NCBI RefSeq assembly: GCF_000698555.1
Contig: NZ_JFHE01000014.1
Coordinates: 1-64,000 of the forward strand
DNA: 64,000 nucleotides
Source: Caballeronia grimmiae
Lineage (GTDB): Bacteria; Pseudomonadota; Gammaproteobacteria; Burkholderiales; Burkholderiaceae
Reading direction: 5' to 3'
Positions 1-64,000 of the stretch are shown piece after piece. The notes under the pieces were generated by a model. It searched no databases. It saw only the letters and a program-made list of their open reading frames with translations, and was not told where the DNA came from. The position numbers and the translations under genes were made by a program. The first letter of the stretch is position 1. Each line of letters starts with the position of its first letter.

Positions 1-36
1 GGCATGGGCGTCGCGCTGGCGGTCGAGCGTCTGTAA
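1..36 (+). CDS. phaA: C-terminal end of acetyl-CoA acetyltransferase (partial)
   Basis: Only the last eleven codons and a TAA stop lie in the window, reading GMGVALAVERL. This is the usual C-terminus of biosynthetic beta-ketothiolases, which condense two acetyl-CoA to acetoacetyl-CoA for polyhydroxybutyrate synthesis. phaB follows 78 bp downstream and phaR after it, the standard Burkholderiales order, and this context supports the name. The catalytic residues are outside the window, so the call rests on the C-terminal motif and synteny. Confidence 0.8.
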   Translation, partial: GMGVALAVERL

Positions 37-114
37 GACGCGTCGGCGGCACGGAGATGAGCGAAGCGGGCGGCGCGGTCAGGCGTAGCCCGCATAACGA
101 AAAGGGAGTCGGGA

Positions 115-855
115 ATGACGAAGCGCATAGCGTATGTAACGGGCGGCATGGGCGGCATCGGCACGAGCATTTGCCAGCGTCTGCATAAGGATGGCTTCAC
201 GGTCGTCGCGGGCTGCGGTCCGAATTCTCCGCGCCGCGTGAAATGGCTCGAAGATCAGAAGGCGCTCGGTTACGACTTCATCGCGTCGGAAGGCAATGTC
301 GGCGATTGGGATTCGACCAAGGCCGCATTCGAAAAGGTCAAGGCCGAAGTCGGCGAGGTCGACGTGCTCGTGAACAACGCAGGCATTACGCGCGACGTCG
401 TGTTTCGCAAGATGACGCACGAAGACTGGACGGCTGTCATCGACACGAACCTGACGAGTCTCTTCAACGTGACCAAGCAGGTGATCGACGGCATGGTGGA
501 GCGCGGCTGGGGCCGCATCATCAATATCTCGTCGGTGAACGGGCAGAAAGGCCAGTTTGGCCAGACGAACTATTCGACTGCGAAGGCCGGCATTCACGGC
601 TTCACGATGGCGCTGGCGCAGGAAGTGGCGACCAAGGGCGTGACGGTGAACACCGTGTCGCCGGGCTATATCGGCACGGACATGGTGAAGTCCATTCGTC
701 CTGAAGTGCTGGAGAAGATCGTGGCGACCATTCCTGTTCGACGTCTGGGCACGCCGGACGAGATCGGCTCGATCGTGGCGTGGCTGGCTTCGGAGGAATC
801 AGGCTTTTCCACCGGCGCGGACTTTTCGCTCAACGGTGGCTTGCACATGGGCTGA
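115..855 (+). CDS. phaB: Acetoacetyl-CoA reductase (NADPH)
   Basis: Reduces acetoacetyl-CoA to (R)-3-hydroxybutyryl-CoA, the monomer for polyhydroxybutyrate synthase. The 246-residue length is that of the PhaB family. It is a short-chain dehydrogenase with the glycine-rich cofactor motif TGGMGGIG at residues 9-16, NNAG at 87-90 and the catalytic Ser140, Tyr153 and Lys157 in order. The ATG at 115 is preceded by a strong AAGGGAG ribosome site. It lies between the end of phaA and phaR, so it belongs to the PHA operon, probably transcribed with phaA. Confidence 0.96.
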   Translation: MTKRIAYVTGGMGGIGTSICQRLHKDGFTVVAGCGPNSPRRVKWLEDQKALGYDFIASEGNVGDWDSTKAAFEKVKAEVGEVDVLVNNAGITRDVVFRKMTHEDWTAVIDTNLTSLFNVTKQVIDGMVERGWGRIINISSVNGQKGQFGQTNYSTAKAGIHGFTMALAQEVATKGVTVNTVSPGYIGTDMVKSIRPEVLEKIVATIPVRRLGTPDEIGSIVAWLASEESGFSTGADFSLNGGLHMG

Positions 856-1014
856 CGGGCGGCGGCGGCCGGCCGGGCGCCCGGGGCGCCTGTCCGGCTG
901 GCCGCGCTTGCCGGATATATCAACGACGCGGCGACCCAGCAGCAACGCTTTTTTGCGACAACGCAAGACATGCCTGCTGCCATCGCAGTAAAGTCTTGCG
1001 TTTAAAGGCGTTCA
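856..1014 (+). other. phaB-phaR intergenic region with nested hairpins
   Basis: The first part (about 868-902) is almost pure G+C and can fold into nested stems (GGCC, CCGG and GCGCC arms with their complements), followed about 45 bases later by a run of six T. This could slow or end transcription after phaB, although the T run is too far away for a classical intrinsic terminator. The second part holds the inverted repeat described separately as the candidate PhaR operator. Confidence 0.4.
960..1002. promoter_or_regulatory. Candidate PhaR autoregulatory operator
   Basis: A perfect 10-bp inverted repeat, AACGCAAGAC (960-969) and GTCTTGCGTT (993-1002), flanks a centre containing CTGC-CATC-GCAG at 977-988. 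CTGC-N3-4-GCAG is the binding consensus reported for PhaR of Paracoccus denitrificans, and PhaR proteins are known to repress their own genes. The repeat ends 12 bp before the phaR start codon. Binding here is inferred from motif and position. Confidence 0.6.
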
Positions 1015-1587
1015 ATGACCACCCCTACTACTACAAAGAAATCCGCCGAGCGGCTGATAAAAAAATATCCGAATCGCCGGCTGTACGACACGGAGACGAG
1101 CACCTACATCACCTTGTCGGATGTGAAGCAGCTCGTCCTCGATCAGGAAGACTTCAAGGTGCTCGATGCGAAGTCCAACGACGACCTGACGCGCAGCATC
1201 CTTCTGCAGATCATTCTCGAAGAGGAGAGCGGCGGGTTGCCGATGTTTTCATCGGTGATGCTCTCGCAGATCATCCGTTTTTACGGTCACGCGATGCAGG
1301 GCATGATGGGCACGTACCTGGAGAAGAATATTCAGGCGTTCATCGATATCCAGCAGAAGCTCTCCGAGCAGAGCAAGGGCATTTATGACGGCAATGCGCT
1401 GAATCCGGAAGTCTGGTCGCAGTTCATGAACATGCAGGCGCCGATGATGCAGGGGATGATGACCAACTACATCGAGCAGTCGAAGAATATGTTCGTGCAA
1501 ATGCAGGAGCAGATGCAGAATCAGGCGAAGTCGATGTTCAATACGTTTCCGTTTCCTGGGCCGCAGGGGCCGGGGGAGAAGAAATAA
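1015..1587 (+). CDS. phaR: Polyhydroxyalkanoate synthesis repressor
   Basis: A cytoplasmic regulator that binds both DNA and PHB granules. In related bacteria it represses the phasin gene phaP and its own gene until granules titrate it away. The 190-residue protein has the N-terminal PhaR DNA-binding domain, with KYPNRRLYDTETSTYITL near residues 18-35, then the PHB-binding domain. The C-terminal third is rich in Met and Gln, which fits an amphipathic granule-binding surface. The ATG at 1015 has a weak AAAGG site. It follows phaB and has its own palindromic upstream region. A run of eight T follows the stop codon. Confidence 0.95.
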   Translation: MTTPTTTKKSAERLIKKYPNRRLYDTETSTYITLSDVKQLVLDQEDFKVLDAKSNDDLTRSILLQIILEEESGGLPMFSSVMLSQIIRFYGHAMQGMMGTYLEKNIQAFIDIQQKLSEQSKGIYDGNALNPEVWSQFMNMQAPMMQGMMTNYIEQSKNMFVQMQEQMQNQAKSMFNTFPFPGPQGPGEKK

Positions 1588-2345
1588 GGTTTTTTTTCGC
1601 TCTCGCTTGGGTGTCTTCGTTTCGTGTCGGTTTATTAGTGCGCCCCTCCCGGGGCGGCGGTCACTTTCTTGGCTGTCGACCAGAGTTGGCGCTTCTGCGC
1701 CTTACTTCGGTCCCGTGCGAAGACAGTAACCGAAGCAGCTTTTTCTGGGCCCGAAGCACTGACTGGTATAGCCACTTCGTAGAGCGGCGGTGGCACTCAG
1801 CTGGTGAACAGCCTTGAATCACCTTCCGCGCCCGCTGAACACTTAAGTCCTCCGAGCCCCTTGGCTCGTTAACACCAGTGGTACATTCCAGTGTTGCGAC
1901 GAGAGAAAACGGCGGCTCGCCGCGTCCCACCACGAGCGATGTTAGCTTTCCCGAGTCACCGTCCTCGCGCCCGTTAAGCCTGTTCGCGCACAGATGGTTT
2001 TGTCGAGCCAAAGGACGCCGAGCACATTACCGCCCGGCCGACGCGGATGGTGATCCGAGGCTGTACACAAGCTCAGTGCCAACGCTGCTCTACAGCGTGC
2101 CCGCTCGGATTCGTGCGTCGGGCCCGAAGCCGCTCTTTCCGCATGGACCCAAGTAAGACGCTGAAGCGCCAACTCAGTCGACAGCCACGTAATTCATCCT
2201 CGCCGGGCAGGCGGTTGCCGAACAAGACCGCCGACAGCCGTAAAAGCACCACGGAAGCACGACCAAGCCGCCGCGAAAGCCGCCAACCCATTGCGGTTAA
2301 AATAGCGAATTCGCCGCACCCCGAGCGGCATGCACGCCCGCAACC
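1588..2345. repeat. Gene-free, repeat-like block between phaR and rimO
   Basis: About 760 bp with no credible gene. Open frames on both strands (1661-2011 minus, 1878-2156 plus) overlap each other, have no ribosome site and resemble no family I know. Near 1627 it carries TGTCGGTTTATT followed by a GCCCCTCCCGGGGC hairpin and a GTCACTTTCTT/AAGACAGTAACC pair. A similar TGTCGGTTTATT plus GCCCC hairpin occurs at 39106-39154. GGGCCCGAAG occurs twice inside the block (near 1749 and 2120). From memory, intergenic repeats of this style are common in Burkholderiaceae, so a decayed copy is my best reading. Confidence 0.5.
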
Positions 2346-3755
2346 GTGCCTCTCCCCGAATATCCCGTGAATACACCAGTCAAGCCTACCGCCACCGCGC
2401 CAGCGCCCAAAATCGGCATGGTCAGCCTCGGCTGCCCCAAAGCCCTCGTCGATTCCGAGCAGATCATCACTCAACTCCGCGCCGAAGGTTACGAAATCTC
2501 CGGCACGTACGACGGCGCCGATCTCGTCGTCGTGAACACCTGCGGCTTCATCGACGAAGCCGTCCAGGAAAGCCTCGACGCCATTGGCGAAGCGCTCAGC
2601 GAGAACGGCAAGGTCATCGTCACCGGCTGCCTCGGCGCAAAGAAAAGCGCAAGCGGCACCGGGCTTATCGAGGAAGTGCATCCGAAAGTGCTCGCCGTCA
2701 CCGGGCCCCACGCTACCAACGAAGTGATGAACGCAGTGCACACGCATCTGCCCAGGCCGCACGATCCGTTCGTCGATCTCGTGCCGCCCGCCGGCATCAA
2801 GCTCACGCCGCGTCACTACGCGTATCTGAAGATTTCCGAGGGCTGCAACCATCGCTGCTCGTTCTGCATCATCCCTTCGATGCGCGGCGATCTCGTCTCG
2901 CGGCCCATCGCCGAAGTCATGCTCGAAGCGGAAAATCTCTTCAAGTCCGGCGTCAAGGAGCTGCTCGTCATCTCGCAGGACACGAGCGCCTATGGCGTCG
3001 ACGTCAAATACCGCACCGGCTTCTGGAACGGCAAGCCGCTCAAGACACGCATGACCGAACTGGTCGGCGCGCTCGGCGAACTGGCCGCGCAATACGGCGC
3101 ATGGGTGCGGCTGCACTACGTCTATCCGTATCCGAGTGTCGACGAAGTCATCCCGATGATGGCCGAAGGCCCGTTCAAAGGTCACGTGCTGCCGTATCTC
3201 GACGTGCCGTTCCAGCACGCGCATCCCGAAGTGCTGAAGCGCATGAAGCGCCCGGCCAACGCCGAGAAGGTGCTCGAGCGCGTGAAGGCGTGGCGGGCCA
3301 TCTGCCCCGATCTCACCATCCGCAGCACGTTCATCGCGGGCTTCCCCGGCGAGACCGAAGAGCAGTTCCAGACGCTGCTCGACTTCATCAAGGAAGCGGA
3401 TCTGGACCGCGTCGGCTGCTTCGCGTATTCGCCGGTCGAAGGCGCAACCGCGAACGAACTCGACGGCGCGCTCCCCGACGAAGTGCGCGAACAACGCCGC
3501 GCGCGCTTCATGGAACTGGCCGAGGAGCTGTCGGCGAAGCGCATGAAAAAGAAGATCGGCAAGACGCTGAAGGTGCTCGTCGACGAAGTGAGCGGCGAAG
3601 GCGGCGTCGGCCGGACGGGAGCGGATGCGCCGGAAATCGACGGCGTCGTGTATATCGCGCCGCCGGCGAAGGCGTCCAAGCGCTACAAGGCCGGCGATTT
3701 CGTCTCCGTGAAAATCACCGGGGCCGACGGCCATGATCTCTGGGGCGAGGTCTAA
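2346..3755 (+). CDS. rimO: Ribosomal protein uS12 methylthiotransferase
   Basis: A radical-SAM enzyme that adds a methylthio group to the conserved aspartate of ribosomal protein S12. Numbered from the GTG at 2346, the N-terminal domain has three cluster cysteines, C30 (SLGC), C66 (NTCG) and C95 (GCL). The radical-SAM motif CNHRCSFC gives C167, C171 and C174. A TRAM-like domain closes the protein. At 469 residues it is slightly longer than many RimO proteins because of the N-terminus. An alternative GTG at 2367 would remove seven residues, and neither start has a clear ribosome site. The stop lies 3 bp before the next gene. Confidence 0.95.
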
Positions 3756-3758
3756 ACG

Positions 3759-4694
3759 ATGACGCCGCAGATTCCGCAGCAACCAGCCATCCTCGCGCTC
3801 GGCGAGGCGATGATCGAGTTTAATCAGTCAAAGCGCAATGAGCCGAACTACCTGCAAGGCTTCGGCGGCGACGTCTCCAACTTCCTGATCGCGGCGGCGC
3901 GGCAAGGCGCGGCAACGGGCTTCGTCTCCGCCGTCGGCAACGATCACTTCGGGCAACTGCTGCTCGATCTGTGGCGCGCGGAAAACGTCGATACTTCCGC
4001 CGTGCGCATCGACCAGCACGCGCCCACCGGCGTTTATTTCGTATCGCATGGCGAGAGCGGGCATCGCTTCGACTATTTGCGCGCCGGATCGGCGGCGAGC
4101 CGCTATGCGCCGTCGGACTTGCCGCTCGACATGATCGCGGGCGCGAAGGTCGTGCATCTGTCGGGCATCAGTCTCGCGATCGGCGTTGCCGCGTGCGATG
4201 CCGCGTTCGCCGCCATCGATCACGCCCGCGCGAACGGCGTCGCGGTCAGCTTCGATACGAACCTGCGCCTGAAGCTGTGGCCGCTGGCACGCGCCCGCGC
4301 GGTGATGCTCGAAACGATCCGCGCGACCGATATCTGCCTGCCGAGCTATGACGACGTCACCGCGCTCACCGGCCTCGACGACAAGGACGCGATCGTCGAC
4401 GCGCTGCTCGCGCTCGGTCCGAAAGTCGTCGCGTTGAAGCTCGGCAAGGAAGGCGCGTATATCGCGACGCCCGCGGAGCGGCGCGTGGTGCCGGGCCGCG
4501 TCGTCAATGCAGTCGATGCCACCGGCGCAGGCGATTGCTTCGGCGGCGCGTTCATCGCGCGCATCGTCGCGGGCGACGATCCTTTCACCGCCGCGCACTA
4601 TGCGAACGTGGCGGCGGCATTGTCGACGCAAGGCTTCGGCGCAGTCGCGCCCATTCCCGGCCGGGCGGCTGTCGAACGCGCGCTCGCCGGATAA
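3759..4694 (+). CDS. kdgK: PfkB-family sugar kinase, probable 2-dehydro-3-deoxygluconokinase
   Basis: Probably phosphorylates 2-keto-3-deoxygluconate to KDPG for the lower Entner-Doudoroff pathway. The 311-residue protein has the N-terminal GEAMIEF and GGDVSNF substrate-binding segments and the PfkB signature DATGAGDCF at residues 253-261, with catalytic Asp259. The sequence GVYF near residue 91 also fits KdgK rather than ribokinase. It starts 3 bp after the rimO stop, so the two are likely cotranscribed. The exact sugar is inferred from family resemblance. Confidence 0.82.
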   Translation: MTPQIPQQPAILALGEAMIEFNQSKRNEPNYLQGFGGDVSNFLIAAARQGAATGFVSAVGNDHFGQLLLDLWRAENVDTSAVRIDQHAPTGVYFVSHGESGHRFDYLRAGSAASRYAPSDLPLDMIAGAKVVHLSGISLAIGVAACDAAFAAIDHARANGVAVSFDTNLRLKLWPLARARAVMLETIRATDICLPSYDDVTALTGLDDKDAIVDALLALGPKVVALKLGKEGAYIATPAERRVVPGRVVNAVDATGAGDCFGGAFIARIVAGDDPFTAAHYANVAAALSTQGFGAVAPIPGRAAVERALAG

Positions 4695-4724
4695 TCCGAG
4701 AACACAGACCCAGGAGACGACAAC

Positions 4725-5909
4725 ATGAAGCGCGAAGTGGTGGTGGCAAGCGGCGTGCGTACGGCAATCGGCGACTTTGGCGGCGCGCTGAAGGACTTCA
4801 CGCCGGGCGATCTCGGCGCGCGCGTCGTGCGGGAAGTGCTTTCGCGCGCGCGCGTATCGGGTGACGAAGGCGGCCATGTGGTGTTCGGCAACGTGATCCA
4901 GACGGAGCCGCGCGACATGTATCTGGCGCGCGTCGCCGCACTGCACGGCGGCGTCACGAAGGATGCGCCCGCGCTAACGGTGAACCGGCTGTGCGGCTCG
5001 GGCCTGCAGGCGATCATATCGGCGTCGCAGTCCATCCTGCTGGGCGATGCCGATATCGCCATCGGCGGCGGCGCGGAAAGCATGAGCCGCGCGCCGTATC
5101 TGATGCCGGCTGCGCGCTTCGGCCAGCGCATGGGCGATACGCGCATCGTCGACATGATGCTCGGCGCGCTCAACGATCCGTTCGACAAGATCCACATGGG
5201 CGTGACTGCGGAAAACGTCGCGAACAAGTACGGCATCACGCGCGAGGCGCAGGACGCGCTCGCGCTCGAATCGCACCGCCGCGCGGCGAAGGCCGTCGAG
5301 GCGGGCTATTTCAAGGAACAAATTCTGCCGATCACGCTGGCATCGAAGAAGGGCGATACCGTCTTCGACCAGGACGAACACGTTCGCATGAACGCCACGG
5401 CAGATGACTTCGCCAAGCTCCGGCCGGTCTTCGCCAAGGAGAACGGCACGGTGACGGCCGGCAACGCATCCGGCATCAACGACGCGGCGGCGGCCGTCGT
5501 GCTGATGGAGCGGGGCGTCGCGGAGAAGCGCGGTTTGCAGCCGCTCGCACGGCTCGTCGCGTATGCGCACGCGGGCGTCGATCCGAAGATCATGGGCATC
5601 GGACCCGTGCCGGCGACGCAGAAGGTGCTGGAACGCGCGGGCCTGAGCGTCGACGACCTCGACGTGATCGAAGCGAACGAAGCCTTTGCCGCACAAGCCT
5701 GCGCCGTCACGAAGGAACTGAAACTCGATCCCGCGAAGGTCAATCCGAACGGCTCGGGCATTTCGCTCGGCCATCCGATCGGCGCGACGGGCGCGCTCAT
5801 CACCGTGAAGGCGCTGTACGAACTGCAACGCATCGGCGGCCGCTATGCGCTGGTGACCATGTGCATCGGCGGCGGGCAGGGCATCGCGGCGATCTTCGAG
5901 CGCATTTAA
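4725..5909 (+). CDS. bktB: Beta-ketothiolase BktB
   Basis: A thiolase that condenses acetyl-CoA with acetyl- or propionyl-CoA and supplies 3-ketoacyl-CoA, including C5 units, for polyhydroxyalkanoates. The 394-residue length and long stretches (such as VFGNVIQTEPRDMYL) match Ralstonia eutropha BktB as I remember it. Catalytic residues are visible: Cys90 in NRLCGSG, the histidine in GHPIGATG and the second cysteine in TMCIGGG. The ATG follows a strong AGGAGA site. It lies 30 bp after the kinase and is separate from the phaAB cluster 4 kb upstream, giving this strain two PHA-type thiolases close together. Confidence 0.93.
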   Translation: MKREVVVASGVRTAIGDFGGALKDFTPGDLGARVVREVLSRARVSGDEGGHVVFGNVIQTEPRDMYLARVAALHGGVTKDAPALTVNRLCGSGLQAIISASQSILLGDADIAIGGGAESMSRAPYLMPAARFGQRMGDTRIVDMMLGALNDPFDKIHMGVTAENVANKYGITREAQDALALESHRRAAKAVEAGYFKEQILPITLASKKGDTVFDQDEHVRMNATADDFAKLRPVFAKENGTVTAGNASGINDAAAAVVLMERGVAEKRGLQPLARLVAYAHAGVDPKIMGIGPVPATQKVLERAGLSVDDLDVIEANEAFAAQACAVTKELKLDPAKVNPNGSGISLGHPIGATGALITVKALYELQRIGGRYALVTMCIGGGQGIAAIFERI

Positions 5910-5931
5910 CGTTGTATCGAAGGAAGCAAGC

Positions 5932-6591
5932 ATGAAAGAAGCAACGAGGCGGCCGGGATTTCCGGTCCGGCCGATGACGATGGCCGCGGCATCGCTGACG
6001 TTTGCGCTCGCGCTCGCGGGCTGCAATTCGCCGATGCCGCCGGATACGTCGAGCGCCGCAAACGGCGTCGCGCCGAAGGGCGAGTCCCACGGCGCCGACG
6101 ACGCCATCCGCACGCTCGCCTTGCCGCCACAGAAGCCGCTGTCGCCGAATCCGGAGTACGCGCGCTTTCCGCGTTATGTCGGCACGCTCGGCGGCAGGCA
6201 GATCGAGATGAAGCTCGGCGCGAAAACGGACGAGCCGTCCGGTGTGCACGGCGAATACCGTTTCGCGGGCAGCCCTTCGGTGATTCTCGTCGCCGGCGAC
6301 CGTGACGGCGACACGCTCGAAATCGAAGAATCGAACGACGGCACGCACATCACCGGCAACTGGATCGGCAAGTTCGAGGCGGACGGCAGCGTGTCGGGCG
6401 AGCGCATGAATCCGGACGATTCCAACGCGCAGCCGTTCGACCTGCGGCCTGCCGTGGCCGGCGTGAAATTGCCGCCCGCGCCTGCTGGCGGCGGCGCGGC
6501 GCGTCAGGCCGCGCCTTCGCTGGAACCTGCGCCGCCGCTGCCGCCGGCTAACGCCGTCGGTGGCACGAGCAACGTGATCATCGGCGAATAG
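5932..6591 (+). CDS. Putative lipoprotein of unknown function
   Basis: I do not recognise a family. The 219-residue protein starts with basic residues, then a hydrophobic segment ending in the lipobox LALAGC near residues 26-31, so it should be lipidated in the periplasm. The middle looks like a beta-rich domain (VGTLGGRQIEMKLG, GEYRF, GDTLEIEES, ITGNWIG). The last 60 residues are rich in Pro and Ala. The gene begins 22 bp after bktB and may be read with it. Confidence 0.75.
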   Translation: MKEATRRPGFPVRPMTMAAASLTFALALAGCNSPMPPDTSSAANGVAPKGESHGADDAIRTLALPPQKPLSPNPEYARFPRYVGTLGGRQIEMKLGAKTDEPSGVHGEYRFAGSPSVILVAGDRDGDTLEIEESNDGTHITGNWIGKFEADGSVSGERMNPDDSNAQPFDLRPAVAGVKLPPAPAGGGAARQAAPSLEPAPPLPPANAVGGTSNVIIGE

Positions 6592-6596
6592 GTTTA

Positions 6597-6606
6597 TTGC
6601 ATGCAA
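6597..6606. repeat. TTGCATGCAA palindrome upstream of metC-like gene
   Basis: A compact palindrome made of two overlapping TTGCAT/ATGCAA half-sites, six bases after the preceding stop codon and 42 bp upstream of the PLP lyase start. It is related by its half-sites to the 17-bp TTGCAT-N5-ATGCAA family elsewhere in the window but lacks the spacer. Confidence 0.5.
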
Positions 6607-6648
6607 CCGGGCGCCGCCCGTCCTTTTTCATCTCATCGCTTTTTATTC

Positions 6649-7842
6649 ATGACCGATTCAAGCAGCCAGAACCGCGACCTGCAAACCCGCATCGTGCAGC
6701 CGAACGATTGCATCACGCCCGGCTTCGAGTCGTTTGCGGTGCCGGTGGCGCGGGCGTCGACGGTCGTGTTTCCCGATCTCGCGACGATGCGCGCGCTCGT
6801 CTGGAGCGACGATTCCAAGTGGCGCTACGGCCTGCACGGCACGCCGACGACGATCGCGCTCGCCCAACGCCTCGCTGCGATCGAAGGCGGCGAGCACGCG
6901 CTCTTGCAGCCTTCTGGTCTGGCGGCGATATCGAACGTGTATTTCGCGCTGGTGAAGGCGGGCGATCACGTGCTGGTGCCGGACAACGCGTACTCGCCGA
7001 ATCGCGAGCACGCGGACTGGCTCGCCGCCGACTTCGGGCTCGAAGTGACCTATTACGATCCGATGACCGGCGCGGGCATTGCCGATTCAATCAGGCCGAA
7101 CACGAAGCTGATCTGGCTGGAAGCGCCGGGCTCGGTGACGATGGAAGTGCAGGACGTGCCCGCGATCGTTGTCGTGGCGCGGGCACACGGCATCGTGACG
7201 GCCATCGACAACACATATTCGGCCGGGCTCGCGTTCAAGCCGTTCGAGCATGGCGTCGATATTTCGGTGCAGGCGCTGACGAAATATCAGTCGGGCGGCA
7301 GCGACATCCTGATGGGCGCGACGATCACGCGCGACGTCGAGCTGCACAAGAAGCTGAAGCGCGCGCGCATGCGCATGGGTATCGGCGTTTCGGCGGACGA
7401 TGCATCGCTGGTGCTGCGCAGCCTGCCGTCGATGAAACTGCGCTACGAAGCGCACGACCGCTCGGCGCTCGCGCTCGCACGCTGGCTGAAGACGCGTCCG
7501 GAAGTGGCGGCGGTGCTGCATCCGGCGCTGGAAGACTGCCCCGGCCACGCGTTCTACGAGCGCGATTTTGCAGGCGGCGCGGGCGGCCTGTTCTCGATCG
7601 TGTTCGACGGGCGCTATAGCGCGGCTCAGGTCGATGCTTTCGTCGAGGCGCTCGAATTGTTCGCGATTGGCTGGAGCTGGGGCGGCGCGCACAGTCTCGC
7701 GATGCCCTACAACGTCCGCTCGATGCGCACGGCGTCGCAGTGGCCGCACGAGGGCGTGCTGGTGCGGTTTTATATCGGTCTTGAAGACGAAGCCGACTTG
7801 CGCGCGGATCTCGAGGCGGCGCTCGTCAAGGCGCTGGGCTGA
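6649..7842 (+). CDS. metC: Cystathionine beta-lyase-type PLP enzyme
   Basis: A pyridoxal-phosphate enzyme of the Cys/Met metabolism family, probably cleaving cystathionine to homocysteine. Starting at the ATG at 6649 it has 397 residues. The PLP lysine is Lys212 in ALTKYQSGGSD, with the Asp of AIDNTYSAG upstream of it. WRYGLHGTPTT near residue 60 is the substrate-site loop typical of MetC. An in-frame ATG at 6601 would add 16 unconserved residues and is less likely. A second family member lies at 32343. The exact reaction cannot be settled from sequence alone. Confidence 0.85.
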   Translation: MTDSSSQNRDLQTRIVQPNDCITPGFESFAVPVARASTVVFPDLATMRALVWSDDSKWRYGLHGTPTTIALAQRLAAIEGGEHALLQPSGLAAISNVYFALVKAGDHVLVPDNAYSPNREHADWLAADFGLEVTYYDPMTGAGIADSIRPNTKLIWLEAPGSVTMEVQDVPAIVVVARAHGIVTAIDNTYSAGLAFKPFEHGVDISVQALTKYQSGGSDILMGATITRDVELHKKLKRARMRMGIGVSADDASLVLRSLPSMKLRYEAHDRSALALARWLKTRPEVAAVLHPALEDCPGHAFYERDFAGGAGGLFSIVFDGRYSAAQVDAFVEALELFAIGWSWGGAHSLAMPYNVRSMRTASQWPHEGVLVRFYIGLEDEADLRADLEAALVKALG

Positions 7843-7847
7843 TCGCT

Positions 7848-8687
7848 TCAGAACAGGCGCAGCAGGCCGTCTAGTCCGACGAAGTTGAAGGCGACGGTGG
7901 CGGCCTCGCGCACGACCGGCTTTGCGCGGAACGCCACCGACAATCCCGCTTCGGCCATCATCTTCAGGTCATTCGATCCGTCGCCCATTGCGATGGCGCG
8001 CTTCTGATCGATGCCGATCTTCTCGCACGTCTCGCGCAGCGTGCGCGCTTTGACATCGGCATTCACGATTTCGCCGATGACCTTGCCCGTCAGCTTGCCA
8101 TCCACGATTTCGAGCGTGTTCGCCCGCGTGTAGTCGATGCCAAGCCGCGCTTGCAATCGCTCCGTGAAGAATGTGAATCCGCCTGAAACGAGCAGCGTCT
8201 TGAGACCGGCGGCGCGTGCGCCTTCGAGCATGCGTTCCGCGCCGGGCGAAAGGCGCAGGCGTTCTTCGTAGACACGCTCGAGTGCGCTTGCGTCCAGACC
8301 TTTGAGCAACGCCACGCGGCGCGTCAGGCTTTCGTTGAAGTCCTTGATCTCGCCGCGCATCGACGCTTCGGTGATCGCCGCGACTTCCGCTTTCAGACCG
8401 CAAAAGTCCGCAATTTCGTCGATGCATTCGATGGTGATGAGCGTCGAATCCATGTCCATCGCGACGAGTCCGAAATCGAAGAGTTGCGCTTGCGGCTCGA
8501 TGTACGCGTAGTCGAGCGCATGTGTGCCGCAATAGGCGTCGATGTCGGGACGCTGGAGGGGATCGGCCTCGGACAAGCGCAGGAGTGTGTCGTCGATGCG
8601 CGCTGTTTCGGTCGAGCGGGCGAGAGCGGCGAGCGGCTTCAGGTGCGAATCGGATATTGGGGCAGGGCTCTGGATGACGAGGTTCAT
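7848..8687 (-). CDS. serB: Phosphoserine phosphatase
   Basis: Catalyses the last step of L-serine synthesis. The 279-residue protein has an N-terminal region of about 70 residues, then the HAD phosphatase core: DMDST at residues 78-82 with nucleophile Asp78 and acid Asp80, LVSGGFTFF with the phosphate-binding Ser, the conserved Lys, and GDGSNDL for Mg binding. The start at 8687 (MNLVIQSPAP) is chosen because upstream in-frame sequence is low complexity and overlaps the intergenic palindrome. It is convergent with the metC-like gene, with 5 bp between the stops. Confidence 0.95.
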   Translation of the reverse strand: MNLVIQSPAPISDSHLKPLAALARSTETARIDDTLLRLSEADPLQRPDIDAYCGTHALDYAYIEPQAQLFDFGLVAMDMDSTLITIECIDEIADFCGLKAEVAAITEASMRGEIKDFNESLTRRVALLKGLDASALERVYEERLRLSPGAERMLEGARAAGLKTLLVSGGFTFFTERLQARLGIDYTRANTLEIVDGKLTGKVIGEIVNADVKARTLRETCEKIGIDQKRAIAMGDGSNDLKMMAEAGLSVAFRAKPVVREAATVAFNFVGLDGLLRLF

Positions 8688-9069
8688 CGAAGACGGTGCG
8701 GAGGTTGCGCAGACGGCTATTGTACGGGGCGCGGCGGGGATTCTTGAAACGCTTGCCGGAGCGGCGGTTTGCGTTATGCGTGATGCATGCAATATGCAAT
8801 TGCCGCTGCTCGACGTTGTGCCGGGGCAGTGACTTGTTGGTGGAGCGGCACCGCACGCGACGGTTTCTTCGCTGCTTCATTGACTGAGACGCGGACGCGC
8901 CGCGACTTGCATGCAGCACACAGCATTTGATTTGGAGGATCTTTTCTCGAAGCCGCTTCGTAGCGGCGTCTTAGGTGCGGCTTGCTGTTGCGGCGGCCGG
9001 GCAGCAATTGCATGCAGCACGCCAAACGCAACACACAGCACGCAGAATGCAAACGCACGATTTACAGCC
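8688..9069. other. Gene-free region with several TTGCATGC repeats
   Basis: About 380 bp upstream of serB and downstream of the LysR gene, with no supported gene. It contains three members of the TGCATGC family: 8783-8799 (ATGCAT-GCAAT-ATGCAA), about 8907-8930 (TTGCATGCAGCAC...GCATTTGA) and about 9007-9053. The last begins TTGCATGCAGCACGCC and ends GAATGCAAA, with ACGCAACACACAGCACGC between. A small hairpin GCCGCTTCGTAGCGGC sits at about 8952-8967. The serB promoter presumably lies near 8700-8780, but I cannot place it. Confidence 0.6.
8783..8799. repeat. TTGCAT-N5-ATGCAA family palindrome (one mismatch)
   Basis: Reads ATGCAT-GCAAT-ATGCAA, matching the 12 defined bases at 11 positions with the constant 5-bp spacer. 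It lies about 95 bp upstream of the serB start. Confidence 0.65.
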
Positions 9070-10020
9070 CTACCTCTGCACCCGCCCCGGCTCCCTGTCC
9101 CAATAAGGCGGCTCCCCAAACCGTCCCGCCAGAAACTCGATGAACGCCAGCGTCTTCGGCGGCACGAACGCGCGGCTCGGATACACCGCCCAGATCGCGA
9201 CGGTCTGCGCGAGCGGATAGTCATCGAGCACGGTCACGAGTTCGCCGCTCGCCAAAAGCGGCGCGACGCTCCATGTCGACTTCAGTCCGATGCCGATGCC
9301 CGCGGCGAGCGCATCGCGGATCACTTCGCCGTTGTCCGTCACGAGCCGGCCCGATACACGCACATCGATGACGCCAGTCGGCGTGACGAAGCTCCAGTCG
9401 CGCTGGTTCGCGAGGATCACGCATTCGTGCTGCGCGAGATCGGCTGGATGGCGCGGCGTGCCGTGTTGCGCCAGATAGGCCGGCGACGCGCACAGCACGC
9501 GCCGATTGCTCGCGAGCTTGCGCGCAACCAGCGTCGAATCCTTCAGCGCGCCGATACGCACCGCGAGATCGATGCCTTCATCGACCACATCGACGATCTG
9601 ATCAGTCATGCGCAGATCGACGGTGACGGCGGGATACTGCCGCAAGAAATCGGGGATGAGCGGCGAAATATGCTGCCGGCCGAGCGACGAAGGCATCGTC
9701 ACGCGCAGCCTTCCGTGCGGCTGCTCCAGCGCCCGGCCGACCGACGCCCGCGCCGCTTCGGCCGCATCGAGCAGGCTGCGCGCATGCGTCGCGAAGATTT
9801 CGCCTTCCTGCGTGACGCTCACGCGCCGCGTCGTCCGGTGCAGAAGCCGCGCGCCGAGCATTCGCTCCAGTCCCGCGATGCGCGCGCTCGCCACCGCAGG
9901 CGACAAGCCGAACTCCCGCGCCGCCGACGACAGGTTCGCGAGCGCCGCGGCTCGCACGAAGAGCGCAACGTCCAGCAGATCGAGCCGGTCGCGCGTGCCC
10001 TCGGACAGGAACTCGCCCAT
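9070..10020 (-). CDS. LysR-family transcriptional regulator
   Basis: A 316-residue LysR regulator. The N-terminal winged helix-turn-helix spans about residues 14-75 (DLLDVALFVRAAALANLSSAARE... GLSPAVASARIAGLERMLGARLLHRTTRRV). An effector domain follows that resembles the CrgA/DmlR branch. It is divergently transcribed from the quinone-oxidoreductase-like gene at 10124, so that gene is its most likely target, and the perfect TTGCAT-N5-ATGCAA palindrome lies between them. The inducer is unknown. Confidence 0.9.
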   Translation of the reverse strand: MGEFLSEGTRDRLDLLDVALFVRAAALANLSSAAREFGLSPAVASARIAGLERMLGARLLHRTTRRVSVTQEGEIFATHARSLLDAAEAARASVGRALEQPHGRLRVTMPSSLGRQHISPLIPDFLRQYPAVTVDLRMTDQIVDVVDEGIDLAVRIGALKDSTLVARKLASNRRVLCASPAYLAQHGTPRHPADLAQHECVILANQRDWSFVTPTGVIDVRVSGRLVTDNGEVIRDALAAGIGIGLKSTWSVAPLLASGELVTVLDDYPLAQTVAIWAVYPSRAFVPPKTLAFIEFLAGRFGEPPYWDREPGRVQR

Positions 10021-10063
10021 TTGATGGATTCCCCGAAAAATGTTTCAAGGATTATCGCGTTTT

Positions 10064-10080
10064 TTGCATGCCGCATGCAA
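10064..10080. repeat. Perfect TTGCAT-N5-ATGCAA palindrome (LysR/oxidoreductase intergenic)
   Basis: TTGCAT-GCCGC-ATGCAA, a perfect inverted repeat with 8-bp arms around one base. It lies centrally in the 103-bp gap between two divergent start codons, 44 bp from each. Position alone would suggest an operator for the adjacent LysR protein, but the same sequence occurs at unrelated loci in the window. Confidence 0.75.
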
Positions 10081-10123
10081 GCTACCATGACTCCATCGTT
10101 CGAGTTCAACACAAGGAGCCATC

Positions 10124-11140
10124 ATGAAAGCCATCGGCCTGACCCGTTATCTGCCGATTTCCAATCCGGAATCGCTCGTCGATATCGAGTTGGACAAACC
10201 CACACCTACAGGCCGCGACTTGCTCGTGAAGGTCGAAGCCATCGCAGTGAATCCGGTCGACACGAAAGTGCGCGCGCCGAAAGACAAGGTGGAGGAAACG
10301 CCGCGCGTGCTCGGTTGGGACGCGGCGGGCGTGGTCGAAGCGGTTGGCCCCGAAGTCACGCTCTTCAAGGCCGGCGACCCGGTCTACTACGCCGGCGACA
10401 TCACGCGTCAGGGCGCGAATAGCGAGTTCCATCTGGTGGACGAGCGAATCGTCGGCGCGAAGCCGAAATCGCTGGATTTCACGCATGCCGCGGCGCTCCC
10501 GCTCACGACCATCACCGCGTGGGAAGCGCTGTTCGACCGGCTCAAGGTGTCCGCCGAAGGCAAGGACGCGGGCAAGACCGTGCTCATCATCGGCGGCGCT
10601 GGCGGGGTCGGGTCGATCGGCATTCAGCTCGCGAAGCAAGTCGCCAAGGTGCATGTGATCGCGACGGCGTCGCGGCCGGAATCCGCGAAATGGGCAAAGG
10701 AGCTGGGCGCGGATCGCATCATTAATCACTTCGAGGACATTCCGAAGCAACTGAAAGACGCGGGGATCGGCCAGGTCGATTACGTGCTGATCTTCAACGA
10801 CACCGACAAGCATTTCCCGGCAGCCGCCGAAGTCGTGAAGCCGCAAGGCGGCATCTGCACGATCGTCGAAAACGCGGGACCGCTCGCCATCGATTTGCTG
10901 AAGGCGAAGAGCGCCGCGTTTCATTGGGAGTTCATGTTCACGCGTGCTATGTTCAAGACGCCTGACATGATCGAACAACACAAGCTGCTGTCCGAAGTGG
11001 CGCGGCTGATCGACGCAGGCACGATCCGCACGACGCTCGGCAAGAACATCGGCAAGATCGATGCGGCCAATTTGCGCGAAGCGCATCGTCTTCTGGAAGA
11101 AGGGCGGGCAATCGGCAAGCTGGTCTTGACGGGTTTCTGA
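10124..11140 (+). CDS. Zinc-type alcohol dehydrogenase-like / NADPH:quinone oxidoreductase family protein
   Basis: A 338-residue medium-chain dehydrogenase/reductase. It has the N-terminal GroES-like fold (PTPTGRDLLVKVEAIAVNPVDTKVR), then a Rossmann domain with IIGGAGGVGSIGIQLAK near residue 155. The cysteine ligands of catalytic and structural zinc are absent, so it is better read as a zinc-independent NAD(P)H oxidoreductase of the quinone reductase branch despite the usual family name. The ribosome site is AAGGAG just before the ATG. It is divergent from, and probably controlled by, the LysR gene. Confidence 0.85.
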   Translation: MKAIGLTRYLPISNPESLVDIELDKPTPTGRDLLVKVEAIAVNPVDTKVRAPKDKVEETPRVLGWDAAGVVEAVGPEVTLFKAGDPVYYAGDITRQGANSEFHLVDERIVGAKPKSLDFTHAAALPLTTITAWEALFDRLKVSAEGKDAGKTVLIIGGAGGVGSIGIQLAKQVAKVHVIATASRPESAKWAKELGADRIINHFEDIPKQLKDAGIGQVDYVLIFNDTDKHFPAAAEVVKPQGGICTIVENAGPLAIDLLKAKSAAFHWEFMFTRAMFKTPDMIEQHKLLSEVARLIDAGTIRTTLGKNIGKIDAANLREAHRLLEEGRAIGKLVLTGF

Positions 11141-11302
11141 AGCCGCGTTTGAAACGGTCCGGTGCTTCGTTTTGCCGCGCGGCTGCCTCGGGTTTTCCAT
11201 GAGAAAGGCCGGACACGCGCGGCGCTAGACTGACTCCGCTATAAGCCGATTCGGCGTCGATCGCGCCGGATCATCATCAAGTGCTTGTCACGGAGGTGCC
11301 GG

Positions 11303-11857
11303 ATGAATCGACGTTCGAACGAAGGCCGCCGCGCCATCGCAGCCATGCTCGCGATGACTGCGCTCGCGACGGCTCACGCGACGCCCGGCATCAAGGTCCT
11401 GTCCGAAGCGCCCAACGACGGCCCGATCAAGTACACGATCAAGATGGCGTCCAAGAACTTCGGCAACGAGCAGGAGACGCGCACGATCCGCTCCGGCCAG
11501 ACGGACGACTTCACGTGGCAGGGCACCGCGCCAAACGGCGCACAACCGGTGCCGGATGCGTGTCTGCAGGTCTCATCGGTGCCGCGCAGCGCGGAAGGCC
11601 TGGCCGTGAAGCAGGTGCAGATCCGCTTTGCGCCGGTCATCGCGGATAACGGCGTCGCCAATGTGCAGCTCAGTTTCCGCGCTTACGCGCCGAAGGGGAC
11701 GAGCAAGGTGACCGTGGGCGGCAAGACGCTGCAATGTCCCGGCGATAACCATCTCAGCCAGATCATCCGTTTTTCGATGCCCACGTCCACTGGCTCGAAG
11801 AAGACGGTCACGCTCGACGACGGTACACAGCTGACCGTCACCGCCAGCCGGAAGTGA
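11303..11857 (+). CDS. Secreted protein of unknown function
   Basis: The ATG at 11303 is chosen because GGAGG lies seven bases upstream. The 184-residue protein has a signal peptide with basic start and hydrophobic core, likely cut after THA or AHA near residue 26. The mature part looks beta-rich (KYTIKMASKNF, TDDFTWQGTAP, VQIRFAPVI, VQLSFRAYAPKG, KVTVGG, QLTVTASRK) and has two cysteines that could form a disulphide. I cannot name the family. It stands alone between unrelated genes. Confidence 0.75.
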   Translation: MNRRSNEGRRAIAAMLAMTALATAHATPGIKVLSEAPNDGPIKYTIKMASKNFGNEQETRTIRSGQTDDFTWQGTAPNGAQPVPDACLQVSSVPRSAEGLAVKQVQIRFAPVIADNGVANVQLSFRAYAPKGTSKVTVGGKTLQCPGDNHLSQIIRFSMPTSTGSKKTVTLDDGTQLTVTASRK

Positions 11858-12045
11858 GTCATCGGCATGCTAGGTGAATTTTGCATGCAGCCTTAACCTG
11901 CAACTAACGGTCTACCAGCGCCACCGCCCGATTCAACCGGCACAGCCACGCTTGGCACGCTTCCTGCGACTCATCACGATGCGCAATGCGCCGCATCTCC
12001 ACGTTCGGCGCAATCATCGACCGTTCCGACAGCGAGGTGCCCGCG

Positions 12046-12951
12046 ATGCCGCACATGATCTGGAAAGGCGCGATCAGCTTCGGGCTGGTCCACGTCCCCG
12101 TGCAACTTTATCCGGCCACACAGTCGGAGAAAGTTGGCTTCAATCTGCTCGACAAGCGCTCGATGGATCCCATCGGCTACAAGCAGATCAACAAGAACAC
12201 CGGCAAGGACGTTACGCGCGACAACATCGTGCGCGGATTCGAATACGAGAAGGGCAAGTACGTCGTGATGACCGATGCGGAAATCCGCGCGGCCAATCCC
12301 GAGTCGACGCAGACGGTCGATATTCTCTCGTTCGTCGATGCCCCGGAAATCTCGTTCCTGTCGCTCGATACGCCGTACTACCTCGCGCCCGATCGCAAAG
12401 GCGAGAAGGTCTATGCGCTGCTGCGCGACGCATTGAAGGACACCGGCAAGGTCGGCATTGCAAGCGTCGTCCTGCATAACAAGCAGCATCTGGCAGCGCT
12501 GATCCCGGTCGGTCCCGCGCTCGCGCTCAACACCTTGCGCTGGGGCGACGAAGTTCGCGATTTCTCCCAGTTCACGTTTCCCGATGAGGACACGAAGAAA
12601 GCGGGCGTCACGCCGAAGGAACTGGATATGGCCAAGCGCCTCATCGACGACATGAGCGATTCCTGGGACCCGACGAAGTATCACGACACGTTCCGCGACG
12701 ACATCATGAAACTCGTCGATCAGAAGGTGAAGGAAGGCAAGATCGCCGAAGTGATGAAGTTCGAGGAAGGTGGCGAAGAGAAGGCGAGCGCGGACATCCT
12801 CGATCTGTCGGAACTGCTCAAGCGCAGCCTCAAGAGCGGCGGCGCGGCGAAGGGCGGGAAAGCATCGCGAGCGAAAGACGATTCGGGCGATGACGCCAGC
12901 GAGGAACCGGCGCGGCCGGCTCGCAAGACGGTGCGTCGCAAGCGAGCCTGA
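12046..12951 (+). CDS. ku: Ku protein (non-homologous end joining)
   Basis: Bacterial Ku homodimers bind double-strand DNA ends and recruit LigD. The 301-residue protein has the Ku core from the start (MIWKGAISFGLVHVPVQLYPAT), with the conserved YKQINKNTGK and TPYYLAPD segments. The C-terminal 60 residues are Lys/Arg/Ala-rich, the extension thought to aid DNA binding and LigD contact. The ATG at 12046 has GAGG ten bases upstream. ligD follows after 51 bp, so the two form the standard NHEJ pair. Confidence 0.95.
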   Translation: MPHMIWKGAISFGLVHVPVQLYPATQSEKVGFNLLDKRSMDPIGYKQINKNTGKDVTRDNIVRGFEYEKGKYVVMTDAEIRAANPESTQTVDILSFVDAPEISFLSLDTPYYLAPDRKGEKVYALLRDALKDTGKVGIASVVLHNKQHLAALIPVGPALALNTLRWGDEVRDFSQFTFPDEDTKKAGVTPKELDMAKRLIDDMSDSWDPTKYHDTFRDDIMKLVDQKVKEGKIAEVMKFEEGGEEKASADILDLSELLKRSLKSGGAAKGGKASRAKDDSGDDASEEPARPARKTVRRKRA

Positions 12952-13002
12952 CAGCGATGATCCGCAATCCATGAAAGCACCGGTTAAGGAGCCTTCACGA
13001 CG

Positions 13003-15783
13003 ATGACGGCCAAGCTCGAAACCTATCAGCGCATGCGGCGCTTCAATGAGACGCCGGAGCCATCGGGACAGAAGACCGTCGCGCGCCGGGCATCGCGCAC
13101 GAAAAAGCCCGTAAAAAAGGCACTTTCTTTCGTCATCCAGGAACACGACGCCCGTCGCCTGCACTACGACTTTCGGCTCGAACTCGACGGCACGCTGAAA
13201 TCATGGGCGGTGCCGAAAGGACCGAGCCTCGATCCATCGGTGAAACGGCTAGCGGTGCATGTCGAAGATCATCCGATCGATTACGGCTCGTTCGAAGGCG
13301 ATATTCCCGAGGGCAATTACGGCGCGGGCAGCGTCATCGTGTGGGATCGCGGGACGTGGGCGCCTCAGACGGGCGGCCCCGAGGACGCTGCGCGCGAGTA
13401 CGAAAAGGGCAAGCTCAAGTTCATCCTCGACGGCGAGAAGCTGCAAGGCGGCTGGACGCTCGTGCGGAGTCACATGCGCGGCAGCGGCGACAAGGAGCAA
13501 TGGTTTCTCATCAAGGAACGCGACGATGAAGCGCGTCCCGAAGCCGAATACGACGTACTCCTGAAGAAACCGGGAAGCGTGTTGTCCGATTCGCTCGGAG
13601 CGCGGCTGGAAAACGGCGAACTGCGCGATCGCACCGAGCGCAAGGCGCAGCCGGCATCGCGGCGAACGGTTCCGCGTGCAGCGAAGGCCGCGAGCGACAA
13701 GGCCGATGATCACGCGCATCCAGATATCGTCGCGACGCGCAATGCGGAATCGTTGCGCGCGCTCTCGCATGATCCGGCGATAGAAGGCGCGGCGAAAGCG
13801 AAGCTTCCCGCGCTGCTCAAGCCGCAACTCGCGACACTCGTCGATGCCGCGCCACCCAGCGACGAATGGACCTATGAAATCAAGTTCGATGGCTATCGCG
13901 TGCTTGCGCGCATCGAGCAATCGAACGGCAAGCGCGATATCCGCATCTACACGCGCAACGGCAACGACTGGACCGCCAAGTTTCCAAAGCAGGTGAAGGC
14001 GCTCGAAAAGCTGGATATCGAAAGCGGCTGGCTCGATGGCGAAGCCGTCGTGCTCGACGATCGCGGACTGCCGGATTTTCAGGCGCTGCAGAATGCGTTC
14101 GATGTCGGCCGTCCGCAAGGCATCGTCGTGTACTTCTTCGATCTGCCTTTCCTCAACGGCTATGACTTGCGCAACGTGCCGCTCGTGCAGCGCCGCGCCT
14201 TGTTGAAGGCGATCGTCGAACCCGTCGGCGATGCCGCGCTGCGCTATTCCGAGGACTTCGCCTTCAGCGCCGATGATCTGTTGAAGAGCGCCTGCGACAT
14301 GTCGCTGGAAGGGATCATCGGCAAGCGCATCGACAGCACGTATGTATCGGGGCGCAGCAATTCGTGGATCAAGCTGAAGTGCCGGCGGCGGCAGGAGTTC
14401 GTCGTGTGCGGCTATTCGGAGCCTTCGGGAAGCCGCGGGCAGTTCGGTGCGCTGCTGCTCGGCGTGTATGACGGCAAAGGCAAGCTGCAATACGCGGGGC
14501 GCGTCGGCAGCGGCTTCGATCATGCGACGCTCGTCGCGGTGAAAAAGGAACTCGACAAGCGCGAGACCGATCGCATGCCTTTCGAGCGCGAGCCGCAGGA
14601 GCACAGCCGGACGCCCGTGCACTGGGTAAAGCCGGAACTCGTGGCTGAATGCAACTTCGCGGAATGGACCAAGGAGCACATCGTGCGACAAGCATCGTTC
14701 GTCAGTCTGCGTGACGACAAACCGGCGCGGCAGATCGTGAAGGAAGAGCCGGCATCGGCTAAAAAAGTCGAAGCGGAAGTCGAGGAAGACACGGCTAAAA
14801 AGCCTAAAGCTCGCAAGACGGCGGCGCGCACATCCGCCGCGAAGGAAGCGCCGGCAAAACCCGCGGCGAAGACGCGTTCCAAAGCGAATACGAGCGAAAT
14901 CGAAGGCGTGAAGATCAGCCACCCGGATCGGGTGATCGACAAGTCCACTGGCCTCACGAAGCTCGATGTCGTCGAGTATTACGCGTCGATCGCCGAATGG
15001 ATGTTGCCCCATCTTCACGACCGGGCCGTGTCGCTGGTGCGCGCGCCGGACGACATCAGCGGCGAGCTGTTCTTTCAGAAGCACAGCGCGAGGCTCGCGA
15101 TTCCGCATATCACGCAGCATCCGGACGCCGACCCCGAGCATCCGCCACTGTTGACCGTCGAATCGGCGCAGGCGCTCGTCGGCACCGCGCAGATGGGCAC
15201 CATCGAATTGCATACGTGGAACTCGCTGGTGTCGAACATCGAGAAGCCGGATCGCATGGTGTTCGATCTCGATCCGGGCGAGGGCGTCGGCTGGGACCGC
15301 ATGCTCGAAGCCGCGAAACTCACGCGCGACTTGCTGCAAGAACTCGGGCTCACGTCGTTCTGCAAGACGAGCGGCGGCAAGGGGGTGCACGTGGTCGTGC
15401 CGCTCGCGAAACAGGCCGGCTGGGACGAAATGAAGGCGTTCTCACAGGCGGTCGCGCAGCATATGGCGAAGACGCTGCCGAAGCTGTTCTCGGCCAAGAT
15501 GGGCATGCAGAACCGGCGCGACAAAATCTTTATCGACTATCTGCGCAACAATCGCGGCTCCAGCACGGTCTGCGCGTTTTCGTTGCGCGCCCGGCCAGGC
15601 ATGGGCGTGTCGATGCCCATCAACTGGGACGAGCTGGACGAGACCACGAGCGGCGATCAATGGAACATCCGCAACGCGCGCGCACGCATGGACGCGCTCG
15701 CCGCCGATCCGTGGGAAGGCTATGCGAAGTCGCGTCAGCGGCTCACCGTGCAGATGAAGAAGCGGCTGGGTATCGGCGGGTGA
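13003..15783 (+). CDS. ligD: Multifunctional ATP-dependent DNA ligase D
   Basis: Seals and processes broken DNA ends with Ku. The 926-residue protein has the Pseudomonas-type domain order. A 3'-phosphoesterase domain comes first (about residues 40-195, FVIQEHDARRLHYDF). An ATP-dependent ligase follows (about 265-570) with nucleophile Lys294 in YEIKFDGYR. A basic Ala/Lys linker (about 585-635) leads to a primase-polymerase domain (about 640-915) with the metal-binding Asp755 and Asp757 of FDLDPGEG. AAGGAG lies upstream of the ATG. All three catalytic modules look intact. Confidence 0.97.
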   Translation: MTAKLETYQRMRRFNETPEPSGQKTVARRASRTKKPVKKALSFVIQEHDARRLHYDFRLELDGTLKSWAVPKGPSLDPSVKRLAVHVEDHPIDYGSFEGDIPEGNYGAGSVIVWDRGTWAPQTGGPEDAAREYEKGKLKFILDGEKLQGGWTLVRSHMRGSGDKEQWFLIKERDDEARPEAEYDVLLKKPGSVLSDSLGARLENGELRDRTERKAQPASRRTVPRAAKAASDKADDHAHPDIVATRNAESLRALSHDPAIEGAAKAKLPALLKPQLATLVDAAPPSDEWTYEIKFDGYRVLARIEQSNGKRDIRIYTRNGNDWTAKFPKQVKALEKLDIESGWLDGEAVVLDDRGLPDFQALQNAFDVGRPQGIVVYFFDLPFLNGYDLRNVPLVQRRALLKAIVEPVGDAALRYSEDFAFSADDLLKSACDMSLEGIIGKRIDSTYVSGRSNSWIKLKCRRRQEFVVCGYSEPSGSRGQFGALLLGVYDGKGKLQYAGRVGSGFDHATLVAVKKELDKRETDRMPFEREPQEHSRTPVHWVKPELVAECNFAEWTKEHIVRQASFVSLRDDKPARQIVKEEPASAKKVEAEVEEDTAKKPKARKTAARTSAAKEAPAKPAAKTRSKANTSEIEGVKISHPDRVIDKSTGLTKLDVVEYYASIAEWMLPHLHDRAVSLVRAPDDISGELFFQKHSARLAIPHITQHPDADPEHPPLLTVESAQALVGTAQMGTIELHTWNSLVSNIEKPDRMVFDLDPGEGVGWDRMLEAAKLTRDLLQELGLTSFCKTSGGKGVHVVVPLAKQAGWDEMKAFSQAVAQHMAKTLPKLFSAKMGMQNRRDKIFIDYLRNNRGSSTVCAFSLRARPGMGVSMPINWDELDETTSGDQWNIRNARARMDALAADPWEGYAKSRQRLTVQMKKRLGIGG

Positions 15784-15829
15784 GGCGTCGGTCAACCTGA
15801 ACACATCAACGCAAACTCTGGACATCGAC

Positions 15830-16039
15830 ATGAAAACGACGAACGAATCGCCCAAGGACCAGCGCGACGAAGATGCCGCCAAGCCGCCGCTGCCGCATGA
15901 AACGGATCAAAACGCGCAGTCGCAGGAGGAAGCGGAGCCGCGCGATATCGGCAAGCAGGCGCATGAAGACATCGAGCGCGGACTCGTCGATACCGACCGG
16001 CGCGGCAATCTCGATGGCAGCGGCCAGCCGAAGCAATGA
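15830..16039 (+). CDS. Small hydrophilic acidic protein, unknown function
   Basis: A 69-residue protein starting 46 bp after ligD on the same strand. It has no hydrophobic segment, is rich in Asp, Glu, Gln, Lys and Pro, and looks disordered apart from a possible short helix (GKQAHEDIERGLVDTDRR). I do not recognise a family with certainty. Proximity suggests it could be read with ku-ligD, but no ribosome site stands out and a role in end joining is not shown. Confidence 0.55.
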   Translation: MKTTNESPKDQRDEDAAKPPLPHETDQNAQSQEEAEPRDIGKQAHEDIERGLVDTDRRGNLDGSGQPKQ

Positions 16040-16076
16040 ACCGGCTAGTGAATTTTTCGACACGAGGAGGGACCGG

Positions 16077-16118
16077 ATGCGAGCGTTGGGCATGACATGG
16101 CGGCGGCCGGTTGCGTAG
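16077..16118 (+). CDS. Possible 13-codon ORF with strong ribosome site
   Basis: GAGGAGGGA at 16064-16072 is followed five bases later by ATG and 12 further sense codons (MRALGMTWRRPVA) before TAG. The ribosome site is one of the strongest in the window yet serves no annotated gene. It may be a leader peptide, a decayed gene start or chance. bphO begins 143 bp further on. Confidence 0.25.
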   Translation: MRALGMTWRRPVA

Positions 16119-16261
16119 AATGATTCGCTATTCACGAAAAGCGCGCCACGCTGCACGCTTTTACCGATTCAAGCGACGCTCACACGCGTCAGACCGGTAA
16201 GCCCTTCCTATCAGTACGCCTTTCGCGGTATCGCCGGCGCCGCAGCCGACACGATCAAACA

Positions 16262-16882
16262 ATGCAACATGACCTTCTGTCCCGCCTGAAGAATGAAACT
16301 GCCGCGTGCCACACACGGCTGGAGAACTCGCTCGATCTGATGCGCGACGATTTTCAGCGCGGCGAATACGTCGCTCTCTTGCAACGCTTCTATGGCTATG
16401 TCGCGCCGTGGGAGGATGCGATCGGCGCGCACATGCCTGCAGCGCTGCGCGCGTTCTTCGACGAGCGCCGCAAGACGCCGCTGCTCGCCGCCGATCTCGC
16501 CGCATTGACGGGCGAGCGCATCGCTCACGATGCGCTTCTTTTGGCCGATGCCAGCAACGATCTGCCGCGCATCGACGGTATCGGTGCAGCGTTCGGTTCG
16601 ATGTACGTGATGGAAGGCTCGACGCTCGGCGGACGTTTCATCGCGCCGCACGTCGCGCGCTTGCTGCAACTGCAGCCGGGCATCGGCAACCGCTACTTCG
16701 ACGGCTACGGCGCGCGCACCGGCAGCATGTGGAACGCTTTCCGCGAAACCGCCGTGTCCACGGTCCCCGAAGCGCAGTACGACGCGGCCGTGAGCGCGGC
16801 CATCGCCACGTTTGAAAGCCTGCAGTCCTGGCTGTGCGGAGAGCCGCTGGAAGCGCGGGCGTCATCCGGAGCCGCCGCATGA
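16262..16882 (+). CDS. bphO: Biliverdin-producing haem oxygenase
   Basis: Opens haem to biliverdin, the chromophore of bacteriophytochromes. The 206-residue protein belongs to the bacterial haem oxygenase/BphO family, with the proximal histidine near residue 17 (TAACHTRLE) and the distal helix GSMYVMEGSTLGGRFI near residues 118-133. Its TGA overlaps the bphP start in an ATGA junction (16879-16882), so the two are translationally coupled. This ensures chromophore is made with the apoprotein. Confidence 0.93.
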   Translation: MQHDLLSRLKNETAACHTRLENSLDLMRDDFQRGEYVALLQRFYGYVAPWEDAIGAHMPAALRAFFDERRKTPLLAADLAALTGERIAHDALLLADASNDLPRIDGIGAAFGSMYVMEGSTLGGRFIAPHVARLLQLQPGIGNRYFDGYGARTGSMWNAFRETAVSTVPEAQYDAAVSAAIATFESLQSWLCGEPLEARASSGAAA

Positions 16883-19263
16883 GCGATAACCCCGGCGCGC
16901 GACGCGCTCCGAACGAGGGCGAGGCGAAAAGCGCAGGCCCGCCCGACGCCGAAGCGCGCCGCCGCACGCTCGATTCGGGCATCGCCGGCGAGGATTGCGC
17001 CGCTGAACCGATCCATATTCCCGGCGGCATCCAGCCGCACGGCTATCTGCTCGTCATCGACGAACGCAGCGCCGATGCGGCCGGTCCGCGCATCGTGCAG
17101 GCGAGCGAAAACATCGCGGCGCTCACGGGCGACAGTGTCGATGCGCTGCTCGGCAAGCCGCTCGATGCGCTCGTCGATGCGCAGGGCGCACAGCGCGTCA
17201 TGCAAGCGGCAGCGACGATGGAAGTGGAGGACTCGCCGCTTTACGTCGGCTCGATCCACATGCAGCGTAGCGACGCAACTCGTCTCGACGTCACGATCCA
17301 TCGGCACGACGGCGCGCTGATCGTCGAGATGGAAGCGGCGACGCAGTCCGGCGATTCCGCCTTCCTACCGATGTATCCGCTGGTGCGAACCTTTGCGCGC
17401 GGCCTCCAGAATGCGCAGACGGTGCAGGAACTCGCCGAGCTTGCCGTGCGCGAAGTGCGGGCGATCAGTGGCTTCGGCCGCGTGATGCTCTACAGCTTCG
17501 ACGCACAAGGGCGCAGTCACGTGCTCGCGGAAGACCGCGACGCGAATTACGCGTCGTTCCTGCATCAGTTTTTTCCGGCGTCCGACATTCCGCCGCAGGC
17601 TCGGGCCTTGTATCTGCGCAACCGCATCCGCCTCGTCTCGGACGTCGGCTACGTCCCCGCGCGCCTCGTGCCCGAGCGCAATCCCGTCACGGGCCGCGCC
17701 ACCGATCTGACCTACGCGGCGCTGCGCAGCTTCTCGCCCGTGCATCTGGAATACATGCGCAACATGGGCACGCACGCGTCGATGTCGGTGTCGATCGTCG
17801 TGCGCGGCAAGTTGTGGGGGCTTATTTCCTGTCACCATCACGACCCGCGCGAGGTTCCCTTCAGCACGCGGCTCGCGATCGAGCATCTCGGCAACATGCT
17901 GTCGCTGCAGATCGAAGCGAAAGAAGAACGCGCCGAGGCCGAATATCTCGCCGAACTGCGTCGCACGATGGCGCGCATAATCGCCGCGATGGGCGAGCAG
18001 GAAAGTTTCGTCGCCGGGCTGCGCGGCGTGCCGAAAGACGTGCTGAGTTTCGCGCGTTCGGCGGGCGCGGCCATCGTCATGAACGATCAGATCACGCTGA
18101 TGGGCGCGACGCCCGACGAAGACACCGTGCGCGCGCTCACCGACTGGCTCGCGGAAAACACGTCGGGCGTCTGGGCGACGGATTCGCTCGCGCGCGAATG
18201 GCCGCCGGCGAAGACGCATCAGGACAAGGCGTGCGGCGTCCTCGCGGTGCCCGTGTCGCAGATTTTCCGGAACTACTTGCTGTGGTTCCGGCCCGAACTG
18301 ATGCAGACCATCAAGTGGGCCGGCGAGCCTGTCAAGCTGCGCGGTGCGGACGGCGCGAGCGCGCCGCGCACGGACTTCAGCCCGTGGCTCGAAACGGTAC
18401 GCGGGCATTCCGCGTCGTGGCGTCAGGGCGAACTGGAAATCGCGAGCGAGTTGCGCGGCGCGCTCCTCAACATCGTGCTGAGGCGCGCGGAGGAACGCGC
18501 GGAACTGGCGACCGAACTAGCGCGCGCGAACAAGGAGCTGGAAGCGTTTTCGTATTCGGTGTCGCATGACTTGCGCGCGCCGCTGCGTCACATCGCCGGT
18601 TATGGAGACTTGCTGCGCGAGCAGGAAGGCGAGCGCATGTCCGAAAAGAGCCGGCGTTTCCTGAACAACATGCTGGAGTCGGCACGTTTCGCGGGCACGC
18701 TCGTCGACGACCTTCTGACCTTTTCGCAAATGGGCCGTGCGGCGCTGCGCCCCGCGCCGGTCGAACTCGGGCAACTCGTGCGTTCGATCGTGCAGGAATT
18801 CGAGGCGGACACGCCCGAGCGGCGCATCGAATGGATCATTCATGACCTGCCGCGCGTCATTGGCGACGCCGCGTTCCTGCAACTCGCGCTGCGCAACCTC
18901 ATTTCGAACGCGGTGAAATATACGAGAACGCGAGAATCGGCGAAAATTGAGATATTCGCGGCCCGCAGCGGCGATGAGCACATCATCGGCGTGCGGGACA
19001 ACGGCGTTGGCTTCGACATGAAATACGGGGCCAAGCTGTTCGGCGTGTTCCAGCGGCTGCATCGCGCGGAGGAATTCGAGGGAACGGGGATCGGACTCGC
19101 CAACGTGCGGCGCATCATCGAGCGGCACGAAGGGCGTACGTGGGCCGAGGGACGGCTGGGCGAGGGAGCGGTGTTCTACTTCTCCCTCCCGGTCGAGTTT
19201 CGCAGCCTGACTGGCCGCGAGGCCGCCCGTCCGTATTCCGCCGCGCCGCCGCAGCGTCAGTAA
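16879..19263 (+). CDS. bphP: Bacteriophytochrome sensor histidine kinase
   Basis: A red/far-red photoreceptor kinase of 794 residues. The N-terminal PAS domain carries the biliverdin-binding Cys40 in DCAAEPIHIPGG. The GAF domain has PASDIPPQARALY and the chromophore-pocket segment SPVHLEYMRNMGTHASMS. A PHY domain precedes a dimerisation helix with FSYSVSHDLRAPL, phospho-accepting His563, and a HATPase domain ends the protein (NLISNAVKYT, DNGVGFD, GTGIGLANV). The ATG overlapping the bphO stop is chosen over an upstream in-frame start because of the coupling. Two response-regulator-bearing genes follow. Confidence 0.96.
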   Translation: MSDNPGARRAPNEGEAKSAGPPDAEARRRTLDSGIAGEDCAAEPIHIPGGIQPHGYLLVIDERSADAAGPRIVQASENIAALTGDSVDALLGKPLDALVDAQGAQRVMQAAATMEVEDSPLYVGSIHMQRSDATRLDVTIHRHDGALIVEMEAATQSGDSAFLPMYPLVRTFARGLQNAQTVQELAELAVREVRAISGFGRVMLYSFDAQGRSHVLAEDRDANYASFLHQFFPASDIPPQARALYLRNRIRLVSDVGYVPARLVPERNPVTGRATDLTYAALRSFSPVHLEYMRNMGTHASMSVSIVVRGKLWGLISCHHHDPREVPFSTRLAIEHLGNMLSLQIEAKEERAEAEYLAELRRTMARIIAAMGEQESFVAGLRGVPKDVLSFARSAGAAIVMNDQITLMGATPDEDTVRALTDWLAENTSGVWATDSLAREWPPAKTHQDKACGVLAVPVSQIFRNYLLWFRPELMQTIKWAGEPVKLRGADGASAPRTDFSPWLETVRGHSASWRQGELEIASELRGALLNIVLRRAEERAELATELARANKELEAFSYSVSHDLRAPLRHIAGYGDLLREQEGERMSEKSRRFLNNMLESARFAGTLVDDLLTFSQMGRAALRPAPVELGQLVRSIVQEFEADTPERRIEWIIHDLPRVIGDAAFLQLALRNLISNAVKYTRTRESAKIEIFAARSGDEHIIGVRDNGVGFDMKYGAKLFGVFQRLHRAEEFEGTGIGLANVRRIIERHEGRTWAEGRLGEGAVFYFSLPVEFRSLTGREAARPYSAAPPQRQ

Positions 19264-19281
19264 CGAAGTCAACACCAGATC

Positions 19282-19746
19282 ATGCTCAAACCCATACTGC
19301 TCGTTGAAGACAATCCGAATGACCTCGAGCTGACCCTCGTTGCGCTCGGCAAGAGCCAGCTCGCCAATGAAGTGATCGTCGCGCGCGACGGTCAGGAAGC
19401 CATCGACTACCTGACGAGCGCCGGCGACTGGAAGGACCGCACGCCCGGCAATCCGGCAGTGATTCTGCTCGACCTGAAGCTGCCGAAGATCGACGGTCTC
19501 GAAGTGCTCGACATGATTCGCACCAACGCGGCGTTGAAAAGCGTCCCGGTCGTGATGCTGACTTCGTCGCGTGAAGAACAGGACCTGATTCGCAGCTACG
19601 AACTCGGCGTGAATGCTTACGTGGTGAAACCCGTGGAATTCGGGGAATTCGTCGAGGCGATCAGCGATCTCGGCGTGTTCTGGGCCGTGCTCAACGAGCC
19701 GCCGCCGGGTTCCACACGCTTTCGCCGCCCGCTGGCAGGACAATGA
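19282..19746 (+). CDS. Single-domain response regulator (CheY/Rcp1-like)
   Basis: A 154-residue stand-alone receiver that probably accepts phosphate from BphP. Its Asp9-Asp10 acidic pocket is written EDNPND, phospho-acceptor Asp64 lies in LLDLKLPKIDG and Lys116 in YVVKPVEF. There is no output domain, as in the Rcp1 partners of phytochrome kinases. It starts 18 bp after bphP. Its TGA overlaps the ATG of a 28-codon ORF that reaches almost to the next kinase gene. Confidence 0.92.
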   Translation: MLKPILLVEDNPNDLELTLVALGKSQLANEVIVARDGQEAIDYLTSAGDWKDRTPGNPAVILLDLKLPKIDGLEVLDMIRTNAALKSVPVVMLTSSREEQDLIRSYELGVNAYVVKPVEFGEFVEAISDLGVFWAVLNEPPPGSTRFRRPLAGQ

Positions 19747-19829
19747 ACGCTGTGCTCATGCCCGCCATCCCGACGCCATCCGTGCCATTCGTGCCATCCG
19801 TGCGCCCGCTCAATCGCGAGGCCGCCTAG
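19743..19829 (+). CDS. 28-residue ORF bridging response regulator and hybrid kinase
   Basis: The ATG at 19743 overlaps the response-regulator stop as ATGA, and the TAG at 19829 lies 3 bp before the hybrid kinase ATG at 19833. The peptide is rich in Pro and Val (MPAIPTPSVPFVPSV). Its placement fits a translational bridge that carries ribosomes across an 86-bp gap, but no upstream ribosome site other than the coding end is visible and the product may have no function. Confidence 0.35.
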   Translation: MNAVLMPAIPTPSVPFVPSVRPLNREAA

Positions 19830-19832
19830 ATC

Positions 19833-21770
19833 ATGCAGCCCCTGCAACTGCTTCTCGTCGAAGACAACGCGCTCGATGCGGAGCTGACCATTGCCCAGCT
19901 CGAACGCGCCGATTACGTCGTCGAGGCGTCGATCGTCTACGACTCCGCGAGTTTCATCGCCGAACTCGAGGCCCGGCGCTTCGACGTAATCCTCGCCGAT
20001 TTCGTGATGCCGACGTTCTCGGGCATCGAGGCGCTTTCCATTGCGAGCGAGCGCGCGCCGGATACGCCGTTCATCTTCGTGTCCGGTCTGCTCGGCGAAG
20101 AGCACGCGGTCGACATGCTGAAACGCGGCGCGACCGATTACGTGCTCAAGCAGCGCCTGCAGCGGCTGCCCGCCGTCGTGCGCCGCGCGATGCGCGAATC
20201 CGCGGAGCGTGCGCAGCGCATCGCGGTGGAACGGGCGCTACGCGAAACGGAAACGCATTTCCGTTTGCTGATCGACGCCCTCAAGGACTACGCCGTCATC
20301 ACGCTCGACCCGGAAGGGCGTATCCGCACCTGGAACGCGGCGTCCGAGCGCATTCTCGGCTTTCCGCCGCAGGACGTGCTCGGACAATCAGCGAGCATTT
20401 TCTATAGTCACGACGACCGCGAAGCCGGCGTGTTCGACAACGAACTGGAAACGGCGCGGCGCGAAGGCAGCGCATCCGATGATCGCTGGCTGTGGCGCAA
20501 GGACGGCCATTCGTTCTTCGCGTCGGGCGTGACGACCGCGATCCGAACGGAGCAGAACGAACTCATCGGCTTCTCGAAGATCGTGCGCGACGCGACCGAC
20601 GCCCACATGGCCGCCGACGCGCTGCGGCTCGCGAAGGATCAGGCCGAATCCGCGAATCGCGCGAAGGATCACTTCCTCGCGGTGTTGTCGCATGAATTGC
20701 GCACGCCGCTCACGCCGATTCTCGCCGCCGTGCGTCTGCTGGAGATGAAACACCCGCTGCCGCGCGAGGCGCATCCGACACTCGACCTGATCCGCCGCAA
20801 CGTCGAACTGGAAGCGCGGCTGATCGACGATCTGCTCGATCTCACGAGCATCGCGCGGGGCAAGCTCAGTCTGAATTTCGCGAGCGTCGCCCTGGATACG
20901 CTGCTGACGAGCGCGCTCGACATGTCCGAAGCCGATCTGCGCGCAAAGAATCTCACGCTCGAAACGAAGTTCGATGCGACGCGCTTCGTCGTCTCGGGCG
21001 ATGCCGCGCGGCTGCAGCAGATCGCGTGGAATCTGATGAAGAACGCGGTGAAGTTCACGCCTGCGGGCGGGCGCATCGAGGTGCGGGCGTGGAATCCGGA
21101 CGATGCGACCATCGCGGTGTCGGTGACGGACAGCGGTATCGGCATCAGCGCAGAAGCGTTGCCGCGCATTTTTTCGGCATTCGAACAAGCCGACGATTCG
21201 ATCACCCGCTCGTTCGGCGGCCTCGGCCTCGGACTCGCCATCGCGAGTACGCTCGCGCAGAAGCACGGCGGCACGTTGTCCGCCTACAGCGATGGCCGCG
21301 ATCAGGGCGCGCGCTTCACGCTGACACTGCCGCTCGCCCGCGTGCAGCCGCCGCACGAGGCCGCGCCGCTGCCGCAGGCGGCGCAGCAGGAGCCGGGCAG
21401 CGCGCTCAGGGTGCTGCTCGTGGAGGACAACGAGCAGACGTCGTCGGCGATGGCCGAGGTGCTCGACATGCTGGGCCACGACGTCACCGTCGCGACGACC
21501 GTCGCCGATGCGCTGGCGTGCGCGAAACGCGGTACCTTCGATCTGCTCGTCAGCGATATCGGCTTGCCGGATGGCAGCGGCCTCGACATCGCGCGGGCGT
21601 GGACGACGCTCCAGCCGGGGCGGCCGTCGGTGGCGATCACCGGCTACGGCATGGACGAGGACATTCGTCGCTGCCGCGAAGCAGGTTTTCGCGATCATCT
21701 GACGAAGCCTGTGAACTTTGCGCGGCTCGAGGCACTGATTCAATCGCTCGCGGATGAACTCACGCGATAG
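19833..21770 (+). CDS. Hybrid sensor histidine kinase with N- and C-terminal receivers
   Basis: A 645-residue soluble protein with receiver-PAS-kinase-receiver order. The first receiver has Asp56 (ADFVMP). A PAS domain spans about residues 140-255. The kinase has His287 in VLSHELRTPL and an ATPase domain with NLMKNAVKFTP, DSGIGI and GGLGLGLAI. The last receiver has its Asp in VSDIGLPDGSG near residue 570. With no membrane segment, it can be fed by BphP through its first receiver, so it probably acts downstream in the same light-signalling relay. This wiring is inferred from operon position. Confidence 0.92.
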   Translation: MQPLQLLLVEDNALDAELTIAQLERADYVVEASIVYDSASFIAELEARRFDVILADFVMPTFSGIEALSIASERAPDTPFIFVSGLLGEEHAVDMLKRGATDYVLKQRLQRLPAVVRRAMRESAERAQRIAVERALRETETHFRLLIDALKDYAVITLDPEGRIRTWNAASERILGFPPQDVLGQSASIFYSHDDREAGVFDNELETARREGSASDDRWLWRKDGHSFFASGVTTAIRTEQNELIGFSKIVRDATDAHMAADALRLAKDQAESANRAKDHFLAVLSHELRTPLTPILAAVRLLEMKHPLPREAHPTLDLIRRNVELEARLIDDLLDLTSIARGKLSLNFASVALDTLLTSALDMSEADLRAKNLTLETKFDATRFVVSGDAARLQQIAWNLMKNAVKFTPAGGRIEVRAWNPDDATIAVSVTDSGIGISAEALPRIFSAFEQADDSITRSFGGLGLGLAIASTLAQKHGGTLSAYSDGRDQGARFTLTLPLARVQPPHEAAPLPQAAQQEPGSALRVLLVEDNEQTSSAMAEVLDMLGHDVTVATTVADALACAKRGTFDLLVSDIGLPDGSGLDIARAWTTLQPGRPSVAITGYGMDEDIRRCREAGFRDHLTKPVNFARLEALIQSLADELTR

Positions 21771-21871
21771 ACCTATGTGAAAAATTGCGCTCCGTGCACG
21801 GAACGATGTCGATTGGCGGCATGCTTGCTCGTCGTAGTTTGACCGTTTCTTCAACCCGTCACGGAGCCAAT

Positions 21872-22339
21872 ATGCCGCAATCCCCCGTCAAAGCCATTCC
21901 CGAAGACATGCACTCGCTGACCCCGCACATCGTGTGCGCGGGTGCGGCCGAGGCCATCGAGTTCTACAAGCGCGCGTTCGACGCGATCGAACTGGGACGC
22001 CTGCCCGGTCCCGACGGCAAGCTGATGCACGCGATGATCCGAATCGGCGATTCGGTGCTGATGCTCGTCGACGAAAATCCCGCCTTCGGCCTGCTCGGCG
22101 CGACGGCGCTCAAAGGCTCGCCGGTCATCATCCATCTGTATGTCGAGGACGCCGACGCCACCGTAAAACAGGCGGAAGCCGCCGGGGCGCGCGTCATCAT
22201 GCCCGTCGCCGAAATGTTCTGGGGCGATCGTTACGGGCGTCTCGAAGATCCGTTCGGGCATCAATGGTCGGTCGCGACGCATGTCCGCGATGTCAGTCCC
22301 GCCGAGATGCAGAAGGCCACGTGCGGGCATCGTGAATGA
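21872..22339 (+). CDS. VOC family protein (PhnB/glyoxalase-like)
   Basis: A 155-residue protein of the vicinal oxygen chelate fold, with the paired beta-alpha-beta modules typical of PhnB-like proteins (HIVCAGAAEAIEFYKRAFDA, MIRIGDSVLMLVDE, DADATVKQAEAAGARV, WGDRYGRLEDPFGHQW). The ATG at 21872 has GGAG upstream. Substrate is unknown for this branch. A distinct VOC protein follows 40 bp later. Confidence 0.88.
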   Translation: MPQSPVKAIPEDMHSLTPHIVCAGAAEAIEFYKRAFDAIELGRLPGPDGKLMHAMIRIGDSVLMLVDENPAFGLLGATALKGSPVIIHLYVEDADATVKQAEAAGARVIMPVAEMFWGDRYGRLEDPFGHQWSVATHVRDVSPAEMQKATCGHRE

Positions 22340-22379
22340 CGCGCGCAGCTTGTCGATGAACATCACGAAGGAGGAGCGC

Positions 22380-22853
22380 ATGAACAAGATATCGCCCTGT
22401 CTCTGGTTCGACGGCACTGCGCAGGAGGCCGTGGACTTCTATGTCAGCGTGTTCAGGAACGCGCGCATCACGAACACCTTGCTGCACAACGAAGCGAGTC
22501 CGGGGCCGGTCGGCTCCCTGCTTGCCGTGGAGTTCGAACTCGACGGCGAGGCCTTCCTCGCGCTCAACGGCGGGCCGGAGTTCCAGTTCACGCCCGCCAT
22601 TTCGATGTTCGTCCAGTGCGACGATCAGGCGGAGATCGACCACTACTGGGACAAACTGCTCGACGGCGGTCAGGCGATGGCGTGCGGCTGGCTGACGGAC
22701 CGCTTCGGCGTGACGTGGCAGATCGCGCCTCGCCGGCTGATCGGCATGCTTCGGGATGCGGACCCGGCAAAGGCCAATCGCACGATGGCGAAGATGCGGG
22801 AGATGATCAAGCTCGATATCGCGGCGCTGGAGCGGGCGTATCGCGGAGAGTGA
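22380..22853 (+). CDS. VOC family protein (3-demethylubiquinone methyltransferase-like/PhnB)
   Basis: A 157-residue VOC protein starting with the SPCLWFDGTAQEAVDFYVSVF motif of the PhnB-like group often mislabelled as 3-demethylubiquinone methyltransferase. It ends with the family pattern DRFGVTWQIAPRRL and a helical tail (MAKMREMIKLDIAALERAY). AAGGAGG precedes the ATG. Its TGA abuts the TCA (reverse stop) of the convergent permease gene as TGATCA. Function is unknown. Confidence 0.88.
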   Translation: MNKISPCLWFDGTAQEAVDFYVSVFRNARITNTLLHNEASPGPVGSLLAVEFELDGEAFLALNGGPEFQFTPAISMFVQCDDQAEIDHYWDKLLDGGQAMACGWLTDRFGVTWQIAPRRLIGMLRDADPAKANRTMAKMREMIKLDIAALERAYRGE

Positions 22854-23669
22854 TCAGTTGCGCCGGTTCTTGCGCTGCCGCTCGATCAGCTTGCTCGCCA
22901 TGAACCGGTGATCCGGCGAAAACAGCCGCCGGTAAGTCAGCACGACGGCCGCGACCACGCCGAGTCCCGATGCCGCCGCGATCAGAAACATGATGACGAT
23001 CTGATACCGCACCGCCTGCAACGGCGATTGCCCCGCGAGCACTTGGCCGGTCATCATCCCCGGCAGGCTCACGAGGCCGACGACGGCCATCTGGTTGAGC
23101 GTCGGAATCATGCCCGCGCGCACCGCCTGGCGCGCGGGCCCTTGCGCCGCTTCCCATCGCGTCGCGCCGAGCGCAAGCGACATCTCGACGGCTGCGCGTC
23201 CCGCCGTCAGTTCCTCTGTCATGCGTTCGATGCCGAGCGATACACCCGTCAGCGTATTGCCGAGGATCATGCCGAGTATCGGAATCGCATATTGCGGCTC
23301 GTACCACGGATGGATGCGAATCACCGCGAACAGCCCAAACGCGCCGATCAGCCATGAACTGCCCCATATCGAGACGAGGCTGTCCACGCGCTGGCCCGCA
23401 TACGTGCGCCGCCCGCGATTCGACGCCGCGAGGCCCGCGATCACCGTCATGAGGGCCATCAGCGGCAGCACGACGGTCCAGCGGCTATACGCGAACACCC
23501 AGCCGAGCACGTAGCCGATCAGAAGCAACTGCACGACAGTGCGGATCGCTGCAATAAGAAGCCGCCGCTCCAGTCCGAGCTTGAGCGCCACGGAGAGCGC
23601 GCCGTTCACGACGATCAATGCCGCCGCGAGGCCGATATCGAAAAGACTCAGGTTCTGGTAGCCCGTCAT
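22854..23669 (-). CDS. fetB: ABC transporter permease, FetB (YbbM) family
   Basis: A 271-residue inner-membrane protein with about seven hydrophobic segments and the family core WEPQYAIPILGMILGN-like segment and MTGQVLAG. FetAB of E. coli exports iron and protects against oxidative stress. The start at 23669 overlaps the ATPase gene stop as ATGA, so the two are coupled. It is the second gene of the minus-strand pair. Confidence 0.87.
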   Translation of the reverse strand: MTGYQNLSLFDIGLAAALIVVNGALSVALKLGLERRLLIAAIRTVVQLLLIGYVLGWVFAYSRWTVVLPLMALMTVIAGLAASNRGRRTYAGQRVDSLVSIWGSSWLIGAFGLFAVIRIHPWYEPQYAIPILGMILGNTLTGVSLGIERMTEELTAGRAAVEMSLALGATRWEAAQGPARQAVRAGMIPTLNQMAVVGLVSLPGMMTGQVLAGQSPLQAVRYQIVIMFLIAAASGLGVVAAVVLTYRRLFSPDHRFMASKLIERQRKNRRN

Positions 23670-24355
23670 TGCGCGCGCTCCGGGTCGGTCAGCACGCCCG
23701 CGGTCATCGTGAGATGACGCGTCGCCACGCGGCGGGCCTGCTCCATATCGTGCGATACCCAGACGCACGCCCGTGCGCCGCCATCGAACCAGTTGCGCAC
23801 GAGCGCCTCGATTGCGCGCGCCGAAGCCGGATCGAGCGAGGCGGTCGGTTCATCGAGCAAGAGCACGTCGGGTGCGAGTTGCAGCACGCGCACGAACGCG
23901 GCGATCTGCGCCTCGCCGCCCGATAACTCGCTCGCGGGCTTGTCGAGAAAATCCGCGTCGCGCCCGGCTGCATGCGCGAGCCGCGCGGCGGCGTCGCGAT
24001 CGAAGCGAACATCGCGGTAGGCCTTCAGCGTGAACGGGTAATGCAGGTTGTCCTCGACGCTGCCATCGAGCATCGCGGGCCGCTGCGCGATATACGCGAC
24101 ATGCCGCCGATACGCCGGAATGCCCGTCCGCGCGACGCGTTCGCCTCGCCATGTGATGAAGCCCTCGTCGCATGGATCGAGCAGCGCGAGCGAGCGCAGG
24201 AAGACGCTCTTGCCGGAACCCGATGGCCCCGTGACCGACACGCGCTGTCCCGCGTCGAGCGTGAAGTCGGTGGGATGCAACAGCGACGTGCCGCGCGCCG
24301 CGTCACGGCGCACGATCCCGTTCGCCGCGACGAGCGCCACAGAGGAATTCGGCAT
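23666..24355 (-). CDS. fetA: ABC transporter ATP-binding protein, FetA (YbbL) family
   Basis: A 229-residue ABC ATPase with Walker A GPSGSGKS (residues 43-50), the Q-loop in AYIAQRPAM, signature ELSGGEAQ, Walker B VLLLDEPTASLD and the switch histidine in VSHDMEQ. It is paired with the FetB-like permease, so the two should form an exporter, probably of iron or another metal. The substrate is inferred from family only. Confidence 0.88.
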   Translation of the reverse strand: MPNSSVALVAANGIVRRDAARGTSLLHPTDFTLDAGQRVSVTGPSGSGKSVFLRSLALLDPCDEGFITWRGERVARTGIPAYRRHVAYIAQRPAMLDGSVEDNLHYPFTLKAYRDVRFDRDAAARLAHAAGRDADFLDKPASELSGGEAQIAAFVRVLQLAPDVLLLDEPTASLDPASARAIEALVRNWFDGGARACVWVSHDMEQARRVATRHLTMTAGVLTDPERAQ

Positions 24356-24469
24356 TCGTTCGATGGGGGAATTTTTAGTGTGGCGTCATCTTACGCGCGA
24401 TGGCTGCGCATCAAGCGGGCATGGCTTGTGCTCGCGCAACGTCAATCAGCAAAAAAGGATGGAGCCGAT

Positions 24470-26866
24470 ATGGCGCAAGCCCCAACCGCCGGGAGAAATG
24501 GCAAGAAGGTCGGCAAGATCGTCGCATGGATCTTCGCCATCCTCGCGATTCTGATCGCGATCCTCGTAGTCATTTTTCTGACGTTCGACTGGAACCGTCT
24601 GCGTCCCTGGGTCGATGACAAGGTCACGCAGGCCATCGGCCGGCAGTTCCATATCACCGGCGATCTGAAGGTCGGCTGGCGGCGGCCGCCGAACGAAACG
24701 GGCTGGAAACGCTGGGTGCCGTGGCCGCGCTTCTCGGCCGAGAAGATCACCATCGCCAATCCCGATTGGGCGCGCCAGCAGCATTTCGCGACGCTCGATG
24801 AAATCGACTTCCAGGTGGCCGTGCTGCCCTTGCTCGCGCACGATATCGTCATTCCTGCGATCAACCTGGTGAACCCGTCCGTCGATATCGAGCGGCTCAA
24901 GGACAATCGCAACAACTGGACGTTCAAGTTCAAGCAGTCGACGGAGCCGTCGACGTGGAACCTGAAGCTCGGCGACATCTCGCTTTCCAAAGGCATGATC
25001 GCCGTGCGCGACGAGGTGACGAAGGCGGATATGAACATCGTCGTCGATACGCTCGGGCAAGCCGTGCCGATCGGCGAAGTGATGAAGCAACAGGAAGCGG
25101 CATCGGCGAAGTCGTCGGCGGAGATGGTCGGCAAGGGCGGGGCCGCGAAGCTCGAGAAGCAGGCCGATGCGGCGGCGGCGTCCGAAGCGTCGGCGGCATC
25201 GGCTGCGTCGGCGGCCGCGGCGGCGAATGCCTCGGCGCCTAATCCGGCGAGCACGTCGGCGCAGCAAAGCATCACGACGAAGAACGCGGAGAAGCCGCCG
25301 GTTCCGCCGTACGCGTTCGGCTGGACCGCGAAGGGCACGTACAACGGCGGCAAGGTGTCGGGCGAGGGCAAGCTCGGTGGCGTGCTCGCCGTGCAGGACG
25401 CGAAGCGCCCGTTCCCCGTGCAGGCCGACGTGCGTCTCGGCGATACGCATATTGCATTCGTCGGAACCGTCACCGATCCGGCGCATCTCGCCGCGCTCGA
25501 TCTGCGCCTGTGGGTGCAGGCCGTCAGCATGGCGCATCTGTATCCGTTCACGGGCGTCCCGCTGCCCGAAACGCCGCCGTTCGCGACGGAGGGCCGCCTG
25601 ACCGGGCAGTTCCGCGAAGAGGGCAATGTCTTCCATTACGAGAACTTCACCGGACGCGTGGGCGGTAGCGATATCAACGGCTCGCTCGTCTATGCCGCAA
25701 GGAAGCCGCGCCCGCTGCTGCAAGGCGAACTGGTTTCGCATCTGCTGCAGTTTTCCGATCTCGCACCGATCATCGGCGCGGATTCGAACGCGAGCAAGGC
25801 GAAGCGCGGCGAGACGGAGAAGCAGCCGTCCGCGAAAGCGTTGCCGACCGAGGAGTTCAAGACCGACCGCTGGAAGGCCATCGACGCCGATGTGAAGTTC
25901 ACCGGCCAGCGCCTCATCAAGGACCCGAAGCTGCCGATCACCGATCTCTACACCCACGTCATCATGAAGAACGGCGTGCTCTCGCTGGAACCGCTGAAAT
26001 TCGGCGTCGCGGGCGGGACGTTTGCATCCAACATTCATCTGGACGGCAGCACTGCGCCGCTGAAGGGCAAGTTCTCGGCCGAAGCGCGGCATCTGAAGCT
26101 GAAGCAGCTTTTCCCGACGAACAAGACGATGCAGTCCGCGCTCGGCGAGATCAACGGCGATGCGGCGCTTTCCGCGACCGGCAATTCGCCCGCGACGCTC
26201 GCGGCGACATCGAATGGCGAAGTGAAGGCGCTCGTCACGCAGGGCACGGTGAGCCGGCTGTACATGGAAGCGGCGGGCCTGAACGTGGCAAACGTCGTCT
26301 ATGAGAAACTCTTCGGCAAGCGCGACGTGAACATCAATTGCGCGGCGGCGGACTTCGTCGTGACGGATGGCGTGCTGGATTCGCGCGTGTTCGCACTCGA
26401 TACCGACGATGCGGTCATCAATGTCGATGGCCACATCAATCTGAAGAGCGAGGACATGGATTTGAACATCCATCCTCATACGAAGGGTTTCCGCGTGTTC
26501 TCGCTGCGCTCGCCGCTCTACGTCAAGGGCACGTTCAAGGATCCGAAGGTCGGCGTGAACGTCGGGGCGCTGGCGGTGCGGGGCGGTGCGGCGGTCGGGC
26601 TCGGTCTCATCAATCCGTTTGCCGCGCTGATTCCGCTTATCGCGCCGAGCAACAATAAGCCGCTGCCTTGCAACCAGATGCTGGCCGACATCCGCAAGGC
26701 GCCGACCGCGCCGCCGGCGGGCCAGAAGCAGAAGGCAAAGGCAGCGCCGGCGTATATGTCATCGGATGCGGCCGCGAGCGGCGCCGCCGCGCAGGGAGCG
26801 GGGAAGGCAACGAAGAAGCCCGCGGCGCCGGTGGGGGCGAGTGCGGGGCAGTATCGGGGGAGTTGA
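24470..26866 (+). CDS. AsmA family protein
   Basis: A 798-residue envelope protein. One N-terminal membrane segment (about residues 17-39) is followed by the AsmA N-terminal domain (TFDWNRLRPWVDDKVTQAIGRQFHITGDL) and a large periplasmic beta-rich repeat region. AsmA-like proteins form channels or bridges linked to phospholipid transport to the outer membrane. Residues 205-265 are an Ala/Ser/Lys-rich low-complexity insert, and the last 70 residues are also Ala/Lys-rich. GGAG precedes the ATG at 24470. It is divergent from fetAB. Confidence 0.88.
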   Translation: MAQAPTAGRNGKKVGKIVAWIFAILAILIAILVVIFLTFDWNRLRPWVDDKVTQAIGRQFHITGDLKVGWRRPPNETGWKRWVPWPRFSAEKITIANPDWARQQHFATLDEIDFQVAVLPLLAHDIVIPAINLVNPSVDIERLKDNRNNWTFKFKQSTEPSTWNLKLGDISLSKGMIAVRDEVTKADMNIVVDTLGQAVPIGEVMKQQEAASAKSSAEMVGKGGAAKLEKQADAAAASEASAASAASAAAAANASAPNPASTSAQQSITTKNAEKPPVPPYAFGWTAKGTYNGGKVSGEGKLGGVLAVQDAKRPFPVQADVRLGDTHIAFVGTVTDPAHLAALDLRLWVQAVSMAHLYPFTGVPLPETPPFATEGRLTGQFREEGNVFHYENFTGRVGGSDINGSLVYAARKPRPLLQGELVSHLLQFSDLAPIIGADSNASKAKRGETEKQPSAKALPTEEFKTDRWKAIDADVKFTGQRLIKDPKLPITDLYTHVIMKNGVLSLEPLKFGVAGGTFASNIHLDGSTAPLKGKFSAEARHLKLKQLFPTNKTMQSALGEINGDAALSATGNSPATLAATSNGEVKALVTQGTVSRLYMEAAGLNVANVVYEKLFGKRDVNINCAAADFVVTDGVLDSRVFALDTDDAVINVDGHINLKSEDMDLNIHPHTKGFRVFSLRSPLYVKGTFKDPKVGVNVGALAVRGGAAVGLGLINPFAALIPLIAPSNNKPLPCNQMLADIRKAPTAPPAGQKQKAKAAPAYMSSDAAASGAAAQGAGKATKKPAAPVGASAGQYRGS

Positions 26867-26890
26867 GGGCGTAAAGTGTTGAGAGGGGGC

Positions 26891-27712
26891 TTAGGCGGCC
26901 CCGCTTTCCCTACGGACTAGCTGTGCCAGAAATGTCCGGTACGTCTCCATGTATTCCTTGCGTCCCGTCTTGCGCGCGGCGACTTTGAGGGCATCGAGGA
27001 TGATCACTGCGCACTTGTAATCGTCGCCGGCGCCGCGACGCAAGGACGGCAGCGAGATAGGGTTAATGCTCTCCACGCGCCACTGCGGCTGCGTCGAAAG
27101 AATCAGCGATGCGAGCCGTTCCATGACGAAGATCTTTTCATCAACGTAACCGCCGCGATAACGATGGCTTTGGTTCAGCGATTTACCTAGCGGCGTTTCC
27201 TTTTGCTCGGCTTCCACAAACAGTTTCTCAGCCATTTCGAGCCAGCATCGCCAGAACGCTGGTTTGGCGAGAAAGTAATTGCAGAAGATGGTGTTGGTCG
27301 AGTCCATGACGAGCTCGCCAAGTTGCACCTCGGGCATCAGGTGTTTCACGGCATCGACGAATACCGTCCAGCTCTCGGCATTGTCGAAAGTACCCTGGAC
27401 GAATACGTTCAGAGCCAACGCGCCGACGTCGAAGAAAGGGGATAAAACAATGACGTCCGTCGAGTCCGGTACGCCTTGCACGAAGGCATGGACGCGGGTT
27501 GAGTCGAGACCCGACTTCGGGCCGAACTGCGGAGAGAGAAATCCGTAGAACTCATTCTCGTTCAGCGGGGTGTCCAGCAAGAAGCGTCTGATAGGCCAGT
27601 ATTCGTACCAGTCCGACCTGCCATGCGTGTTATCGAGCGGGATAAAACCGGGATCGAGCGCGTTCTGGGTTTCGGAAGAATAAAAGATCTGGTAGATGCT
27701 GGCCTTGGGCAT
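26891..27712 (-). CDS. Conserved protein of unknown function
   Basis: A 273-residue soluble protein with no signal or membrane segment. The N-terminus has a motif set I associate loosely with uncharacterised proteins near glycan genes: YQIFYSSETQNALDPGF, then LDNT, then a Trp-rich WYEYWPIRRFL and YGFLSPQFGPKSGL. A FCNYFLAKPAFWRCW segment follows near residue 143. Codon use is visibly less GC-biased than the neighbours, and no ribosome site is obvious. A glycosyltransferase-like role is only a guess. Confidence 0.7.
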   Translation of the reverse strand: MPKASIYQIFYSSETQNALDPGFIPLDNTHGRSDWYEYWPIRRFLLDTPLNENEFYGFLSPQFGPKSGLDSTRVHAFVQGVPDSTDVIVLSPFFDVGALALNVFVQGTFDNAESWTVFVDAVKHLMPEVQLGELVMDSTNTIFCNYFLAKPAFWRCWLEMAEKLFVEAEQKETPLGKSLNQSHRYRGGYVDEKIFVMERLASLILSTQPQWRVESINPISLPSLRRGAGDDYKCAVIILDALKVAARKTGRKEYMETYRTFLAQLVRRESGAA

Positions 27713-27849
27713 TGCGGGTCGTGCTAAGAGGACGGGAACTGTTGCGTGAGTCGACTAAACGCATCACGCGACTCGAATCGAGTATAGGGCAGGTCCCGCC
27801 GCTAGTTCCTCGTCCATCTCCTAAAACCGGTGCGACTAGAGTTAGCCGC

Positions 27850-28095
27850 TCACACCGAGATCCCGGGTCCGCCATTGCTGCCGAGCAACTGCTCGACTGC
27901 ATCGGCGTCCTTATAGTCCTGTTCCGGCAGACCGTCGAATACGGTAATGACATCGTTGCTGACGCCTGCTTCGCGCGCCGCATCGACGAGCGCATCCTTG
28001 TTGGCGGGGTAAGTCACCCGGCGCAATACCTGCGCGATTTCGTTGTCGATCGGTTCATCGTTCAAACCGTGCTCCTGGGATGGCTGATCCGTCAT
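27850..28095 (-). CDS. DUF2795 domain protein
   Basis: An 81-residue soluble acidic protein with the DUF2795 pattern VTYPANKDALVDAAREAGVSNDVITVFDGLPEQDYKDA-style core, split here as YPANKDALVDAA and FDGLPEQDY. The family is widespread and uncharacterised. AGGA lies before the ATG at 28095. It is followed on the same strand by nothing close; the unknown gene at 26891 lies 137 bp downstream. Confidence 0.8.
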   Translation of the reverse strand: MTDQPSQEHGLNDEPIDNEIAQVLRRVTYPANKDALVDAAREAGVSNDVITVFDGLPEQDYKDADAVEQLLGSNGGPGISV

Positions 28096-28145
28096 CGTGG
28101 CGTCCTGTTGGTGTTATTAAAGTACGGAAGCTGCACGCGAGGCAC

Positions 28146-28412
28146 TCAGGTCTGCACCTGGATCGTCTGGCTCGCCATACCGCGTGTCGGTGCGCGCGAC
28201 TTCGGCAGAGGCACATGACGCCAGCGGGCGTGGTCGAGACTTTGCGCCGAGATGTCGGGCGCGGGCGGTGCGACCGGCGCGGCATTGAGGCGCAACGCGG
28301 CGCGCGTCGCCGATGCGACGGCCACCGCTCCGTCCGACGAACTCGTATGCAGCGGCGCGGCGTAGCACGACGCCGAAACGAGAGCCATCGACAACAACGT
28401 TGAGGTCTTCAT
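28146..28412 (-). CDS. Small secreted protein, unknown function
   Basis: An 88-residue protein starting at 28412, chosen because GAGGAGG lies about ten bases upstream. A signal peptide (MKTSTLLSMALVSASCYAAP) precedes a mature part rich in Ala, Pro, Ser and Thr with no recognised domain. The cysteine at residue 17 sits in ASCYA, a poor lipobox, so cleavage by the general signal peptidase is more likely. Confidence 0.6.
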   Translation of the reverse strand: MKTSTLLSMALVSASCYAAPLHTSSSDGAVAVASATRAALRLNAAPVAPPAPDISAQSLDHARWRHVPLPKSRAPTRGMASQTIQVQT

Positions 28413-28648
28413 CGGGCAACCCCTCCTCACGTAAGCAGCGAGTAGCACGAAGCAAAGCCTATGCCGATGCCACGCTCGCTTGCCGTTCGCGCGTGCAGGC
28501 TCAGCAAGCCGTGGCGCACGGGCGCGACGAGCGGGCGTCGCGCGACCATACTTCGAGTAACGTGTGAACTCGCGCACAACCACAATCGCGCGATGCGACC
28601 TGCCGTACGCACCGGTAACGAGGCACGAAATTGCACGGCTGCGCAGTT

Positions 28649-30448
28649 TCAGCGCGTCGTCGGGTTCAGACGGAAGTATGCGTCGAGAAGCGAAGTCTTG
28701 TACACGACGCCGAGCAAAAGCGGATCACTCTGCCGTTCGACGACCGGCAGCCGCTCGCCCTGAAACGCCAGGAAGTGCTGCAACGCCTCGCCAAGCGACA
28801 TGTCAGGCGTCAGCACATCGAAATGAGGCTGGAGATAATCGGCGGCGGTTTTGTTCGCAGTATCGTGCTCGTCGAGCAGATCGGACGTGATGTCCTTCAG
28901 CGCGACGACGCCGCGAAAGTGCCCGGCTTCGTCGATCACGTACAGATACTTCACCGGATATTCGAGGAACACGCGCGTCATGTCCTTCACGTTCGCGGTG
29001 AGCGGCACGACGGTATCGGGCGGCTTGACGAGCTCGCGCATCTGGGTCGCCGCGAGGCGCAGGCGCTCTTTCTCATCGCGTGTGCGGCGCAGCGTGACTT
29101 CGTACATCGACGTCTGTTCAGACGTGCGCGCAATGAAATACGCGACCACGCAAGAGAGCATCAGCGGCAGCACGACCTGATACGAGAGCGTCATCTCGAA
29201 GATCATCAGGATCGCCATGAGCGGCGCGTGCGTTGCGGCGGCGAGAAACGCGCCCATGCCGACCATCGCATAGGCGAAGGGCGCGGAGGTCGCATGCGGC
29301 CAGATCGCATGAACCGCGATGCCGTACAGGCAGCCCAGCACCGCGCCGACGAAGAGCGTCGGCGTGAAGATGCCGCCGACCGCGCCCGAGCCCGTCGTCG
29401 CGGCCGTCGCGATGATCTTGAACACCAGCACGGTTAAGAGCGCCGTCCACGTCCACGGCTGATGCAACAGCGAGTTCACCACTTCATAGCCGTTGCCCCA
29501 GACTTCGGGCCACCAGATCGAGATGATGCCGACGATCAGACCGCCCAGCGCGAGACGCAGCGGTAAAGGCAGCGGCAGCAGCGAGAAGCGCTTCTTCGAC
29601 GCCGCCAGCAGCCGCAAGAAGTGCGGCGCGAGCGTGCCGCACAACACGCCCAGCACGACGAACAGCAGCACTTCGACACCGGCGATCGTCGGAAACACCG
29701 GCATCTCGTAGGGCGGGCGATACCCGGCGAACTCGCGCATCGTGATATTCGCGACGACCGACGATACGACGACCGGCCCGAAGCTCTCCATCGCCATCGA
29801 ACCGAGGACGATCTCCGTGACGAAGAACGCTCCCGCGATCGGCGCGTTATAGGCGGAGGTGATGCCCGCCGCCGCGCCGCACGCAACGAGCAGGCGCAAC
29901 CGCGGCGGATCGAAATGAACCCATCGCCCGATCAGCGACGACGCCAGCGCGGCAAGCTGCACCATCGATCCTTCGCGGCCAATCGAGCCGCCGCTCGTGA
30001 TCGTGAACAGGGACGAGAGACTGCGCCAGATGCTTTGCCTCACGGGCACCGCGCCATCGCCGATGGTGACCGCTTCCATGTAGTCGGTGTTGGCGTTCTT
30101 CTTTGCGTGACGTCGCGCGGCGATCAGACAGGAGCCCGCGACGAGCCCGCCCGCAGCGGGAAGCGCGACCCGCACGGGCCACGGCAGGATGTTCGCGAGC
30201 GCGACCAGTCCTTCCGAGTCATTGCCGAGCAGCCGTTGCGTGAGCGCGATGCCTTCGCGAAAGACGGTCGTCGCAAGCGCGCCGGCCACCCCGACCACGA
30301 CGGCCCAGATGAGCATCGTGTGCGAATCGGACAGGCGAAAAAGCTGTTGGGCGCGCGTGCGCAGCTTGAGCAGGAACGAAAGCACGTTTGCTGTTTTCGT
30401 GAAAAGCTTAGAAGGAAATGGAATATGGAGCGCCCGCAAGGATAGCAT
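28649..30448 (-). CDS. ClC-family chloride channel/antiporter with two CBS domains
   Basis: A 599-residue membrane protein of the ClC family. It keeps the gating-glutamate loop as GSIGREGS (the usual proline after GREG is Ser here) and the anion-pore motif GGIFTPTLFVG. Two cytoplasmic CBS domains fill about residues 460-590 (LTANVKDMTRVFLEYPVKYLYVID, GVVALKDI, LTPDMSLGEAL). The start is uncertain: 30448 is used, and a GTG near 30385 is possible. Longer forms would run into the terminator at 30482-30512. Confidence 0.88.
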   Translation of the reverse strand: MLSLRALHIPFPSKLFTKTANVLSFLLKLRTRAQQLFRLSDSHTMLIWAVVVGVAGALATTVFREGIALTQRLLGNDSEGLVALANILPWPVRVALPAAGGLVAGSCLIAARRHAKKNANTDYMEAVTIGDGAVPVRQSIWRSLSSLFTITSGGSIGREGSMVQLAALASSLIGRWVHFDPPRLRLLVACGAAAGITSAYNAPIAGAFFVTEIVLGSMAMESFGPVVVSSVVANITMREFAGYRPPYEMPVFPTIAGVEVLLFVVLGVLCGTLAPHFLRLLAASKKRFSLLPLPLPLRLALGGLIVGIISIWWPEVWGNGYEVVNSLLHQPWTWTALLTVLVFKIIATAATTGSGAVGGIFTPTLFVGAVLGCLYGIAVHAIWPHATSAPFAYAMVGMGAFLAAATHAPLMAILMIFEMTLSYQVVLPLMLSCVVAYFIARTSEQTSMYEVTLRRTRDEKERLRLAATQMRELVKPPDTVVPLTANVKDMTRVFLEYPVKYLYVIDEAGHFRGVVALKDITSDLLDEHDTANKTAADYLQPHFDVLTPDMSLGEALQHFLAFQGERLPVVERQSDPLLLGVVYKTSLLDAYFRLNPTTR

Positions 30449-30481
30449 TGCGGGGCAGGTGTTGAGCCTGGGCGCGCGCAC

Positions 30482-30512
30482 AAAAAAGCCCGGCTCGTGA
30501 TGCGAGCCGGGC
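30482..30512 (-). terminator. Intrinsic terminator of the aldo/keto reductase gene
   Basis: A perfect 10-bp stem (GCCCGGCTCG, 30488-30497, with CGAGCCGGGC, 30503-30512) around a 5-base loop. Read on the minus strand it is followed by six T (30487-30482). It lies 36 bp past the stop of the gene at 30548. Confidence 0.9.
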
Positions 30513-30547
30513 TTCATCGCGCAGGCCGACGCCGCGCTCTCAGCGCG

Positions 30548-31351
30548 CTACCACTTCGGCGCGAACGGCGGATTGGCGTTGCGCTTCCCTTCGTCGAGCG
30601 CGTCGATTTTGGCGATGTCGTCCGCTTCGAGCTTGAGCTTTTGCGCGTCCCAGTTGATCTGCTGATGCTCCGCATTCGTCGAAGCCGACAGCACCACGAT
30701 GTCCCGCGACAGCAGCCACGCAAACGTCACTTGCGCGGGCGTTGCGCCGTGTTTGGCGGCGATTGCTTTGATTGTCGGATCGTTATGCGCGCGGCCTTCG
30801 CCGAGCGGCATGTAGGCCGTGACCTTGACGCCGAGCCGCTGCGTGGCTTCGACGAGCGCGCGGTTCGCGAGGAACGGGCTTACTTCGATCTGATTCGTCA
30901 CGATCTCGCCGCCGCCCGGCGCATTCAGCGCCTCTTCGAGCAGCGGCGCCGTAAAGTTCGACACGCCGTAGTGGCGAATCAGGCCGAGTTGCTGCGCTTC
31001 CTGCATCGCGGCGAGCGTCTCGGCAATCGGCACCGCGCTGTTCGGCGATGGCCAGTGTACGAGCGCAAGATCGATCGTCCCGATGTCGAGCAGCGCGTGA
31101 CTCTCCTTCAGACTCGCGACCAGCTTGTCGCGCGCGAGTCGTTCCCACCAGACCTTGGTCGTTACCCAGACGTCTTCCCGAGGAATGCCTGAATCGCGGA
31201 CGCCCTGACCGACGGCGGCTTCGTTGTTATAGAACTGGGCGGTATCGATGTGACGATAGCCAATCTGCAAGGCGCTCTTGACTGCGTTCACCGTTTTGTC
31301 GGCATCGACGCGAAACGTGCCGAGACCGAAGGATGGAATCGTTGCGACCAT
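30548..31351 (-). CDS. dkgB: Aldo/keto reductase (2,5-diketo-D-gluconate reductase B-like)
   Basis: A 267-residue NADPH-dependent reductase with the AKR tetrad: Asp36 (HIDTAQ), Tyr41 (AQFYNNE), the lysine of TTKVWW and the histidine of LVHWPSP. The start (PSFGLGTFR) and length match E. coli DkgB, which reduces 2,5-diketogluconate and other carbonyls such as methylglyoxal. An intrinsic terminator follows it. The GST gene ends 45 bp upstream on the same strand, so both may be read together. Its substrate could link it to the ketogluconate locus 5 kb away, but that is speculative. Confidence 0.88.
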   Translation of the reverse strand: MVATIPSFGLGTFRVDADKTVNAVKSALQIGYRHIDTAQFYNNEAAVGQGVRDSGIPREDVWVTTKVWWERLARDKLVASLKESHALLDIGTIDLALVHWPSPNSAVPIAETLAAMQEAQQLGLIRHYGVSNFTAPLLEEALNAPGGGEIVTNQIEVSPFLANRALVEATQRLGVKVTAYMPLGEGRAHNDPTIKAIAAKHGATPAQVTFAWLLSRDIVVLSASTNAEHQQINWDAQKLKLEADDIAKIDALDEGKRNANPPFAPKW

Positions 31352-31396
31352 TCTGGCTCCTTGTGAAGAGTGAGTTGCATCGACCGGGCGCGTGAA

Positions 31397-32134
31397 TCAC
31401 TTCGCGTCCTGATCGAGTTCGGGATAGTGGCGGAAAATGCCGGATTCGTTGAACGGGATGCGTCGCTCCGAATCCACGTACGCACCGATGTTGGGCCGCG
31501 CGAGCACCGCGTCGTGCAGCGCAGCGACGCGCGGATAGTGCTTCGCGAATGTCTTCATTGCGCGCGGGAATGCGTAATGCAAACCTTCGACGAGCTGGAA
31601 CATCGAAAGATCGACGTAAGTGATCGTGTCGCCGATCATCTGCGTATCGCCGTGCGGGTTCTGCTTGAGCACGCGTTCGAAGTATCCGAAGAACTTCGGC
31701 ACGCGCTTGTCGAGGAAATTCTGCGCGCGAATCCTGGCTGCGTCTTTCTGGTCCTCAAAATACAAGTCTGTGGCTAGCGGATGATGGGTGTCATGCACTT
31801 CCGCGACGAAATCGGTGATCGTCAGTTGCAGTCCATGCGCGACGTAACGCGAGCCTTCATCCTTCGGCGCAAGATTCAGCTTCGGGCCGAGATACAACAG
31901 AATGTTCGCCACATGCGGCACGATGAGTTCACCGTCTTTCAGAAACGGCGGTGCGAAGGGAATGTGCGGCTCGGTCTTGCTGTTCATCAGCTTCATCATG
32001 GCGTCCGTGCCATAACCGTCCTTCTTCGCTTCGCGCGCCACGTCGATGTACTCGGCGCCCGCATCCTCCAGCGCGAGCCGCACGAATTCACCGCGGCCCT
32101 GCAGACCGTCCCAGTAGTAGAGTTCGTAAGCCAT
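31397..32134 (-). CDS. Glutathione S-transferase family protein
   Basis: A 245-residue protein with an N-terminal thioredoxin-like domain (YELYYWDGLQGRGEFVRLALEDAG, and VPHVANILLYL holding the cis-Pro region) and an all-helical C-terminal domain with the N-capping motif ITYVDLSMFQLVEGL. The substrate is unknown. It is the first gene of a minus-strand pair with the dkgB-like reductase, and a shared role in detoxifying reactive carbonyls is possible. Confidence 0.88.
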   Translation of the reverse strand: MAYELYYWDGLQGRGEFVRLALEDAGAEYIDVAREAKKDGYGTDAMMKLMNSKTEPHIPFAPPFLKDGELIVPHVANILLYLGPKLNLAPKDEGSRYVAHGLQLTITDFVAEVHDTHHPLATDLYFEDQKDAARIRAQNFLDKRVPKFFGYFERVLKQNPHGDTQMIGDTITYVDLSMFQLVEGLHYAFPRAMKTFAKHYPRVAALHDAVLARPNIGAYVDSERRIPFNESGIFRHYPELDQDAK

Positions 32135-32270
32135 GCGTGAGCTCCTCGTCAGTCGTGCCGCAAGTCGCGGCGTTGTCTGTCATCGTCCATTGAAGCACGG
32201 CTGCGAGCAACGGCTATTCCTGTGCTGGTGAGCGGCCAGCGATCGAAAAGCCCCGGTGTAGAATGGTTTT

Positions 32271-32287
32271 TTGCATTCGGCATGCAC
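32271..32287. repeat. TTGCAT-N5-ATGCAA family palindrome (one mismatch)
   Basis: TTGCAT-TCGGC-ATGCAC, with 11 of the 12 defined bases, lies 56 bp upstream of the cystathionine gamma-synthase-like start. The spacer differs from that at 59738-59754 by one base. Confidence 0.65.
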
Positions 32288-32342
32288 GAAGTACCGGACT
32301 CATAGCGGCAACGAAAGACATCGACATCGAAGCGGAGAAGGG

Positions 32343-33581
32343 ATGGACAAGCAAGGCTTCACCACGGGTATCGTTCACGGCGACAGAAACACGGGTGTCG
32401 AACACGGCGGCCTGCGCCAGCCGATTCACACATCGGTCCAGTATGGATTCGAGCGCGTGGAAGATCTGATCGGCGTATTCCAGGGCACGAAGAAAGGCGG
32501 GTTCAATTACGCGCGGCAAGGCACGCCGACTACCGCTGCTTTGGAACGCAAAATCACGAACCTCGAGGAAGGCGTCGGCTCGATCTGTTTCAGCACGGGC
32601 ATGGCGGCGATCACGGCGGTGTTCCTCACGCTTTTGCGCGCGGGCGATCATCTCGTCGCGAGCCGCTACGTCTTCGGCAACACGAACAGCCTGTTCAATA
32701 CGCTGCGCACGCTCGGCGTGGAAGTGACGACCGTCGATGCGGGCGTGCGCGACAACGTGGCCGATGCCATCAAGCCGAACACGCGCATGGTGTTCGTCGA
32801 AACGATCGCTAATCCGGGCACGCAGATTCCCGACCTTCTGGGCATCGGCGAACTGTGCGGGGAACGCGGGCTTGCGTATGTCGTCGACAACACGATCACG
32901 TCGCCTGCCCTATTTCGACCGAAGCACGTCGGCGCGAGCCTCGTCATCAATTCGCTGACGAAGACCATTGCGGGTCATGGCGCGGCGCTCGGCGGGGCCG
33001 TCACCGATACCGGTCTGTTCGACTGGAGTCGATATCCGAACATCGCGGAGGATTACCGCCGTTCCGCATCGAAGGAACAAGGCCTTCTGCAGATTCGCAA
33101 GAAAGGTCTGCGCGATATGGGCGCGGCTTTGTCATCGGAACAGGCGCATCAAATTGCGTTGGGCGCGGAGACGCTTGCGTTGCGCGTCGCGAAGTGCAGC
33201 GACAATGCGCTCGCGCTCGCGAATTATCTCGAGCGACACGACGCGATTGGCAACGTGTTTTATCCGGGGCTCGAAAGTCATCCGCAGCACGGCATCGCGA
33301 AGGCGCTGTTCAAGAGCGGCTCGTGGCTGCTGTCATTCGAGTTGCGTAATGCGGATCGAATGGTCGATGTCATCAACGCTTTGCAACTACCCGTCAAAGC
33401 AACCGGCCTCGGCGACACGCGCACGCTCATCATTCCCGTTGCGCCGACGATCTTCTTCGAGGCCGGCGAGCAAACACGCAAGGCGATGGGCATATCGGAC
33501 GGGATGATCCGGCTGTCGGCGGGCATCGAAGAAATCGACGATCTGATCAGCGATTTCGAGCAAGCCTTGAAGCTCGCGTAA
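32343..33581 (+). CDS. Cystathionine gamma-synthase family PLP enzyme
   Basis: A 412-residue member of the Cys/Met metabolism PLP family. Lys207 in INSLTKTIAGHG binds PLP, and YARQGTPTTAALERKI and CFSTGMAAI are the substrate/cofactor loops. It differs from the lyase at 6649 and fits the cystathionine gamma-synthase / O-acylhomoserine sulfhydrylase branch, so it probably acts in methionine or homocysteine synthesis. GGAGAAGGG precedes the ATG at 32343. The substrate cannot be fixed from sequence. Confidence 0.85.
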   Translation: MDKQGFTTGIVHGDRNTGVEHGGLRQPIHTSVQYGFERVEDLIGVFQGTKKGGFNYARQGTPTTAALERKITNLEEGVGSICFSTGMAAITAVFLTLLRAGDHLVASRYVFGNTNSLFNTLRTLGVEVTTVDAGVRDNVADAIKPNTRMVFVETIANPGTQIPDLLGIGELCGERGLAYVVDNTITSPALFRPKHVGASLVINSLTKTIAGHGAALGGAVTDTGLFDWSRYPNIAEDYRRSASKEQGLLQIRKKGLRDMGAALSSEQAHQIALGAETLALRVAKCSDNALALANYLERHDAIGNVFYPGLESHPQHGIAKALFKSGSWLLSFELRNADRMVDVINALQLPVKATGLGDTRTLIIPVAPTIFFEAGEQTRKAMGISDGMIRLSAGIEEIDDLISDFEQALKLA

Positions 33582-33603
33582 GTGGTTTTCTGAATGCAAT
33601 CAA

Positions 33604-33633
33604 AATGGCCGCCTTCGCATGAAGGCGGCCATT
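33604..33633. terminator. Bidirectional hairpin terminator
   Basis: A perfect 13-bp stem, AATGGCCGCCTTC (33604-33616) with GAAGGCGGCCATT (33621-33633), separates two convergent genes. T runs are short on both sides (GCATTTT on plus, TTTTGATT on minus), so efficiency is uncertain. The right arm runs into TTGCAT-TTTGA-ATGCGG (33632-33648), a weaker member of the palindrome family. Confidence 0.7.
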
Positions 33634-33652
33634 GCATTTTGAATGCGGCCGA

Positions 33653-34732
33653 TCAGCTGAACAGGCGCTCGACGCCGAGGGTGATCGCCAGTCCGCCGCC
33701 GATCAGCCATGCATACAGGATCGCGCCGGTGGCAAGCGCACGCGGGCCCGCTTGGCGGATCTGCGAGATGCGCGTTTCCATGCCGAGCGCGGTCATTGCC
33801 ATGGTGAGCGCGAAAGTGTCGAGCGTGTTGAGCGTGCTTGTCGCGGCATCGGGCAGCACATGCAGCGAGTTCACGACGACGAGCGCCAGAAAACCGAGCG
33901 CGAACCAGGGCACCGCGAGCTTGCCTTTGCCCGCTTGCGGCGTACCGTCCGACGCGTGATTGGCGCTGCGTGAGCGGCTGACCCAGAAACCCACGACGAG
34001 CAGCACGGGCACGAGCAGCATCACGCGCGTCATTTTCACGATAGTTGCGATGTGCGTCGCTTCCGGGCTGACGTTGCTCGCTGCGCCCACGACCTGCGCC
34101 ACTTCGTGGATCGTGCCGCCGAAGAACAGGCCCGCGCCGAGCGTATCGAGATGAAGCCAGCCGGCGTGCATCGCGAGCGGATAGAGGAACATCGAAAGCG
34201 TGCCGAACAAAACGACGCTGCCGACGGCCATCGCGCTCTTGTGCGGCTTTGACTGCAGCGTGGATTCGAACGCGAGGACGGCCGCTGCGCCGCAAATCGC
34301 GCTGCCGGCAGCGGTGAGGAGGGCGGTATCGCGATCGAGCTTCATCAGCTTCATGCCGGCCCATGTGCCGATGACGAGCGTGCTGACCACGACAAGCACC
34401 GACACGGTGATGCCAGCGAGCCCGACCTGTGCGATTTCTTGCAGACTCACGCGCAGCCCGAAGAACGCGACCGCGATCCGCAGGAGCTTGCGCGCCGAGA
34501 AGTTCACGCCGGCCGCCCAGCTTTGCGGCATGCCATCCTTGAGTGCGTTGCCGTAGATCGCCCCCGCGATGATGCCGACGATCAGCGGGCTGATTCCAAG
34601 CCCGGCAATGGCGGGCAGTGCCGCGAGCCGCGTGACCGCCGCCGCGAACAGTGCGACGAACAAGATACCGTTCAGTTGTCCGCGTGCGGTGAAATGCGAA
34701 GTACCGGGAGCGTGCGATTGGAGCGTGGACAT
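33653..34732 (-). CDS. yeiH: YeiH family putative sulfate exporter
   Basis: A 359-residue inner-membrane protein with about ten hydrophobic segments and the family blocks NGILFVALFAAAVTRLAALP, GIIAGAIYGNAL and GGTIHEVAQVVGAA. YeiH (UPF0324) proteins are named putative sulfate exporters, and in E. coli yeiH sits beside the LysR gene yeiE. The same divergent arrangement occurs here, with a LysR gene starting 112 bp away, which supports regulation of this gene by that protein. Confidence 0.88.
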   Translation of the reverse strand: MSTLQSHAPGTSHFTARGQLNGILFVALFAAAVTRLAALPAIAGLGISPLIVGIIAGAIYGNALKDGMPQSWAAGVNFSARKLLRIAVAFFGLRVSLQEIAQVGLAGITVSVLVVVSTLVIGTWAGMKLMKLDRDTALLTAAGSAICGAAAVLAFESTLQSKPHKSAMAVGSVVLFGTLSMFLYPLAMHAGWLHLDTLGAGLFFGGTIHEVAQVVGAASNVSPEATHIATIVKMTRVMLLVPVLLVVGFWVSRSRSANHASDGTPQAGKGKLAVPWFALGFLALVVVNSLHVLPDAATSTLNTLDTFALTMAMTALGMETRISQIRQAGPRALATGAILYAWLIGGGLAITLGVERLFS

Positions 34733-34844
34733 GGAGTCCTTCCTGCGAGCGTTAGTGCGATGTCGTTATCCTATTCTTGATATATGCATATGAAAAATCG
34801 TGATTTAGAATGCGATATATCGGCTGAGATGATATTTTGACGAA
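34733..34844. promoter_or_regulatory. AT-rich divergent promoter region yeiH / LysR gene
   Basis: The 112-bp gap is markedly AT-rich between about 34770 and 34840, holding TGATATATGCATATGA and the palindrome CGATATATCG (34813-34822). It must contain both promoters and probably the LysR binding sites. I cannot assign -35 and -10 boxes. Confidence 0.55.
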
Positions 34845-35735
34845 ATGACCCCAGAACAACTGATAACCTTTGCCACGGTGGCCGACCACGGCAACATCAG
34901 CCGGGCCGCCGTCGCGTTGCATTTGTCGCAGCCTGCCGTGTCGGGGCAGCTCCGGCTGTTGCAGGAAGAGTTTGGCGAACCGCTGTATCAGCGCGATGGA
35001 CGCGGCGTTCGCCTCACGCCCGCGGGCGAACAATTGCTCGTGCATGCCGCACGGCTGCGCGAAACTTTCCGGGACGCACATGGCCTGCGCGACGCGATGC
35101 GCGGTTTCGAGCGCGGCACGCTGCGCGTCGGCGCGAGTACGACGCCCGCCAGCTACCTGTTGCCCTATCTGATCGCCGCTTTCCACAAGCGATATCCGGA
35201 TGTCGCGGTGACGACCATCGACGGCAATACCACCGAGATTCTCGCGGCGCTCGGTTCGCTCGACATCGCCGTCATCGAAGGGCCAGCAGGGCTCGAACTG
35301 CCTGCCACCGCGAGCCTCACGCCGTGGCGCGAGGACGAGATCGTCGCGATCGTGCCAAGTGGCCATCCACTCGCCGACGGTCGCGATGCCGCCACGCTCG
35401 CGGACCTTGGTGAGCATCCGCTGGTGTTGCGCGAACGCGGCTCGGGCGTGCGGCAGATCGTCGAGCGTGCTTTTGCGGATTGCGGCGCCCCGATGCGCGT
35501 GGCGCTCGAGATTGCGGGCGTCGAAGGCGTCAAGGAAGCAGTGCGGGCGGGGATGGGCATCGGATTTGTATCGGCGATGTCGATCCGTCACGAGTCCACG
35601 CTGCTGCGTTGCATCCATGTATTGCCGACGCCGCTCACGCGCCGCTTTTCCATCGTGATGCCGCATGCAGCGGCGCCGTCGCGCGTCGCATTGCGGTTCC
35701 TTGAACTTTGCGAACGGGCTGATTGCTTCGGCTAG
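34845..35735 (+). CDS. LysR-family regulator (YeiE/CysL-like)
   Basis: A 296-residue LysR protein with the winged helix-turn-helix in residues 1-60 (LITFATVADHGNISRAAVALHLSQPAVSGQLRLLQ) and an effector domain (TLRVGASTTPASYLLP, TIDGNTTEI, DIAVIEGP). It is divergent from yeiH as in E. coli, so YeiE-type control of yeiH is likely. No clear ribosome site is visible. An intrinsic terminator lies 55 bp after the stop. Confidence 0.88.
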   Translation: MTPEQLITFATVADHGNISRAAVALHLSQPAVSGQLRLLQEEFGEPLYQRDGRGVRLTPAGEQLLVHAARLRETFRDAHGLRDAMRGFERGTLRVGASTTPASYLLPYLIAAFHKRYPDVAVTTIDGNTTEILAALGSLDIAVIEGPAGLELPATASLTPWREDEIVAIVPSGHPLADGRDAATLADLGEHPLVLRERGSGVRQIVERAFADCGAPMRVALEIAGVEGVKEAVRAGMGIGFVSAMSIRHESTLLRCIHVLPTPLTRRFSIVMPHAAAPSRVALRFLELCERADCFG

Positions 35736-35789
35736 GGAATTCCACTATGGCGCGACTTGGCGCGCTCGGCGCACTATCTGTTCTCAGCA

Positions 35790-35810
35790 AGACGCCCAGG
35801 CGTCTTTTTT
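35790..35810 (+). terminator. Intrinsic terminator of the LysR gene
   Basis: AGACGCC (35790-35796) and GGCGTCT (35799-35805) form a 7-bp stem followed by six T (35805-35810). It ends the LysR transcript and isolates the kgu operon. It also shows that kguE cannot start upstream of here. Confidence 0.88.
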
Positions 35811-35821
35811 CAAGTCAGTGA

Positions 35822-35837
35822 TTGGAACCGGTTCCAA
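35822..35837. promoter_or_regulatory. Probable PtxS operator, perfect 16-bp palindrome
   Basis: TTGGAACCGGTTCCAA is a perfect palindrome centred on ACCGGT. Pseudomonas PtxS binds TGAAACCGGTTTCA before the kgu genes, and the site here shares the GAACCGGTTC-like core with half-sites typical of LacI-family proteins. It lies 12 bp before the kguE GTG and within the same locus as the PtxS homologue at 40347. 2-Ketogluconate should release the repressor, by analogy. Confidence 0.8.
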
Positions 35838-35849
35838 GCGAGCGAGAGC

Positions 35850-36629
35850 GTGGTGGAAAACTCGAACAGCATTGAAGTCGTCATCGTCGCGAGCGCATTC
35901 GGCGCCGATGCAGTGCGTCGCGACGGACACGCCGCTTGCGCGGAGAAGGCGGCGCTCGCGGGAGCGGACGGTTTCGAAGTGCGGCGCGAGCTGATTGCCG
36001 ACGATGCCGGCACGCAACTCGATGCGCTGGCTCGTCTCGGCGAGCGTATTCGAGGCGCGGGCTTGTGGTCCGTGCACTCGACGCCCGCGACGCTGTTTCG
36101 TGGCGATGGTTCGTTGGATGCCGATGCGCTGACTCTCGCTGTCGATGAAGCCCACGCGCTAGGCGCGCGCATCGTGAAGCTGCAGTTGGGTGGCAAAGAG
36201 GGCAGCGTCGCTATCGATGCCGCGACGATCGATTGCATTACGCATGCAATCGCTGGCTCGCGGGCGCGGGTTGTCGTCGAAAACGGGCAGTCGGTAGAAG
36301 GCGGCCTGCCTGGCGCGTTCGAGACGCTGTTCGCCGCGCTCCCCGCCGAGAGCGCTCTTGGAATGACGTTCGACACGGGCAACTGGCACTGGACGGGCGC
36401 CGATCCGCTCGATGCGGCGCAACGGCTCGCGCCGCATGTCGCGTACGTGCATTGCAAGACGACGGAGGGCGAGGGCGCACGTCGCTTCGCCGTGGCGCCG
36501 GCCCATGACGACGCCCGCTTCGCCGCGATTCTCGAACGCTTGCCGTCGACCGTGCCCCGTGCGATCGAATATCCGCTCCAGGGCGATGCCGACGCCGCCG
36601 TCCAGGTTGCACGCATCGCGGCATTTTGA
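35850..36629 (+). CDS. kguE: 2-Ketogluconate locus epimerase/isomerase-like protein
   Basis: A 259-residue TIM-barrel protein of the sugar phosphate isomerase/epimerase (AP endonuclease 2-like) family, equivalent to KguE of Pseudomonas kgu operons. Its exact reaction is not established. Visible blocks are ASAFGADAVRRDGH, ADGFEVRREL, VVVENGQ, MTFDTGNWHW and VHCKT. The start is a GTG at 35850 (or 35853), because longer frames cross the LysR terminator and the operator. The coding sequence contains a perfect TTGCAT-N5-ATGCAA palindrome at 36233. kguK follows after 70 bp. Confidence 0.82.
   Translation: MVENSNSIEVVIVASAFGADAVRRDGHAACAEKAALAGADGFEVRRELIADDAGTQLDALARLGERIRGAGLWSVHSTPATLFRGDGSLDADALTLAVDEAHALGARIVKLQLGGKEGSVAIDAATIDCITHAIAGSRARVVVENGQSVEGGLPGAFETLFAALPAESALGMTFDTGNWHWTGADPLDAAQRLAPHVAYVHCKTTEGEGARRFAVAPAHDDARFAAILERLPSTVPRAIEYPLQGDADAAVQVARIAAF
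36233..36249. repeat. Perfect TTGCAT-N5-ATGCAA palindrome inside kguE
   Basis: TTGCAT-TACGC-ATGCAA, with arms extending to 8 bp (GATTGCAT/ATGCAATC, 36231-36251). It encodes IDCITHAIA without breaking the frame and is the only perfect copy inside a gene. Confidence 0.7.
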
Positions 36630-36639
36630 ATTCAGCGCG

Positions 36640-36663
36640 CTGCATGCCGCATTAAGCATGCAA
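36640..36663. repeat. Degenerate TGCATGC element between kguE and kguK
   Basis: CTGCAT-GCCGC-ATTAA then GCATGCAA. The centre GCCGC is identical to that of the perfect site at 10064, and the right half is displaced. It is followed by an A/C-rich tract (ACGCGTAGCACCCAGCAC) like that near 9030. Confidence 0.5.
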
Positions 36664-36699
36664 ACGCGTAGCACCCAGCACAGAACACAAGGACCCGAC

Positions 36700-37695
36700 A
36701 TGCAAGTACAACACGAAGCCATCGATGTGGTCACCTACGGCGAAGCGATGGCGATGTTCGTCGCGGCCGCCACGGGCGATCTCGCGACGGTCGGCCAGTT
36801 CACCAAGCGCGTGGCCGGTGCAGACCTGAACGTGGCGATCGGCCTGTCGCGGCTTGGTTTCAAGGTGGGCTGGATGAGCCGTGTCGGCAACGATTCGTTC
36901 GGCCGCTATGTACTCGACGTGCTCGCCGCCGAGGGTATCGACGCGCGCCGCGTGACGGTCGACGGGCGCTATCCGACCGGCTTCCAGCTCAAGGGCAAGT
37001 GTGACGACGGCAGCGATCCGGCCGTCGAATATTTCCGCAAGGGTTCTGCCGCGAGCCATCTGTCTCTCGACGACTATGCCGCCGACTACGTGCTCGGCGC
37101 GCGTCACTTGCATCTGACCGGCGTGGCTCCGGCGATATCGGCGACTTCGCGCGAACTCGCTTTCCACATGGCGCGCGAGATGCGTGCTGCAGGCAAGTCG
37201 ATCTCCTTCGATCCGAACTTGCGCCCGACGCTATGGCCTTCGCGTGAAGCGATGGCCGATGCTTTGAACGCGCTGGCTGAAATGGCCGATTGGGTGCTCC
37301 CGGGCGTGAACGAGGGCTTGACGCTTACCGGCTACGCGAAGCCCGAAGACATCGCGGCGTTCTACCTGGATCGTGGCGCAAAGGGCGTAATCGTGAAACT
37401 GGGCGCGCACGGTGCGTATTTTCGCACTGCGGACGACGAGGGCATCGTGCCGGCGGCGCCGGTCGCGAATGTCGTCGATACGGTCGGCGCGGGTGATGGC
37501 TTCGCGGTCGGCGTCGTCAGCGCGCTGCTCGAAGGACGCGACATGCGTGATGCAATCGTTCGTGGCAACCGCATCGGTGCACTGGCGATTCAGGTTATCG
37601 GCGACAGCGAAGGCCTGCCGACGCGCGCCACGCTCGATGCACTTGAAACGCAGGATTCCAACGACAAGACGGCCCGAGCCGCAGTCATCGCCTGA
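36700..37695 (+). CDS. kguK: 2-Ketogluconate kinase (PfkB family)
   Basis: Phosphorylates 2-ketogluconate to 2-keto-6-phosphogluconate. The 331-residue PfkB kinase has the entry motif TYGEAMAMF, RVAGADLNVAIGLSRLG, FDPNLRPTLWPS and the signature DTVGAGDGFAVG with catalytic Asp near residue 263. AAGGA precedes the ATG at 36700. A KDG kinase function cannot be excluded from sequence, but the neighbours (kguE, transporter, ketogluconate-phosphate reductase, PtxS) make KguK the best reading. Confidence 0.85.
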   Translation: MQVQHEAIDVVTYGEAMAMFVAAATGDLATVGQFTKRVAGADLNVAIGLSRLGFKVGWMSRVGNDSFGRYVLDVLAAEGIDARRVTVDGRYPTGFQLKGKCDDGSDPAVEYFRKGSAASHLSLDDYAADYVLGARHLHLTGVAPAISATSRELAFHMAREMRAAGKSISFDPNLRPTLWPSREAMADALNALAEMADWVLPGVNEGLTLTGYAKPEDIAAFYLDRGAKGVIVKLGAHGAYFRTADDEGIVPAAPVANVVDTVGAGDGFAVGVVSALLEGRDMRDAIVRGNRIGALAIQVIGDSEGLPTRATLDALETQDSNDKTARAAVIA

Positions 37696-37776
37696 TCAGT
37701 GAACCGCGAGTAACGCGTCGGCAAGACCGACGCGGACTACCAGAGAGACTCAACCGACTTACGTTCGGAGACAACC

Positions 37777-39060
37777 ATGCATTCCTCCTCGACACCCAAG
37801 CTAGCGGTCCACCGCTGGTGGGCGATCATGCCGATCGTCTTCATTACCTACAGCCTCGCTTATCTGGACCGCGCGAATTATGGTTTCGCGGCAGCCGCGG
37901 GCATCAATCAGGATCTCGGCATTAGCAAGGGCTTGTCGTCGCTGATCGGCGCACTGTTCTTTCTGGGCTACTTCTTCTTCCAGATTCCGGGCGCGATCTA
38001 TGCCGAGCGGCGCAGTGTGAAGAAGCTCGTGTTCTGGAGCCTCGTGCTGTGGGGCGGTTGTGCGGCGGCGACGGGCATGGTCAGCAACATTCCATCGCTG
38101 ATGGCGATTCGTTTCGTGCTGGGCGTGGTCGAGGCGGCGGTGATGCCCGCGATGCTCGTCTTCATCGCGAACTGGTTCACCAAGTCCGAGCGCTCGCGTG
38201 CCAACACCTTCCTGATCCTGGGCAACCCAGTGACGGTACTGTGGATGTCGGTGGTATCGGGCTATCTCGTGAACTCGTTCGGATGGCGTCACATGTTCAT
38301 TGCGGAAGGCTTGCCGGCTGTCGCATGGGCGGTGATCTGGTGGTTCATCGTGAAGGACAAGCCTGCGCAGGTGAGCTGGCTGTCGGAGCAGGAAAAGCGT
38401 GACCTCGATGCGACGCTGCGCGCCGAGCAGGCTGCTATCAAGCCGGTGAAGAATTATGGTGAGGCGTTCAAGTCGCCGGCGGTCATCAAGCTGTGTGCGC
38501 AGTATTTCTGCTGGAGCATCGGTGTTTATGGCTTCGTGCTGTGGTTGCCGTCGATTTTGAAGAACGGTTCGACGCTTGGCATGGTCGAGACGGGCTGGCT
38601 GTCTGCAGTGCCGTATCTCGCTGCGACCATTGCGATGTTGCTGGCTTCGTGGGCTTCCGACAAGTTGCAGGCGCGCAAGGCTTTCGTATGGCCGTTTTTG
38701 CTCGTCGGTGCGATTGCGTTTGCGGGTTCGTATTTGCTCGGTTCGACTAACTTTTGGGGTTCGTACGCGTTGCTCGTGATTGCCGGGGCGGCGATGTATG
38801 CGCCTTATGGGCCGTTCTTTGCGATCGTGCCGGAGCTTCTGCCGAAGAACGTCGCGGGTGGGGCGATGGCGCTAATCAACAGCATGGGTGCGCTTGGGTC
38901 GTTCGTTGGGTCCTATGTGGTGGGGTATCTCAATGGGGCGACCGGGTCGCCGGCCGCTTCGTACGTCTTCATGAGCGCTGCGCTGCTCGGGGCTGTGTGG
39001 CTTACGTTGGCTGTCAAGCCTCAAGGTGGTGTTCGCGGGGCGGCTGTGGTTCGGTCTTGA
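37777..39060 (+). CDS. kguT: MFS transporter, probable 2-ketogluconate uptake
   Basis: A 427-residue major facilitator protein with twelve predicted membrane segments, of the anion:cation symporter group (LAYLDRANYGFAAAAGI, GFFFFQIPG-like segment LGYFFFQIPGAIYAERR). It fits KguT by context and family. CGGAG precedes the ATG. The last 350 bp are unusually rich in G and T on the coding strand (many GGGG, TTG and GTT codons), unlike the first half. Confidence 0.86.
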   Translation: MHSSSTPKLAVHRWWAIMPIVFITYSLAYLDRANYGFAAAAGINQDLGISKGLSSLIGALFFLGYFFFQIPGAIYAERRSVKKLVFWSLVLWGGCAAATGMVSNIPSLMAIRFVLGVVEAAVMPAMLVFIANWFTKSERSRANTFLILGNPVTVLWMSVVSGYLVNSFGWRHMFIAEGLPAVAWAVIWWFIVKDKPAQVSWLSEQEKRDLDATLRAEQAAIKPVKNYGEAFKSPAVIKLCAQYFCWSIGVYGFVLWLPSILKNGSTLGMVETGWLSAVPYLAATIAMLLASWASDKLQARKAFVWPFLLVGAIAFAGSYLLGSTNFWGSYALLVIAGAAMYAPYGPFFAIVPELLPKNVAGGAMALINSMGALGSFVGSYVVGYLNGATGSPAASYVFMSAALLGAVWLTLAVKPQGGVRGAAVVRS

Positions 39061-39271
39061 TGTGTTCCTTAGTGCGTCGTTTGGACTAGGTTGAACTTGA
39101 ATTCTTGTCGGTTTATTTGCTCGCCCCAAAGAGGGGCAGCCAAATAGACCGACATGAAAACAAGCAACGCGAGAAACGAAAAAACAGGCATATCATCGAC
39201 AGGCAACCAAAAGCCAGAAGCAAACAACCAACCAAAAACTCCTCGCCCGAATCAAGGGCACCCCAACCCCT
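39061..39271 (+). other. kguT-kguD gap with hairpin and T-poor leader
   Basis: A G/T-rich stretch after the kguT stop, a long hairpin (39106-39154), then about 115 bp that are strikingly A/C-rich and nearly free of T up to the kguD start. No gene is supported here; a frame opening at 39154 overlaps kguD and lacks a ribosome site. Confidence 0.6.
39106..39154 (+). terminator. 22-bp imperfect hairpin, possible terminator or attenuator
   Basis: TGTCGGTTTATTTGCTCGCCCC (39106-39127) pairs with 39133-39154 around the loop AAAGA, with four mismatched positions. There is no T run after the stem, so it is not a classical intrinsic terminator. Its left arm resembles the start of the repeat block at 1627. 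It may reduce read-through from kguT into kguD. Confidence 0.55.
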
Positions 39272-40243
39272 ATGAATCGCAAAAAAATCGTAGCCTACAA
39301 ACCCTTACCGTCCGACGTAGAAGCCTACCTGCGAGACCACGTAGACGTGATCAACGTCGACCCGAAGGACAAAGCCGCGTTCATAGCGGCGTTAAACGAC
39401 GCCGACGGCGCCATCGGCGCAAGCGTGAAGATATCGCCCGACATGATCGAAGGCGCCACGCGTCTGAAAGCGTTCTCGACCGTCTCGGTAGGCTACGATC
39501 AATTCGATGTCGACGACCTCACGCGCCGCGGCATCATCCTCACGCACACGCCCGATGTGCTCACCGAATCCACCGCCGATACCGTCTTCGCCCTCATCCT
39601 AGCAAGCGCACGACGCGTCGTCGAACTGGCCGAATGGGTCAAGGAAGGCAACTGGAAAGCAAGCATCGGTGAAGCATGCTTCGGCGTCGACGTGCAGGGA
39701 AAGACGCTCGGCATCGTCGGACTCGGCCGTATCGGCGGAGCAGTGGCAAGACGCGCGGCGCTCGGCTTTCGCATGAACGTGCTCTATACGAATCGCCACG
39801 CTAACGAGGAAGCAGAGAAGCAGTACGGCGCAAGACGCGTCCCGCTCGACGAACTGCTCGCCCAATCCGATTTCGTCTGCCTGCAAGTGCCGCTTACGCC
39901 CGAAACACGCGGCATCATCGGCGCTGAAGAGTTGAAGAAGATGAAGCCAAGCGCGATCCTCATCAATGCGTCGCGCGGGCCGACCGTCGATGAAGCCGCG
40001 CTCATCGAAGCGCTGAGGAACGGCGTGATCCGTGCCGCGGGACTCGATGTCTTCGAGCACGAACCGCTGCCCGCCGATTCGCCGCTGCTCGCCATGAAGA
40101 ACGTCGTCGCGCTGCCGCATATTGGTTCGGCCACCTACGAAACGCGTCACGCAATGAATCGCAACGCTGCCGAAAACCTGCTCGGTGCGCTCGACGGAAC
40201 GCTCACGCAAAACATCGTCAACCGCGAAGTCCGCATGCGCTGA
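39272..40243 (+). CDS. kguD: 2-Keto-6-phosphogluconate reductase (D-2-hydroxyacid dehydrogenase family)
   Basis: Reduces 2-keto-6-phosphogluconate to 6-phosphogluconate. The 323-residue protein has the hydroxyacid dehydrogenase layout: VSVGYDQFDVDDLTRRGI, the NAD(P) motif GIVGLGRIGGAVARR near residue 152 with a following TNR that fits NADPH, catalytic Arg in NASRGP, Glu in FEHEPLP and His in LPHIGSAT. It completes kguEKTD. Early codons are A/C-rich, continuing the upstream composition. Confidence 0.87.
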   Translation: MNRKKIVAYKPLPSDVEAYLRDHVDVINVDPKDKAAFIAALNDADGAIGASVKISPDMIEGATRLKAFSTVSVGYDQFDVDDLTRRGIILTHTPDVLTESTADTVFALILASARRVVELAEWVKEGNWKASIGEACFGVDVQGKTLGIVGLGRIGGAVARRAALGFRMNVLYTNRHANEEAEKQYGARRVPLDELLAQSDFVCLQVPLTPETRGIIGAEELKKMKPSAILINASRGPTVDEAALIEALRNGVIRAAGLDVFEHEPLPADSPLLAMKNVVALPHIGSATYETRHAMNRNAAENLLGALDGTLTQNIVNREVRMR

Positions 40244-40346
40244 CAGCGATGGGATGGCCCTGGTGCATGCGCTAACATGCTTAGGGCGTGCGCACGCCAT
40301 CCGCAGGGGATGGCTTCGCCGCCCCAACAGCAGGAGACAGGACGCA

Positions 40347-41459
40347 ATGACGAACAAGTCCAACGACCCCGATCACCCAGGCACCGAGGCGCATCGTCCG
40401 CGATCCTTCGCCGGCCGGCCCGCCACGATCACCGATGTCGCCCGCGAAGCCGGCACCGGCAAAACAAGCATCTCGCGCTATCTCAACGGCGAAACCGGCG
40501 TGCTCTCACGCGATCTGCTTGGACGCATCGAAGCAGCCATCGCGAAGCTCGACTATCGTCCCAATCAAATGGCGCGCGGCCTCAAACGCGGCCGCAATCG
40601 CCTGATCGGCATGCTGCTCGCCGACCTGACCAATCCTTACTCCGTCGAAGTGCTGCAAGGCGTCGAGGCCGCATGCCATGCGCTCGGCTACATGCCGCTC
40701 ATTTGCCATGCCGCGAATGAAGTCGACATGGAGCGGCGCTACCTGCAATTGCTGACGACGTATCGCGTCGAAGGGGTCATCGTCAATGCGCTCGGCGTGA
40801 AGGAAGAGCTGCTGCAAGGCTTCACGCATGGCGGCATCCCGGTCGTGCTCGTGGATCGCACGGTCGAAGGCATCGTGACCGACATGGTCGGCCTCGACAA
40901 CCCCGCCGCCGTCGCACTCGCAACGCGTCATCTCGTCGACGAAGGCTTCGACGAACTGCTGTTCATCGTGCAGCCGGTGACGCACGTCAGCTCGCGGCGC
41001 TTGCGCGAAGCCGCGTTTCGTGAGACCGTCGCGTCGCTTCGCGCAAGCGGCTCCACGCTCGTCATCGATCTGGCCAGCGCGGCGTCTGCGCTCGCCGAAC
41101 TCGATGAGCGTATCGACGCTGCGCGTGCGGCCGGCAAACGCGTTGCACTTTTTGCAGCGAACGGGCCGGTGGCGCTGCGCGTCGCCGTGCATCTGAAGGA
41201 GCGGTTCGGCACGAACTGGCAGGCGAGCGTCGCGCTGCTTGCCATCGACGATTCCGAATGGGCGCAACTCGCCGGGATGACGGCGGTGCGGCAGCCGACG
41301 TATGAAATCGGCCGGCGTGCAGTCGAATTCCTGCACGAGCGGCTCGGCGGAGCGGCGATGCCGGCGCGCGAGTGCCTGTTACCGGGCGAACTCATCGTGC
41401 GCGGATCGACGCACTGCGCGGTGCCTGAACAAGCGCAACTCCCGTCTCAAGGTTTATGA
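40347..41459 (+). CDS. ptxS: LacI-family repressor, PtxS homologue
   Basis: A 370-residue LacI regulator. The N-terminal helix-turn-helix is ATITDVAREAGTGKTSISRYLNG (about residues 26-48), followed by the hinge segment NQMARGLKRGRNRLIGMLLADLTNPYS, which closely resembles Pseudomonas PtxS, and a periplasmic-binding-like sensor domain. It should repress kguE onward through the palindrome at 35822 and be released by 2-ketogluconate. AGGAGA precedes the ATG. The 103-bp upstream gap can fold into GCCATCC/GGATGGC hairpins (about 40298-40315), so its expression may be tuned post-transcriptionally. Confidence 0.88.
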   Translation: MTNKSNDPDHPGTEAHRPRSFAGRPATITDVAREAGTGKTSISRYLNGETGVLSRDLLGRIEAAIAKLDYRPNQMARGLKRGRNRLIGMLLADLTNPYSVEVLQGVEAACHALGYMPLICHAANEVDMERRYLQLLTTYRVEGVIVNALGVKEELLQGFTHGGIPVVLVDRTVEGIVTDMVGLDNPAAVALATRHLVDEGFDELLFIVQPVTHVSSRRLREAAFRETVASLRASGSTLVIDLASAASALAELDERIDAARAAGKRVALFAANGPVALRVAVHLKERFGTNWQASVALLAIDDSEWAQLAGMTAVRQPTYEIGRRAVEFLHERLGGAAMPARECLLPGELIVRGSTHCAVPEQAQLPSQGL

Positions 41460-41469
41460 AGGACATCGA

Positions 41470-42279
41470 ATGATCAGTCTCTCGACGCTCGCGAGTCTCG
41501 TGCTCGTGACGCTCGTCGTCGCCGCCATGCCGATCGTGTTGTATCGGCGGATGCGTGCGCATTTCGGCCTCGTGCCGCGCGAGGCGATACTCGGCATCGC
41601 CGTGTTCGCGCTGTTCGCGATGGTCATCGAGCGCGCGCTGCACGGCTTCATGCTCGGCAACGCGGTCACGTCGAAGTGGCTCGCCAATCCCGTCGCCTTT
41701 GTCATGTATGGCGCGCTGGCCGCCGGCGTCTGTGAGGAAGTAGGGCGTTTTCTCGGCATGAAATGGCTCATCCGGCGCGAGCCGGCGGCGTTGCAAAGGC
41801 GCGGGCCGGGGCTCGGCTATGGCATCGGGCATGGCGGGGCGGAAGCGTGGATTGTCGGCGTGCTCGTGCAGGCGCAATGGATCGTCTATGCGGTGCTCGC
41901 GAACAACGGCACGCTCGACTCGCACTTCGAGAGCGCGCCGCTCGATGCCATCGCCCGCATTCATGTGATTCTGATGAGCCTGTCGCCCGTATCGGCGGGG
42001 ATCTTTCTGGTCGAGCGTGTGACCGCGTTCGTCTTTCAGCTCGGCTTTTCGGCGCTGATGTGGCAAATGCTGCGCGAGCGATCACGTCATGCACTTGCCG
42101 TGCTGATCGCGGCGCATGCGCTCGTCGGCTTGCCGGCTGCGCTGTTTCAGGCGCGCCTGATTCCGCTGATCGCCGCCGATGCGGTCTATCTCGTGCTGGG
42201 CGCGATCGTTGCAGCGGCTCTGGTGCGGTACTATCGCCGCGCCGCCGAGGACATTCCAATCGACGCGCGCCAACCCTGA
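41470..42279 (+). CDS. YhfC-family intramembrane glutamic endopeptidase-like protein
   Basis: A 269-residue polytopic membrane protein with six to eight hydrophobic segments. Conserved polar motifs within the membrane, CEEVGRF (Glu89, Glu90) and GIGHGGAEA (His121, Glu125), match the YhfC branch of the CPBP/PrsW-like protease group. The substrate is unknown. It starts 10 bp after ptxS and may be cotranscribed with it. Membrane proteolysis linked to the ketogluconate locus is not otherwise suggested. Confidence 0.75.
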   Translation: MISLSTLASLVLVTLVVAAMPIVLYRRMRAHFGLVPREAILGIAVFALFAMVIERALHGFMLGNAVTSKWLANPVAFVMYGALAAGVCEEVGRFLGMKWLIRREPAALQRRGPGLGYGIGHGGAEAWIVGVLVQAQWIVYAVLANNGTLDSHFESAPLDAIARIHVILMSLSPVSAGIFLVERVTAFVFQLGFSALMWQMLRERSRHALAVLIAAHALVGLPAALFQARLIPLIAADAVYLVLGAIVAAALVRYYRRAAEDIPIDARQP

Positions 42280-42291
42280 ACGACCGACATC

Positions 42292-42657
42292 ATGGACGAC
42301 TATCAATACGACTGTCCGAGCGCGGACATCGACATGCTCGCGCACGTCATCAGTGATCTATTCCCCGAGCAGACGCAGTTTGCCGAGCGTATCGACGATA
42401 CGGGCCGCACTTCGCTGATGATTCATTATGTGGCGATGCGCTTTGGCTCGACGGCCCGCCGCATCACCATCGACGTGCGCTTCGATCCCGCCGCGCTCGC
42501 CCGTTATCGCGCGATGCCGCCACGCACGCACGCGCGCAGCTATGCGGTACTGCGCGCTTATGTGGAAGCGACGCTCGGCTCTTTGGAGGAGACGTACGCG
42601 AACGGCGAAACGGTGCCGCGCGAAGTGGAGATCGAGATGGGCGAGGATTTCGCGTGA
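42292..42657 (+). CDS. Small conserved protein, probably DUF3022
   Basis: A 121-residue soluble protein 12 bp after the protease-like gene. It has an acidic start (MDDYQYDCPSADIDMLAHVI), a beta-strand pair (RRITIDVRFDPAALARY) and an acidic tail. From memory it fits the Burkholderia family DUF3022, which has no known function. I cannot confirm the family without a search. Confidence 0.65.
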   Translation: MDDYQYDCPSADIDMLAHVISDLFPEQTQFAERIDDTGRTSLMIHYVAMRFGSTARRITIDVRFDPAALARYRAMPPRTHARSYAVLRAYVEATLGSLEETYANGETVPREVEIEMGEDFA

Positions 42658-42691
42658 TCGAAGAAGCTGAAACGCCGAGACGTTGTAACCC

Positions 42692-43120
42692 TTACGCGTC
42701 GTGATAAACCTTCGCGAAGCGCGCCGCCTTGACGACGCCATAGTCGCCCGGCGCGTACTGCATGATCCAGTCGCCGGCATCGCCCGTGAGCATATCGCCG
42801 TGCGCTGAACGCGCAATGGTGAAGGGCGCGTCCATCTGTTTTGCGAGCACGATGCTCGGCCGGTTCCGGTACGTGCCCGGCTCACCATGCGCGATGCCGC
42901 CTTCGGGAAGATACTTCGCGTCAAACCGCTCGCGCGACACGACCCAGCGCTCGCCCGATGCGCCGGTCACGATCGCATCGCCGGGCGCGTAACGGTTCGG
43001 TCCTTCGAGACTCATCAGTTCGCCCGCGGCGGCCGCGAATTCGACGGACACTGCTTCGTCCTTGACGACACGGCGTGCTGCGGGATCGGATGCGAGGTCG
43101 GGTTGCGAGAGCTTGAGCAT
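42692..43120 (-). CDS. PGDYG-domain protein of unknown function
   Basis: A 142-residue soluble protein with the eponymous motif YAPGDYGVV near residue 122, and an internal repeat-like segment with the same theme, RYAPGDAIVTG, near residue 44. The pattern suggests two similar beta-barrel-like halves. The family is uncharacterised. It is convergent with the DUF3022-like gene, with 34 bp between them. Confidence 0.75.
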   Translation of the reverse strand: MLKLSQPDLASDPAARRVVKDEAVSVEFAAAAGELMSLEGPNRYAPGDAIVTGASGERWVVSRERFDAKYLPEGGIAHGEPGTYRNRPSIVLAKQMDAPFTIARSAHGDMLTGDAGDWIMQYAPGDYGVVKAARFAKVYHDA

Positions 43121-43177
43121 GAAAAGATGATAGGCGATTGAGGGAGCGCGATCCTAACGGCAATCGCTGCAAACTGC

Positions 43178-43205
43178 AAAAAACCCGCATCGCGGACGAT
43201 GCGGG
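43178..43205 (-). terminator. Intrinsic terminator of the LTXXQ protein gene
   Basis: CCCGCATCG (43184-43192) and CGATGCGGG (43197-43205) form a 9-bp stem with a 4-base loop. On the minus strand it is followed by six T (43183-43178). It lies 40 bp past the stop of the gene at 43246. Confidence 0.9.
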
Positions 43206-43245
43206 CCTGACTTCGCTTGACGTCGCTTGACGTCGATGGGCGCGC

Positions 43246-43776
43246 TTACGGCTTCGTCGCCGACGCCGCATCTGCGCCCGATGCGTGCGGCGTCCGTTGT
43301 GCGTGTTCGCGTCGCGCGCGATCGCGGCCTTCCTGACGGAAACTCGTGTCGGCCAGCTTCCTCTGCTCGGGCGAGAGGCTCGTGTACAGCGGCTCGAACG
43401 CATCGACGAGACGCTTCGTGCCGTCCGCGTTCGCTTGCGTGATCTGCTGGTACTGCTTCATGTTGTCGAGCGCGGACATGCTGTCGCGCTGCGCGATGCG
43501 CTGACGATACAGATCGGACATCGCGCGCGCGTTGTCGCGCATGGCGTCCGCGAAGGGCGCCCATTGGGCTTCCTGTGCCGACGTGATCTTGAGGTCCGCA
43601 TGCAGTTTCGCAATGCGCTCTTCGACGCGCGCTTCACGCTTCGATCCGGCCGGCGCGGATGCGGCCTTTTGCACGGCAGGTGCCGACGCAGGCGCGGGTG
43701 CTGAAGGAGCGGACGCCTGAGCAAACGCTGCAGTAACGACGCATGACGTCACGATGGCGACGAGTGTTTTTTTCAT
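43246..43776 (-). CDS. Spy/CpxP-like LTXXQ-motif periplasmic protein
   Basis: A 176-residue exported protein. The start at 43776 gives a clear signal peptide (MKKTLVAIVTSCVVTAAFA), then an Ala/Pro/Ser linker, then an all-helical region resembling CpxP/Spy: ITSAQEAQWAPFADAM near residue 75 and SLSPEQRKLADTSF near 130 are the two LTXXQ-type motifs. Such proteins act as periplasmic chaperones or envelope-stress modulators. It has its own terminator. Confidence 0.82.
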   Translation of the reverse strand: MKKTLVAIVTSCVVTAAFAQASAPSAPAPASAPAVQKAASAPAGSKREARVEERIAKLHADLKITSAQEAQWAPFADAMRDNARAMSDLYRQRIAQRDSMSALDNMKQYQQITQANADGTKRLVDAFEPLYTSLSPEQRKLADTSFRQEGRDRARREHAQRTPHASGADAASATKP

Positions 43777-43973
43777 TCGGGAAGTCCTTCGATCGATGGA
43801 AAGAGAGGCGAGCCACGTCGTGCTGATGAGTGCGCTGAAAGGCTGTCGACAGCGCGGACGGGCTGTGACGCCGTCGCCCGATATTAGTATCACGATTGGT
43901 TGACGAAACGCCTGCATTGCCACAACTGCTTACATTCGATACGTCTCTGGAAAAATCGAAGGTTGCGGCAGCG

Positions 43974-44015
43974 TTTTGCGTGCCGCATGCTGCATGCCGC
44001 ACTCAAAATGCAAAA
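43974..44015. repeat. Double TGCATGC element before the AsnC gene
   Basis: Two degenerate copies of the 17-bp motif sit head to tail with the same GCCGC centre: TTGCGT-GCCGC-ATGCTG (43976-43992) and CTGCAT-GCCGC-ACTCAA (43990-44006), then ATGCAAAA. The middle forms an 11-bp inverted repeat with one mismatch (43980-43990 with 43992-44002). It ends 47 bp before the AsnC start codon. Confidence 0.6.
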
Positions 44016-44061
44016 AAGCGATAATCGACGCACAACGACAACGCAATAACAAAGGGACGAC

Positions 44062-44517
44062 ATGAGACCGCCGCGCCTCGATCAACTGGACGACATCGAC
44101 CGCAATCTCGTTGCGATGCTGCAGATGAACGCGCGTGAAAGCGTCGCGAATCTCGCGCGGCAACTCGGCATCGCGCGCACGACGGTGATCGCGCGCATTG
44201 CACGTCTCGAGAAAAACAACGTGATCGCGGGCTACGGGGTGCGGCTCGGGCAGGACGTGCTCGATGCCAGCATCCAGGCTTATGTAGGCATCAAGATCGC
44301 GCCGAAGTACGGCCGCGATGTGCAGAAGCGTTTCGCGCGTATGCCTGAAATTCAACTGCTATGCGCAGTGAGCGGCGAGTTCGATTACGTCGCATGGCTG
44401 CGCGCGGATTCGCCGGATCGCCTGAACGATTTGCTCGATGAGATCGGCGCGCTCGAGGGCGTCGAACGGACGACGACTTCGATCATCCTGGCGCGAAAAA
44501 TCGACCGCGCCGGGTAG
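44062..44517 (+). CDS. Lrp/AsnC-family transcriptional regulator
   Basis: A 151-residue Lrp-type regulator with N-terminal helix-turn-helix (LDDIDRNLVAMLQMNARESVANLARQLGIARTTVIARI, about residues 6-45) and a C-terminal RAM/AsnC ligand domain (AYVGIKIAPKY, LLCAVSGEFDYVAWL). It is followed 134 bp later by a saccharopine-dehydrogenase-like gene, so amino-acid-dependent control of that gene is likely. The AT-rich and palindromic upstream region fits Lrp-type autoregulation. Confidence 0.9.
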   Translation: MRPPRLDQLDDIDRNLVAMLQMNARESVANLARQLGIARTTVIARIARLEKNNVIAGYGVRLGQDVLDASIQAYVGIKIAPKYGRDVQKRFARMPEIQLLCAVSGEFDYVAWLRADSPDRLNDLLDEIGALEGVERTTTSIILARKIDRAG

Positions 44518-44535
44518 TTGGTCGACAAAATGCAA
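44518..44535. repeat. 18-bp sequence shared with 51669-51686
   Basis: TTGGTCGACAAAATGCAA begins directly after the AsnC-gene stop codon and recurs exactly, in opposite orientation, upstream of the PRC-barrel lipoprotein gene. It contains the GTCGAC palindrome and an ATGCAA half-site. Confidence 0.65.
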
Positions 44536-44651
44536 GATGCACTCGTCAAAACGACGAGGAACATCGTCGATCCGCATCGTTTTGCGCCTAGGATCAATAT
44601 TCGCGTCCTCCTAGACTGGTGGCATCCGCATCCACGAGAGGAGACAAAAAA

Positions 44652-45770
44652 ATGAGAGTGGCTCTCATAGGCGCCGGCCTGATTGGCCAGAGCATCGCCC
44701 GCTTGCTGCGTGAAACCGGCGACTTCGACATCGTTGCATTCGATCGCGATGAACACGCGCTCGCCCAACTCGACGCGCTCGGCGTCGCGACGCGGCGCGT
44801 CGATTCCGCCGATACGCCCGCGCTGCGTCACGCGCTCACCGGCTTCGACGCGCTCGTCAACGCGCTGCCGTATTACCTTGCGATCAGCGTCGCGTCGGCG
44901 GCGAAAGCGGCGGGCGTGCATTACTTCGATCTCACCGAAGACGTGCGCGCGACGCATGCCATCCGCGCCATCGCCGACGATGCGCATACCGCATTCATGC
45001 CGCAATGCGGGCTTGCGCCGGGTTTCATCGGCATCGTCGCGCACGATCTGGCCAAGCGGCTCGACAACCTGCGTGACGTGAAGATGCGCGTCGGCGCGTT
45101 GCCCGAATTTCCGACTAACGCGCTGAAATACAACCTGACGTGGAGCATCGACGGCCTCATCAACGAGTATTGCCAGCCCTGTGAAGCCGTACGCGAAGGC
45201 CGCACGCAATGGGTGCAACCGCTCGAAGGCGTCGAACATTTCTCGCTCGATGGCATCGAGTACGAGGCGTTCAACACTTCGGGCGGGCTCGGCACGTTAT
45301 GCGAAACGCTCGCAGGCAAGGTTGAGACGCTCGATTACAAATCGGTGCGCTATCCGGGTCACCGCGACCTGATGAAATTTCTGCTCGACGATCTGCGCAT
45401 GTCCACCGACCGCGACGGTTTGAAGGCCATATTGAAACGGGCGGTGCCATCGACCACACAGGACGTCGTGCTGATCTTCGTTACGGTGACCGGCATGCGA
45501 GGCGGTCCCGGCGGCCAACTCGTGCAGGACGTGTTCACGCGCAAAATTTTTGCGAAGGAAGTCTGCGGCGCGCCGATGAGTGCGATTCAGATCACGACGG
45601 CCGGCGCGGTGTGCGCCGAACTCGATCTGTTCCGCGAAGGCGTGCTGCCGCAGAGCGGCTTCGTGCGCCAGGAACAGGTGCCGCTCGAAGCCTTCCTGAA
45701 CAATCGGTTCGGCAAGCTCTATGAAGGCGCGAACGCGCTGGCGACCGCGCGGCAACTCGCAGCCGCGTGA
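44652..45770 (+). CDS. Saccharopine dehydrogenase-like oxidoreductase
   Basis: A 372-residue protein with an N-terminal Rossmann fold (RVALIGAGLIGQSIARLL, GxGxxG at residues 7-12; FDRD acidic end) and the saccharopine dehydrogenase catalytic layout (DALVNALPYYLAISVASAAKAAGVHYFDL, MPQCGLAPGFIG). It probably acts on a lysine-related or other amino-acid imine. GAGGAGA precedes the ATG. The AsnC gene upstream is its probable regulator. Its TGA abuts the convergent kinase-like stop as TGATCA. Confidence 0.82.
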   Translation: MRVALIGAGLIGQSIARLLRETGDFDIVAFDRDEHALAQLDALGVATRRVDSADTPALRHALTGFDALVNALPYYLAISVASAAKAAGVHYFDLTEDVRATHAIRAIADDAHTAFMPQCGLAPGFIGIVAHDLAKRLDNLRDVKMRVGALPEFPTNALKYNLTWSIDGLINEYCQPCEAVREGRTQWVQPLEGVEHFSLDGIEYEAFNTSGGLGTLCETLAGKVETLDYKSVRYPGHRDLMKFLLDDLRMSTDRDGLKAILKRAVPSTTQDVVLIFVTVTGMRGGPGGQLVQDVFTRKIFAKEVCGAPMSAIQITTAGAVCAELDLFREGVLPQSGFVRQEQVPLEAFLNNRFGKLYEGANALATARQLAAA

Positions 45771-46349
45771 TCAAGCCACGAGGCGCGCGAGCAGGCGCGC
45801 CTCGTCTTCCGCCGACGCCGACGTGCTGTCGAACATCAGCAGATCAGCGGCGAGGGCGTCGTCAGGGAAGAACAAACGCTGGCGATACGCCTGCCAGTTT
45901 GCGAGCTTGTACGCATCGTTGGGATCGCCGCGCGCCATGATGCGCTCGTGCGCCACGTCTTCGCTGACGTGAACCCAGACCACGCGAATCGTTACATCGT
46001 CACCAACGCCCAGCCACGCGCGATCGAACAGCCGCCGCTCGCGCACCTCGCGGGAAAGCGGCGCGATTACAACCGCGCTGACACCGAGCGCGAGGTTTTC
46101 GGCGGCCGTATGGACGAGGCCGCGATACTCCGGGTCACGCAAATGCTCGATGAAGAGCGGGCTGTCGCGGTCATGCGGATCGCCGGTCAGCGCGCCGATC
46201 GCTGCGGCGCTGTACTCGCCGTACAAGGTGTCTTTGTCGAGCAGGCAGAACGGCTTGCCGGTCGCGCGGATCAGCGGGGCGAACAGGCGCTTGGCGAGCG
46301 TGGTCTTGCCGGTTCCCGCGTGACCGCAAAAGAAAAGCAGATGTTTCAT
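45771..46349 (-). CDS. AAA-type P-loop kinase-like ATPase
   Basis: A 192-residue cytoplasmic protein with Walker A GHAGTGKTT near residues 9-17, then LLDKDTLYGEYS as the probable substrate/Walker B region, and an Arg-rich lid (SREVRERRLFDRAW). It resembles small zeta-toxin/chloramphenicol-phosphotransferase-like kinases (AAA_33). No antitoxin-like partner lies beside it. It ends 10 bp before the antiporter gene in the same direction. Confidence 0.75.
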   Translation of the reverse strand: MKHLLFFCGHAGTGKTTLAKRLFAPLIRATGKPFCLLDKDTLYGEYSAAAIGALTGDPHDRDSPLFIEHLRDPEYRGLVHTAAENLALGVSAVVIAPLSREVRERRLFDRAWLGVGDDVTIRVVWVHVSEDVAHERIMARGDPNDAYKLANWQAYRQRLFFPDDALAADLLMFDSTSASAEDEARLLARLVA

Positions 46350-46359
46350 GGGTTGGGAG

Positions 46360-47673
46360 TCAGCCCTCTTTCTGTAGGCGCTGATAACGGTTCATCAGCG
46401 GCGTCGACGTCATGCCATGCACGATGACCGACGCCGTGATCGCCGCGATGATGAACGGCACGAGCGGCGCGGCAACGGCTTTCGGCGCCTGCTCGATCGC
46501 GTAAAGCAAATAGTAGAACGAGCCGACACCGCGTATGCCGAACCACCCCATCAGCAGGCGCTGCGGACGCGACGCACACGCGCCGATGAGCGACGCTTCC
46601 ACCGCAAGCGGCCGAACTACGAGAAAGAGCCCGGCAATGAGGATCGCCGCATGCCAGGTGAACAACTCGCGCCACATCGCGCCGAGGACGGAGCCGACCA
46701 TCAGCATGATCGTCACTTCCGCGATGCGTTCCAGTTCGATGGTGAAGCCGTGCACGCGCTCGGCCACGAATGCGTGCGCACGCTCGGGATCGGCGGCGGT
46801 GGCGCTGACATCGTCGGCGTCGATCGTACCGACCGCCTCGCGGGCAGACTTGTCGCCGCTTTTTTTCTGTTCGACGCGCCGCATCGCGAGGCCCGCCGCG
46901 AACACCGCCAGAAACGCATACGCATGCAGCAACTCGGCCACGCCATACGAAAGCGCGATAAGTCCCAGCGCATAGAAGCCTTCGGAGCCGAGCGCCTCGC
47001 CATGCTGCGTGCGCAAATATGCGACGAGCCGCACGGTCAGTCCGCCGAGCAGCCAGCCGCTCGCCAGCGCGGCGAAGGTGCCCCACGCAGCCTGGAGCAC
47101 GAAGTTCCAGTGCAGCGCATCGTCCGGTGAGGCTTCGTAGCGGCATACGGCGATACCGAGCAGCGCGAAGGGCATCGCGATGCCGTCGTTGACGCCGCCT
47201 TCGGCCGTTAGAGAGAACCGCAGCAGATCGGTGTCGCCGGGCTTTTCGATCTGCACGTCATGGGCGAGTACAGGATCGGTAGGGGCGAGCATCGCCGCGA
47301 GGAGCAACGACGATCCCCAACTCATGCCGAATGCGTACACACACAGGAACGTCAGCGGAACGATGGTCAGTACCATCGCGACGAAGCCGAGCCGCACAGG
47401 CAGTAGCCAGCGGCGATCGGTGGGCGGCACGCGCAACCGCAGTCCGACGGCGAACAGCGATACCAGCATCCCCACTTCGGTGACGAGGCGCAACACGGTC
47501 GCGTCGCCGTCGAGCTGGATGTGCAGCAGATCGAAGCCAGCGGGGCCGAGCACGAAGCCGATCGCGAGGTAGCACATGGCGGTGCTGATCGGCAGGCGCT
47601 TGAATGTCGAGCCGGCGAGCCCCATGAAGATGAGCACGCCGCCGACGACGAGAAACCAGATCGTCTCTGTCAT
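46360..47673 (-). CDS. Cation:proton antiporter (CPA1/NhaP-like)
   Basis: A 437-residue membrane protein with about twelve hydrophobic segments. Motifs LAPTDPVLAHDVQI and EGGVNDGIAMPFALLG contain the unwound-helix and Asn-Asp ion-binding site of the CPA family. A charged cytoplasmic loop (about residues 265-305) interrupts the helices. It should exchange Na+ or K+ for H+. It is followed closely by the P-loop kinase gene, so the two may share a transcript. Confidence 0.86.
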   Translation of the reverse strand: MTETIWFLVVGGVLIFMGLAGSTFKRLPISTAMCYLAIGFVLGPAGFDLLHIQLDGDATVLRLVTEVGMLVSLFAVGLRLRVPPTDRRWLLPVRLGFVAMVLTIVPLTFLCVYAFGMSWGSSLLLAAMLAPTDPVLAHDVQIEKPGDTDLLRFSLTAEGGVNDGIAMPFALLGIAVCRYEASPDDALHWNFVLQAAWGTFAALASGWLLGGLTVRLVAYLRTQHGEALGSEGFYALGLIALSYGVAELLHAYAFLAVFAAGLAMRRVEQKKSGDKSAREAVGTIDADDVSATAADPERAHAFVAERVHGFTIELERIAEVTIMLMVGSVLGAMWRELFTWHAAILIAGLFLVVRPLAVEASLIGACASRPQRLLMGWFGIRGVGSFYYLLYAIEQAPKAVAAPLVPFIIAAITASVIVHGMTSTPLMNRYQRLQKEG

Positions 47674-47837
47674 TGAACGCCTTGGAGGCAGCGGGGTGAA
47701 TGAACGCTAAATGAACCGGGCAGCACGCACCGTGCCCGTTGGCGGCGTTCGGCGTAAGATGGCCGGGCGTTTCGCACCCCATCATGAACGCATCGTTCCG
47801 AAGAATCACGTCGATGCACGCCACCGGAGGCTTACGC

Positions 47838-49220
47838 ATGTCACAGCATTTCGATGCAGTCGTCATCGGTACGGGACAGGGCGGTTCACCGCTGGCCGTG
47901 CAGCTCGCGCGAAGCGGCAAACGCACGGCGGTGATCGAGCGGCACTTATTCGGCGGGACCTGTGTGAACGTCGGTTGCACGCCGACCAAGACCTATGTGG
48001 CGAGCGCGCGGGCGGCGCATGTCGCGCGCACCGCGTCCCGATATGGCGTCGATATCGGCGGCGAGATCACGATCGACATGGCGCGCGTCAAGGCGCGCAA
48101 GGACGAGGTCACCGGTGCGTCGCGCGACGGCATCGAGAAATGGCTGCGCGGCACGCCGAACATGACCGTCTTCAAGGGGCATGGCCGGTTTACGGGGCCG
48201 CACGCGCTCGAGATCACAAGCGATGACGGCGCGACGCAGGACATCGACGCCGACATGATCTTCATCAATACGGGCACGCGAGCGACCGTTCCGCACATCG
48301 ACGGCCTGGACAGTGTTCCGTATCTCACGAACTCGACGATTCTCGAACTGACGAAAGTGCCCGAGCATCTCGTGATCGTCGGGGCGAGTTACATCGCGCT
48401 CGAATTCGGGCAGATGTTCAGGCGCTTCGGCAGCCGCGTCACGCTGCTCGTGCGCGGCGATCGCATACTGACGCGCGAGGATGCCGACATCGCCCGGGCG
48501 ATGCAGGACGTGCTCGTGCGCGAAGGCGTCGAGTTTCGCTTCGGCGCGCAAGCCGATCGAGTGGAGCGTTCGGGCGAAGGGCTGCGCATTTCGCTTGGCG
48601 ATGAACCGATCGTTGCGTCGCATCTGCTTTTCGCGACCGGACGCACGCCGAATACCGATAACCTCGGTCTCGATAGAGCGGGCATCCCGGTGAACAGGCA
48701 CGGACTGATCGACGTGGACGGCCAGTTGCGCACGAACGTCGAAGGCGTCTGGGCGATCGGCGACGTCAACGGGCGCGGCGCGTTCACGCATACATCGTGG
48801 AACGATTACGAGATCGTCGCGGCCAATGTGATCGACGGAGAATCGCGCAGCGTCGATACGCGCATCATGACCTACGCGGTGTTCGTCGATCCGCCGTTCG
48901 CCCGCGTCGGCATGAGCGAAGAAGAGGTGCGCAAGGACGGCCGGGACGCGCTGATCGCGACGATGCCGATGACGCGCGTCGGCCGTGCTCGCGAACGCGG
49001 CGAAACCGATGGTTTCATGAAGGCGCTCGTCGATGCGAACACGAAGCGTATTCTCGGTGCCGCGATCTACGGCATCGAAGGCGACGAGGTGATCCACACG
49101 TTCGTCGACATCATGAACGCCGATGCGCCGTACACCACGCTGCAACGCGCGATGCACGTGCATCCGACGGTGAGTGAACTGGTGCCGACCTTGCTGGGCG
49201 ACCTGAAGCCGCTGCGGTGA
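47838..49220 (+). CDS. FAD-dependent pyridine nucleotide-disulphide oxidoreductase (mercuric reductase/RclA-like)
   Basis: A 460-residue flavoprotein. It has the FAD motif VVIGTGQGGSPLA, the redox-active disulphide in GGTCVNVGCTPTKT (two Cys five apart), the NAD(P)H motif VIVGASYIALEFGQMF and the dimer-interface MHVHPTVSELVPTL. The extra N-terminal metal-binding domain and the C-terminal cysteine pair of true MerA are absent, so an RclA-like or general role is more likely. GGAGG lies nine bases before the ATG at 47838. Confidence 0.85.
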   Translation: MSQHFDAVVIGTGQGGSPLAVQLARSGKRTAVIERHLFGGTCVNVGCTPTKTYVASARAAHVARTASRYGVDIGGEITIDMARVKARKDEVTGASRDGIEKWLRGTPNMTVFKGHGRFTGPHALEITSDDGATQDIDADMIFINTGTRATVPHIDGLDSVPYLTNSTILELTKVPEHLVIVGASYIALEFGQMFRRFGSRVTLLVRGDRILTREDADIARAMQDVLVREGVEFRFGAQADRVERSGEGLRISLGDEPIVASHLLFATGRTPNTDNLGLDRAGIPVNRHGLIDVDGQLRTNVEGVWAIGDVNGRGAFTHTSWNDYEIVAANVIDGESRSVDTRIMTYAVFVDPPFARVGMSEEEVRKDGRDALIATMPMTRVGRARERGETDGFMKALVDANTKRILGAAIYGIEGDEVIHTFVDIMNADAPYTTLQRAMHVHPTVSELVPTLLGDLKPLR

Positions 49221-49236
49221 ACCGGACCAGCGCGGT

Positions 49237-50475
49237 TCAGGCCTCCACGGGCGGCTTTTCCACTTCCGGCGCGGCATGCTCAGTGCGTGTCTCGGGCATC
49301 GCCAGCCAGACCAGCGCCACCGCCAGCGCCCCCGCTCCCGCGAGACCGAAGAAACTCATCGCCGTCCCGAAGCGATCGGCGGCAAAGCCCGCCGCCGCCG
49401 TAGACAGCGTCGCCCCGACGCCCGCCGCGAGGCCGAAGAAGCCGATCGTAAGGTTGTAATGCCCGCGCCCGCCGGCGACGTCGGCAGCGATGAGCGGCAG
49501 CATCACACCGAACACGGCCGCGCTGATGCCGTCGAGCATCTGCACCGGCACCAGCAGGTACGGGCTGCTCACGCCGGCGAACAACAGCGCGCGTACCGGC
49601 AGTGCGCAGAAACCGAGGATCAGGATCGGACGCCGCCCCCATTTCTGCGCCTGCCGCCCGACCCACGGCGACAATACCGCGACGATGAACTGCGGCACGA
49701 TGATGCACGCCGCGATCACGAGTTGAACGTTGTCGCCCATGTGCGCCGTGACCTCGCCGGCGGCGAGATTGAGCATCGCCGCGTTCGACAGATGGAACAG
49801 CACCACGCACGCCGCAAAAATCAGCAGACGCCTGTCCTTGAGCAACTCGCGCAGCGATTCGCGCTCTTCGCCTTCGGGCGTGAGCTTCGGACTGCCGGGC
49901 GACGTGCGCAGCACGACGGGCGGCGGCTCGTAGTGAATCATGCGCAACGCGACGATGGCCGGCAGCGCGAGCGCAGCCGTCAAAAAGAACACCGAGCGCA
50001 GCGACAGATATTCGCCGAACGCGCCCATCAGCGCCGCGGTCAGCGCACTGCCGATCGACGCCCAGCGCGCATTGCGGCCCAGCCGGTCGCCGAGATCGGC
50101 GCGCGAGACGAGGGCGAGCGAGATGGCGGCCATCGCCGGTACGAGCATGCAGCTCGCGAAGCCGTGCAGCACTTCGGCGGCGAACACCGGGACGAAGGTC
50201 GGGCTCGCGGCGAGCAGCAGCGCACTCAGGATGATCGCGATGATCGCCGAGAGCGCCGCGAACTTCTTGTTGCGCATGGCATCGACGAGCGCGCCCGCGG
50301 GAAGCTGGCTCGCCATCGCGGTGATCGTGCCGACGGACAGCATCAGGCCGATCTCGCCCTGCGTCCACTTGTGGGCGGCGAGATACGACGCAATGAAAGG
50401 GCCGAAGCCAGTCTGCACGTTGGCGACGAAGAAGTTCAGCCAGTCGAGCGCACGCAGACTTCGTGCAATTACCAT
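49237..50475 (-). CDS. MFS transporter
   Basis: A 412-residue protein with twelve membrane segments and the MFS loop signature GALVDAMRNKKF between segments 2 and 3. A charged central loop (about residues 190-215) separates the halves. Substrate is unknown. It is convergent with the flavoprotein gene (17 bp between stops) and 32 bp upstream of, and on the same strand as, the PRC-barrel gene end. No ribosome site is clear. Confidence 0.85.
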   Translation of the reverse strand: MVIARSLRALDWLNFFVANVQTGFGPFIASYLAAHKWTQGEIGLMLSVGTITAMASQLPAGALVDAMRNKKFAALSAIIAIILSALLLAASPTFVPVFAAEVLHGFASCMLVPAMAAISLALVSRADLGDRLGRNARWASIGSALTAALMGAFGEYLSLRSVFFLTAALALPAIVALRMIHYEPPPVVLRTSPGSPKLTPEGEERESLRELLKDRRLLIFAACVVLFHLSNAAMLNLAAGEVTAHMGDNVQLVIAACIIVPQFIVAVLSPWVGRQAQKWGRRPILILGFCALPVRALLFAGVSSPYLLVPVQMLDGISAAVFGVMLPLIAADVAGGRGHYNLTIGFFGLAAGVGATLSTAAAGFAADRFGTAMSFFGLAGAGALAVALVWLAMPETRTEHAAPEVEKPPVEA

Positions 50476-50507
50476 GTCGTGATTCTGTTATCCATGTCGT
50501 GATCCGT

Positions 50508-51632
50508 TTATCGGGCGGGCCGCGCGCCCGACGAAGAAGCCTGTGCCGCCACCGAGCCCGAGGCGGTCGTGCCGGAAGGCGTCGAGCCCGCCGGGGCCGA
50601 AGCCGCAGCCGTCGCCGATGAAGCCGCTATCGGTGCGACCGGCGACACGATCTTGATCGGCTGCTCGGGTCCGTAGGTCGGCGACGCCTTGAGCTGCGCG
50701 TCGTTGAAGTCCATTTGCAGCGCGAGTTGCTTGTTGCGCGAGACGACGTGCAGATCGCCCCAGTTCACCGCAACGTGACGTTTATCCGCTGCAAGTGAAC
50801 TCGACAGGTCCACGACGAGCGCCTGCGGCTGAGCCTGCGAGTCGACCAGCACGTCGACCACGCGTCCGATGCGCGCGCCGCTTTTCTGCGTCACCGTCGA
50901 ATCGACGAGCTGCATGAAACCCGGCGGCGTCTCGCTGACGGGCTGCGGCTTCGGCGCCGGGTCCGCAGGCTTGCCCTTCGCGGGCGGCGGCGGAGGCAGA
51001 AAGGTGATCGGCGCGGTCTTCGCGTTCGGCGTGAAGCGGAAGGCGGTCCACGGGAAGTTCACCTTGCGATCGCCGACGCCCAGAAAACCCGACAGGTTCA
51101 CCATCAGCAGCTTCGGCTTCGCCGAGGTATCCACGTACAAGTCCACCGCGCGGCCCACGACCTTTCCGTCCGGGCGCTGTACTTCGGCGTCGAGAAGGCC
51201 GTGCAACTGGTCGTGCTGCATGATGCGCGTCGAAATGATCTGCGGCGGAGGCGGCGGCGGTTCCGGCGGCTCGGCGGGCGTCGCGATGACCGGCTCCTGC
51301 GGCTTCGGCTTCACGATCCGGCGCTTGGGCTTCGGCGGAGGCGGAGGCTTCACGGCCGACGCGGGCTCCGGCACGGCGACAGCGGACGCGGGCTCCTCGA
51401 CATCGGCGATTTCGGTTTCGTTCGGAGCCGGGATGTACGAGTGCTCGACGATGGGCGCGGGCGTCTGCTGCGGAAAGATGCCGCACGCCGACAGCGCGCA
51501 CGCGGCGAGCACGACGAAGCCGGTCGAGAGCCGTGACAAGCCGGCGATCAGGCGCGATGCGGCGCGCCACGCACGCTGTATCCAAAAGGGCGCAGCGAAC
51601 GCCGCATGGCCGGTCGAGATACCGCCTGTCAT
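50508..51632 (-). CDS. Lipoprotein with two PRC-barrel domains
   Basis: A 374-residue protein. The start at 51632 has GGAG upstream and leads into a hydrophobic segment with lipobox LSACG near residue 50, so it is probably a lipoprotein with an unusually long pre-signal region. A Pro/Ala/Lys-rich linker (KPPPPPKPKRR, PPEPPPPPPQ) precedes two PRC-barrel modules (MQHDQLHGLLDAEV...VVGRAVDLYVD and MQLVDSTVTQKSGARIGRVVDVLVD). The linker resembles a spacer across the peptidoglycan. Function is unknown. Confidence 0.8.
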   Translation of the reverse strand: MTGGISTGHAAFAAPFWIQRAWRAASRLIAGLSRLSTGFVVLAACALSACGIFPQQTPAPIVEHSYIPAPNETEIADVEEPASAVAVPEPASAVKPPPPPKPKRRIVKPKPQEPVIATPAEPPEPPPPPPQIISTRIMQHDQLHGLLDAEVQRPDGKVVGRAVDLYVDTSAKPKLLMVNLSGFLGVGDRKVNFPWTAFRFTPNAKTAPITFLPPPPPAKGKPADPAPKPQPVSETPPGFMQLVDSTVTQKSGARIGRVVDVLVDSQAQPQALVVDLSSSLAADKRHVAVNWGDLHVVSRNKQLALQMDFNDAQLKASPTYGPEQPIKIVSPVAPIAASSATAAASAPAGSTPSGTTASGSVAAQASSSGARPAR

Positions 51633-51668
51633 CACAAGAGCTCCATCTATCCGTGCCACCTTCCTGGT

Positions 51669-51686
51669 TTGCATTTTGTCGACCAA
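51669..51686. repeat. 18-bp sequence shared with 44518-44535
   Basis: TTGCATTTTGTCGACCAA, the exact reverse complement of 44518-44535, in the 88-bp gap between the PRC-barrel and ankyrin genes and 37 bp upstream of the PRC-barrel start. Confidence 0.65.
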
Positions 51687-51720
51687 CGCGGCGAGCGCGC
51701 GGCCCCGTATCCTTCGCGGA

Positions 51721-52275
51721 TCAGTTGCCGGGCGATGCCGGACGATTCGCGAGCTGCGCCGCCGTATCGCCCGCGCCCATTTTCTGCGCGAAGTCTCGGG
51801 CGGACAGGCCGCCCTGATCGCGCGCATCGGGGTTCGCACCGCGCGCAATCAGCAGGTCGACGATCTCGGCGCGATTGAACATTGCCGCGATCATCAAGGC
51901 GGTGCGTCCGTCGGGCGATGCGCCTTCGACGTCCGCGCCGTGCGCGAGCAATGTTTCGATCACGTCCTTGAAGCCCTTGAACGCCGCGCCCGCGATCGGC
52001 GTCTGGCCGTTGTCGTTGCGCAGGTTCGGATCGGCCTCGTGTTCCAGCAGCACGCGCACGGCGTCGGCATGGCCGTGGTAGCTCGCGAGCATCACGAGGC
52101 TGTCGCCCTTGTCGTTGAGCAGGTTGGGCGGCAATCCTTTGTGGAGCAGCGCGTCGAGCATCGGGGCGTCGCCCCGGCGCGCAGCGTTGAAGACTTCGGC
52201 TGCGAACGCGATGGTCTCTTCGTCGGGGCCTTCGCGTGGTGCTTGATGCGAATCGGCGTTAGGGTCTTGCTGCAT
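51721..52275 (-). CDS. Ankyrin repeat protein
   Basis: A 184-residue soluble protein with about four ankyrin repeats, each about 33 residues and clear by eye: DSLVMLASYHGHADAVRVLLEHEADP, QTPIAGAAFKGFKDVIETLLAHGADV and RTALMIAAMFNRAEIVDLLIARGANP. Ankyrin repeats bind proteins. There is no signal peptide. In other proteobacteria small ankyrin proteins often pair with catalases or toxins, but neither is nearby. Confidence 0.88.
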   Translation of the reverse strand: MQQDPNADSHQAPREGPDEETIAFAAEVFNAARRGDAPMLDALLHKGLPPNLLNDKGDSLVMLASYHGHADAVRVLLEHEADPNLRNDNGQTPIAGAAFKGFKDVIETLLAHGADVEGASPDGRTALMIAAMFNRAEIVDLLIARGANPDARDQGGLSARDFAQKMGAGDTAAQLANRPASPGN

Positions 52276-52395
52276 GTTTCGCTCCGATTTGGATATGCGG
52301 CGGTGCGCGGCCGGCTGGTCGTCATGCCTTCGACGATGCTGCCGCAGTTCAATCAGCGCTCGCGGAATCATCGGCAGCATACACAGGTTTGAACG

Positions 52396-52415
52396 CGCGC
52401 CGCACTTGCGGCGCG
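52396..52415. other. GC-rich hairpin in divergent gap
   Basis: CGCGCCGC and GCGGCGCG form an 8-bp perfect stem with loop ACTT, between the divergent ankyrin and methyltransferase genes. There is no T run. Its role is unknown. The rest of this 245-bp gap shows no gene. Confidence 0.4.
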
Positions 52416-52520
52416 ACAGCACGTTCTGCGCCACGGTTCATCGCGGCTTTGCATCGCTTGACGACGCGCCATGCGCGCCCTTAGGCTCGGTGACACTCTC
52501 CGCCTTCGAAACCGCTTCCC

Positions 52521-53162
52521 ATGACGCAAGTCCCTACGACTCCGGGCGACGGCCTACGCCGCCGCGCGCCCGCCGCCGAACGCAATCGCGATGCGATTCT
52601 AGCCGTCCTTGCACGCGTGCTGCCGGCGCGCGGCGTCGTGCTGGAGATTGCGAGCGGCACAGGACAACATGCGGTTCACTGCGCGGCCGCGTTGCCGGGC
52701 ATCGTCTGGCAGCCGAGCGATCCCGACGCCGCCGCCCGCGACGCCATCGCAGCGTGGCGCGCGCATGCCGGTCTCGCGAACCTAAACGCGCCGCTTGCCA
52801 TCGACGTGACGAGCGCCGACTGGGGCATCGGCTCGGTCGCGGCGATCGTATGCATCAACATGATCCACATCGCGCCGTGGGACGCGGCCGAGGCGCTCGT
52901 GCGCGGCGCGTCCGAACGGCTGAGTGCGGGCGGCGTACTGTACCTGTACGGACCGTATCGACGCAACGGCGCGCATACCGCGCCGAGCAACGAAGCGTTC
53001 GACGCCCAACTGCGCGCAACCAATCCATACTGGGGCGTTCGCGACATGGAAGCGGTCGAGTCGCTGGCGAGCCAAGCCGGTTTCGCGCTCGGGGAAATAG
53101 TGGCGATGCCGGCGAACAACTTCGGTCTCGTCTTCATCAAACAAGCGCAGGCGCAAACGTAG
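52521..53162 (+). CDS. SAM-dependent methyltransferase-like protein (DUF938)
   Basis: A 213-residue class I methyltransferase-fold protein. The SAM motif VLEIASGTGQHAVHCAAALP (about residues 37-56) and the following PSDPDAAARDAI and VCINMIHIAPW segments are characteristic of DUF938. The substrate is unknown. A Rieske oxygenase gene follows after 111 bp on the same strand. Confidence 0.85.
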   Translation: MTQVPTTPGDGLRRRAPAAERNRDAILAVLARVLPARGVVLEIASGTGQHAVHCAAALPGIVWQPSDPDAAARDAIAAWRAHAGLANLNAPLAIDVTSADWGIGSVAAIVCINMIHIAPWDAAEALVRGASERLSAGGVLYLYGPYRRNGAHTAPSNEAFDAQLRATNPYWGVRDMEAVESLASQAGFALGEIVAMPANNFGLVFIKQAQAQT

Positions 53163-53273
53163 CGGCCGGTCGCACCGAAAGGGGCGGCGCCGTGTAGACT
53201 GCGAAGGATCGTTCCATTGCGCCGGCACGTGAACCGGCGCGTAATCCGATCTCCTTTCAACGGAGCGTTCTAC

Positions 53274-54434
53274 ATGCACGCAGCGTTGCCGCAAGGCGAG
53301 CAGGAAGCCGGTTCCATCGATACATCCGCAAGCCCGCCGCGCGATCTGCGCCGCATCGACATTCATCCCGATCACTGGTATCCGCTCGCGTGGTCGCGCG
53401 AAGTGAAGCGCGGGCACGCGCACGCGGTGCGCTTTGCGGGCGATCCCATCGTGCTCGTTCGCACGGAGTCGGGCAAGGTGTTCGCGCTCGAGGACCGTTG
53501 CGCGCATCGCCAGGTGCCGCTGTCGGCGGGCGTCGTCGATGGCGAATCGATCCGCTGCTGTTATCACGGCTGGACGTACGACTGCACTGGCCGCTGTACC
53601 GACATTCCGTACCTCGGCCGTGAGCGCCTGCCGAATGGCGTGCGCGCGTATCCGTGCCGCGAAGAGGCGGGCCTCGTGTTCGTCTTCACGGGCGATCCGC
53701 AACTCGCCGATACCGCCCGGTTTCCGTCCCTTTCATCCGCAGCCGACAAAGCGTACAAGACCCGGCGCTTCGGGCAGGAAGTGAACTGCCATTACACGTT
53801 CATGCACGAGAACCTGATGGACATGAACCATCAGTTCCTGCACCGGCGGCAGATGGGCAGCATGCGGGCGAGGTCGGTCGGACGCCGGCGGGGCGAGGAC
53901 TGGATCGAGGTCGATTACACCTTCGCGCGCGAGGCGGGCAAGCAGCCGATCGGCGAGGCGCTCGTCTTCGGCCAGAAGCGCGGCGAGAAAGCCGATCCGG
54001 CGCAGAAGGACGTGATGACGATCCGCACTGAGTATCCGTATCAGACGCTCAAGATCCGCACGAAGGACGAGACGATGGTGATGGACCTGTGGATCGCCTA
54101 CGTCCCGCTCGATGCGAAACAGCGTACCAATCGTACCTTCGGCCTGTTGTCGATTCGCCGGCCGAAGATACCCGTTCTGCTCGATGCCGCGTGGCCGCTG
54201 CTCGTGTGGTTTACCGAGCGTATCTTCAAGGAGGATCGGTGGATCGTCGAACGTGAACAGGAAGCGCATGATCGGCAGGGCGCGGACCACAATCACGAGG
54301 TCTTTCCGGTCATCAACGAACTGCGCGCCTTGCTGATGGACCACGGTGTACCGCATCGTGCCGCAGGCGTGCATGAGGTCGACGGCCGGCGGGTGCATCG
54401 CATTGTGCCGGTGGAGGAGTTGCCTGCATCCTGA
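53274..54434 (+). CDS. Rieske aromatic ring-hydroxylating oxygenase, alpha subunit-like
   Basis: A 386-residue oxygenase. The Rieske [2Fe-2S] ligands are Cys76, His78, Cys95 and His98 (CAHRQ...CCYHGW). The non-haem iron site is NLMDMNHQFLH, giving Asp and two His, with three residues between the histidines rather than the commoner four. It resembles VanA/DdmC-type monooxygenases that need a separate reductase, and no reductase or ferredoxin gene lies nearby. GGAG precedes the ATG at 53274. The substrate is unknown. Confidence 0.85.
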   Translation: MHAALPQGEQEAGSIDTSASPPRDLRRIDIHPDHWYPLAWSREVKRGHAHAVRFAGDPIVLVRTESGKVFALEDRCAHRQVPLSAGVVDGESIRCCYHGWTYDCTGRCTDIPYLGRERLPNGVRAYPCREEAGLVFVFTGDPQLADTARFPSLSSAADKAYKTRRFGQEVNCHYTFMHENLMDMNHQFLHRRQMGSMRARSVGRRRGEDWIEVDYTFAREAGKQPIGEALVFGQKRGEKADPAQKDVMTIRTEYPYQTLKIRTKDETMVMDLWIAYVPLDAKQRTNRTFGLLSIRRPKIPVLLDAAWPLLVWFTERIFKEDRWIVEREQEAHDRQGADHNHEVFPVINELRALLMDHGVPHRAAGVHEVDGRRVHRIVPVEELPAS

Positions 54435-54539
54435 CCGGCCGTTATGCCGCGCGACACTGCGGCGCGGCATGCACGGATTGCGGCGGTTGCGCCGCGGCGC
54501 TATACATGAAGCTCGCACTAGCCACGGAGGCAGACCATC

Positions 54540-54818
54540 ATGAACAGCGACCCGACCGAGCCGCGCGACACACGCTCGACCGAGCCCGATCTACAGGAGC
54601 CGCATCCGGACGTCGAGCATTTCGATGCGGCGATCACCCACGTCGACGAATCCGTCGCGGCCGGGAAGATGGCCGCCGGCGCGGCGAAGGGCATTCTCTA
54701 CAGCCTGATCGAGACGCTCGGCACGCTCGTCGGCGATCCCGATCTGCCATCGCATGCGCGTTCCGGCTATGAGGGACTGTTGGAAACCGCGCGCGAGCTA
54801 CGCGCCAAAATCGAGTAG
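54540..54818 (+). CDS. Small conserved protein of unknown function
   Basis: A 92-residue soluble protein with an acidic, disordered-looking first third and then a helical region (HFDAAITHVDESVAAGKMAAGAAKGILYSLIETLGTLVG). GGAG precedes the ATG. It stands alone 105 bp after the Rieske gene. I do not recognise the family. Confidence 0.65.
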   Translation: MNSDPTEPRDTRSTEPDLQEPHPDVEHFDAAITHVDESVAAGKMAAGAAKGILYSLIETLGTLVGDPDLPSHARSGYEGLLETARELRAKIE

Positions 54819-55318
54819 TCATTCCCTTTCGAGCGACGCGCGTTAATCACGCGTCGCTCGCGTCGTATCGCCGCTGCTTTCCGACTGCTTACGAAGAAAA
54901 TCCGCTTCGCTTATCGCAAGCGGCGCTAACGGCTTCTGAATTCCACGTTCTCTTGTGCTTGCGTGGATGCCGTGACCTCCACCGGATGCACCTCCGGAAC
55001 GGTTGGCCGACTCTCTGCAGAGCCTTCTGCGACGGCGCTCCCGCATGCGCCGAAACTCTCCCGATGCCTCGTTGCTGTCAGGCTTTTGTCATGTTCGTGA
55101 CCGAATGCCGAATATTTGCCTACTCGCAAATACTGGTTAACCATGCGGTGAAAAAAAACGACACCAGCGCGCGCGATTCTTTCGGATTCCATCGGTAAGC
55201 CATACACTTGCCAGCGATAAAAGTTACGGTCGATGTAACCGGAGAGCGTTGCCCGGTCCCGGTTTCGATGTCGGCCATGCACAGTTCGCCCATACCGCAC
55301 GATGCAAGAGGAGAAGAA
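54819..55318. other. 500-bp gene-free region upstream of the porin
   Basis: Starts with the hairpin GCGACGCGCG...CACGCGTCGC (about 54834-54858), which may end the upstream transcript although no T run follows. The part from 55080 to 55240 is AT-rich for this genome (CGAATATTTGCCTACTCGCAAATA, TGAAAAAAAACGAC, GCGATAAAAGTTAC) and presumably carries the porin promoter and a long 5' leader. The inverted pair ATTTGC/GCAAAT at about 55114-55131 could be a regulator site. Frames open here are not convincing genes. Confidence 0.5.
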
Positions 55319-56554
55319 ATGAAAGGCTTCAAAAAGACCCAGGCCGCGCTCATCGCCGCGACCGCATTCGCAGCCGCTGCACCGGCTTTCGCGCAAAGCA
55401 GCGTGACGCTGTACGGTATCGTCGACGACTCGATCGTTTATCAGAGCAGCCAGACGAATCTGTCGAAGACGGCGGCTGGCCGTTCCAACGTCAAGCTCGC
55501 GTCGGGCATCTGGGCGGGCAGCCGCTTCGGCCTGAAGGGCGCAGAAGACCTCGGCGGCGGCACCAAGGCAATCTTCCAGTTGGAGTCCGGCTTCAACATC
55601 AACAGCGGCGCGCAGCAGTACGCAAACGCGATGTTCGGCCGCCAGGCATGGGTCGGTTTGACGAACGCTGGATTCGGTACGCTGACGCTCGGTCGCCAGT
55701 ACACCTCGTACTACACGCTGATGGCGCCGTACAGCCCGACCAACTGGCTGACGGGTTACTTCGGCGCGCACCCGGGCGATCTGGACGAACTGGACACGAT
55801 CTACCGCGCGAACAACTCGATCGTCTATACGTCGCCGAAGCTGTACGGTTTCACGGTCAGCGGTTCGTACTCGCTCGCAGGCGTGCCTGACAGCGTGTAT
55901 CAAGGCTCGACGTGGTCGGCTGCGATCCAGTATCAGCAGGGCCCGATCGGCGGTACGGTCGCGTTCACGCGCATCAACAACTCGACGGTTGGCGGCGGCG
56001 TCTACGGTGACGCTTCGACGACCAACACCGCAGGTCAGTCGGGCGTGTCGGCCGTGACCAACGGTTACCAGGGTGCGCAAGCGCAGAACCGCTTCGCGGT
56101 TGGCCTCGGCTACACGTTCAACAGCGCGTGGGACATCACCGCGACGTACACGAACGTTCAGTACATTCCGGGCATCAACTCGAAGTTCACCGATGAAGCC
56201 GTCTTCAATACGGCCGGCACGGTGCTGCACTGGAAGGCATCGTCGGCATGGGACTTCGCGGCCGGCTATAGCTACACCTGGGCAAGCAAGGCGAACGGCA
56301 TCTCGGATGCAGCGTCTTACCACCAGTTCAATCTGTCCCAGTACTACTCGCTGTCGAAGCGTACTGGTCTGTATGCATTGCAAGCGTTCCAGCGCGCCAA
56401 CGGCCGCACGCTTGCAACGCCGACGTTCACGCCTGCCGGTGCGGTCAACCGCCAGACCGACGCAAACGCGACGATCGGCGACGGCTTCAACAGCACGCCG
56501 TCCGCATCGCGCAGCATGTTCGCAGCAGGCGTGGGCATCATCCACCGCTTCTAA
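55319..56554 (+). CDS. Outer-membrane porin (OmpC-like, Burkholderiales type)
   Basis: A 411-residue trimeric porin. The signal peptide (MKGFKKTQAALIAATAFAAAAPAFA) is followed by the family start QSSVTLYGIVDDSI, then the repeated beta-strand pattern (GSRFGLKGAEDLGGGTKAIFQLE, FGRQAWVGLTNAGFGTLTLGRQY). It ends in a C-terminal aromatic, IIHRF, the outer-membrane assembly signal. AGAGGAG precedes the ATG. A strong terminator follows. Confidence 0.95.
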   Translation: MKGFKKTQAALIAATAFAAAAPAFAQSSVTLYGIVDDSIVYQSSQTNLSKTAAGRSNVKLASGIWAGSRFGLKGAEDLGGGTKAIFQLESGFNINSGAQQYANAMFGRQAWVGLTNAGFGTLTLGRQYTSYYTLMAPYSPTNWLTGYFGAHPGDLDELDTIYRANNSIVYTSPKLYGFTVSGSYSLAGVPDSVYQGSTWSAAIQYQQGPIGGTVAFTRINNSTVGGGVYGDASTTNTAGQSGVSAVTNGYQGAQAQNRFAVGLGYTFNSAWDITATYTNVQYIPGINSKFTDEAVFNTAGTVLHWKASSAWDFAAGYSYTWASKANGISDAASYHQFNLSQYYSLSKRTGLYALQAFQRANGRTLATPTFTPAGAVNRQTDANATIGDGFNSTPSASRSMFAAGVGIIHRF

Positions 56555-56571
56555 GCCTTACTCGCTTCACG

Positions 56572-56605
56572 AAAAAACCGGACGCCTCGGCGTCCGGTTT
56601 TTTTT
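56572..56605. terminator. Bidirectional intrinsic terminator after porin
   Basis: A 15-bp perfect stem (AAAAAACCGGACGCC, 56572-56586, with GGCGTCCGGTTTTTT, 56589-56603) ends in eight T on the plus strand and has the complementary A run for the minus strand. It lies between the convergent porin and SDR genes and can serve both. Confidence 0.93.
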
Positions 56606-56623
56606 GCCCCGACGCCTCGCGCG

Positions 56624-57394
56624 TCAGATGAACATGCCGCCCGACACCTCCAGGCGCTGCGCGGTCATCCATCGATTGCCCTCGGACAGCATCGCCGCAA
56701 TCGCACCGCCGATGTCGTCCGGCACGCCCGCGCGCCCGAGCGCCGTGTTCTGCGCGACGAACTCGTTTACGTCCTGATCGTCGCGCACGCTTCCGCCGCC
56801 AAAATCCGTTTCGATCGCCCCCGGCGCAATGGTGTTCACCGTGATGCCGTGCGGACCGAGTTCCTTCGCGAGATAACGGGTGAGCACTTCGATGCCGCCT
56901 TTCATCGCGGCGTACGCAGCGAAGCCCGGCAGCGCGAAACGCGTCAGTCCGCTCGACACGTTCACGATGCTTCCTTCCTCGTGCAGGTACGGCAGCAACG
57001 TCTGCGTCAGGAAGAACGGTCCCTTGAGATGAATGTCGACGAGCCTGTCGAACTGCTCAGGCGTCGTATCGACGAAGGACGCATGGACGCCGATTCCCGC
57101 GTTATTCACCAGAAAATCGAAGTTGGTGCGCTCGAACGTCTGGTCTAGCGCCTTGCACACTTCATCGCCGAAATCGCTGAAAGTTTCGGATCGGCTGACG
57201 TCGAGCTTCAGCATCGCGCACTTGCAGCCCAGTTCCTCGATCTCGCCGGCTACTGCCTCGGCTGACGCGGCGTCGCTGTTCCATGTGCCGATGATGCCGA
57301 CACCCTGTTGCGCGAGCTTCAGCGCGGTGCTGCGTCCGAGTCCGCGGCCGGCGCCTGTGATGACTGCGACCTTTGAGCTCATGTATCCGTCCAC
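56624..57394 (-). CDS. Short-chain dehydrogenase/reductase (SDR)
   Basis: A 256-residue oxidoreductase with the cofactor motif TGAGRGLGRS near residue 14, NNAG, the catalytic Ser in NVSSG, and Tyr/Lys in YAAMKGG. The GTG at 57394 is chosen because AAAGGAG lies seven bases upstream; an ATG four codons later lacks a site. The substrate is unknown. It is divergent from the hypothetical gene at 57548. Confidence 0.88.
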   Translation of the reverse strand: MDGYMSSKVAVITGAGRGLGRSTALKLAQQGVGIIGTWNSDAASAEAVAGEIEELGCKCAMLKLDVSRSETFSDFGDEVCKALDQTFERTNFDFLVNNAGIGVHASFVDTTPEQFDRLVDIHLKGPFFLTQTLLPYLHEEGSIVNVSSGLTRFALPGFAAYAAMKGGIEVLTRYLAKELGPHGITVNTIAPGAIETDFGGGSVRDDQDVNEFVAQNTALGRAGVPDDIGGAIAAMLSEGNRWMTAQRLEVSGGMFI

Positions 57395-57547
57395 TGGCTG
57401 CTCCTTTGCGTTGCGTTGCGTTGAACACTGCACGAACTGTAGAACGGCCAGGCGCTCAAGGGAACTCCGCGCGATGCTGCACTGCATCGTGCGCGGGCGC
57501 GTGCCTTGCTGGTTGGCTTCGATCAACGCATCGAAGGAGAATTCGCC

Positions 57548-57946
57548 ATGACTTCAGAAGACAACTCGAAACAGGGCAGTTCAGCGCAAGGCAGCGACGC
57601 CCCCGGCTTCGCGCGTCCTTTCCGGCTTTTCGCGGTAGAGCAGCGTGTACTGGCGCAGAACGTCGACGGCAAGGTGATCGACATCGGCGCAATGGATTCG
57701 AGTAACGGCCAGTTCTGCGCGCGTCTCGATGTCGACGAAATCGCCGTCGAGCCGAAGCGCAGCCCGGAGCTTGCACTCAAGGCGCTGGTCGACAAGCTGA
57801 CGTTCGATTACCTCGATGGTCTGTTCACGAGCGAGGGCGAAGCGGAAGTGAGCGGGCGTCTTCAGGACTTCCCGAACGTCGAATTCGAGCTGGACGAAAC
57901 CCTGCCGCGCGATATGGTGGATCGCACGCCGCCTCACATTTTCTGA
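57548..57946 (+). CDS. Hypothetical soluble protein
   Basis: A 132-residue acidic protein with AAGGAG before the ATG. After a Ser/Gln-rich start it has an ordered region (FRLFAVEQRVLAQNVDGKVIDIG, LDVDEIAVEPKRSPELALKALVDKLTFDYLDGLF). I do not recognise a family. It is convergent with the DUF2235 gene, with 16 bp between stops. Confidence 0.65.
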   Translation: MTSEDNSKQGSSAQGSDAPGFARPFRLFAVEQRVLAQNVDGKVIDIGAMDSSNGQFCARLDVDEIAVEPKRSPELALKALVDKLTFDYLDGLFTSEGEAEVSGRLQDFPNVEFELDETLPRDMVDRTPPHIF

Positions 57947-57962
57947 TGTGAGGACACCTGCC

Positions 57963-59009
57963 TTACTGACCGAGCGGTAAACCGCGCAGTTGCTCGCGCA
58001 AGGCGGGATACGCATCGAGGAAGCCGGGCGCATCGAGCCGATCGAACAGGCTCGGATCGATTGTTTCGTTCAGCGCCGCGCCCGCTGCGCGCGGCTCTTT
58101 CTGGCAGACATCGCGAAGCAGCGGGTTCTTGCTGGTGAATTCGGTATAGGAATCGATCGGCTCCGACGCATACGCGGCATCGGGGATGGTTATCGGTTTA
58201 TCGAACGTGAGGCCGTGCGATTCCGCTTTTTGCCGCAGCCATTCGGCAGGAATCAGCGGCAGAAGGTCGGCCGGATCGCGGGGCGGGCTGACGTAGCCGC
58301 CGCCCACATTTGCATGCGCGCCCGCAAACCAGCGCTGTTCGAGGGGCAGTGTGCCGCGAGCTTGCGCGCCCGGCGTCCACAAGGTCGGCTTGTAAAGAGA
58401 GCGGTATTCGTTGGCGGCGACCGCGTGATAAGCGGCTTTTGTGCGGTTCGAGAGCGTGGTGTCGTGAAACCGGTAATAGCTGGAAAAGCCGGGTACCGAG
58501 AGACCGCCGATCGGAATGCCGAGTTCGCCGACGGTGTCCCACACGCCGATGAACGCGACATCGACTTCACGCGAGAATTGCTGCCGATACGCCTGTACCG
58601 ATGCGTCGTCCGGACTGACGCCCTGATCGCGGTAGATGCCGTAAGCCTGACGAATGGAATCGTTGCTCCAGTCGTTTGCCAGTCCGCATTTGCGGATCAG
58701 ACCGGCAAGACTGCGCGCCGAATACGCGCCGCGAGAGAACCCGAAGATATAAATCGATGCGCCCGGCCTGTACCGCTCGCACAACCATGCATAGCCGTGT
58801 TTGATGTTGTCGGAGAGGCCGTCGCCGAAGGCGCCGCCGAGAAACTTGTTCGCGAGCGAGAAGAGTCCATTGCCCTGCGTGCCGACGCCGGGCACATAAA
58901 GCGTTTCCTGTTCATCGGACTCGGGCGCAAGCTTGTAGAGAAGATACGCGTTGGTGCGGTCGTTCGGCTCGTTCCAGGTGCCATCGAAGAAAAGGGCGAG
59001 TTTCGTCAT
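57963..59009 (-). CDS. DUF2235 alpha/beta-hydrolase (Tle1-like phospholipase fold)
   Basis: A 348-residue protein with the DUF2235 opening (LALFFDGTWNEPNDRTNAYLL), the lipase nucleophile elbow GFSRGAYSAR (Ser92), the Asp of GVWDTVG and a His-containing WFAGAHANVGGGY. Type VI secretion Tle1 phospholipases share this domain, but here there is no VgrG, PAAR or lipoprotein immunity gene adjacent and no signal peptide. It may be an orphan effector or a house-keeping hydrolase. The start at 59009 gives the family N-terminus. Confidence 0.85.
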   Translation of the reverse strand: MTKLALFFDGTWNEPNDRTNAYLLYKLAPESDEQETLYVPGVGTQGNGLFSLANKFLGGAFGDGLSDNIKHGYAWLCERYRPGASIYIFGFSRGAYSARSLAGLIRKCGLANDWSNDSIRQAYGIYRDQGVSPDDASVQAYRQQFSREVDVAFIGVWDTVGELGIPIGGLSVPGFSSYYRFHDTTLSNRTKAAYHAVAANEYRSLYKPTLWTPGAQARGTLPLEQRWFAGAHANVGGGYVSPPRDPADLLPLIPAEWLRQKAESHGLTFDKPITIPDAAYASEPIDSYTEFTSKNPLLRDVCQKEPRAAGAALNETIDPSLFDRLDAPGFLDAYPALREQLRGLPLGQ

Positions 59010-59196
59010 GTTGGTCTCCGGGGCGTGGCCTTGTGTCCTAACAGATAGGAAATCGGCGCCCGGCATGCAAGCGCTTCATGTGCGCCCGTTCACGAACGGC
59101 GTGACCGCGCTGGATTTTGTCGGAAACGACAGAGCACGAGCCGTGTAGAGATGCGATGCTGAAGATTTACCGAGCAGTTTCTTCGTGGAGCGAATC

Positions 59197-59406
59197 ATGC
59201 AAAAGCACTTCGCCCGAATTCTTCTCGTCGCCGCTGCATCGACCGCAGTCGTTGCCCATGCACGCGACGACGGACCGCGTTTCGCTCAGGACCGGCTCGA
59301 TGCGCTTGTTGCGCAGCATGCGGAAGCGAAGCGGCATATCGCGCCCATAAAGCAGGACGCGCCGCCCGCCAGCGCTGCGGCGGAGCGCACGGACGGCGCT
59401 TCGTGA
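59197..59406 (+). CDS. Small secreted protein, unknown function
   Basis: A 69-residue protein starting at 59197 after GTGGAG. The signal peptide (MQKHFARILLVAAASTAVVAHA) leaves a short, charged mature peptide (DDGPRFAQDRLDALVAQHAEAKRH) with an Ala/Pro tail. It is divergent from the DUF2235 gene, with 187 bp between, and ends 2 bp from the convergent DUF1272 gene. Confidence 0.6.
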   Translation: MQKHFARILLVAAASTAVVAHARDDGPRFAQDRLDALVAQHAEAKRHIAPIKQDAPPASAAAERTDGAS

Positions 59407-59408
59407 CA

Positions 59409-59660
59409 TCAGTTTGAGTGCTGCTGCGCGCAAGCCGGATTGAAAACCCGCTTCGTCGATGCCGGGTTGTTCGCGAGCTTTCCGACCGGCCGACGTGGCC
59501 GGGCCACGAGTTCGCCGCCGCAGTTGGGGCATTTCCCATTCAGCACGCGGGTCGCACAGTCCACGCAAAAAGTGCATTCGAATGAGCAGATTCGAGCCTC
59601 GGCGGAATCTGGCGGCAGGTCTTTGTCGCAACACTCACAACCAGGTCTCAACTCCAGCAT
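59409..59660 (-). CDS. DUF1272 zinc-binding protein
   Basis: An 83-residue protein with the cysteine pattern of DUF1272: CECCDKDLPP, ICSFECTFCVDCA and GKCPNCGGEL, at least nine cysteines in three clusters, likely binding two metal ions. The family is uncharacterised. The C-terminal 25 residues are extra to the core. Confidence 0.85.
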   Translation of the reverse strand: MLELRPGCECCDKDLPPDSAEARICSFECTFCVDCATRVLNGKCPNCGGELVARPRRPVGKLANNPASTKRVFNPACAQQHSN

Positions 59661-59737
59661 GACGGTTTCCTGTTGATGGTCTCAGCGCGAGACGGTCGAT
59701 GCAGCATAACAAGCTGAGCGTTTCCTGTTCGACTGTT

Positions 59738-59754
59738 TTGCATTCGGTATGCAA
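59738..59754. repeat. Perfect TTGCAT-N5-ATGCAA palindrome
   Basis: TTGCAT-TCGGT-ATGCAA; one more T/A pair extends each arm to TTTGCAT/ATGCAAA (59737-59755). It lies 71 bp upstream of the lipoprotein start at 59826, in the promoter region. Confidence 0.75.
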
Positions 59755-59825
59755 ATTGCTGCGGTGCCGCGACGTTCCGCCGACTCCGTGCCGACGATCC
59801 TCCTCGCACAATCCACCCCGAGCCC

Positions 59826-60917
59826 ATGATCAGGACCTTAGCCAGCACGATCCCCACGAAAGCCTTGTCCATTGCCGTTCTGTCCGCCTCCTTTCTTGCG
59901 GCAGGCTGTTCCAGCCTTGGCCCGTCACGCCTCAAGGCCGATCAGGTCGACTACGCCCGCGCGCTCGGCGATGCGCAGAAGCGCGAAATCCTCGCTGCGA
60001 TCGTCGGTCTGCGTTTTGCCGATGCGCCGTCGTTTCTGACCGTGAGCAGCATCATCGCGGCCTACAACTTCGATGCAAGCGGCGGTGCAATTTTGAATGC
60101 AGGATCGGGCGCGCAACCGAACTATGCACAGGCGACGGGCAGCGTGTCGTATTCGAATCACCCGACGTTCACCTTCACCCCGACGACCGGCGACGCCTAC
60201 GCCAGCGCCTACATCCGGCCGCTGTCGCCGACGCTCGTGCTGCCGCTCGCGGAGAGTGGCATGCCGATCGACTTGCTGCTGCGTATCACCGCGCAATCGA
60301 TCGCGGGCCTCCAGAACGGCAACGCGCTCGGCGGGCCGAACGCATCGGGCGCGCCGGAGTTCTTCCTGTTGATTCAGGCGTTGAGGCGTTTGCAACTGGC
60401 GGGCGAGTTGAACGTGGAATCGCGCAACGAGGACCACGTGGGGCGCGTGTACATCACGCTTGCCGCGACGCGCAGCGGCTCGAACAAGGCCACCGTCGAC
60501 GACCTCGCACTTGTCCGCAAGCTGCTTCATCTGTCGCCGAAGATGAAGACGTATGAGATCGTGTACGGCCAGTCGTCGGACAAGGATCGCATTCCGATGG
60601 TGACGCGCTCGGTATTCGGCATCCTGACCGATCTCGGCGCGCAGATTCCTGTACCCGACGCGCAAGTCGGAACCGGCGCGACAAAGCCGACGATCGGCCT
60701 GATCGGTGGCGAAACGCGGCCGACCATCGTCGTGAAAGTCGGCGAGAAAGCGCCACAGGATGCGTACGTAAGCGTGCTCTACGACAAATCGCAGTACTGG
60801 ATCGATCGGGGCGACTTCGACTCGAAGTACGCGTTCACTGTCGTGCAGAACCTGATGGCGCTCGCGGAAGTCACCGATACGTCGAAGGCGCCGGTGGTGA
60901 CAATTCCGGCGAACTGA
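59826..60917 (+). CDS. Putative lipoprotein of unknown function
   Basis: A 363-residue lipoprotein with signal sequence and lipobox LAAGCSS near residue 28. The mature part has no domain I can name: an N-terminal helical segment (DQVDYARALGDAQKREILAAIVGLRFADAP) with a following beta-rich region and a C-terminal segment YVSVLYDKSQYWIDRGDFDSKYAFTVVQNLMALAE. It precedes the RND pump gene by 324 bp. The two are separated by a strong hairpin, so cotranscription is doubtful. Confidence 0.75.
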   Translation: MIRTLASTIPTKALSIAVLSASFLAAGCSSLGPSRLKADQVDYARALGDAQKREILAAIVGLRFADAPSFLTVSSIIAAYNFDASGGAILNAGSGAQPNYAQATGSVSYSNHPTFTFTPTTGDAYASAYIRPLSPTLVLPLAESGMPIDLLLRITAQSIAGLQNGNALGGPNASGAPEFFLLIQALRRLQLAGELNVESRNEDHVGRVYITLAATRSGSNKATVDDLALVRKLLHLSPKMKTYEIVYGQSSDKDRIPMVTRSVFGILTDLGAQIPVPDAQVGTGATKPTIGLIGGETRPTIVVKVGEKAPQDAYVSVLYDKSQYWIDRGDFDSKYAFTVVQNLMALAEVTDTSKAPVVTIPAN

Positions 60918-61241
60918 AATTGCGTTTTGCATGCGGCATGCAGCACGCCGCATGCAAAACGCCTCCCTGACAGCCGGCTGACCGTTTCATGTCACGGGCG
61001 ACAAGTTGTGCTCAGCAAGAGCAAAAGGCAATACCGCGCCAAACCACGCTGCGCGGCTTGACTGACGCCATTCGACGCGAAGCAACGCATTGATCTAAAG
61101 AAAACCTTCCGCATAAACCCTCGCAACCGTTTGCGCGATTTGTTTTGTAAGCTTCATCTGTGTCATCGTATCGAGACCATCGAGCAGGGCGAAACAACAC
61201 AGCGCGCAGATAACAAACCCAACGGGGCAGGCGGAATTTCG
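60918..61241. other. Gene-free region before the RND pump gene
   Basis: Apart from the inverted repeat at 60922-60962 no gene is supported. The segment 61080-61200 is less GC-rich (GATCTAAAGAAAACC, GCGATTTGTTTTGTAAGC) and probably contains the pump promoter. I cannot place the boxes with confidence. Confidence 0.5.
60922..60962. repeat. Perfect 16-bp inverted repeat of the TGCATGC family
   Basis: GCGTTTTGCATGCGGC (60922-60937) and its exact complement (60947-60962) flank a 9-base loop, ATGCAGCAC. Inside, TTGCAT-GCGGC-ATGCAG (60927-60943) matches the 17-bp family with one mismatch. It begins 5 bp after the lipoprotein stop and could act as a terminator hairpin, but no T run follows. Confidence 0.75.
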
Positions 61242-64000
61242 ATGTGGATCGTAAGACTCGCGCTCAGGCGTCCGTACACGTTTATCATCCTGTCGCTGCT
61301 GTTGCTGATCATCGGCCCGCTCGTCATTCTGCGCACGCCTACCGATATCTTTCCGAACATCGACATACCGGTCGTCAGCGTCATCTGGAGTTACAACGGC
61401 CTGCCGCCGGATCAGATGGAACGCCGCATCACGCTGAACTACGAACGCGGTCTGTCAGTTGCGGTCAACGACATCGAACACATCGAATCGGAATCGTTGC
61501 CGGGCATCGCGGTCATTCGCATCTATTTCCAGCCGAACGCGAACGTCGATGAAGCTATCGCCGAGATCACCGCGCTCTCGCAGACGCAGTTGCGCTCACT
61601 TCCGCCCGGCATTACGCCCCCGAACATTCTGCGCTTCAATGCATCGACGGTGCCGATACTGCGCCTCGCTTTGTCGTCGGCCGAACTCACGGAACAGCAA
61701 CTTTATGACTTCGGCAATAGCTTCCTGAAGACGCAGCTCGCGACGGTGCAGGGCGCATCCGTGCCGTTGCCATATGGCGGCAAGCAGCGGCAGATCATGG
61801 TCGATATCGATTCACAAAAGCTGCAGGCCAAGAACCTCGCGCCGACCGATGTCGTCAATGCAATCAGCGCGCAGAACCTCATCCTGCCGACCGGCACGAC
61901 GAAGATCGGCTCGATGGAATACTCAGTCGGCCTGAACGCAAGCCCGAGCACGCTGGAAGGACTCAACGATATCCCGATCCGCACCGGTCCCGGCGGCACG
62001 ATCTACATCAAGGACGTCGCGCATGTCCGCGACGGCTTCCAGCCGCAGACCAACATCGTGCGCGTCGACGGCACGCGCGCATCGCTTCTGACGATCAACA
62101 AGAGCGGCAACGCATCGACGCTCGATATCGTTGCGCGCGTGAAGAATCTTCTGCCCACCTTGCGCGGCATGGTGCCTGAATCGCTGAAGATCGAGCCGGT
62201 CGCGGACCAGTCGTTGTTCGTGCGCGCATCGGTGTCCGGCGTGCTGCGCGAAGCGGTCATCGCAGCGGGACTGACCGCGCTGATGGTGCTGCTCTTTCTC
62301 GGTAGCTGGCGCGCGACGCTCATCATCGCGATCTCCATTCCGCTATCGATGCTGACGTCGATCGTCGCGCTCTCCGCAATCGGCCAGACCATCAACATCA
62401 TGACGCTGGGCGGTCTTGCGCTGGCCGTCGGCATTCTCGTCGACGATGCGACGGTCGCGATCGAGAACATCAGTCAGAATCTGGAACAGGGCAAGGAACT
62501 CGAACAAGCCATTCTCGATGGCGCACAGCAGATTGCCGTGCCGACCCTCGTCTCGACGCTCTCCATCTGCATCGTATTCATTCCGATGTTCCTGCTCACC
62601 GGCGTCGCGCATTATCTGTTCGTGCCGATGGCCGAGGCCGTCGTGTTCGCGATGCTCGCGTCGTACTTCTTCTCGCGCACGCTCATTCCGACGCTCGCAA
62701 AGTATTTGCTGCGCCATCACGAACACATGGGCGGCGATGTCGAATCGATGAAGGGTTCGCGCAATCTCTTTGTGCGGATTCATCTGGGTTTCGAGCGGCG
62801 TTTCGAAGCGGTGCGCGGCCGATATCGCGCTTTTCTCGAAGCGCGGCTCGCGCATCCGGGCGGCTTTGCATCGCTCTTTCTTGCGTGCTGTCTGCTCTCG
62901 CTTGCGCTCGCGCCGTTCCTGGGACGCGACTTCTTTCCATCGGTCGATTCGGGCGTCATCGCGATGCACATGCGAACCAAGACAGGCACGCGCATCGAAG
63001 AGACGGCCGTGCTGACCGATCGCGTCGACAATCGCATACGCGAACTGATCCCTCGCAACGAGATTCGCTCGATCATCGACAACATGGGCTTGCCGGTATC
63101 GGGCATCAATCTCTCGTATAACAACACGGGCACCGTGAGCACCGCCGATGCGGACGTGCTCATCAGCCTCAACGAAGATCATGCGCCGACCGATGACTAT
63201 ATCCGCATGCTGAGAAAGCGCTTGCCGCAAGAGTTTCCCGGCGTGACGTTCTCATTCTTGCCCGCCGATATCACGAGCCAGATCCTCAACTTCGGCTTGC
63301 CCGCGCCGATCGATATCGCGATCACCGGGCGCGACGTGCGCGGCAACCGCGACTTCGCGAATCATTTGCTCGAGAAGATACGTCGCGTCCCCGGTCTCGT
63401 CGATGCACGCATTCAGCAGCCCTCCGATCTTCCATCGATCAATGTCGAAGTCGATCGCACGAAAGCGTTGCAAGCGGGATTCACACAGCGCGACGTTGCG
63501 AACAATCTGCTCATCACGCTGTCGGGAAGCCAGCAAACGACGCCGACGTTCTGGCTCAATCCGGTCAATGGCGTGAGCTACAACGTGATCACGACCGCGC
63601 CGCAATACGACATGAATTCACTGCAATCGGTGGCCAATATTCCGGTGACGTCGGCGAGCGGCAAGACGAATATTCTCGGTGCGCTGGCCTCGCTTTCGCG
63701 CAGCTCGCGCGATGCAGTCGTCTATCACTACAACGCGCAGACCACCATCAATCTCTATGCGACCACGGAACGCCGCGATCTCGGTGCCGTATCCGACGAC
63801 GTGCAACGCATCATCGATGAATCGCGCGGACAATTGCCGAAGGGCTCGTCCATCGATATACGCGGTCAGGTCGAAACGATGAACACGTCGTTCTCCGGTC
63901 TCAGGCTCGGGCTGATTCTCGCTGTCGTGCTCGTGTATCTGCTGATTGTCGTGAACTTCCAGTCGTGGCTAGATCCGTTCATCATCATCACCGCGTTGCC
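61242..64000 (+). CDS. RND efflux transporter permease subunit (5' part, runs off the window)
   Basis: The first 919 or so codons of an inner-membrane drug/proton antiporter of the AcrB/HAE1 type. Visible features are the first membrane segment after MWIVRLALRRPYTF, the periplasmic porter domain (TDIFPNIDIPVVSVIW), and membrane segment 4 with the proton-relay pair in GILVDDATVAIENI. Large second-half porter sequence follows from about residue 560. No adaptor gene precedes it; adaptor and outer-membrane channel genes may follow beyond the window. The drug range is unknown. Confidence 0.92.
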   Translation, partial: MWIVRLALRRPYTFIILSLLLLIIGPLVILRTPTDIFPNIDIPVVSVIWSYNGLPPDQMERRITLNYERGLSVAVNDIEHIESESLPGIAVIRIYFQPNANVDEAIAEITALSQTQLRSLPPGITPPNILRFNASTVPILRLALSSAELTEQQLYDFGNSFLKTQLATVQGASVPLPYGGKQRQIMVDIDSQKLQAKNLAPTDVVNAISAQNLILPTGTTKIGSMEYSVGLNASPSTLEGLNDIPIRTGPGGTIYIKDVAHVRDGFQPQTNIVRVDGTRASLLTINKSGNASTLDIVARVKNLLPTLRGMVPESLKIEPVADQSLFVRASVSGVLREAVIAAGLTALMVLLFLGSWRATLIIAISIPLSMLTSIVALSAIGQTINIMTLGGLALAVGILVDDATVAIENISQNLEQGKELEQAILDGAQQIAVPTLVSTLSICIVFIPMFLLTGVAHYLFVPMAEAVVFAMLASYFFSRTLIPTLAKYLLRHHEHMGGDVESMKGSRNLFVRIHLGFERRFEAVRGRYRAFLEARLAHPGGFASLFLACCLLSLALAPFLGRDFFPSVDSGVIAMHMRTKTGTRIEETAVLTDRVDNRIRELIPRNEIRSIIDNMGLPVSGINLSYNNTGTVSTADADVLISLNEDHAPTDDYIRMLRKRLPQEFPGVTFSFLPADITSQILNFGLPAPIDIAITGRDVRGNRDFANHLLEKIRRVPGLVDARIQQPSDLPSINVEVDRTKALQAGFTQRDVANNLLITLSGSQQTTPTFWLNPVNGVSYNVITTAPQYDMNSLQSVANIPVTSASGKTNILGALASLSRSSRDAVVYHYNAQTTINLYATTERRDLGAVSDDVQRIIDESRGQLPKGSSIDIRGQVETMNTSFSGLRLGLILAVVLVYLLIVVNFQSWLDPFIIITAL

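What the first reader, a model, noticed from the sequence alone, without database searches (positions are those of the whole stretch)
8783..60962. Dispersed 17-bp palindrome TTGCAT-N5-ATGCAA
Three perfect copies (10064-10080, 36233-36249, 59738-59754) and three with one mismatch (8783-8799, 32271-32287, 60927-60943) share a fixed 5-bp spacer, often of the type GCCGC or TCGGC. With 12 defined bases, chance predicts about one site per 17 Mb of equal-base DNA, so several in 52 kb is far above expectation. All but one are intergenic. Weaker relatives occur at 33632, 36640 and 43976-44006. Neighbours are serB, a LysR/oxidoreductase pair, a cystathionine gamma-synthase-like gene, an AsnC gene and a lipoprotein. 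It may be a global regulator site, a chromosome-organising signal or a small repeat; I know no regulator with this motif.
Basis: partly seen in the sequence, partly recalled or inferred. Interest (0 to 1): 0.78.

Follow-up and report, generated by a model that had tools for sequence, protein, structure and literature searches.

The report
Clustered seven-base DNA repeat arrays
The palindrome is the shortest case of tandem arrays of a seven-base box found between genes in a few zones, on three replicons, of a Caballeronia bacterium, most likely docking sites for an unknown protein that marks those stretches of its chromosomes or controls the genes in them.

Summary
TTGCAT-N5-ATGCAA is the two-box case of a tandem array of a 7-bp box (GCATGCN, two to seven copies) bounded by TTGCAT and ATGCAA. 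In the host genome (Caballeronia by SerB identity, 6.7 Mb, draft), 21 of 22 arrays in the 1.24 Mb that I held lie in three zones of 53-62 kb: nine in window 8.8-61 kb, nine on contig C2, three on C10. The zones are syntenic with three different replicons of a near-complete relative. In a capped genome listing, 20 of 21 places inside the zones are in register, against 9 of 55 outside, the chance level; a perfect two-box site on small contig C35 is an unplaced exception. Arrays are mostly intergenic, share no flanking homology, and recur at orthologous places with different box numbers (25 of 40 comparisons, 8 of 108 control gaps). A protein-binding array is the likeliest cause. Whether it marks chromosome domains (my reading, as matS or SegB sites do) or serves as operators is open: gap types show no promoter bias, yet 11 of 18 arrays lie 30-100 bp upstream of a start (5.2 expected). 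The protein is unknown; terminus targeting is unproven.

The parts
8784..8799 (.). Short or degenerate array, 97 bp upstream of serB; 4-5 boxes at the same place in three relatives (GAFFF1, C. concitans, G012)
9008..9052 (.). Degenerate 6-box array between serB and the LysR gene
10064..10080 (.). Perfect 2-box array in the divergent LysR/oxidoreductase gap; gap 103 bp here, 101-113 bp in nine array-less Caballeronia
32271..32287 (.). 2-box array 57 bp upstream of a Cys/Met-metabolism PLP enzyme gene; 6 boxes in C. concitans and 5 in G012 at the same place
36233..36249 (.). 2-box match inside an AP_endonuc_2-like gene, the only in-gene copy in the window; possibly chance
36641..36663 (.). 3-box array between two co-directional genes, 12 bp after a stop and 38 bp before a PfkB-kinase start
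43978..44013 (.). 5-box array 50 bp upstream of an AsnC/Lrp-family gene; array at the same place in C. concitans, none within 450 bp in G012
59738..59754 (.). Perfect 2-box array 73 bp upstream of a gene without Pfam match (lipoprotein-like by eye); array nearby in G012, none in C. concitans
60927..60957 (.). 4-box array with T and A edges, 11 bp after the stop of that gene; 2 boxes in C. concitans

Best explanation
These are binding arrays for an unidentified sequence-specific DNA-binding protein of a Caballeronia clade. The protein reads a 7-bp box; two to seven boxes in tandem let several copies sit side by side, a spacing that recalls ribbon-helix-helix proteins. The arrays mark particular stretches of 53-62 kb, dense on two replicons (nine arrays each here) and sparse on a third (three). 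On the main chromosome the stretch lies next to the dif-like site. The bound protein would act on chromosome layout or segregation (compaction, or tethering between replicons or to the division site), with regulation of neighbouring genes as a side effect. Shown: the array grammar, the zones, mostly intergenic placement, conservation of place with turnover of box number, one clade for the four bearers tested. Inferred: that a protein binds (I would say 0.8), that it is ribbon-helix-helix-like, and the architectural role.
For: 7-bp register: GCATGC-GCATGC lags 7, 14, 21 and 28 occur 12, 5, 3 and 2 times (lag 4, the overlap GCATGCATGC, 5 times). TGCAT-to-ATGCA spans fall 85 times in one class mod 7 against 12-20 in each other; 27 of the 85 are TGCATGCA itself. 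TTGCAT-then-ATGCAA is in register 13 of 16 times; the reverse order gives 5 pairs without pattern. Zones: 21 of 22 arrays in 1.24 Mb; 20 of 21 listed places in register inside, 9 of 55 outside (from the 100 rows listed of 121). Synteny with three replicons of G012 of 2.84, 1.23 and 0.75 Mb. Clusters on contigs of G092, G093, G097, G098 and G099. Orthologous place: 25 of 40 comparisons against 8 of 108 control gaps. Gap types as expected from length: 6 divergent, 10 co-directional, 2 convergent against 4.7, 10.8, 2.5. No sign of kept base pairing: 6 of 20 doubly changed pairs complementary, 14 of 41 spacer pairs. Four bearers in one clade, support 0.998. Window zone 37-89 kb from the dif-like site at C14:97,979, near a GC-skew switch.
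Against: 11 of 18 intergenic arrays lie 30-100 bp upstream of a start against 5.2 expected (P 0.005), which favours operators. No binder was found: no ribbon-helix-helix family among 20 proteins scanned near arrays. The C10 zone holds arrays at only two places 53 kb apart, and on the second replicon of G093, G097 and G099 only one site was found. A perfect two-box site (C35:37,075) and one-mismatch sites on C3, C12, C29 and C83 lie outside the zones. Zones are one-sided with respect to dif and 54-107 kb (C10) and 149-211 kb (C2) from it; by my hand calculation dif proximity over three replicons is not significant (about 0.17). C9 has a dif-like site and no array among the rows listed. Zone limits were set after seeing the data. 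Mirror order of inner boxes is weak (T first in 14 of 25 left and 6 of 25 right; A last in 8 and 10 of 25).
Confidence: 0.4

Rival explanations
1. The arrays are operators of a transcription factor whose target genes happen to be grouped. Boxes overlap promoters and repress or activate the flanking genes.
For: 11 of 18 intergenic arrays lie 30-100 bp upstream of a start, 5.2 expected, P 0.005 (range picked after seeing the distances). One lies between the divergent LysR and oxidoreductase genes. C2:249398, called in-gene, lies upstream of an epimerase start.
Against: Gap types follow gap length. Two arrays lie between convergent genes and seven lie 10-30 bp after a stop. Adjacent genes are mixed. 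Outside the zones register is at chance level.
Confidence: 0.32
2. The arrays are true terminus-domain sites, a functional replacement for matS, holding the termini of the replicons at the division site.
For: The zone on the ~3-Mb contig lies 25-90 kb from the dif-like site in 7 of 8 genomes measured, 114-138 kb in the eighth. V. cholerae carries matS sites in both terminus regions (PMC4177673, passages seen).
Against: One-sided, and mid-arm on the third replicon (149-211 kb). Synteny of this zone was tested in three of the eight genomes only, so the eight are probably one inherited locus. Lone sites lie far from dif (e.g. G092 C1:957,109).
Confidence: 0.2
3. They are heptanucleotide simple-sequence repeats made by polymerase slippage, a repeat type for which Burkholderia genomes are known.
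For: Box number differs between orthologous sites. PMC4679880 (passages seen) cites work with four Burkholderia spp. among the ten genomes richest in 5-11-nt repeats, heptanucleotides most abundant in most genomes. Of 7 exact period-7 runs in 1.24 Mb, 4 lie outside the zones with other units.
Against: Of the 11 arrays with three or more boxes, only 2 hold an exact run of 18 bp or more (plus C2:302263). One sequence family, in the same places in several species, with TTGCAT and ATGCAA ends in register.
Confidence: 0.1
4. They are a small mobile or hairpin repeat element (REP-like), acting as RNA hairpin or terminator.
For: Arrays are near-palindromic and several follow stop codons. The LysR-serB gap is about 80 bp longer in GAFFF1 and C. 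concitans than in array-less relatives, by eye.
Against: 20 flanks share no homology beyond two overlapping neighbours. At 10064 gap length is unchanged. No sign of kept pairing. T-run before and A-run after the stem is the reverse of an intrinsic terminator.
Confidence: 0.08

Closest known systems
SegB sites of Sulfolobales (PMC12284271, passages seen)
   Same: 13-bp site TCTAGA-S-TCTAGA: two palindromic hexamers one base apart, the same 7-bp period as GCATGC-N-GCATGC; ribbon-helix-helix binder; tens of sites; a proposed link of chromosome organisation and segregation.
   Different: Other sequence; mostly inside genes (83.7% in S. solfataricus); scattered over one archaeal chromosome; no 3-7-box arrays in the passages seen.
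pSM19035 ParB (omega) heptads, parS (PMC9499535, passages seen)
   Same: Contiguous 7-bp boxes in direct and inverted order; two boxes bound with high affinity, at least four needed for full ParA stimulation. That omega is ribbon-helix-helix is recalled.
   Different: WATCACW box; promoter-linked sites on one plasmid; ParA partner known.
MatP/matS (PMC4177673 passages seen; matS consensus recalled)
   Same: Dispersed sites in the terminus region, same site family on both V. cholerae chromosomes.
   Different: Single palindrome of other sequence (recalled). The PMC7188993 abstract says MatP is found only in enteric bacteria, although V. cholerae has it.
ZapT of Caulobacter (PMC7188993, passages seen)
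   Same: DNA-binding protein with terminus-proximal binding sites outside enterics.
   Different: No consensus motif found; sites mostly within ORFs; MerR family.
TAACTGA heptamer repeats of Beggiatoaceae (PMC4679880, passages seen)
   Same: Intergenic heptamer arrays of two to six copies with patchy distribution.
   Different: Almost all direct repeats (169 sets, one indirect), near start codons, no zone confinement described in the passages seen.

Membership tests
MatP/matS | matS consensus GTGACRNYGTCAC (recalled) | tested here: not met
   Box is GCATGC at 7-bp period
MatP/matS | Sites grouped around dif of each chromosome | tested here: inconclusive
   Near the dif-like site on the main chromosome, one-sided, mid-arm on the third replicon
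MatP/matS | MatP protein encoded | not tested
   No MatP search was run
pSM19035 omega/parS | Contiguous 7-bp boxes, two or more | tested here: met
   46 arrays of 2-7 boxes
pSM19035 omega/parS | WATCACW sequence | tested here: not met
   box composition
pSM19035 omega/parS | Adjacent ParA (delta) and omega genes | not tested
   Only 20 proteins near arrays were scanned, none of these families; the genome was not annotated
SegB sites | Two palindromic hexamers at 7-bp period | tested here: met
   GCATGC-N-GCATGC
SegB sites | TCTAGA core, mainly intragenic | tested here: not met
   GCATGC core; 20 of 22 not inside a gene after correcting one start
Transcription-factor operators | Preference for promoter-bearing gap types | tested here: not met
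   6/10/2 observed against 4.7/10.8/2.5
Transcription-factor operators | Closeness to start codons within gaps | tested here: met
   11 of 18 within 30-100 bp upstream, 5.2 expected, P 0.005; range chosen after seeing distances
Heptanucleotide simple-sequence repeat | Pure head-to-tail repeats of one unit | tested here: not met
   2 of 11 arrays of three or more boxes hold an exact run of 18 bp or more
REP-like mobile repeat | Shared element sequence beyond the box, insertion | tested here: not met
   No flank homology; gap length unchanged at 10064; the longer gap at serB leaves that site open

The most novel reading that the evidence does not exclude
A clade-specific chromosome-domain system of multi-replicon Burkholderiaceae: one protein reads variable heptad arrays that define a domain on each of three replicons and links these domains in trans, to each other or to the division site, so that separately replicating chromosomes are handled as one set.
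Probability: 0.25. Interest if true: 0.88.

Novelty: new variant of a known kind. Interest (0 to 1): 0.7.

Why it matters
Bacteria with several chromosomes must bring them through replication and division together. Hi-C work finds extended contacts between replicons in B. cepacia (PMC13342612, sections 14 and 15 read). The papers seen describe no site family shared by the replicons of a Burkholderiaceae genome (searches; listings only for most). A shared array family, in place in some Caballeronia and absent at the tested places in close relatives, would give a defined cis element, a natural with/without comparison and a bait for finding the protein. If the operator rival is right, it is still a regulator with an unusual variable heptad operator.

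Tried and rejected
Fixed 17-bp palindrome: replaced by the 7-bp array. PhaR (gene in the window) as binder: dropped, it rested on recalled motifs and was not tested. E. coli dif (typed from recall): no match at up to 3 mismatches in G000, G012, G061 and G064 nor a good one in held regions; a relaxed pattern showed the LB400 site, one per replicon, and from it the Caballeronia form. GntR gene at C2:301454 as binder: arrays flank it in three species but not directly upstream; not pursued. Phage origin: 4 and 1 loci in the viral collection, not examined further. No Rfam match at gathering scores and no tRNA in the window. Literature: searches listed no paper that I recognised as describing this motif in Burkholderiaceae; 7 papers were seen in passages or named sections.

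Not done: no structure prediction; no genome-wide search for MatP or ribbon-helix-helix families; no gene presence/absence comparison across the 58 genus genomes; GC skew of G012 was sampled, not complete; G092, G093, G097, G098 and G099 are not in the tree and their synteny was not tested; one search stopped with an error before its last item.
Full report
Observation. The six sites are present as described, and 11 matches at up to two mismatches compare with 1.81 +/- 1.47 in shuffles. Genome-wide there are 5 perfect sites in 6.70 Mb, 3 of them in this window, and 206 at up to two mismatches against 65 for the reversed pattern. My own independent-base estimate, by hand from 63% GC, is 0.09 perfect, 4 one-mismatch and 79 two-mismatch sites. 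SerB identity places the genome in Caballeronia: the best named hits are Caballeronia sp. GAFFF1 at 93% and C. concitans at 92%.

What the unit is. In 1.24 Mb of the genome GCATGC hexamers repeat at lags 7, 14, 21 and 28 (12, 5, 3, 2); lag 4, the overlap GCATGCATGC, occurs 5 times and no other lag more than twice. Of 16 TTGCAT-to-ATGCAA pairs within 90 bp, 13 are 3 mod 7, with spans 10, 17, 31, 38 and 45; the reverse order gives 5 pairs without pattern. Of TGCAT-to-ATGCA pairs, 85 fall in one class mod 7 and 12-20 in each other; 27 of the 85 are the 8-bp palindrome TGCATGCA. I collected 46 arrays from three genomes by a criterion that fixes TGCAT and ATGCA at the ends (2 boxes: 20; 3: 7; 4: 7; 5: 6; 6: 3; 7: 3). 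Left boxes read TGCAT(G/T)(C/T), right boxes roughly the mirror image, and edges are T and A rich. Because the criterion fixes the ends, this mirror order is partly built in; in inner boxes of 19 longer arrays it is weak (T first in 14 of 25 left and 6 of 25 right boxes; A last in 8 and 10 of 25). The 17-bp palindrome is the two-box case. Only 6 of 20 doubly changed pairs are complementary and 14 of 41 spacer pairs pair, so kept base pairing is not evident.

Where they are. 22 arrays meet my criterion in 1.24 Mb; 21 lie in C2:246-309 kb (9), C10:107-161 kb (3, at two places) and C14:8.8-61 kb (9, all in the window), and 1 in C1 inside a gene. By the gene caller 19 of 22 are not inside a gene; one called in-gene (C2:249398) lies upstream of the likely true start of an epimerase gene, which makes 20. 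In the genome listing of TTGCATN{5,33}ATGCA (100 of 121 rows shown, ending at C29; merged to 76 places) 20 of 21 places inside the zones are in register, against 9 of 55 outside, where 7.9 is chance. At least one of the 20, C10:111604, looks like chance. Zone limits were drawn after seeing the data. At up to one mismatch of TGCATGCNGCATGCA, 16 of 21 matches lie in the zones, 2.6% of the genome; several are overlapping matches in one array. The other five lie on C3, C12, C29, C35 and C83, and the one on C35 (37,075; contig of 57 kb, unplaced) is perfect.

Three replicons. G012, a near-complete relative, has contigs of 2.84, 1.23, 0.75 and 0.68 Mb. The window is syntenic with its C1:1400-1480 kb, C2:235-302 kb with its C3:60-118 kb, and C10:151-165 kb with its C2:781-800 kb; C. 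concitans C26 and C35 match the window and C2. A dif-like site GCTAATTNNNNTTATGTCAA at up to one mismatch occurs about once per replicon, near GC-skew switches in C14 and C10. On the ~3-Mb contig the zone lies 37-89 kb (own), 38-90 (C. concitans), 38-90 (G012), 25-53 (G092), 38-90 (G093), 33-63 (G097), 37-90 (G099) and 114-138 kb (G098) from it. On the contig that I take as second replicon: 54-107 kb (own), 120-127 (G012), 92-152 (G092), 91 (G093, one site), 81 (G097, one site) and 188 kb (G099, one site). On the third: 149-211 kb (own) and 152-187 kb (G012). Zones are one-sided. Assignments in G092, G093 and G097-G099 rest on contig size alone. G092 C4, G093 C4 and G099 C4 carry clusters on contigs where the pattern found no dif, G093 C3 and G098 C5 carry further sites, and lone sites occur elsewhere (G092 C1:957,109; G097 C2:271,615 and 2,442,370). 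Over three replicons dif proximity is not significant by my hand calculation (about 0.17).

Conservation. At orthologous places (within 450 bp) an array is present in 16 of 20 comparisons with C. concitans and 9 of 20 with G012, against 8 of 108 array-less control gaps. Neighbouring arrays that map to the same relative's array are counted separately, so the test is somewhat optimistic, and C10:107809 was not compared. Box number changes freely: at 32271 there are 2 boxes here, 6 in C. concitans and 5 in G012. Among the 80 named SerB loci only those of GAFFF1 and C. concitans hold arrays (3 in 1.56 Mb). At the LysR/oxidoreductase gap the own species and C. concitans have an array, GAFFF1 has none, and nine array-less Caballeronia have gaps of 101-113 bp against 103 here, so the array there seems to have arisen in place. 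At serB the gap is about 80 bp longer in GAFFF1 and C. concitans than in array-less relatives, by eye. A 28-taxon tree of serB, lysR and rimO regions puts the window species, C. concitans, GAFFF1 and G012 in one clade (0.998). Over 58 genus genomes the pattern TTGCATGCNGCATGCA at up to one mismatch is commonest (forward/reverse) in G000 (15/10), G084 (12/12, same coordinates as C. concitans), G092 (11/11), G093 (12/8), G097 (10/8) and G095 (9/6); 48 of 58 have at least one match, most with five or fewer per strand, controls 0-1. So weaker arrays may exist outside the clade.

Function. Two tests on a list of 21 arrays (18 in gaps by the caller; not identical with the 22) point different ways. 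Gap types follow gap length: 6 divergent, 10 co-directional, 2 convergent against 4.7, 10.8 and 2.5. Within gaps, 11 of 18 lie 30-100 bp upstream of a start codon against 5.2 expected from random placement (P 0.005), a range chosen after seeing the distances. Adjacent genes are mixed: LysR twice, zinc-type oxidoreductase, PLP enzyme, PfkB kinase, AsnC, chemotaxis receptor, TetR, GntR. Flanks of 20 arrays share no homology beyond two overlapping neighbours. Exact period-7 runs are few (7 in 1.24 Mb, 3 in the zones).

Reading. A protein that reads a 7-bp box in tandem is the simplest cause. The 7-bp period with palindromic hexamers is that of SegB sites (PMC12284271), and contiguous direct and inverted heptads are those of pSM19035 parS (PMC9499535); the binders act in DNA segregation, SegB is ribbon-helix-helix by that paper and omega by recall. 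This compares geometry only. The zone distribution recalls matS, which V. cholerae carries in both terminus regions (PMC4177673). I commit to domain-marking sites for an unidentified protein (0.4), with operators as the main rival (0.32). No binder was found.

Noticed in passing
C14:97977-97998 (beyond the window, same contig), C10:54035, C2:457554, C9:31807: Dif-like sites of Caballeronia, consensus GCTAATTNNNNTTATGTCAA, about one per replicon; LB400 has GATAATT..TTATGTCAA at C1:2499997, C2:1673930 and C3:702048.
   Followed up: yes
window about 33600-33648: GC-rich hairpin next to TTGCATTTTGAATGC; by eye a terminator-type stem, not an array.
   Followed up: no
L078-L082, L089 upstream of serB: In array-less Caballeronia the LysR stop is followed almost at once by a TACAAT-type serB promoter; GAFFF1 and C. 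concitans have about 80 extra bases, and the window's gap is 382 bp.
   Followed up: partly
G066 C182 (C. arvi) and G069 C6 (C. jiangsuensis): A pair of in-register two-box sites 62-66 kb apart in both, suggesting older or weaker arrays outside the main clade.
   Followed up: no
G000 C35:37075-37089: Perfect two-box site on an unplaced 57-kb contig, outside the three zones.
   Followed up: no
L045:1137-1454 (G000 C10:101137-101454): FlhD gene just outside the C10 zone.
   Followed up: no
C1:378906-378940 of G000: Pure heptanucleotide repeat GCGACTT x5, intergenic, unlike the imperfect arrays.
   Followed up: no
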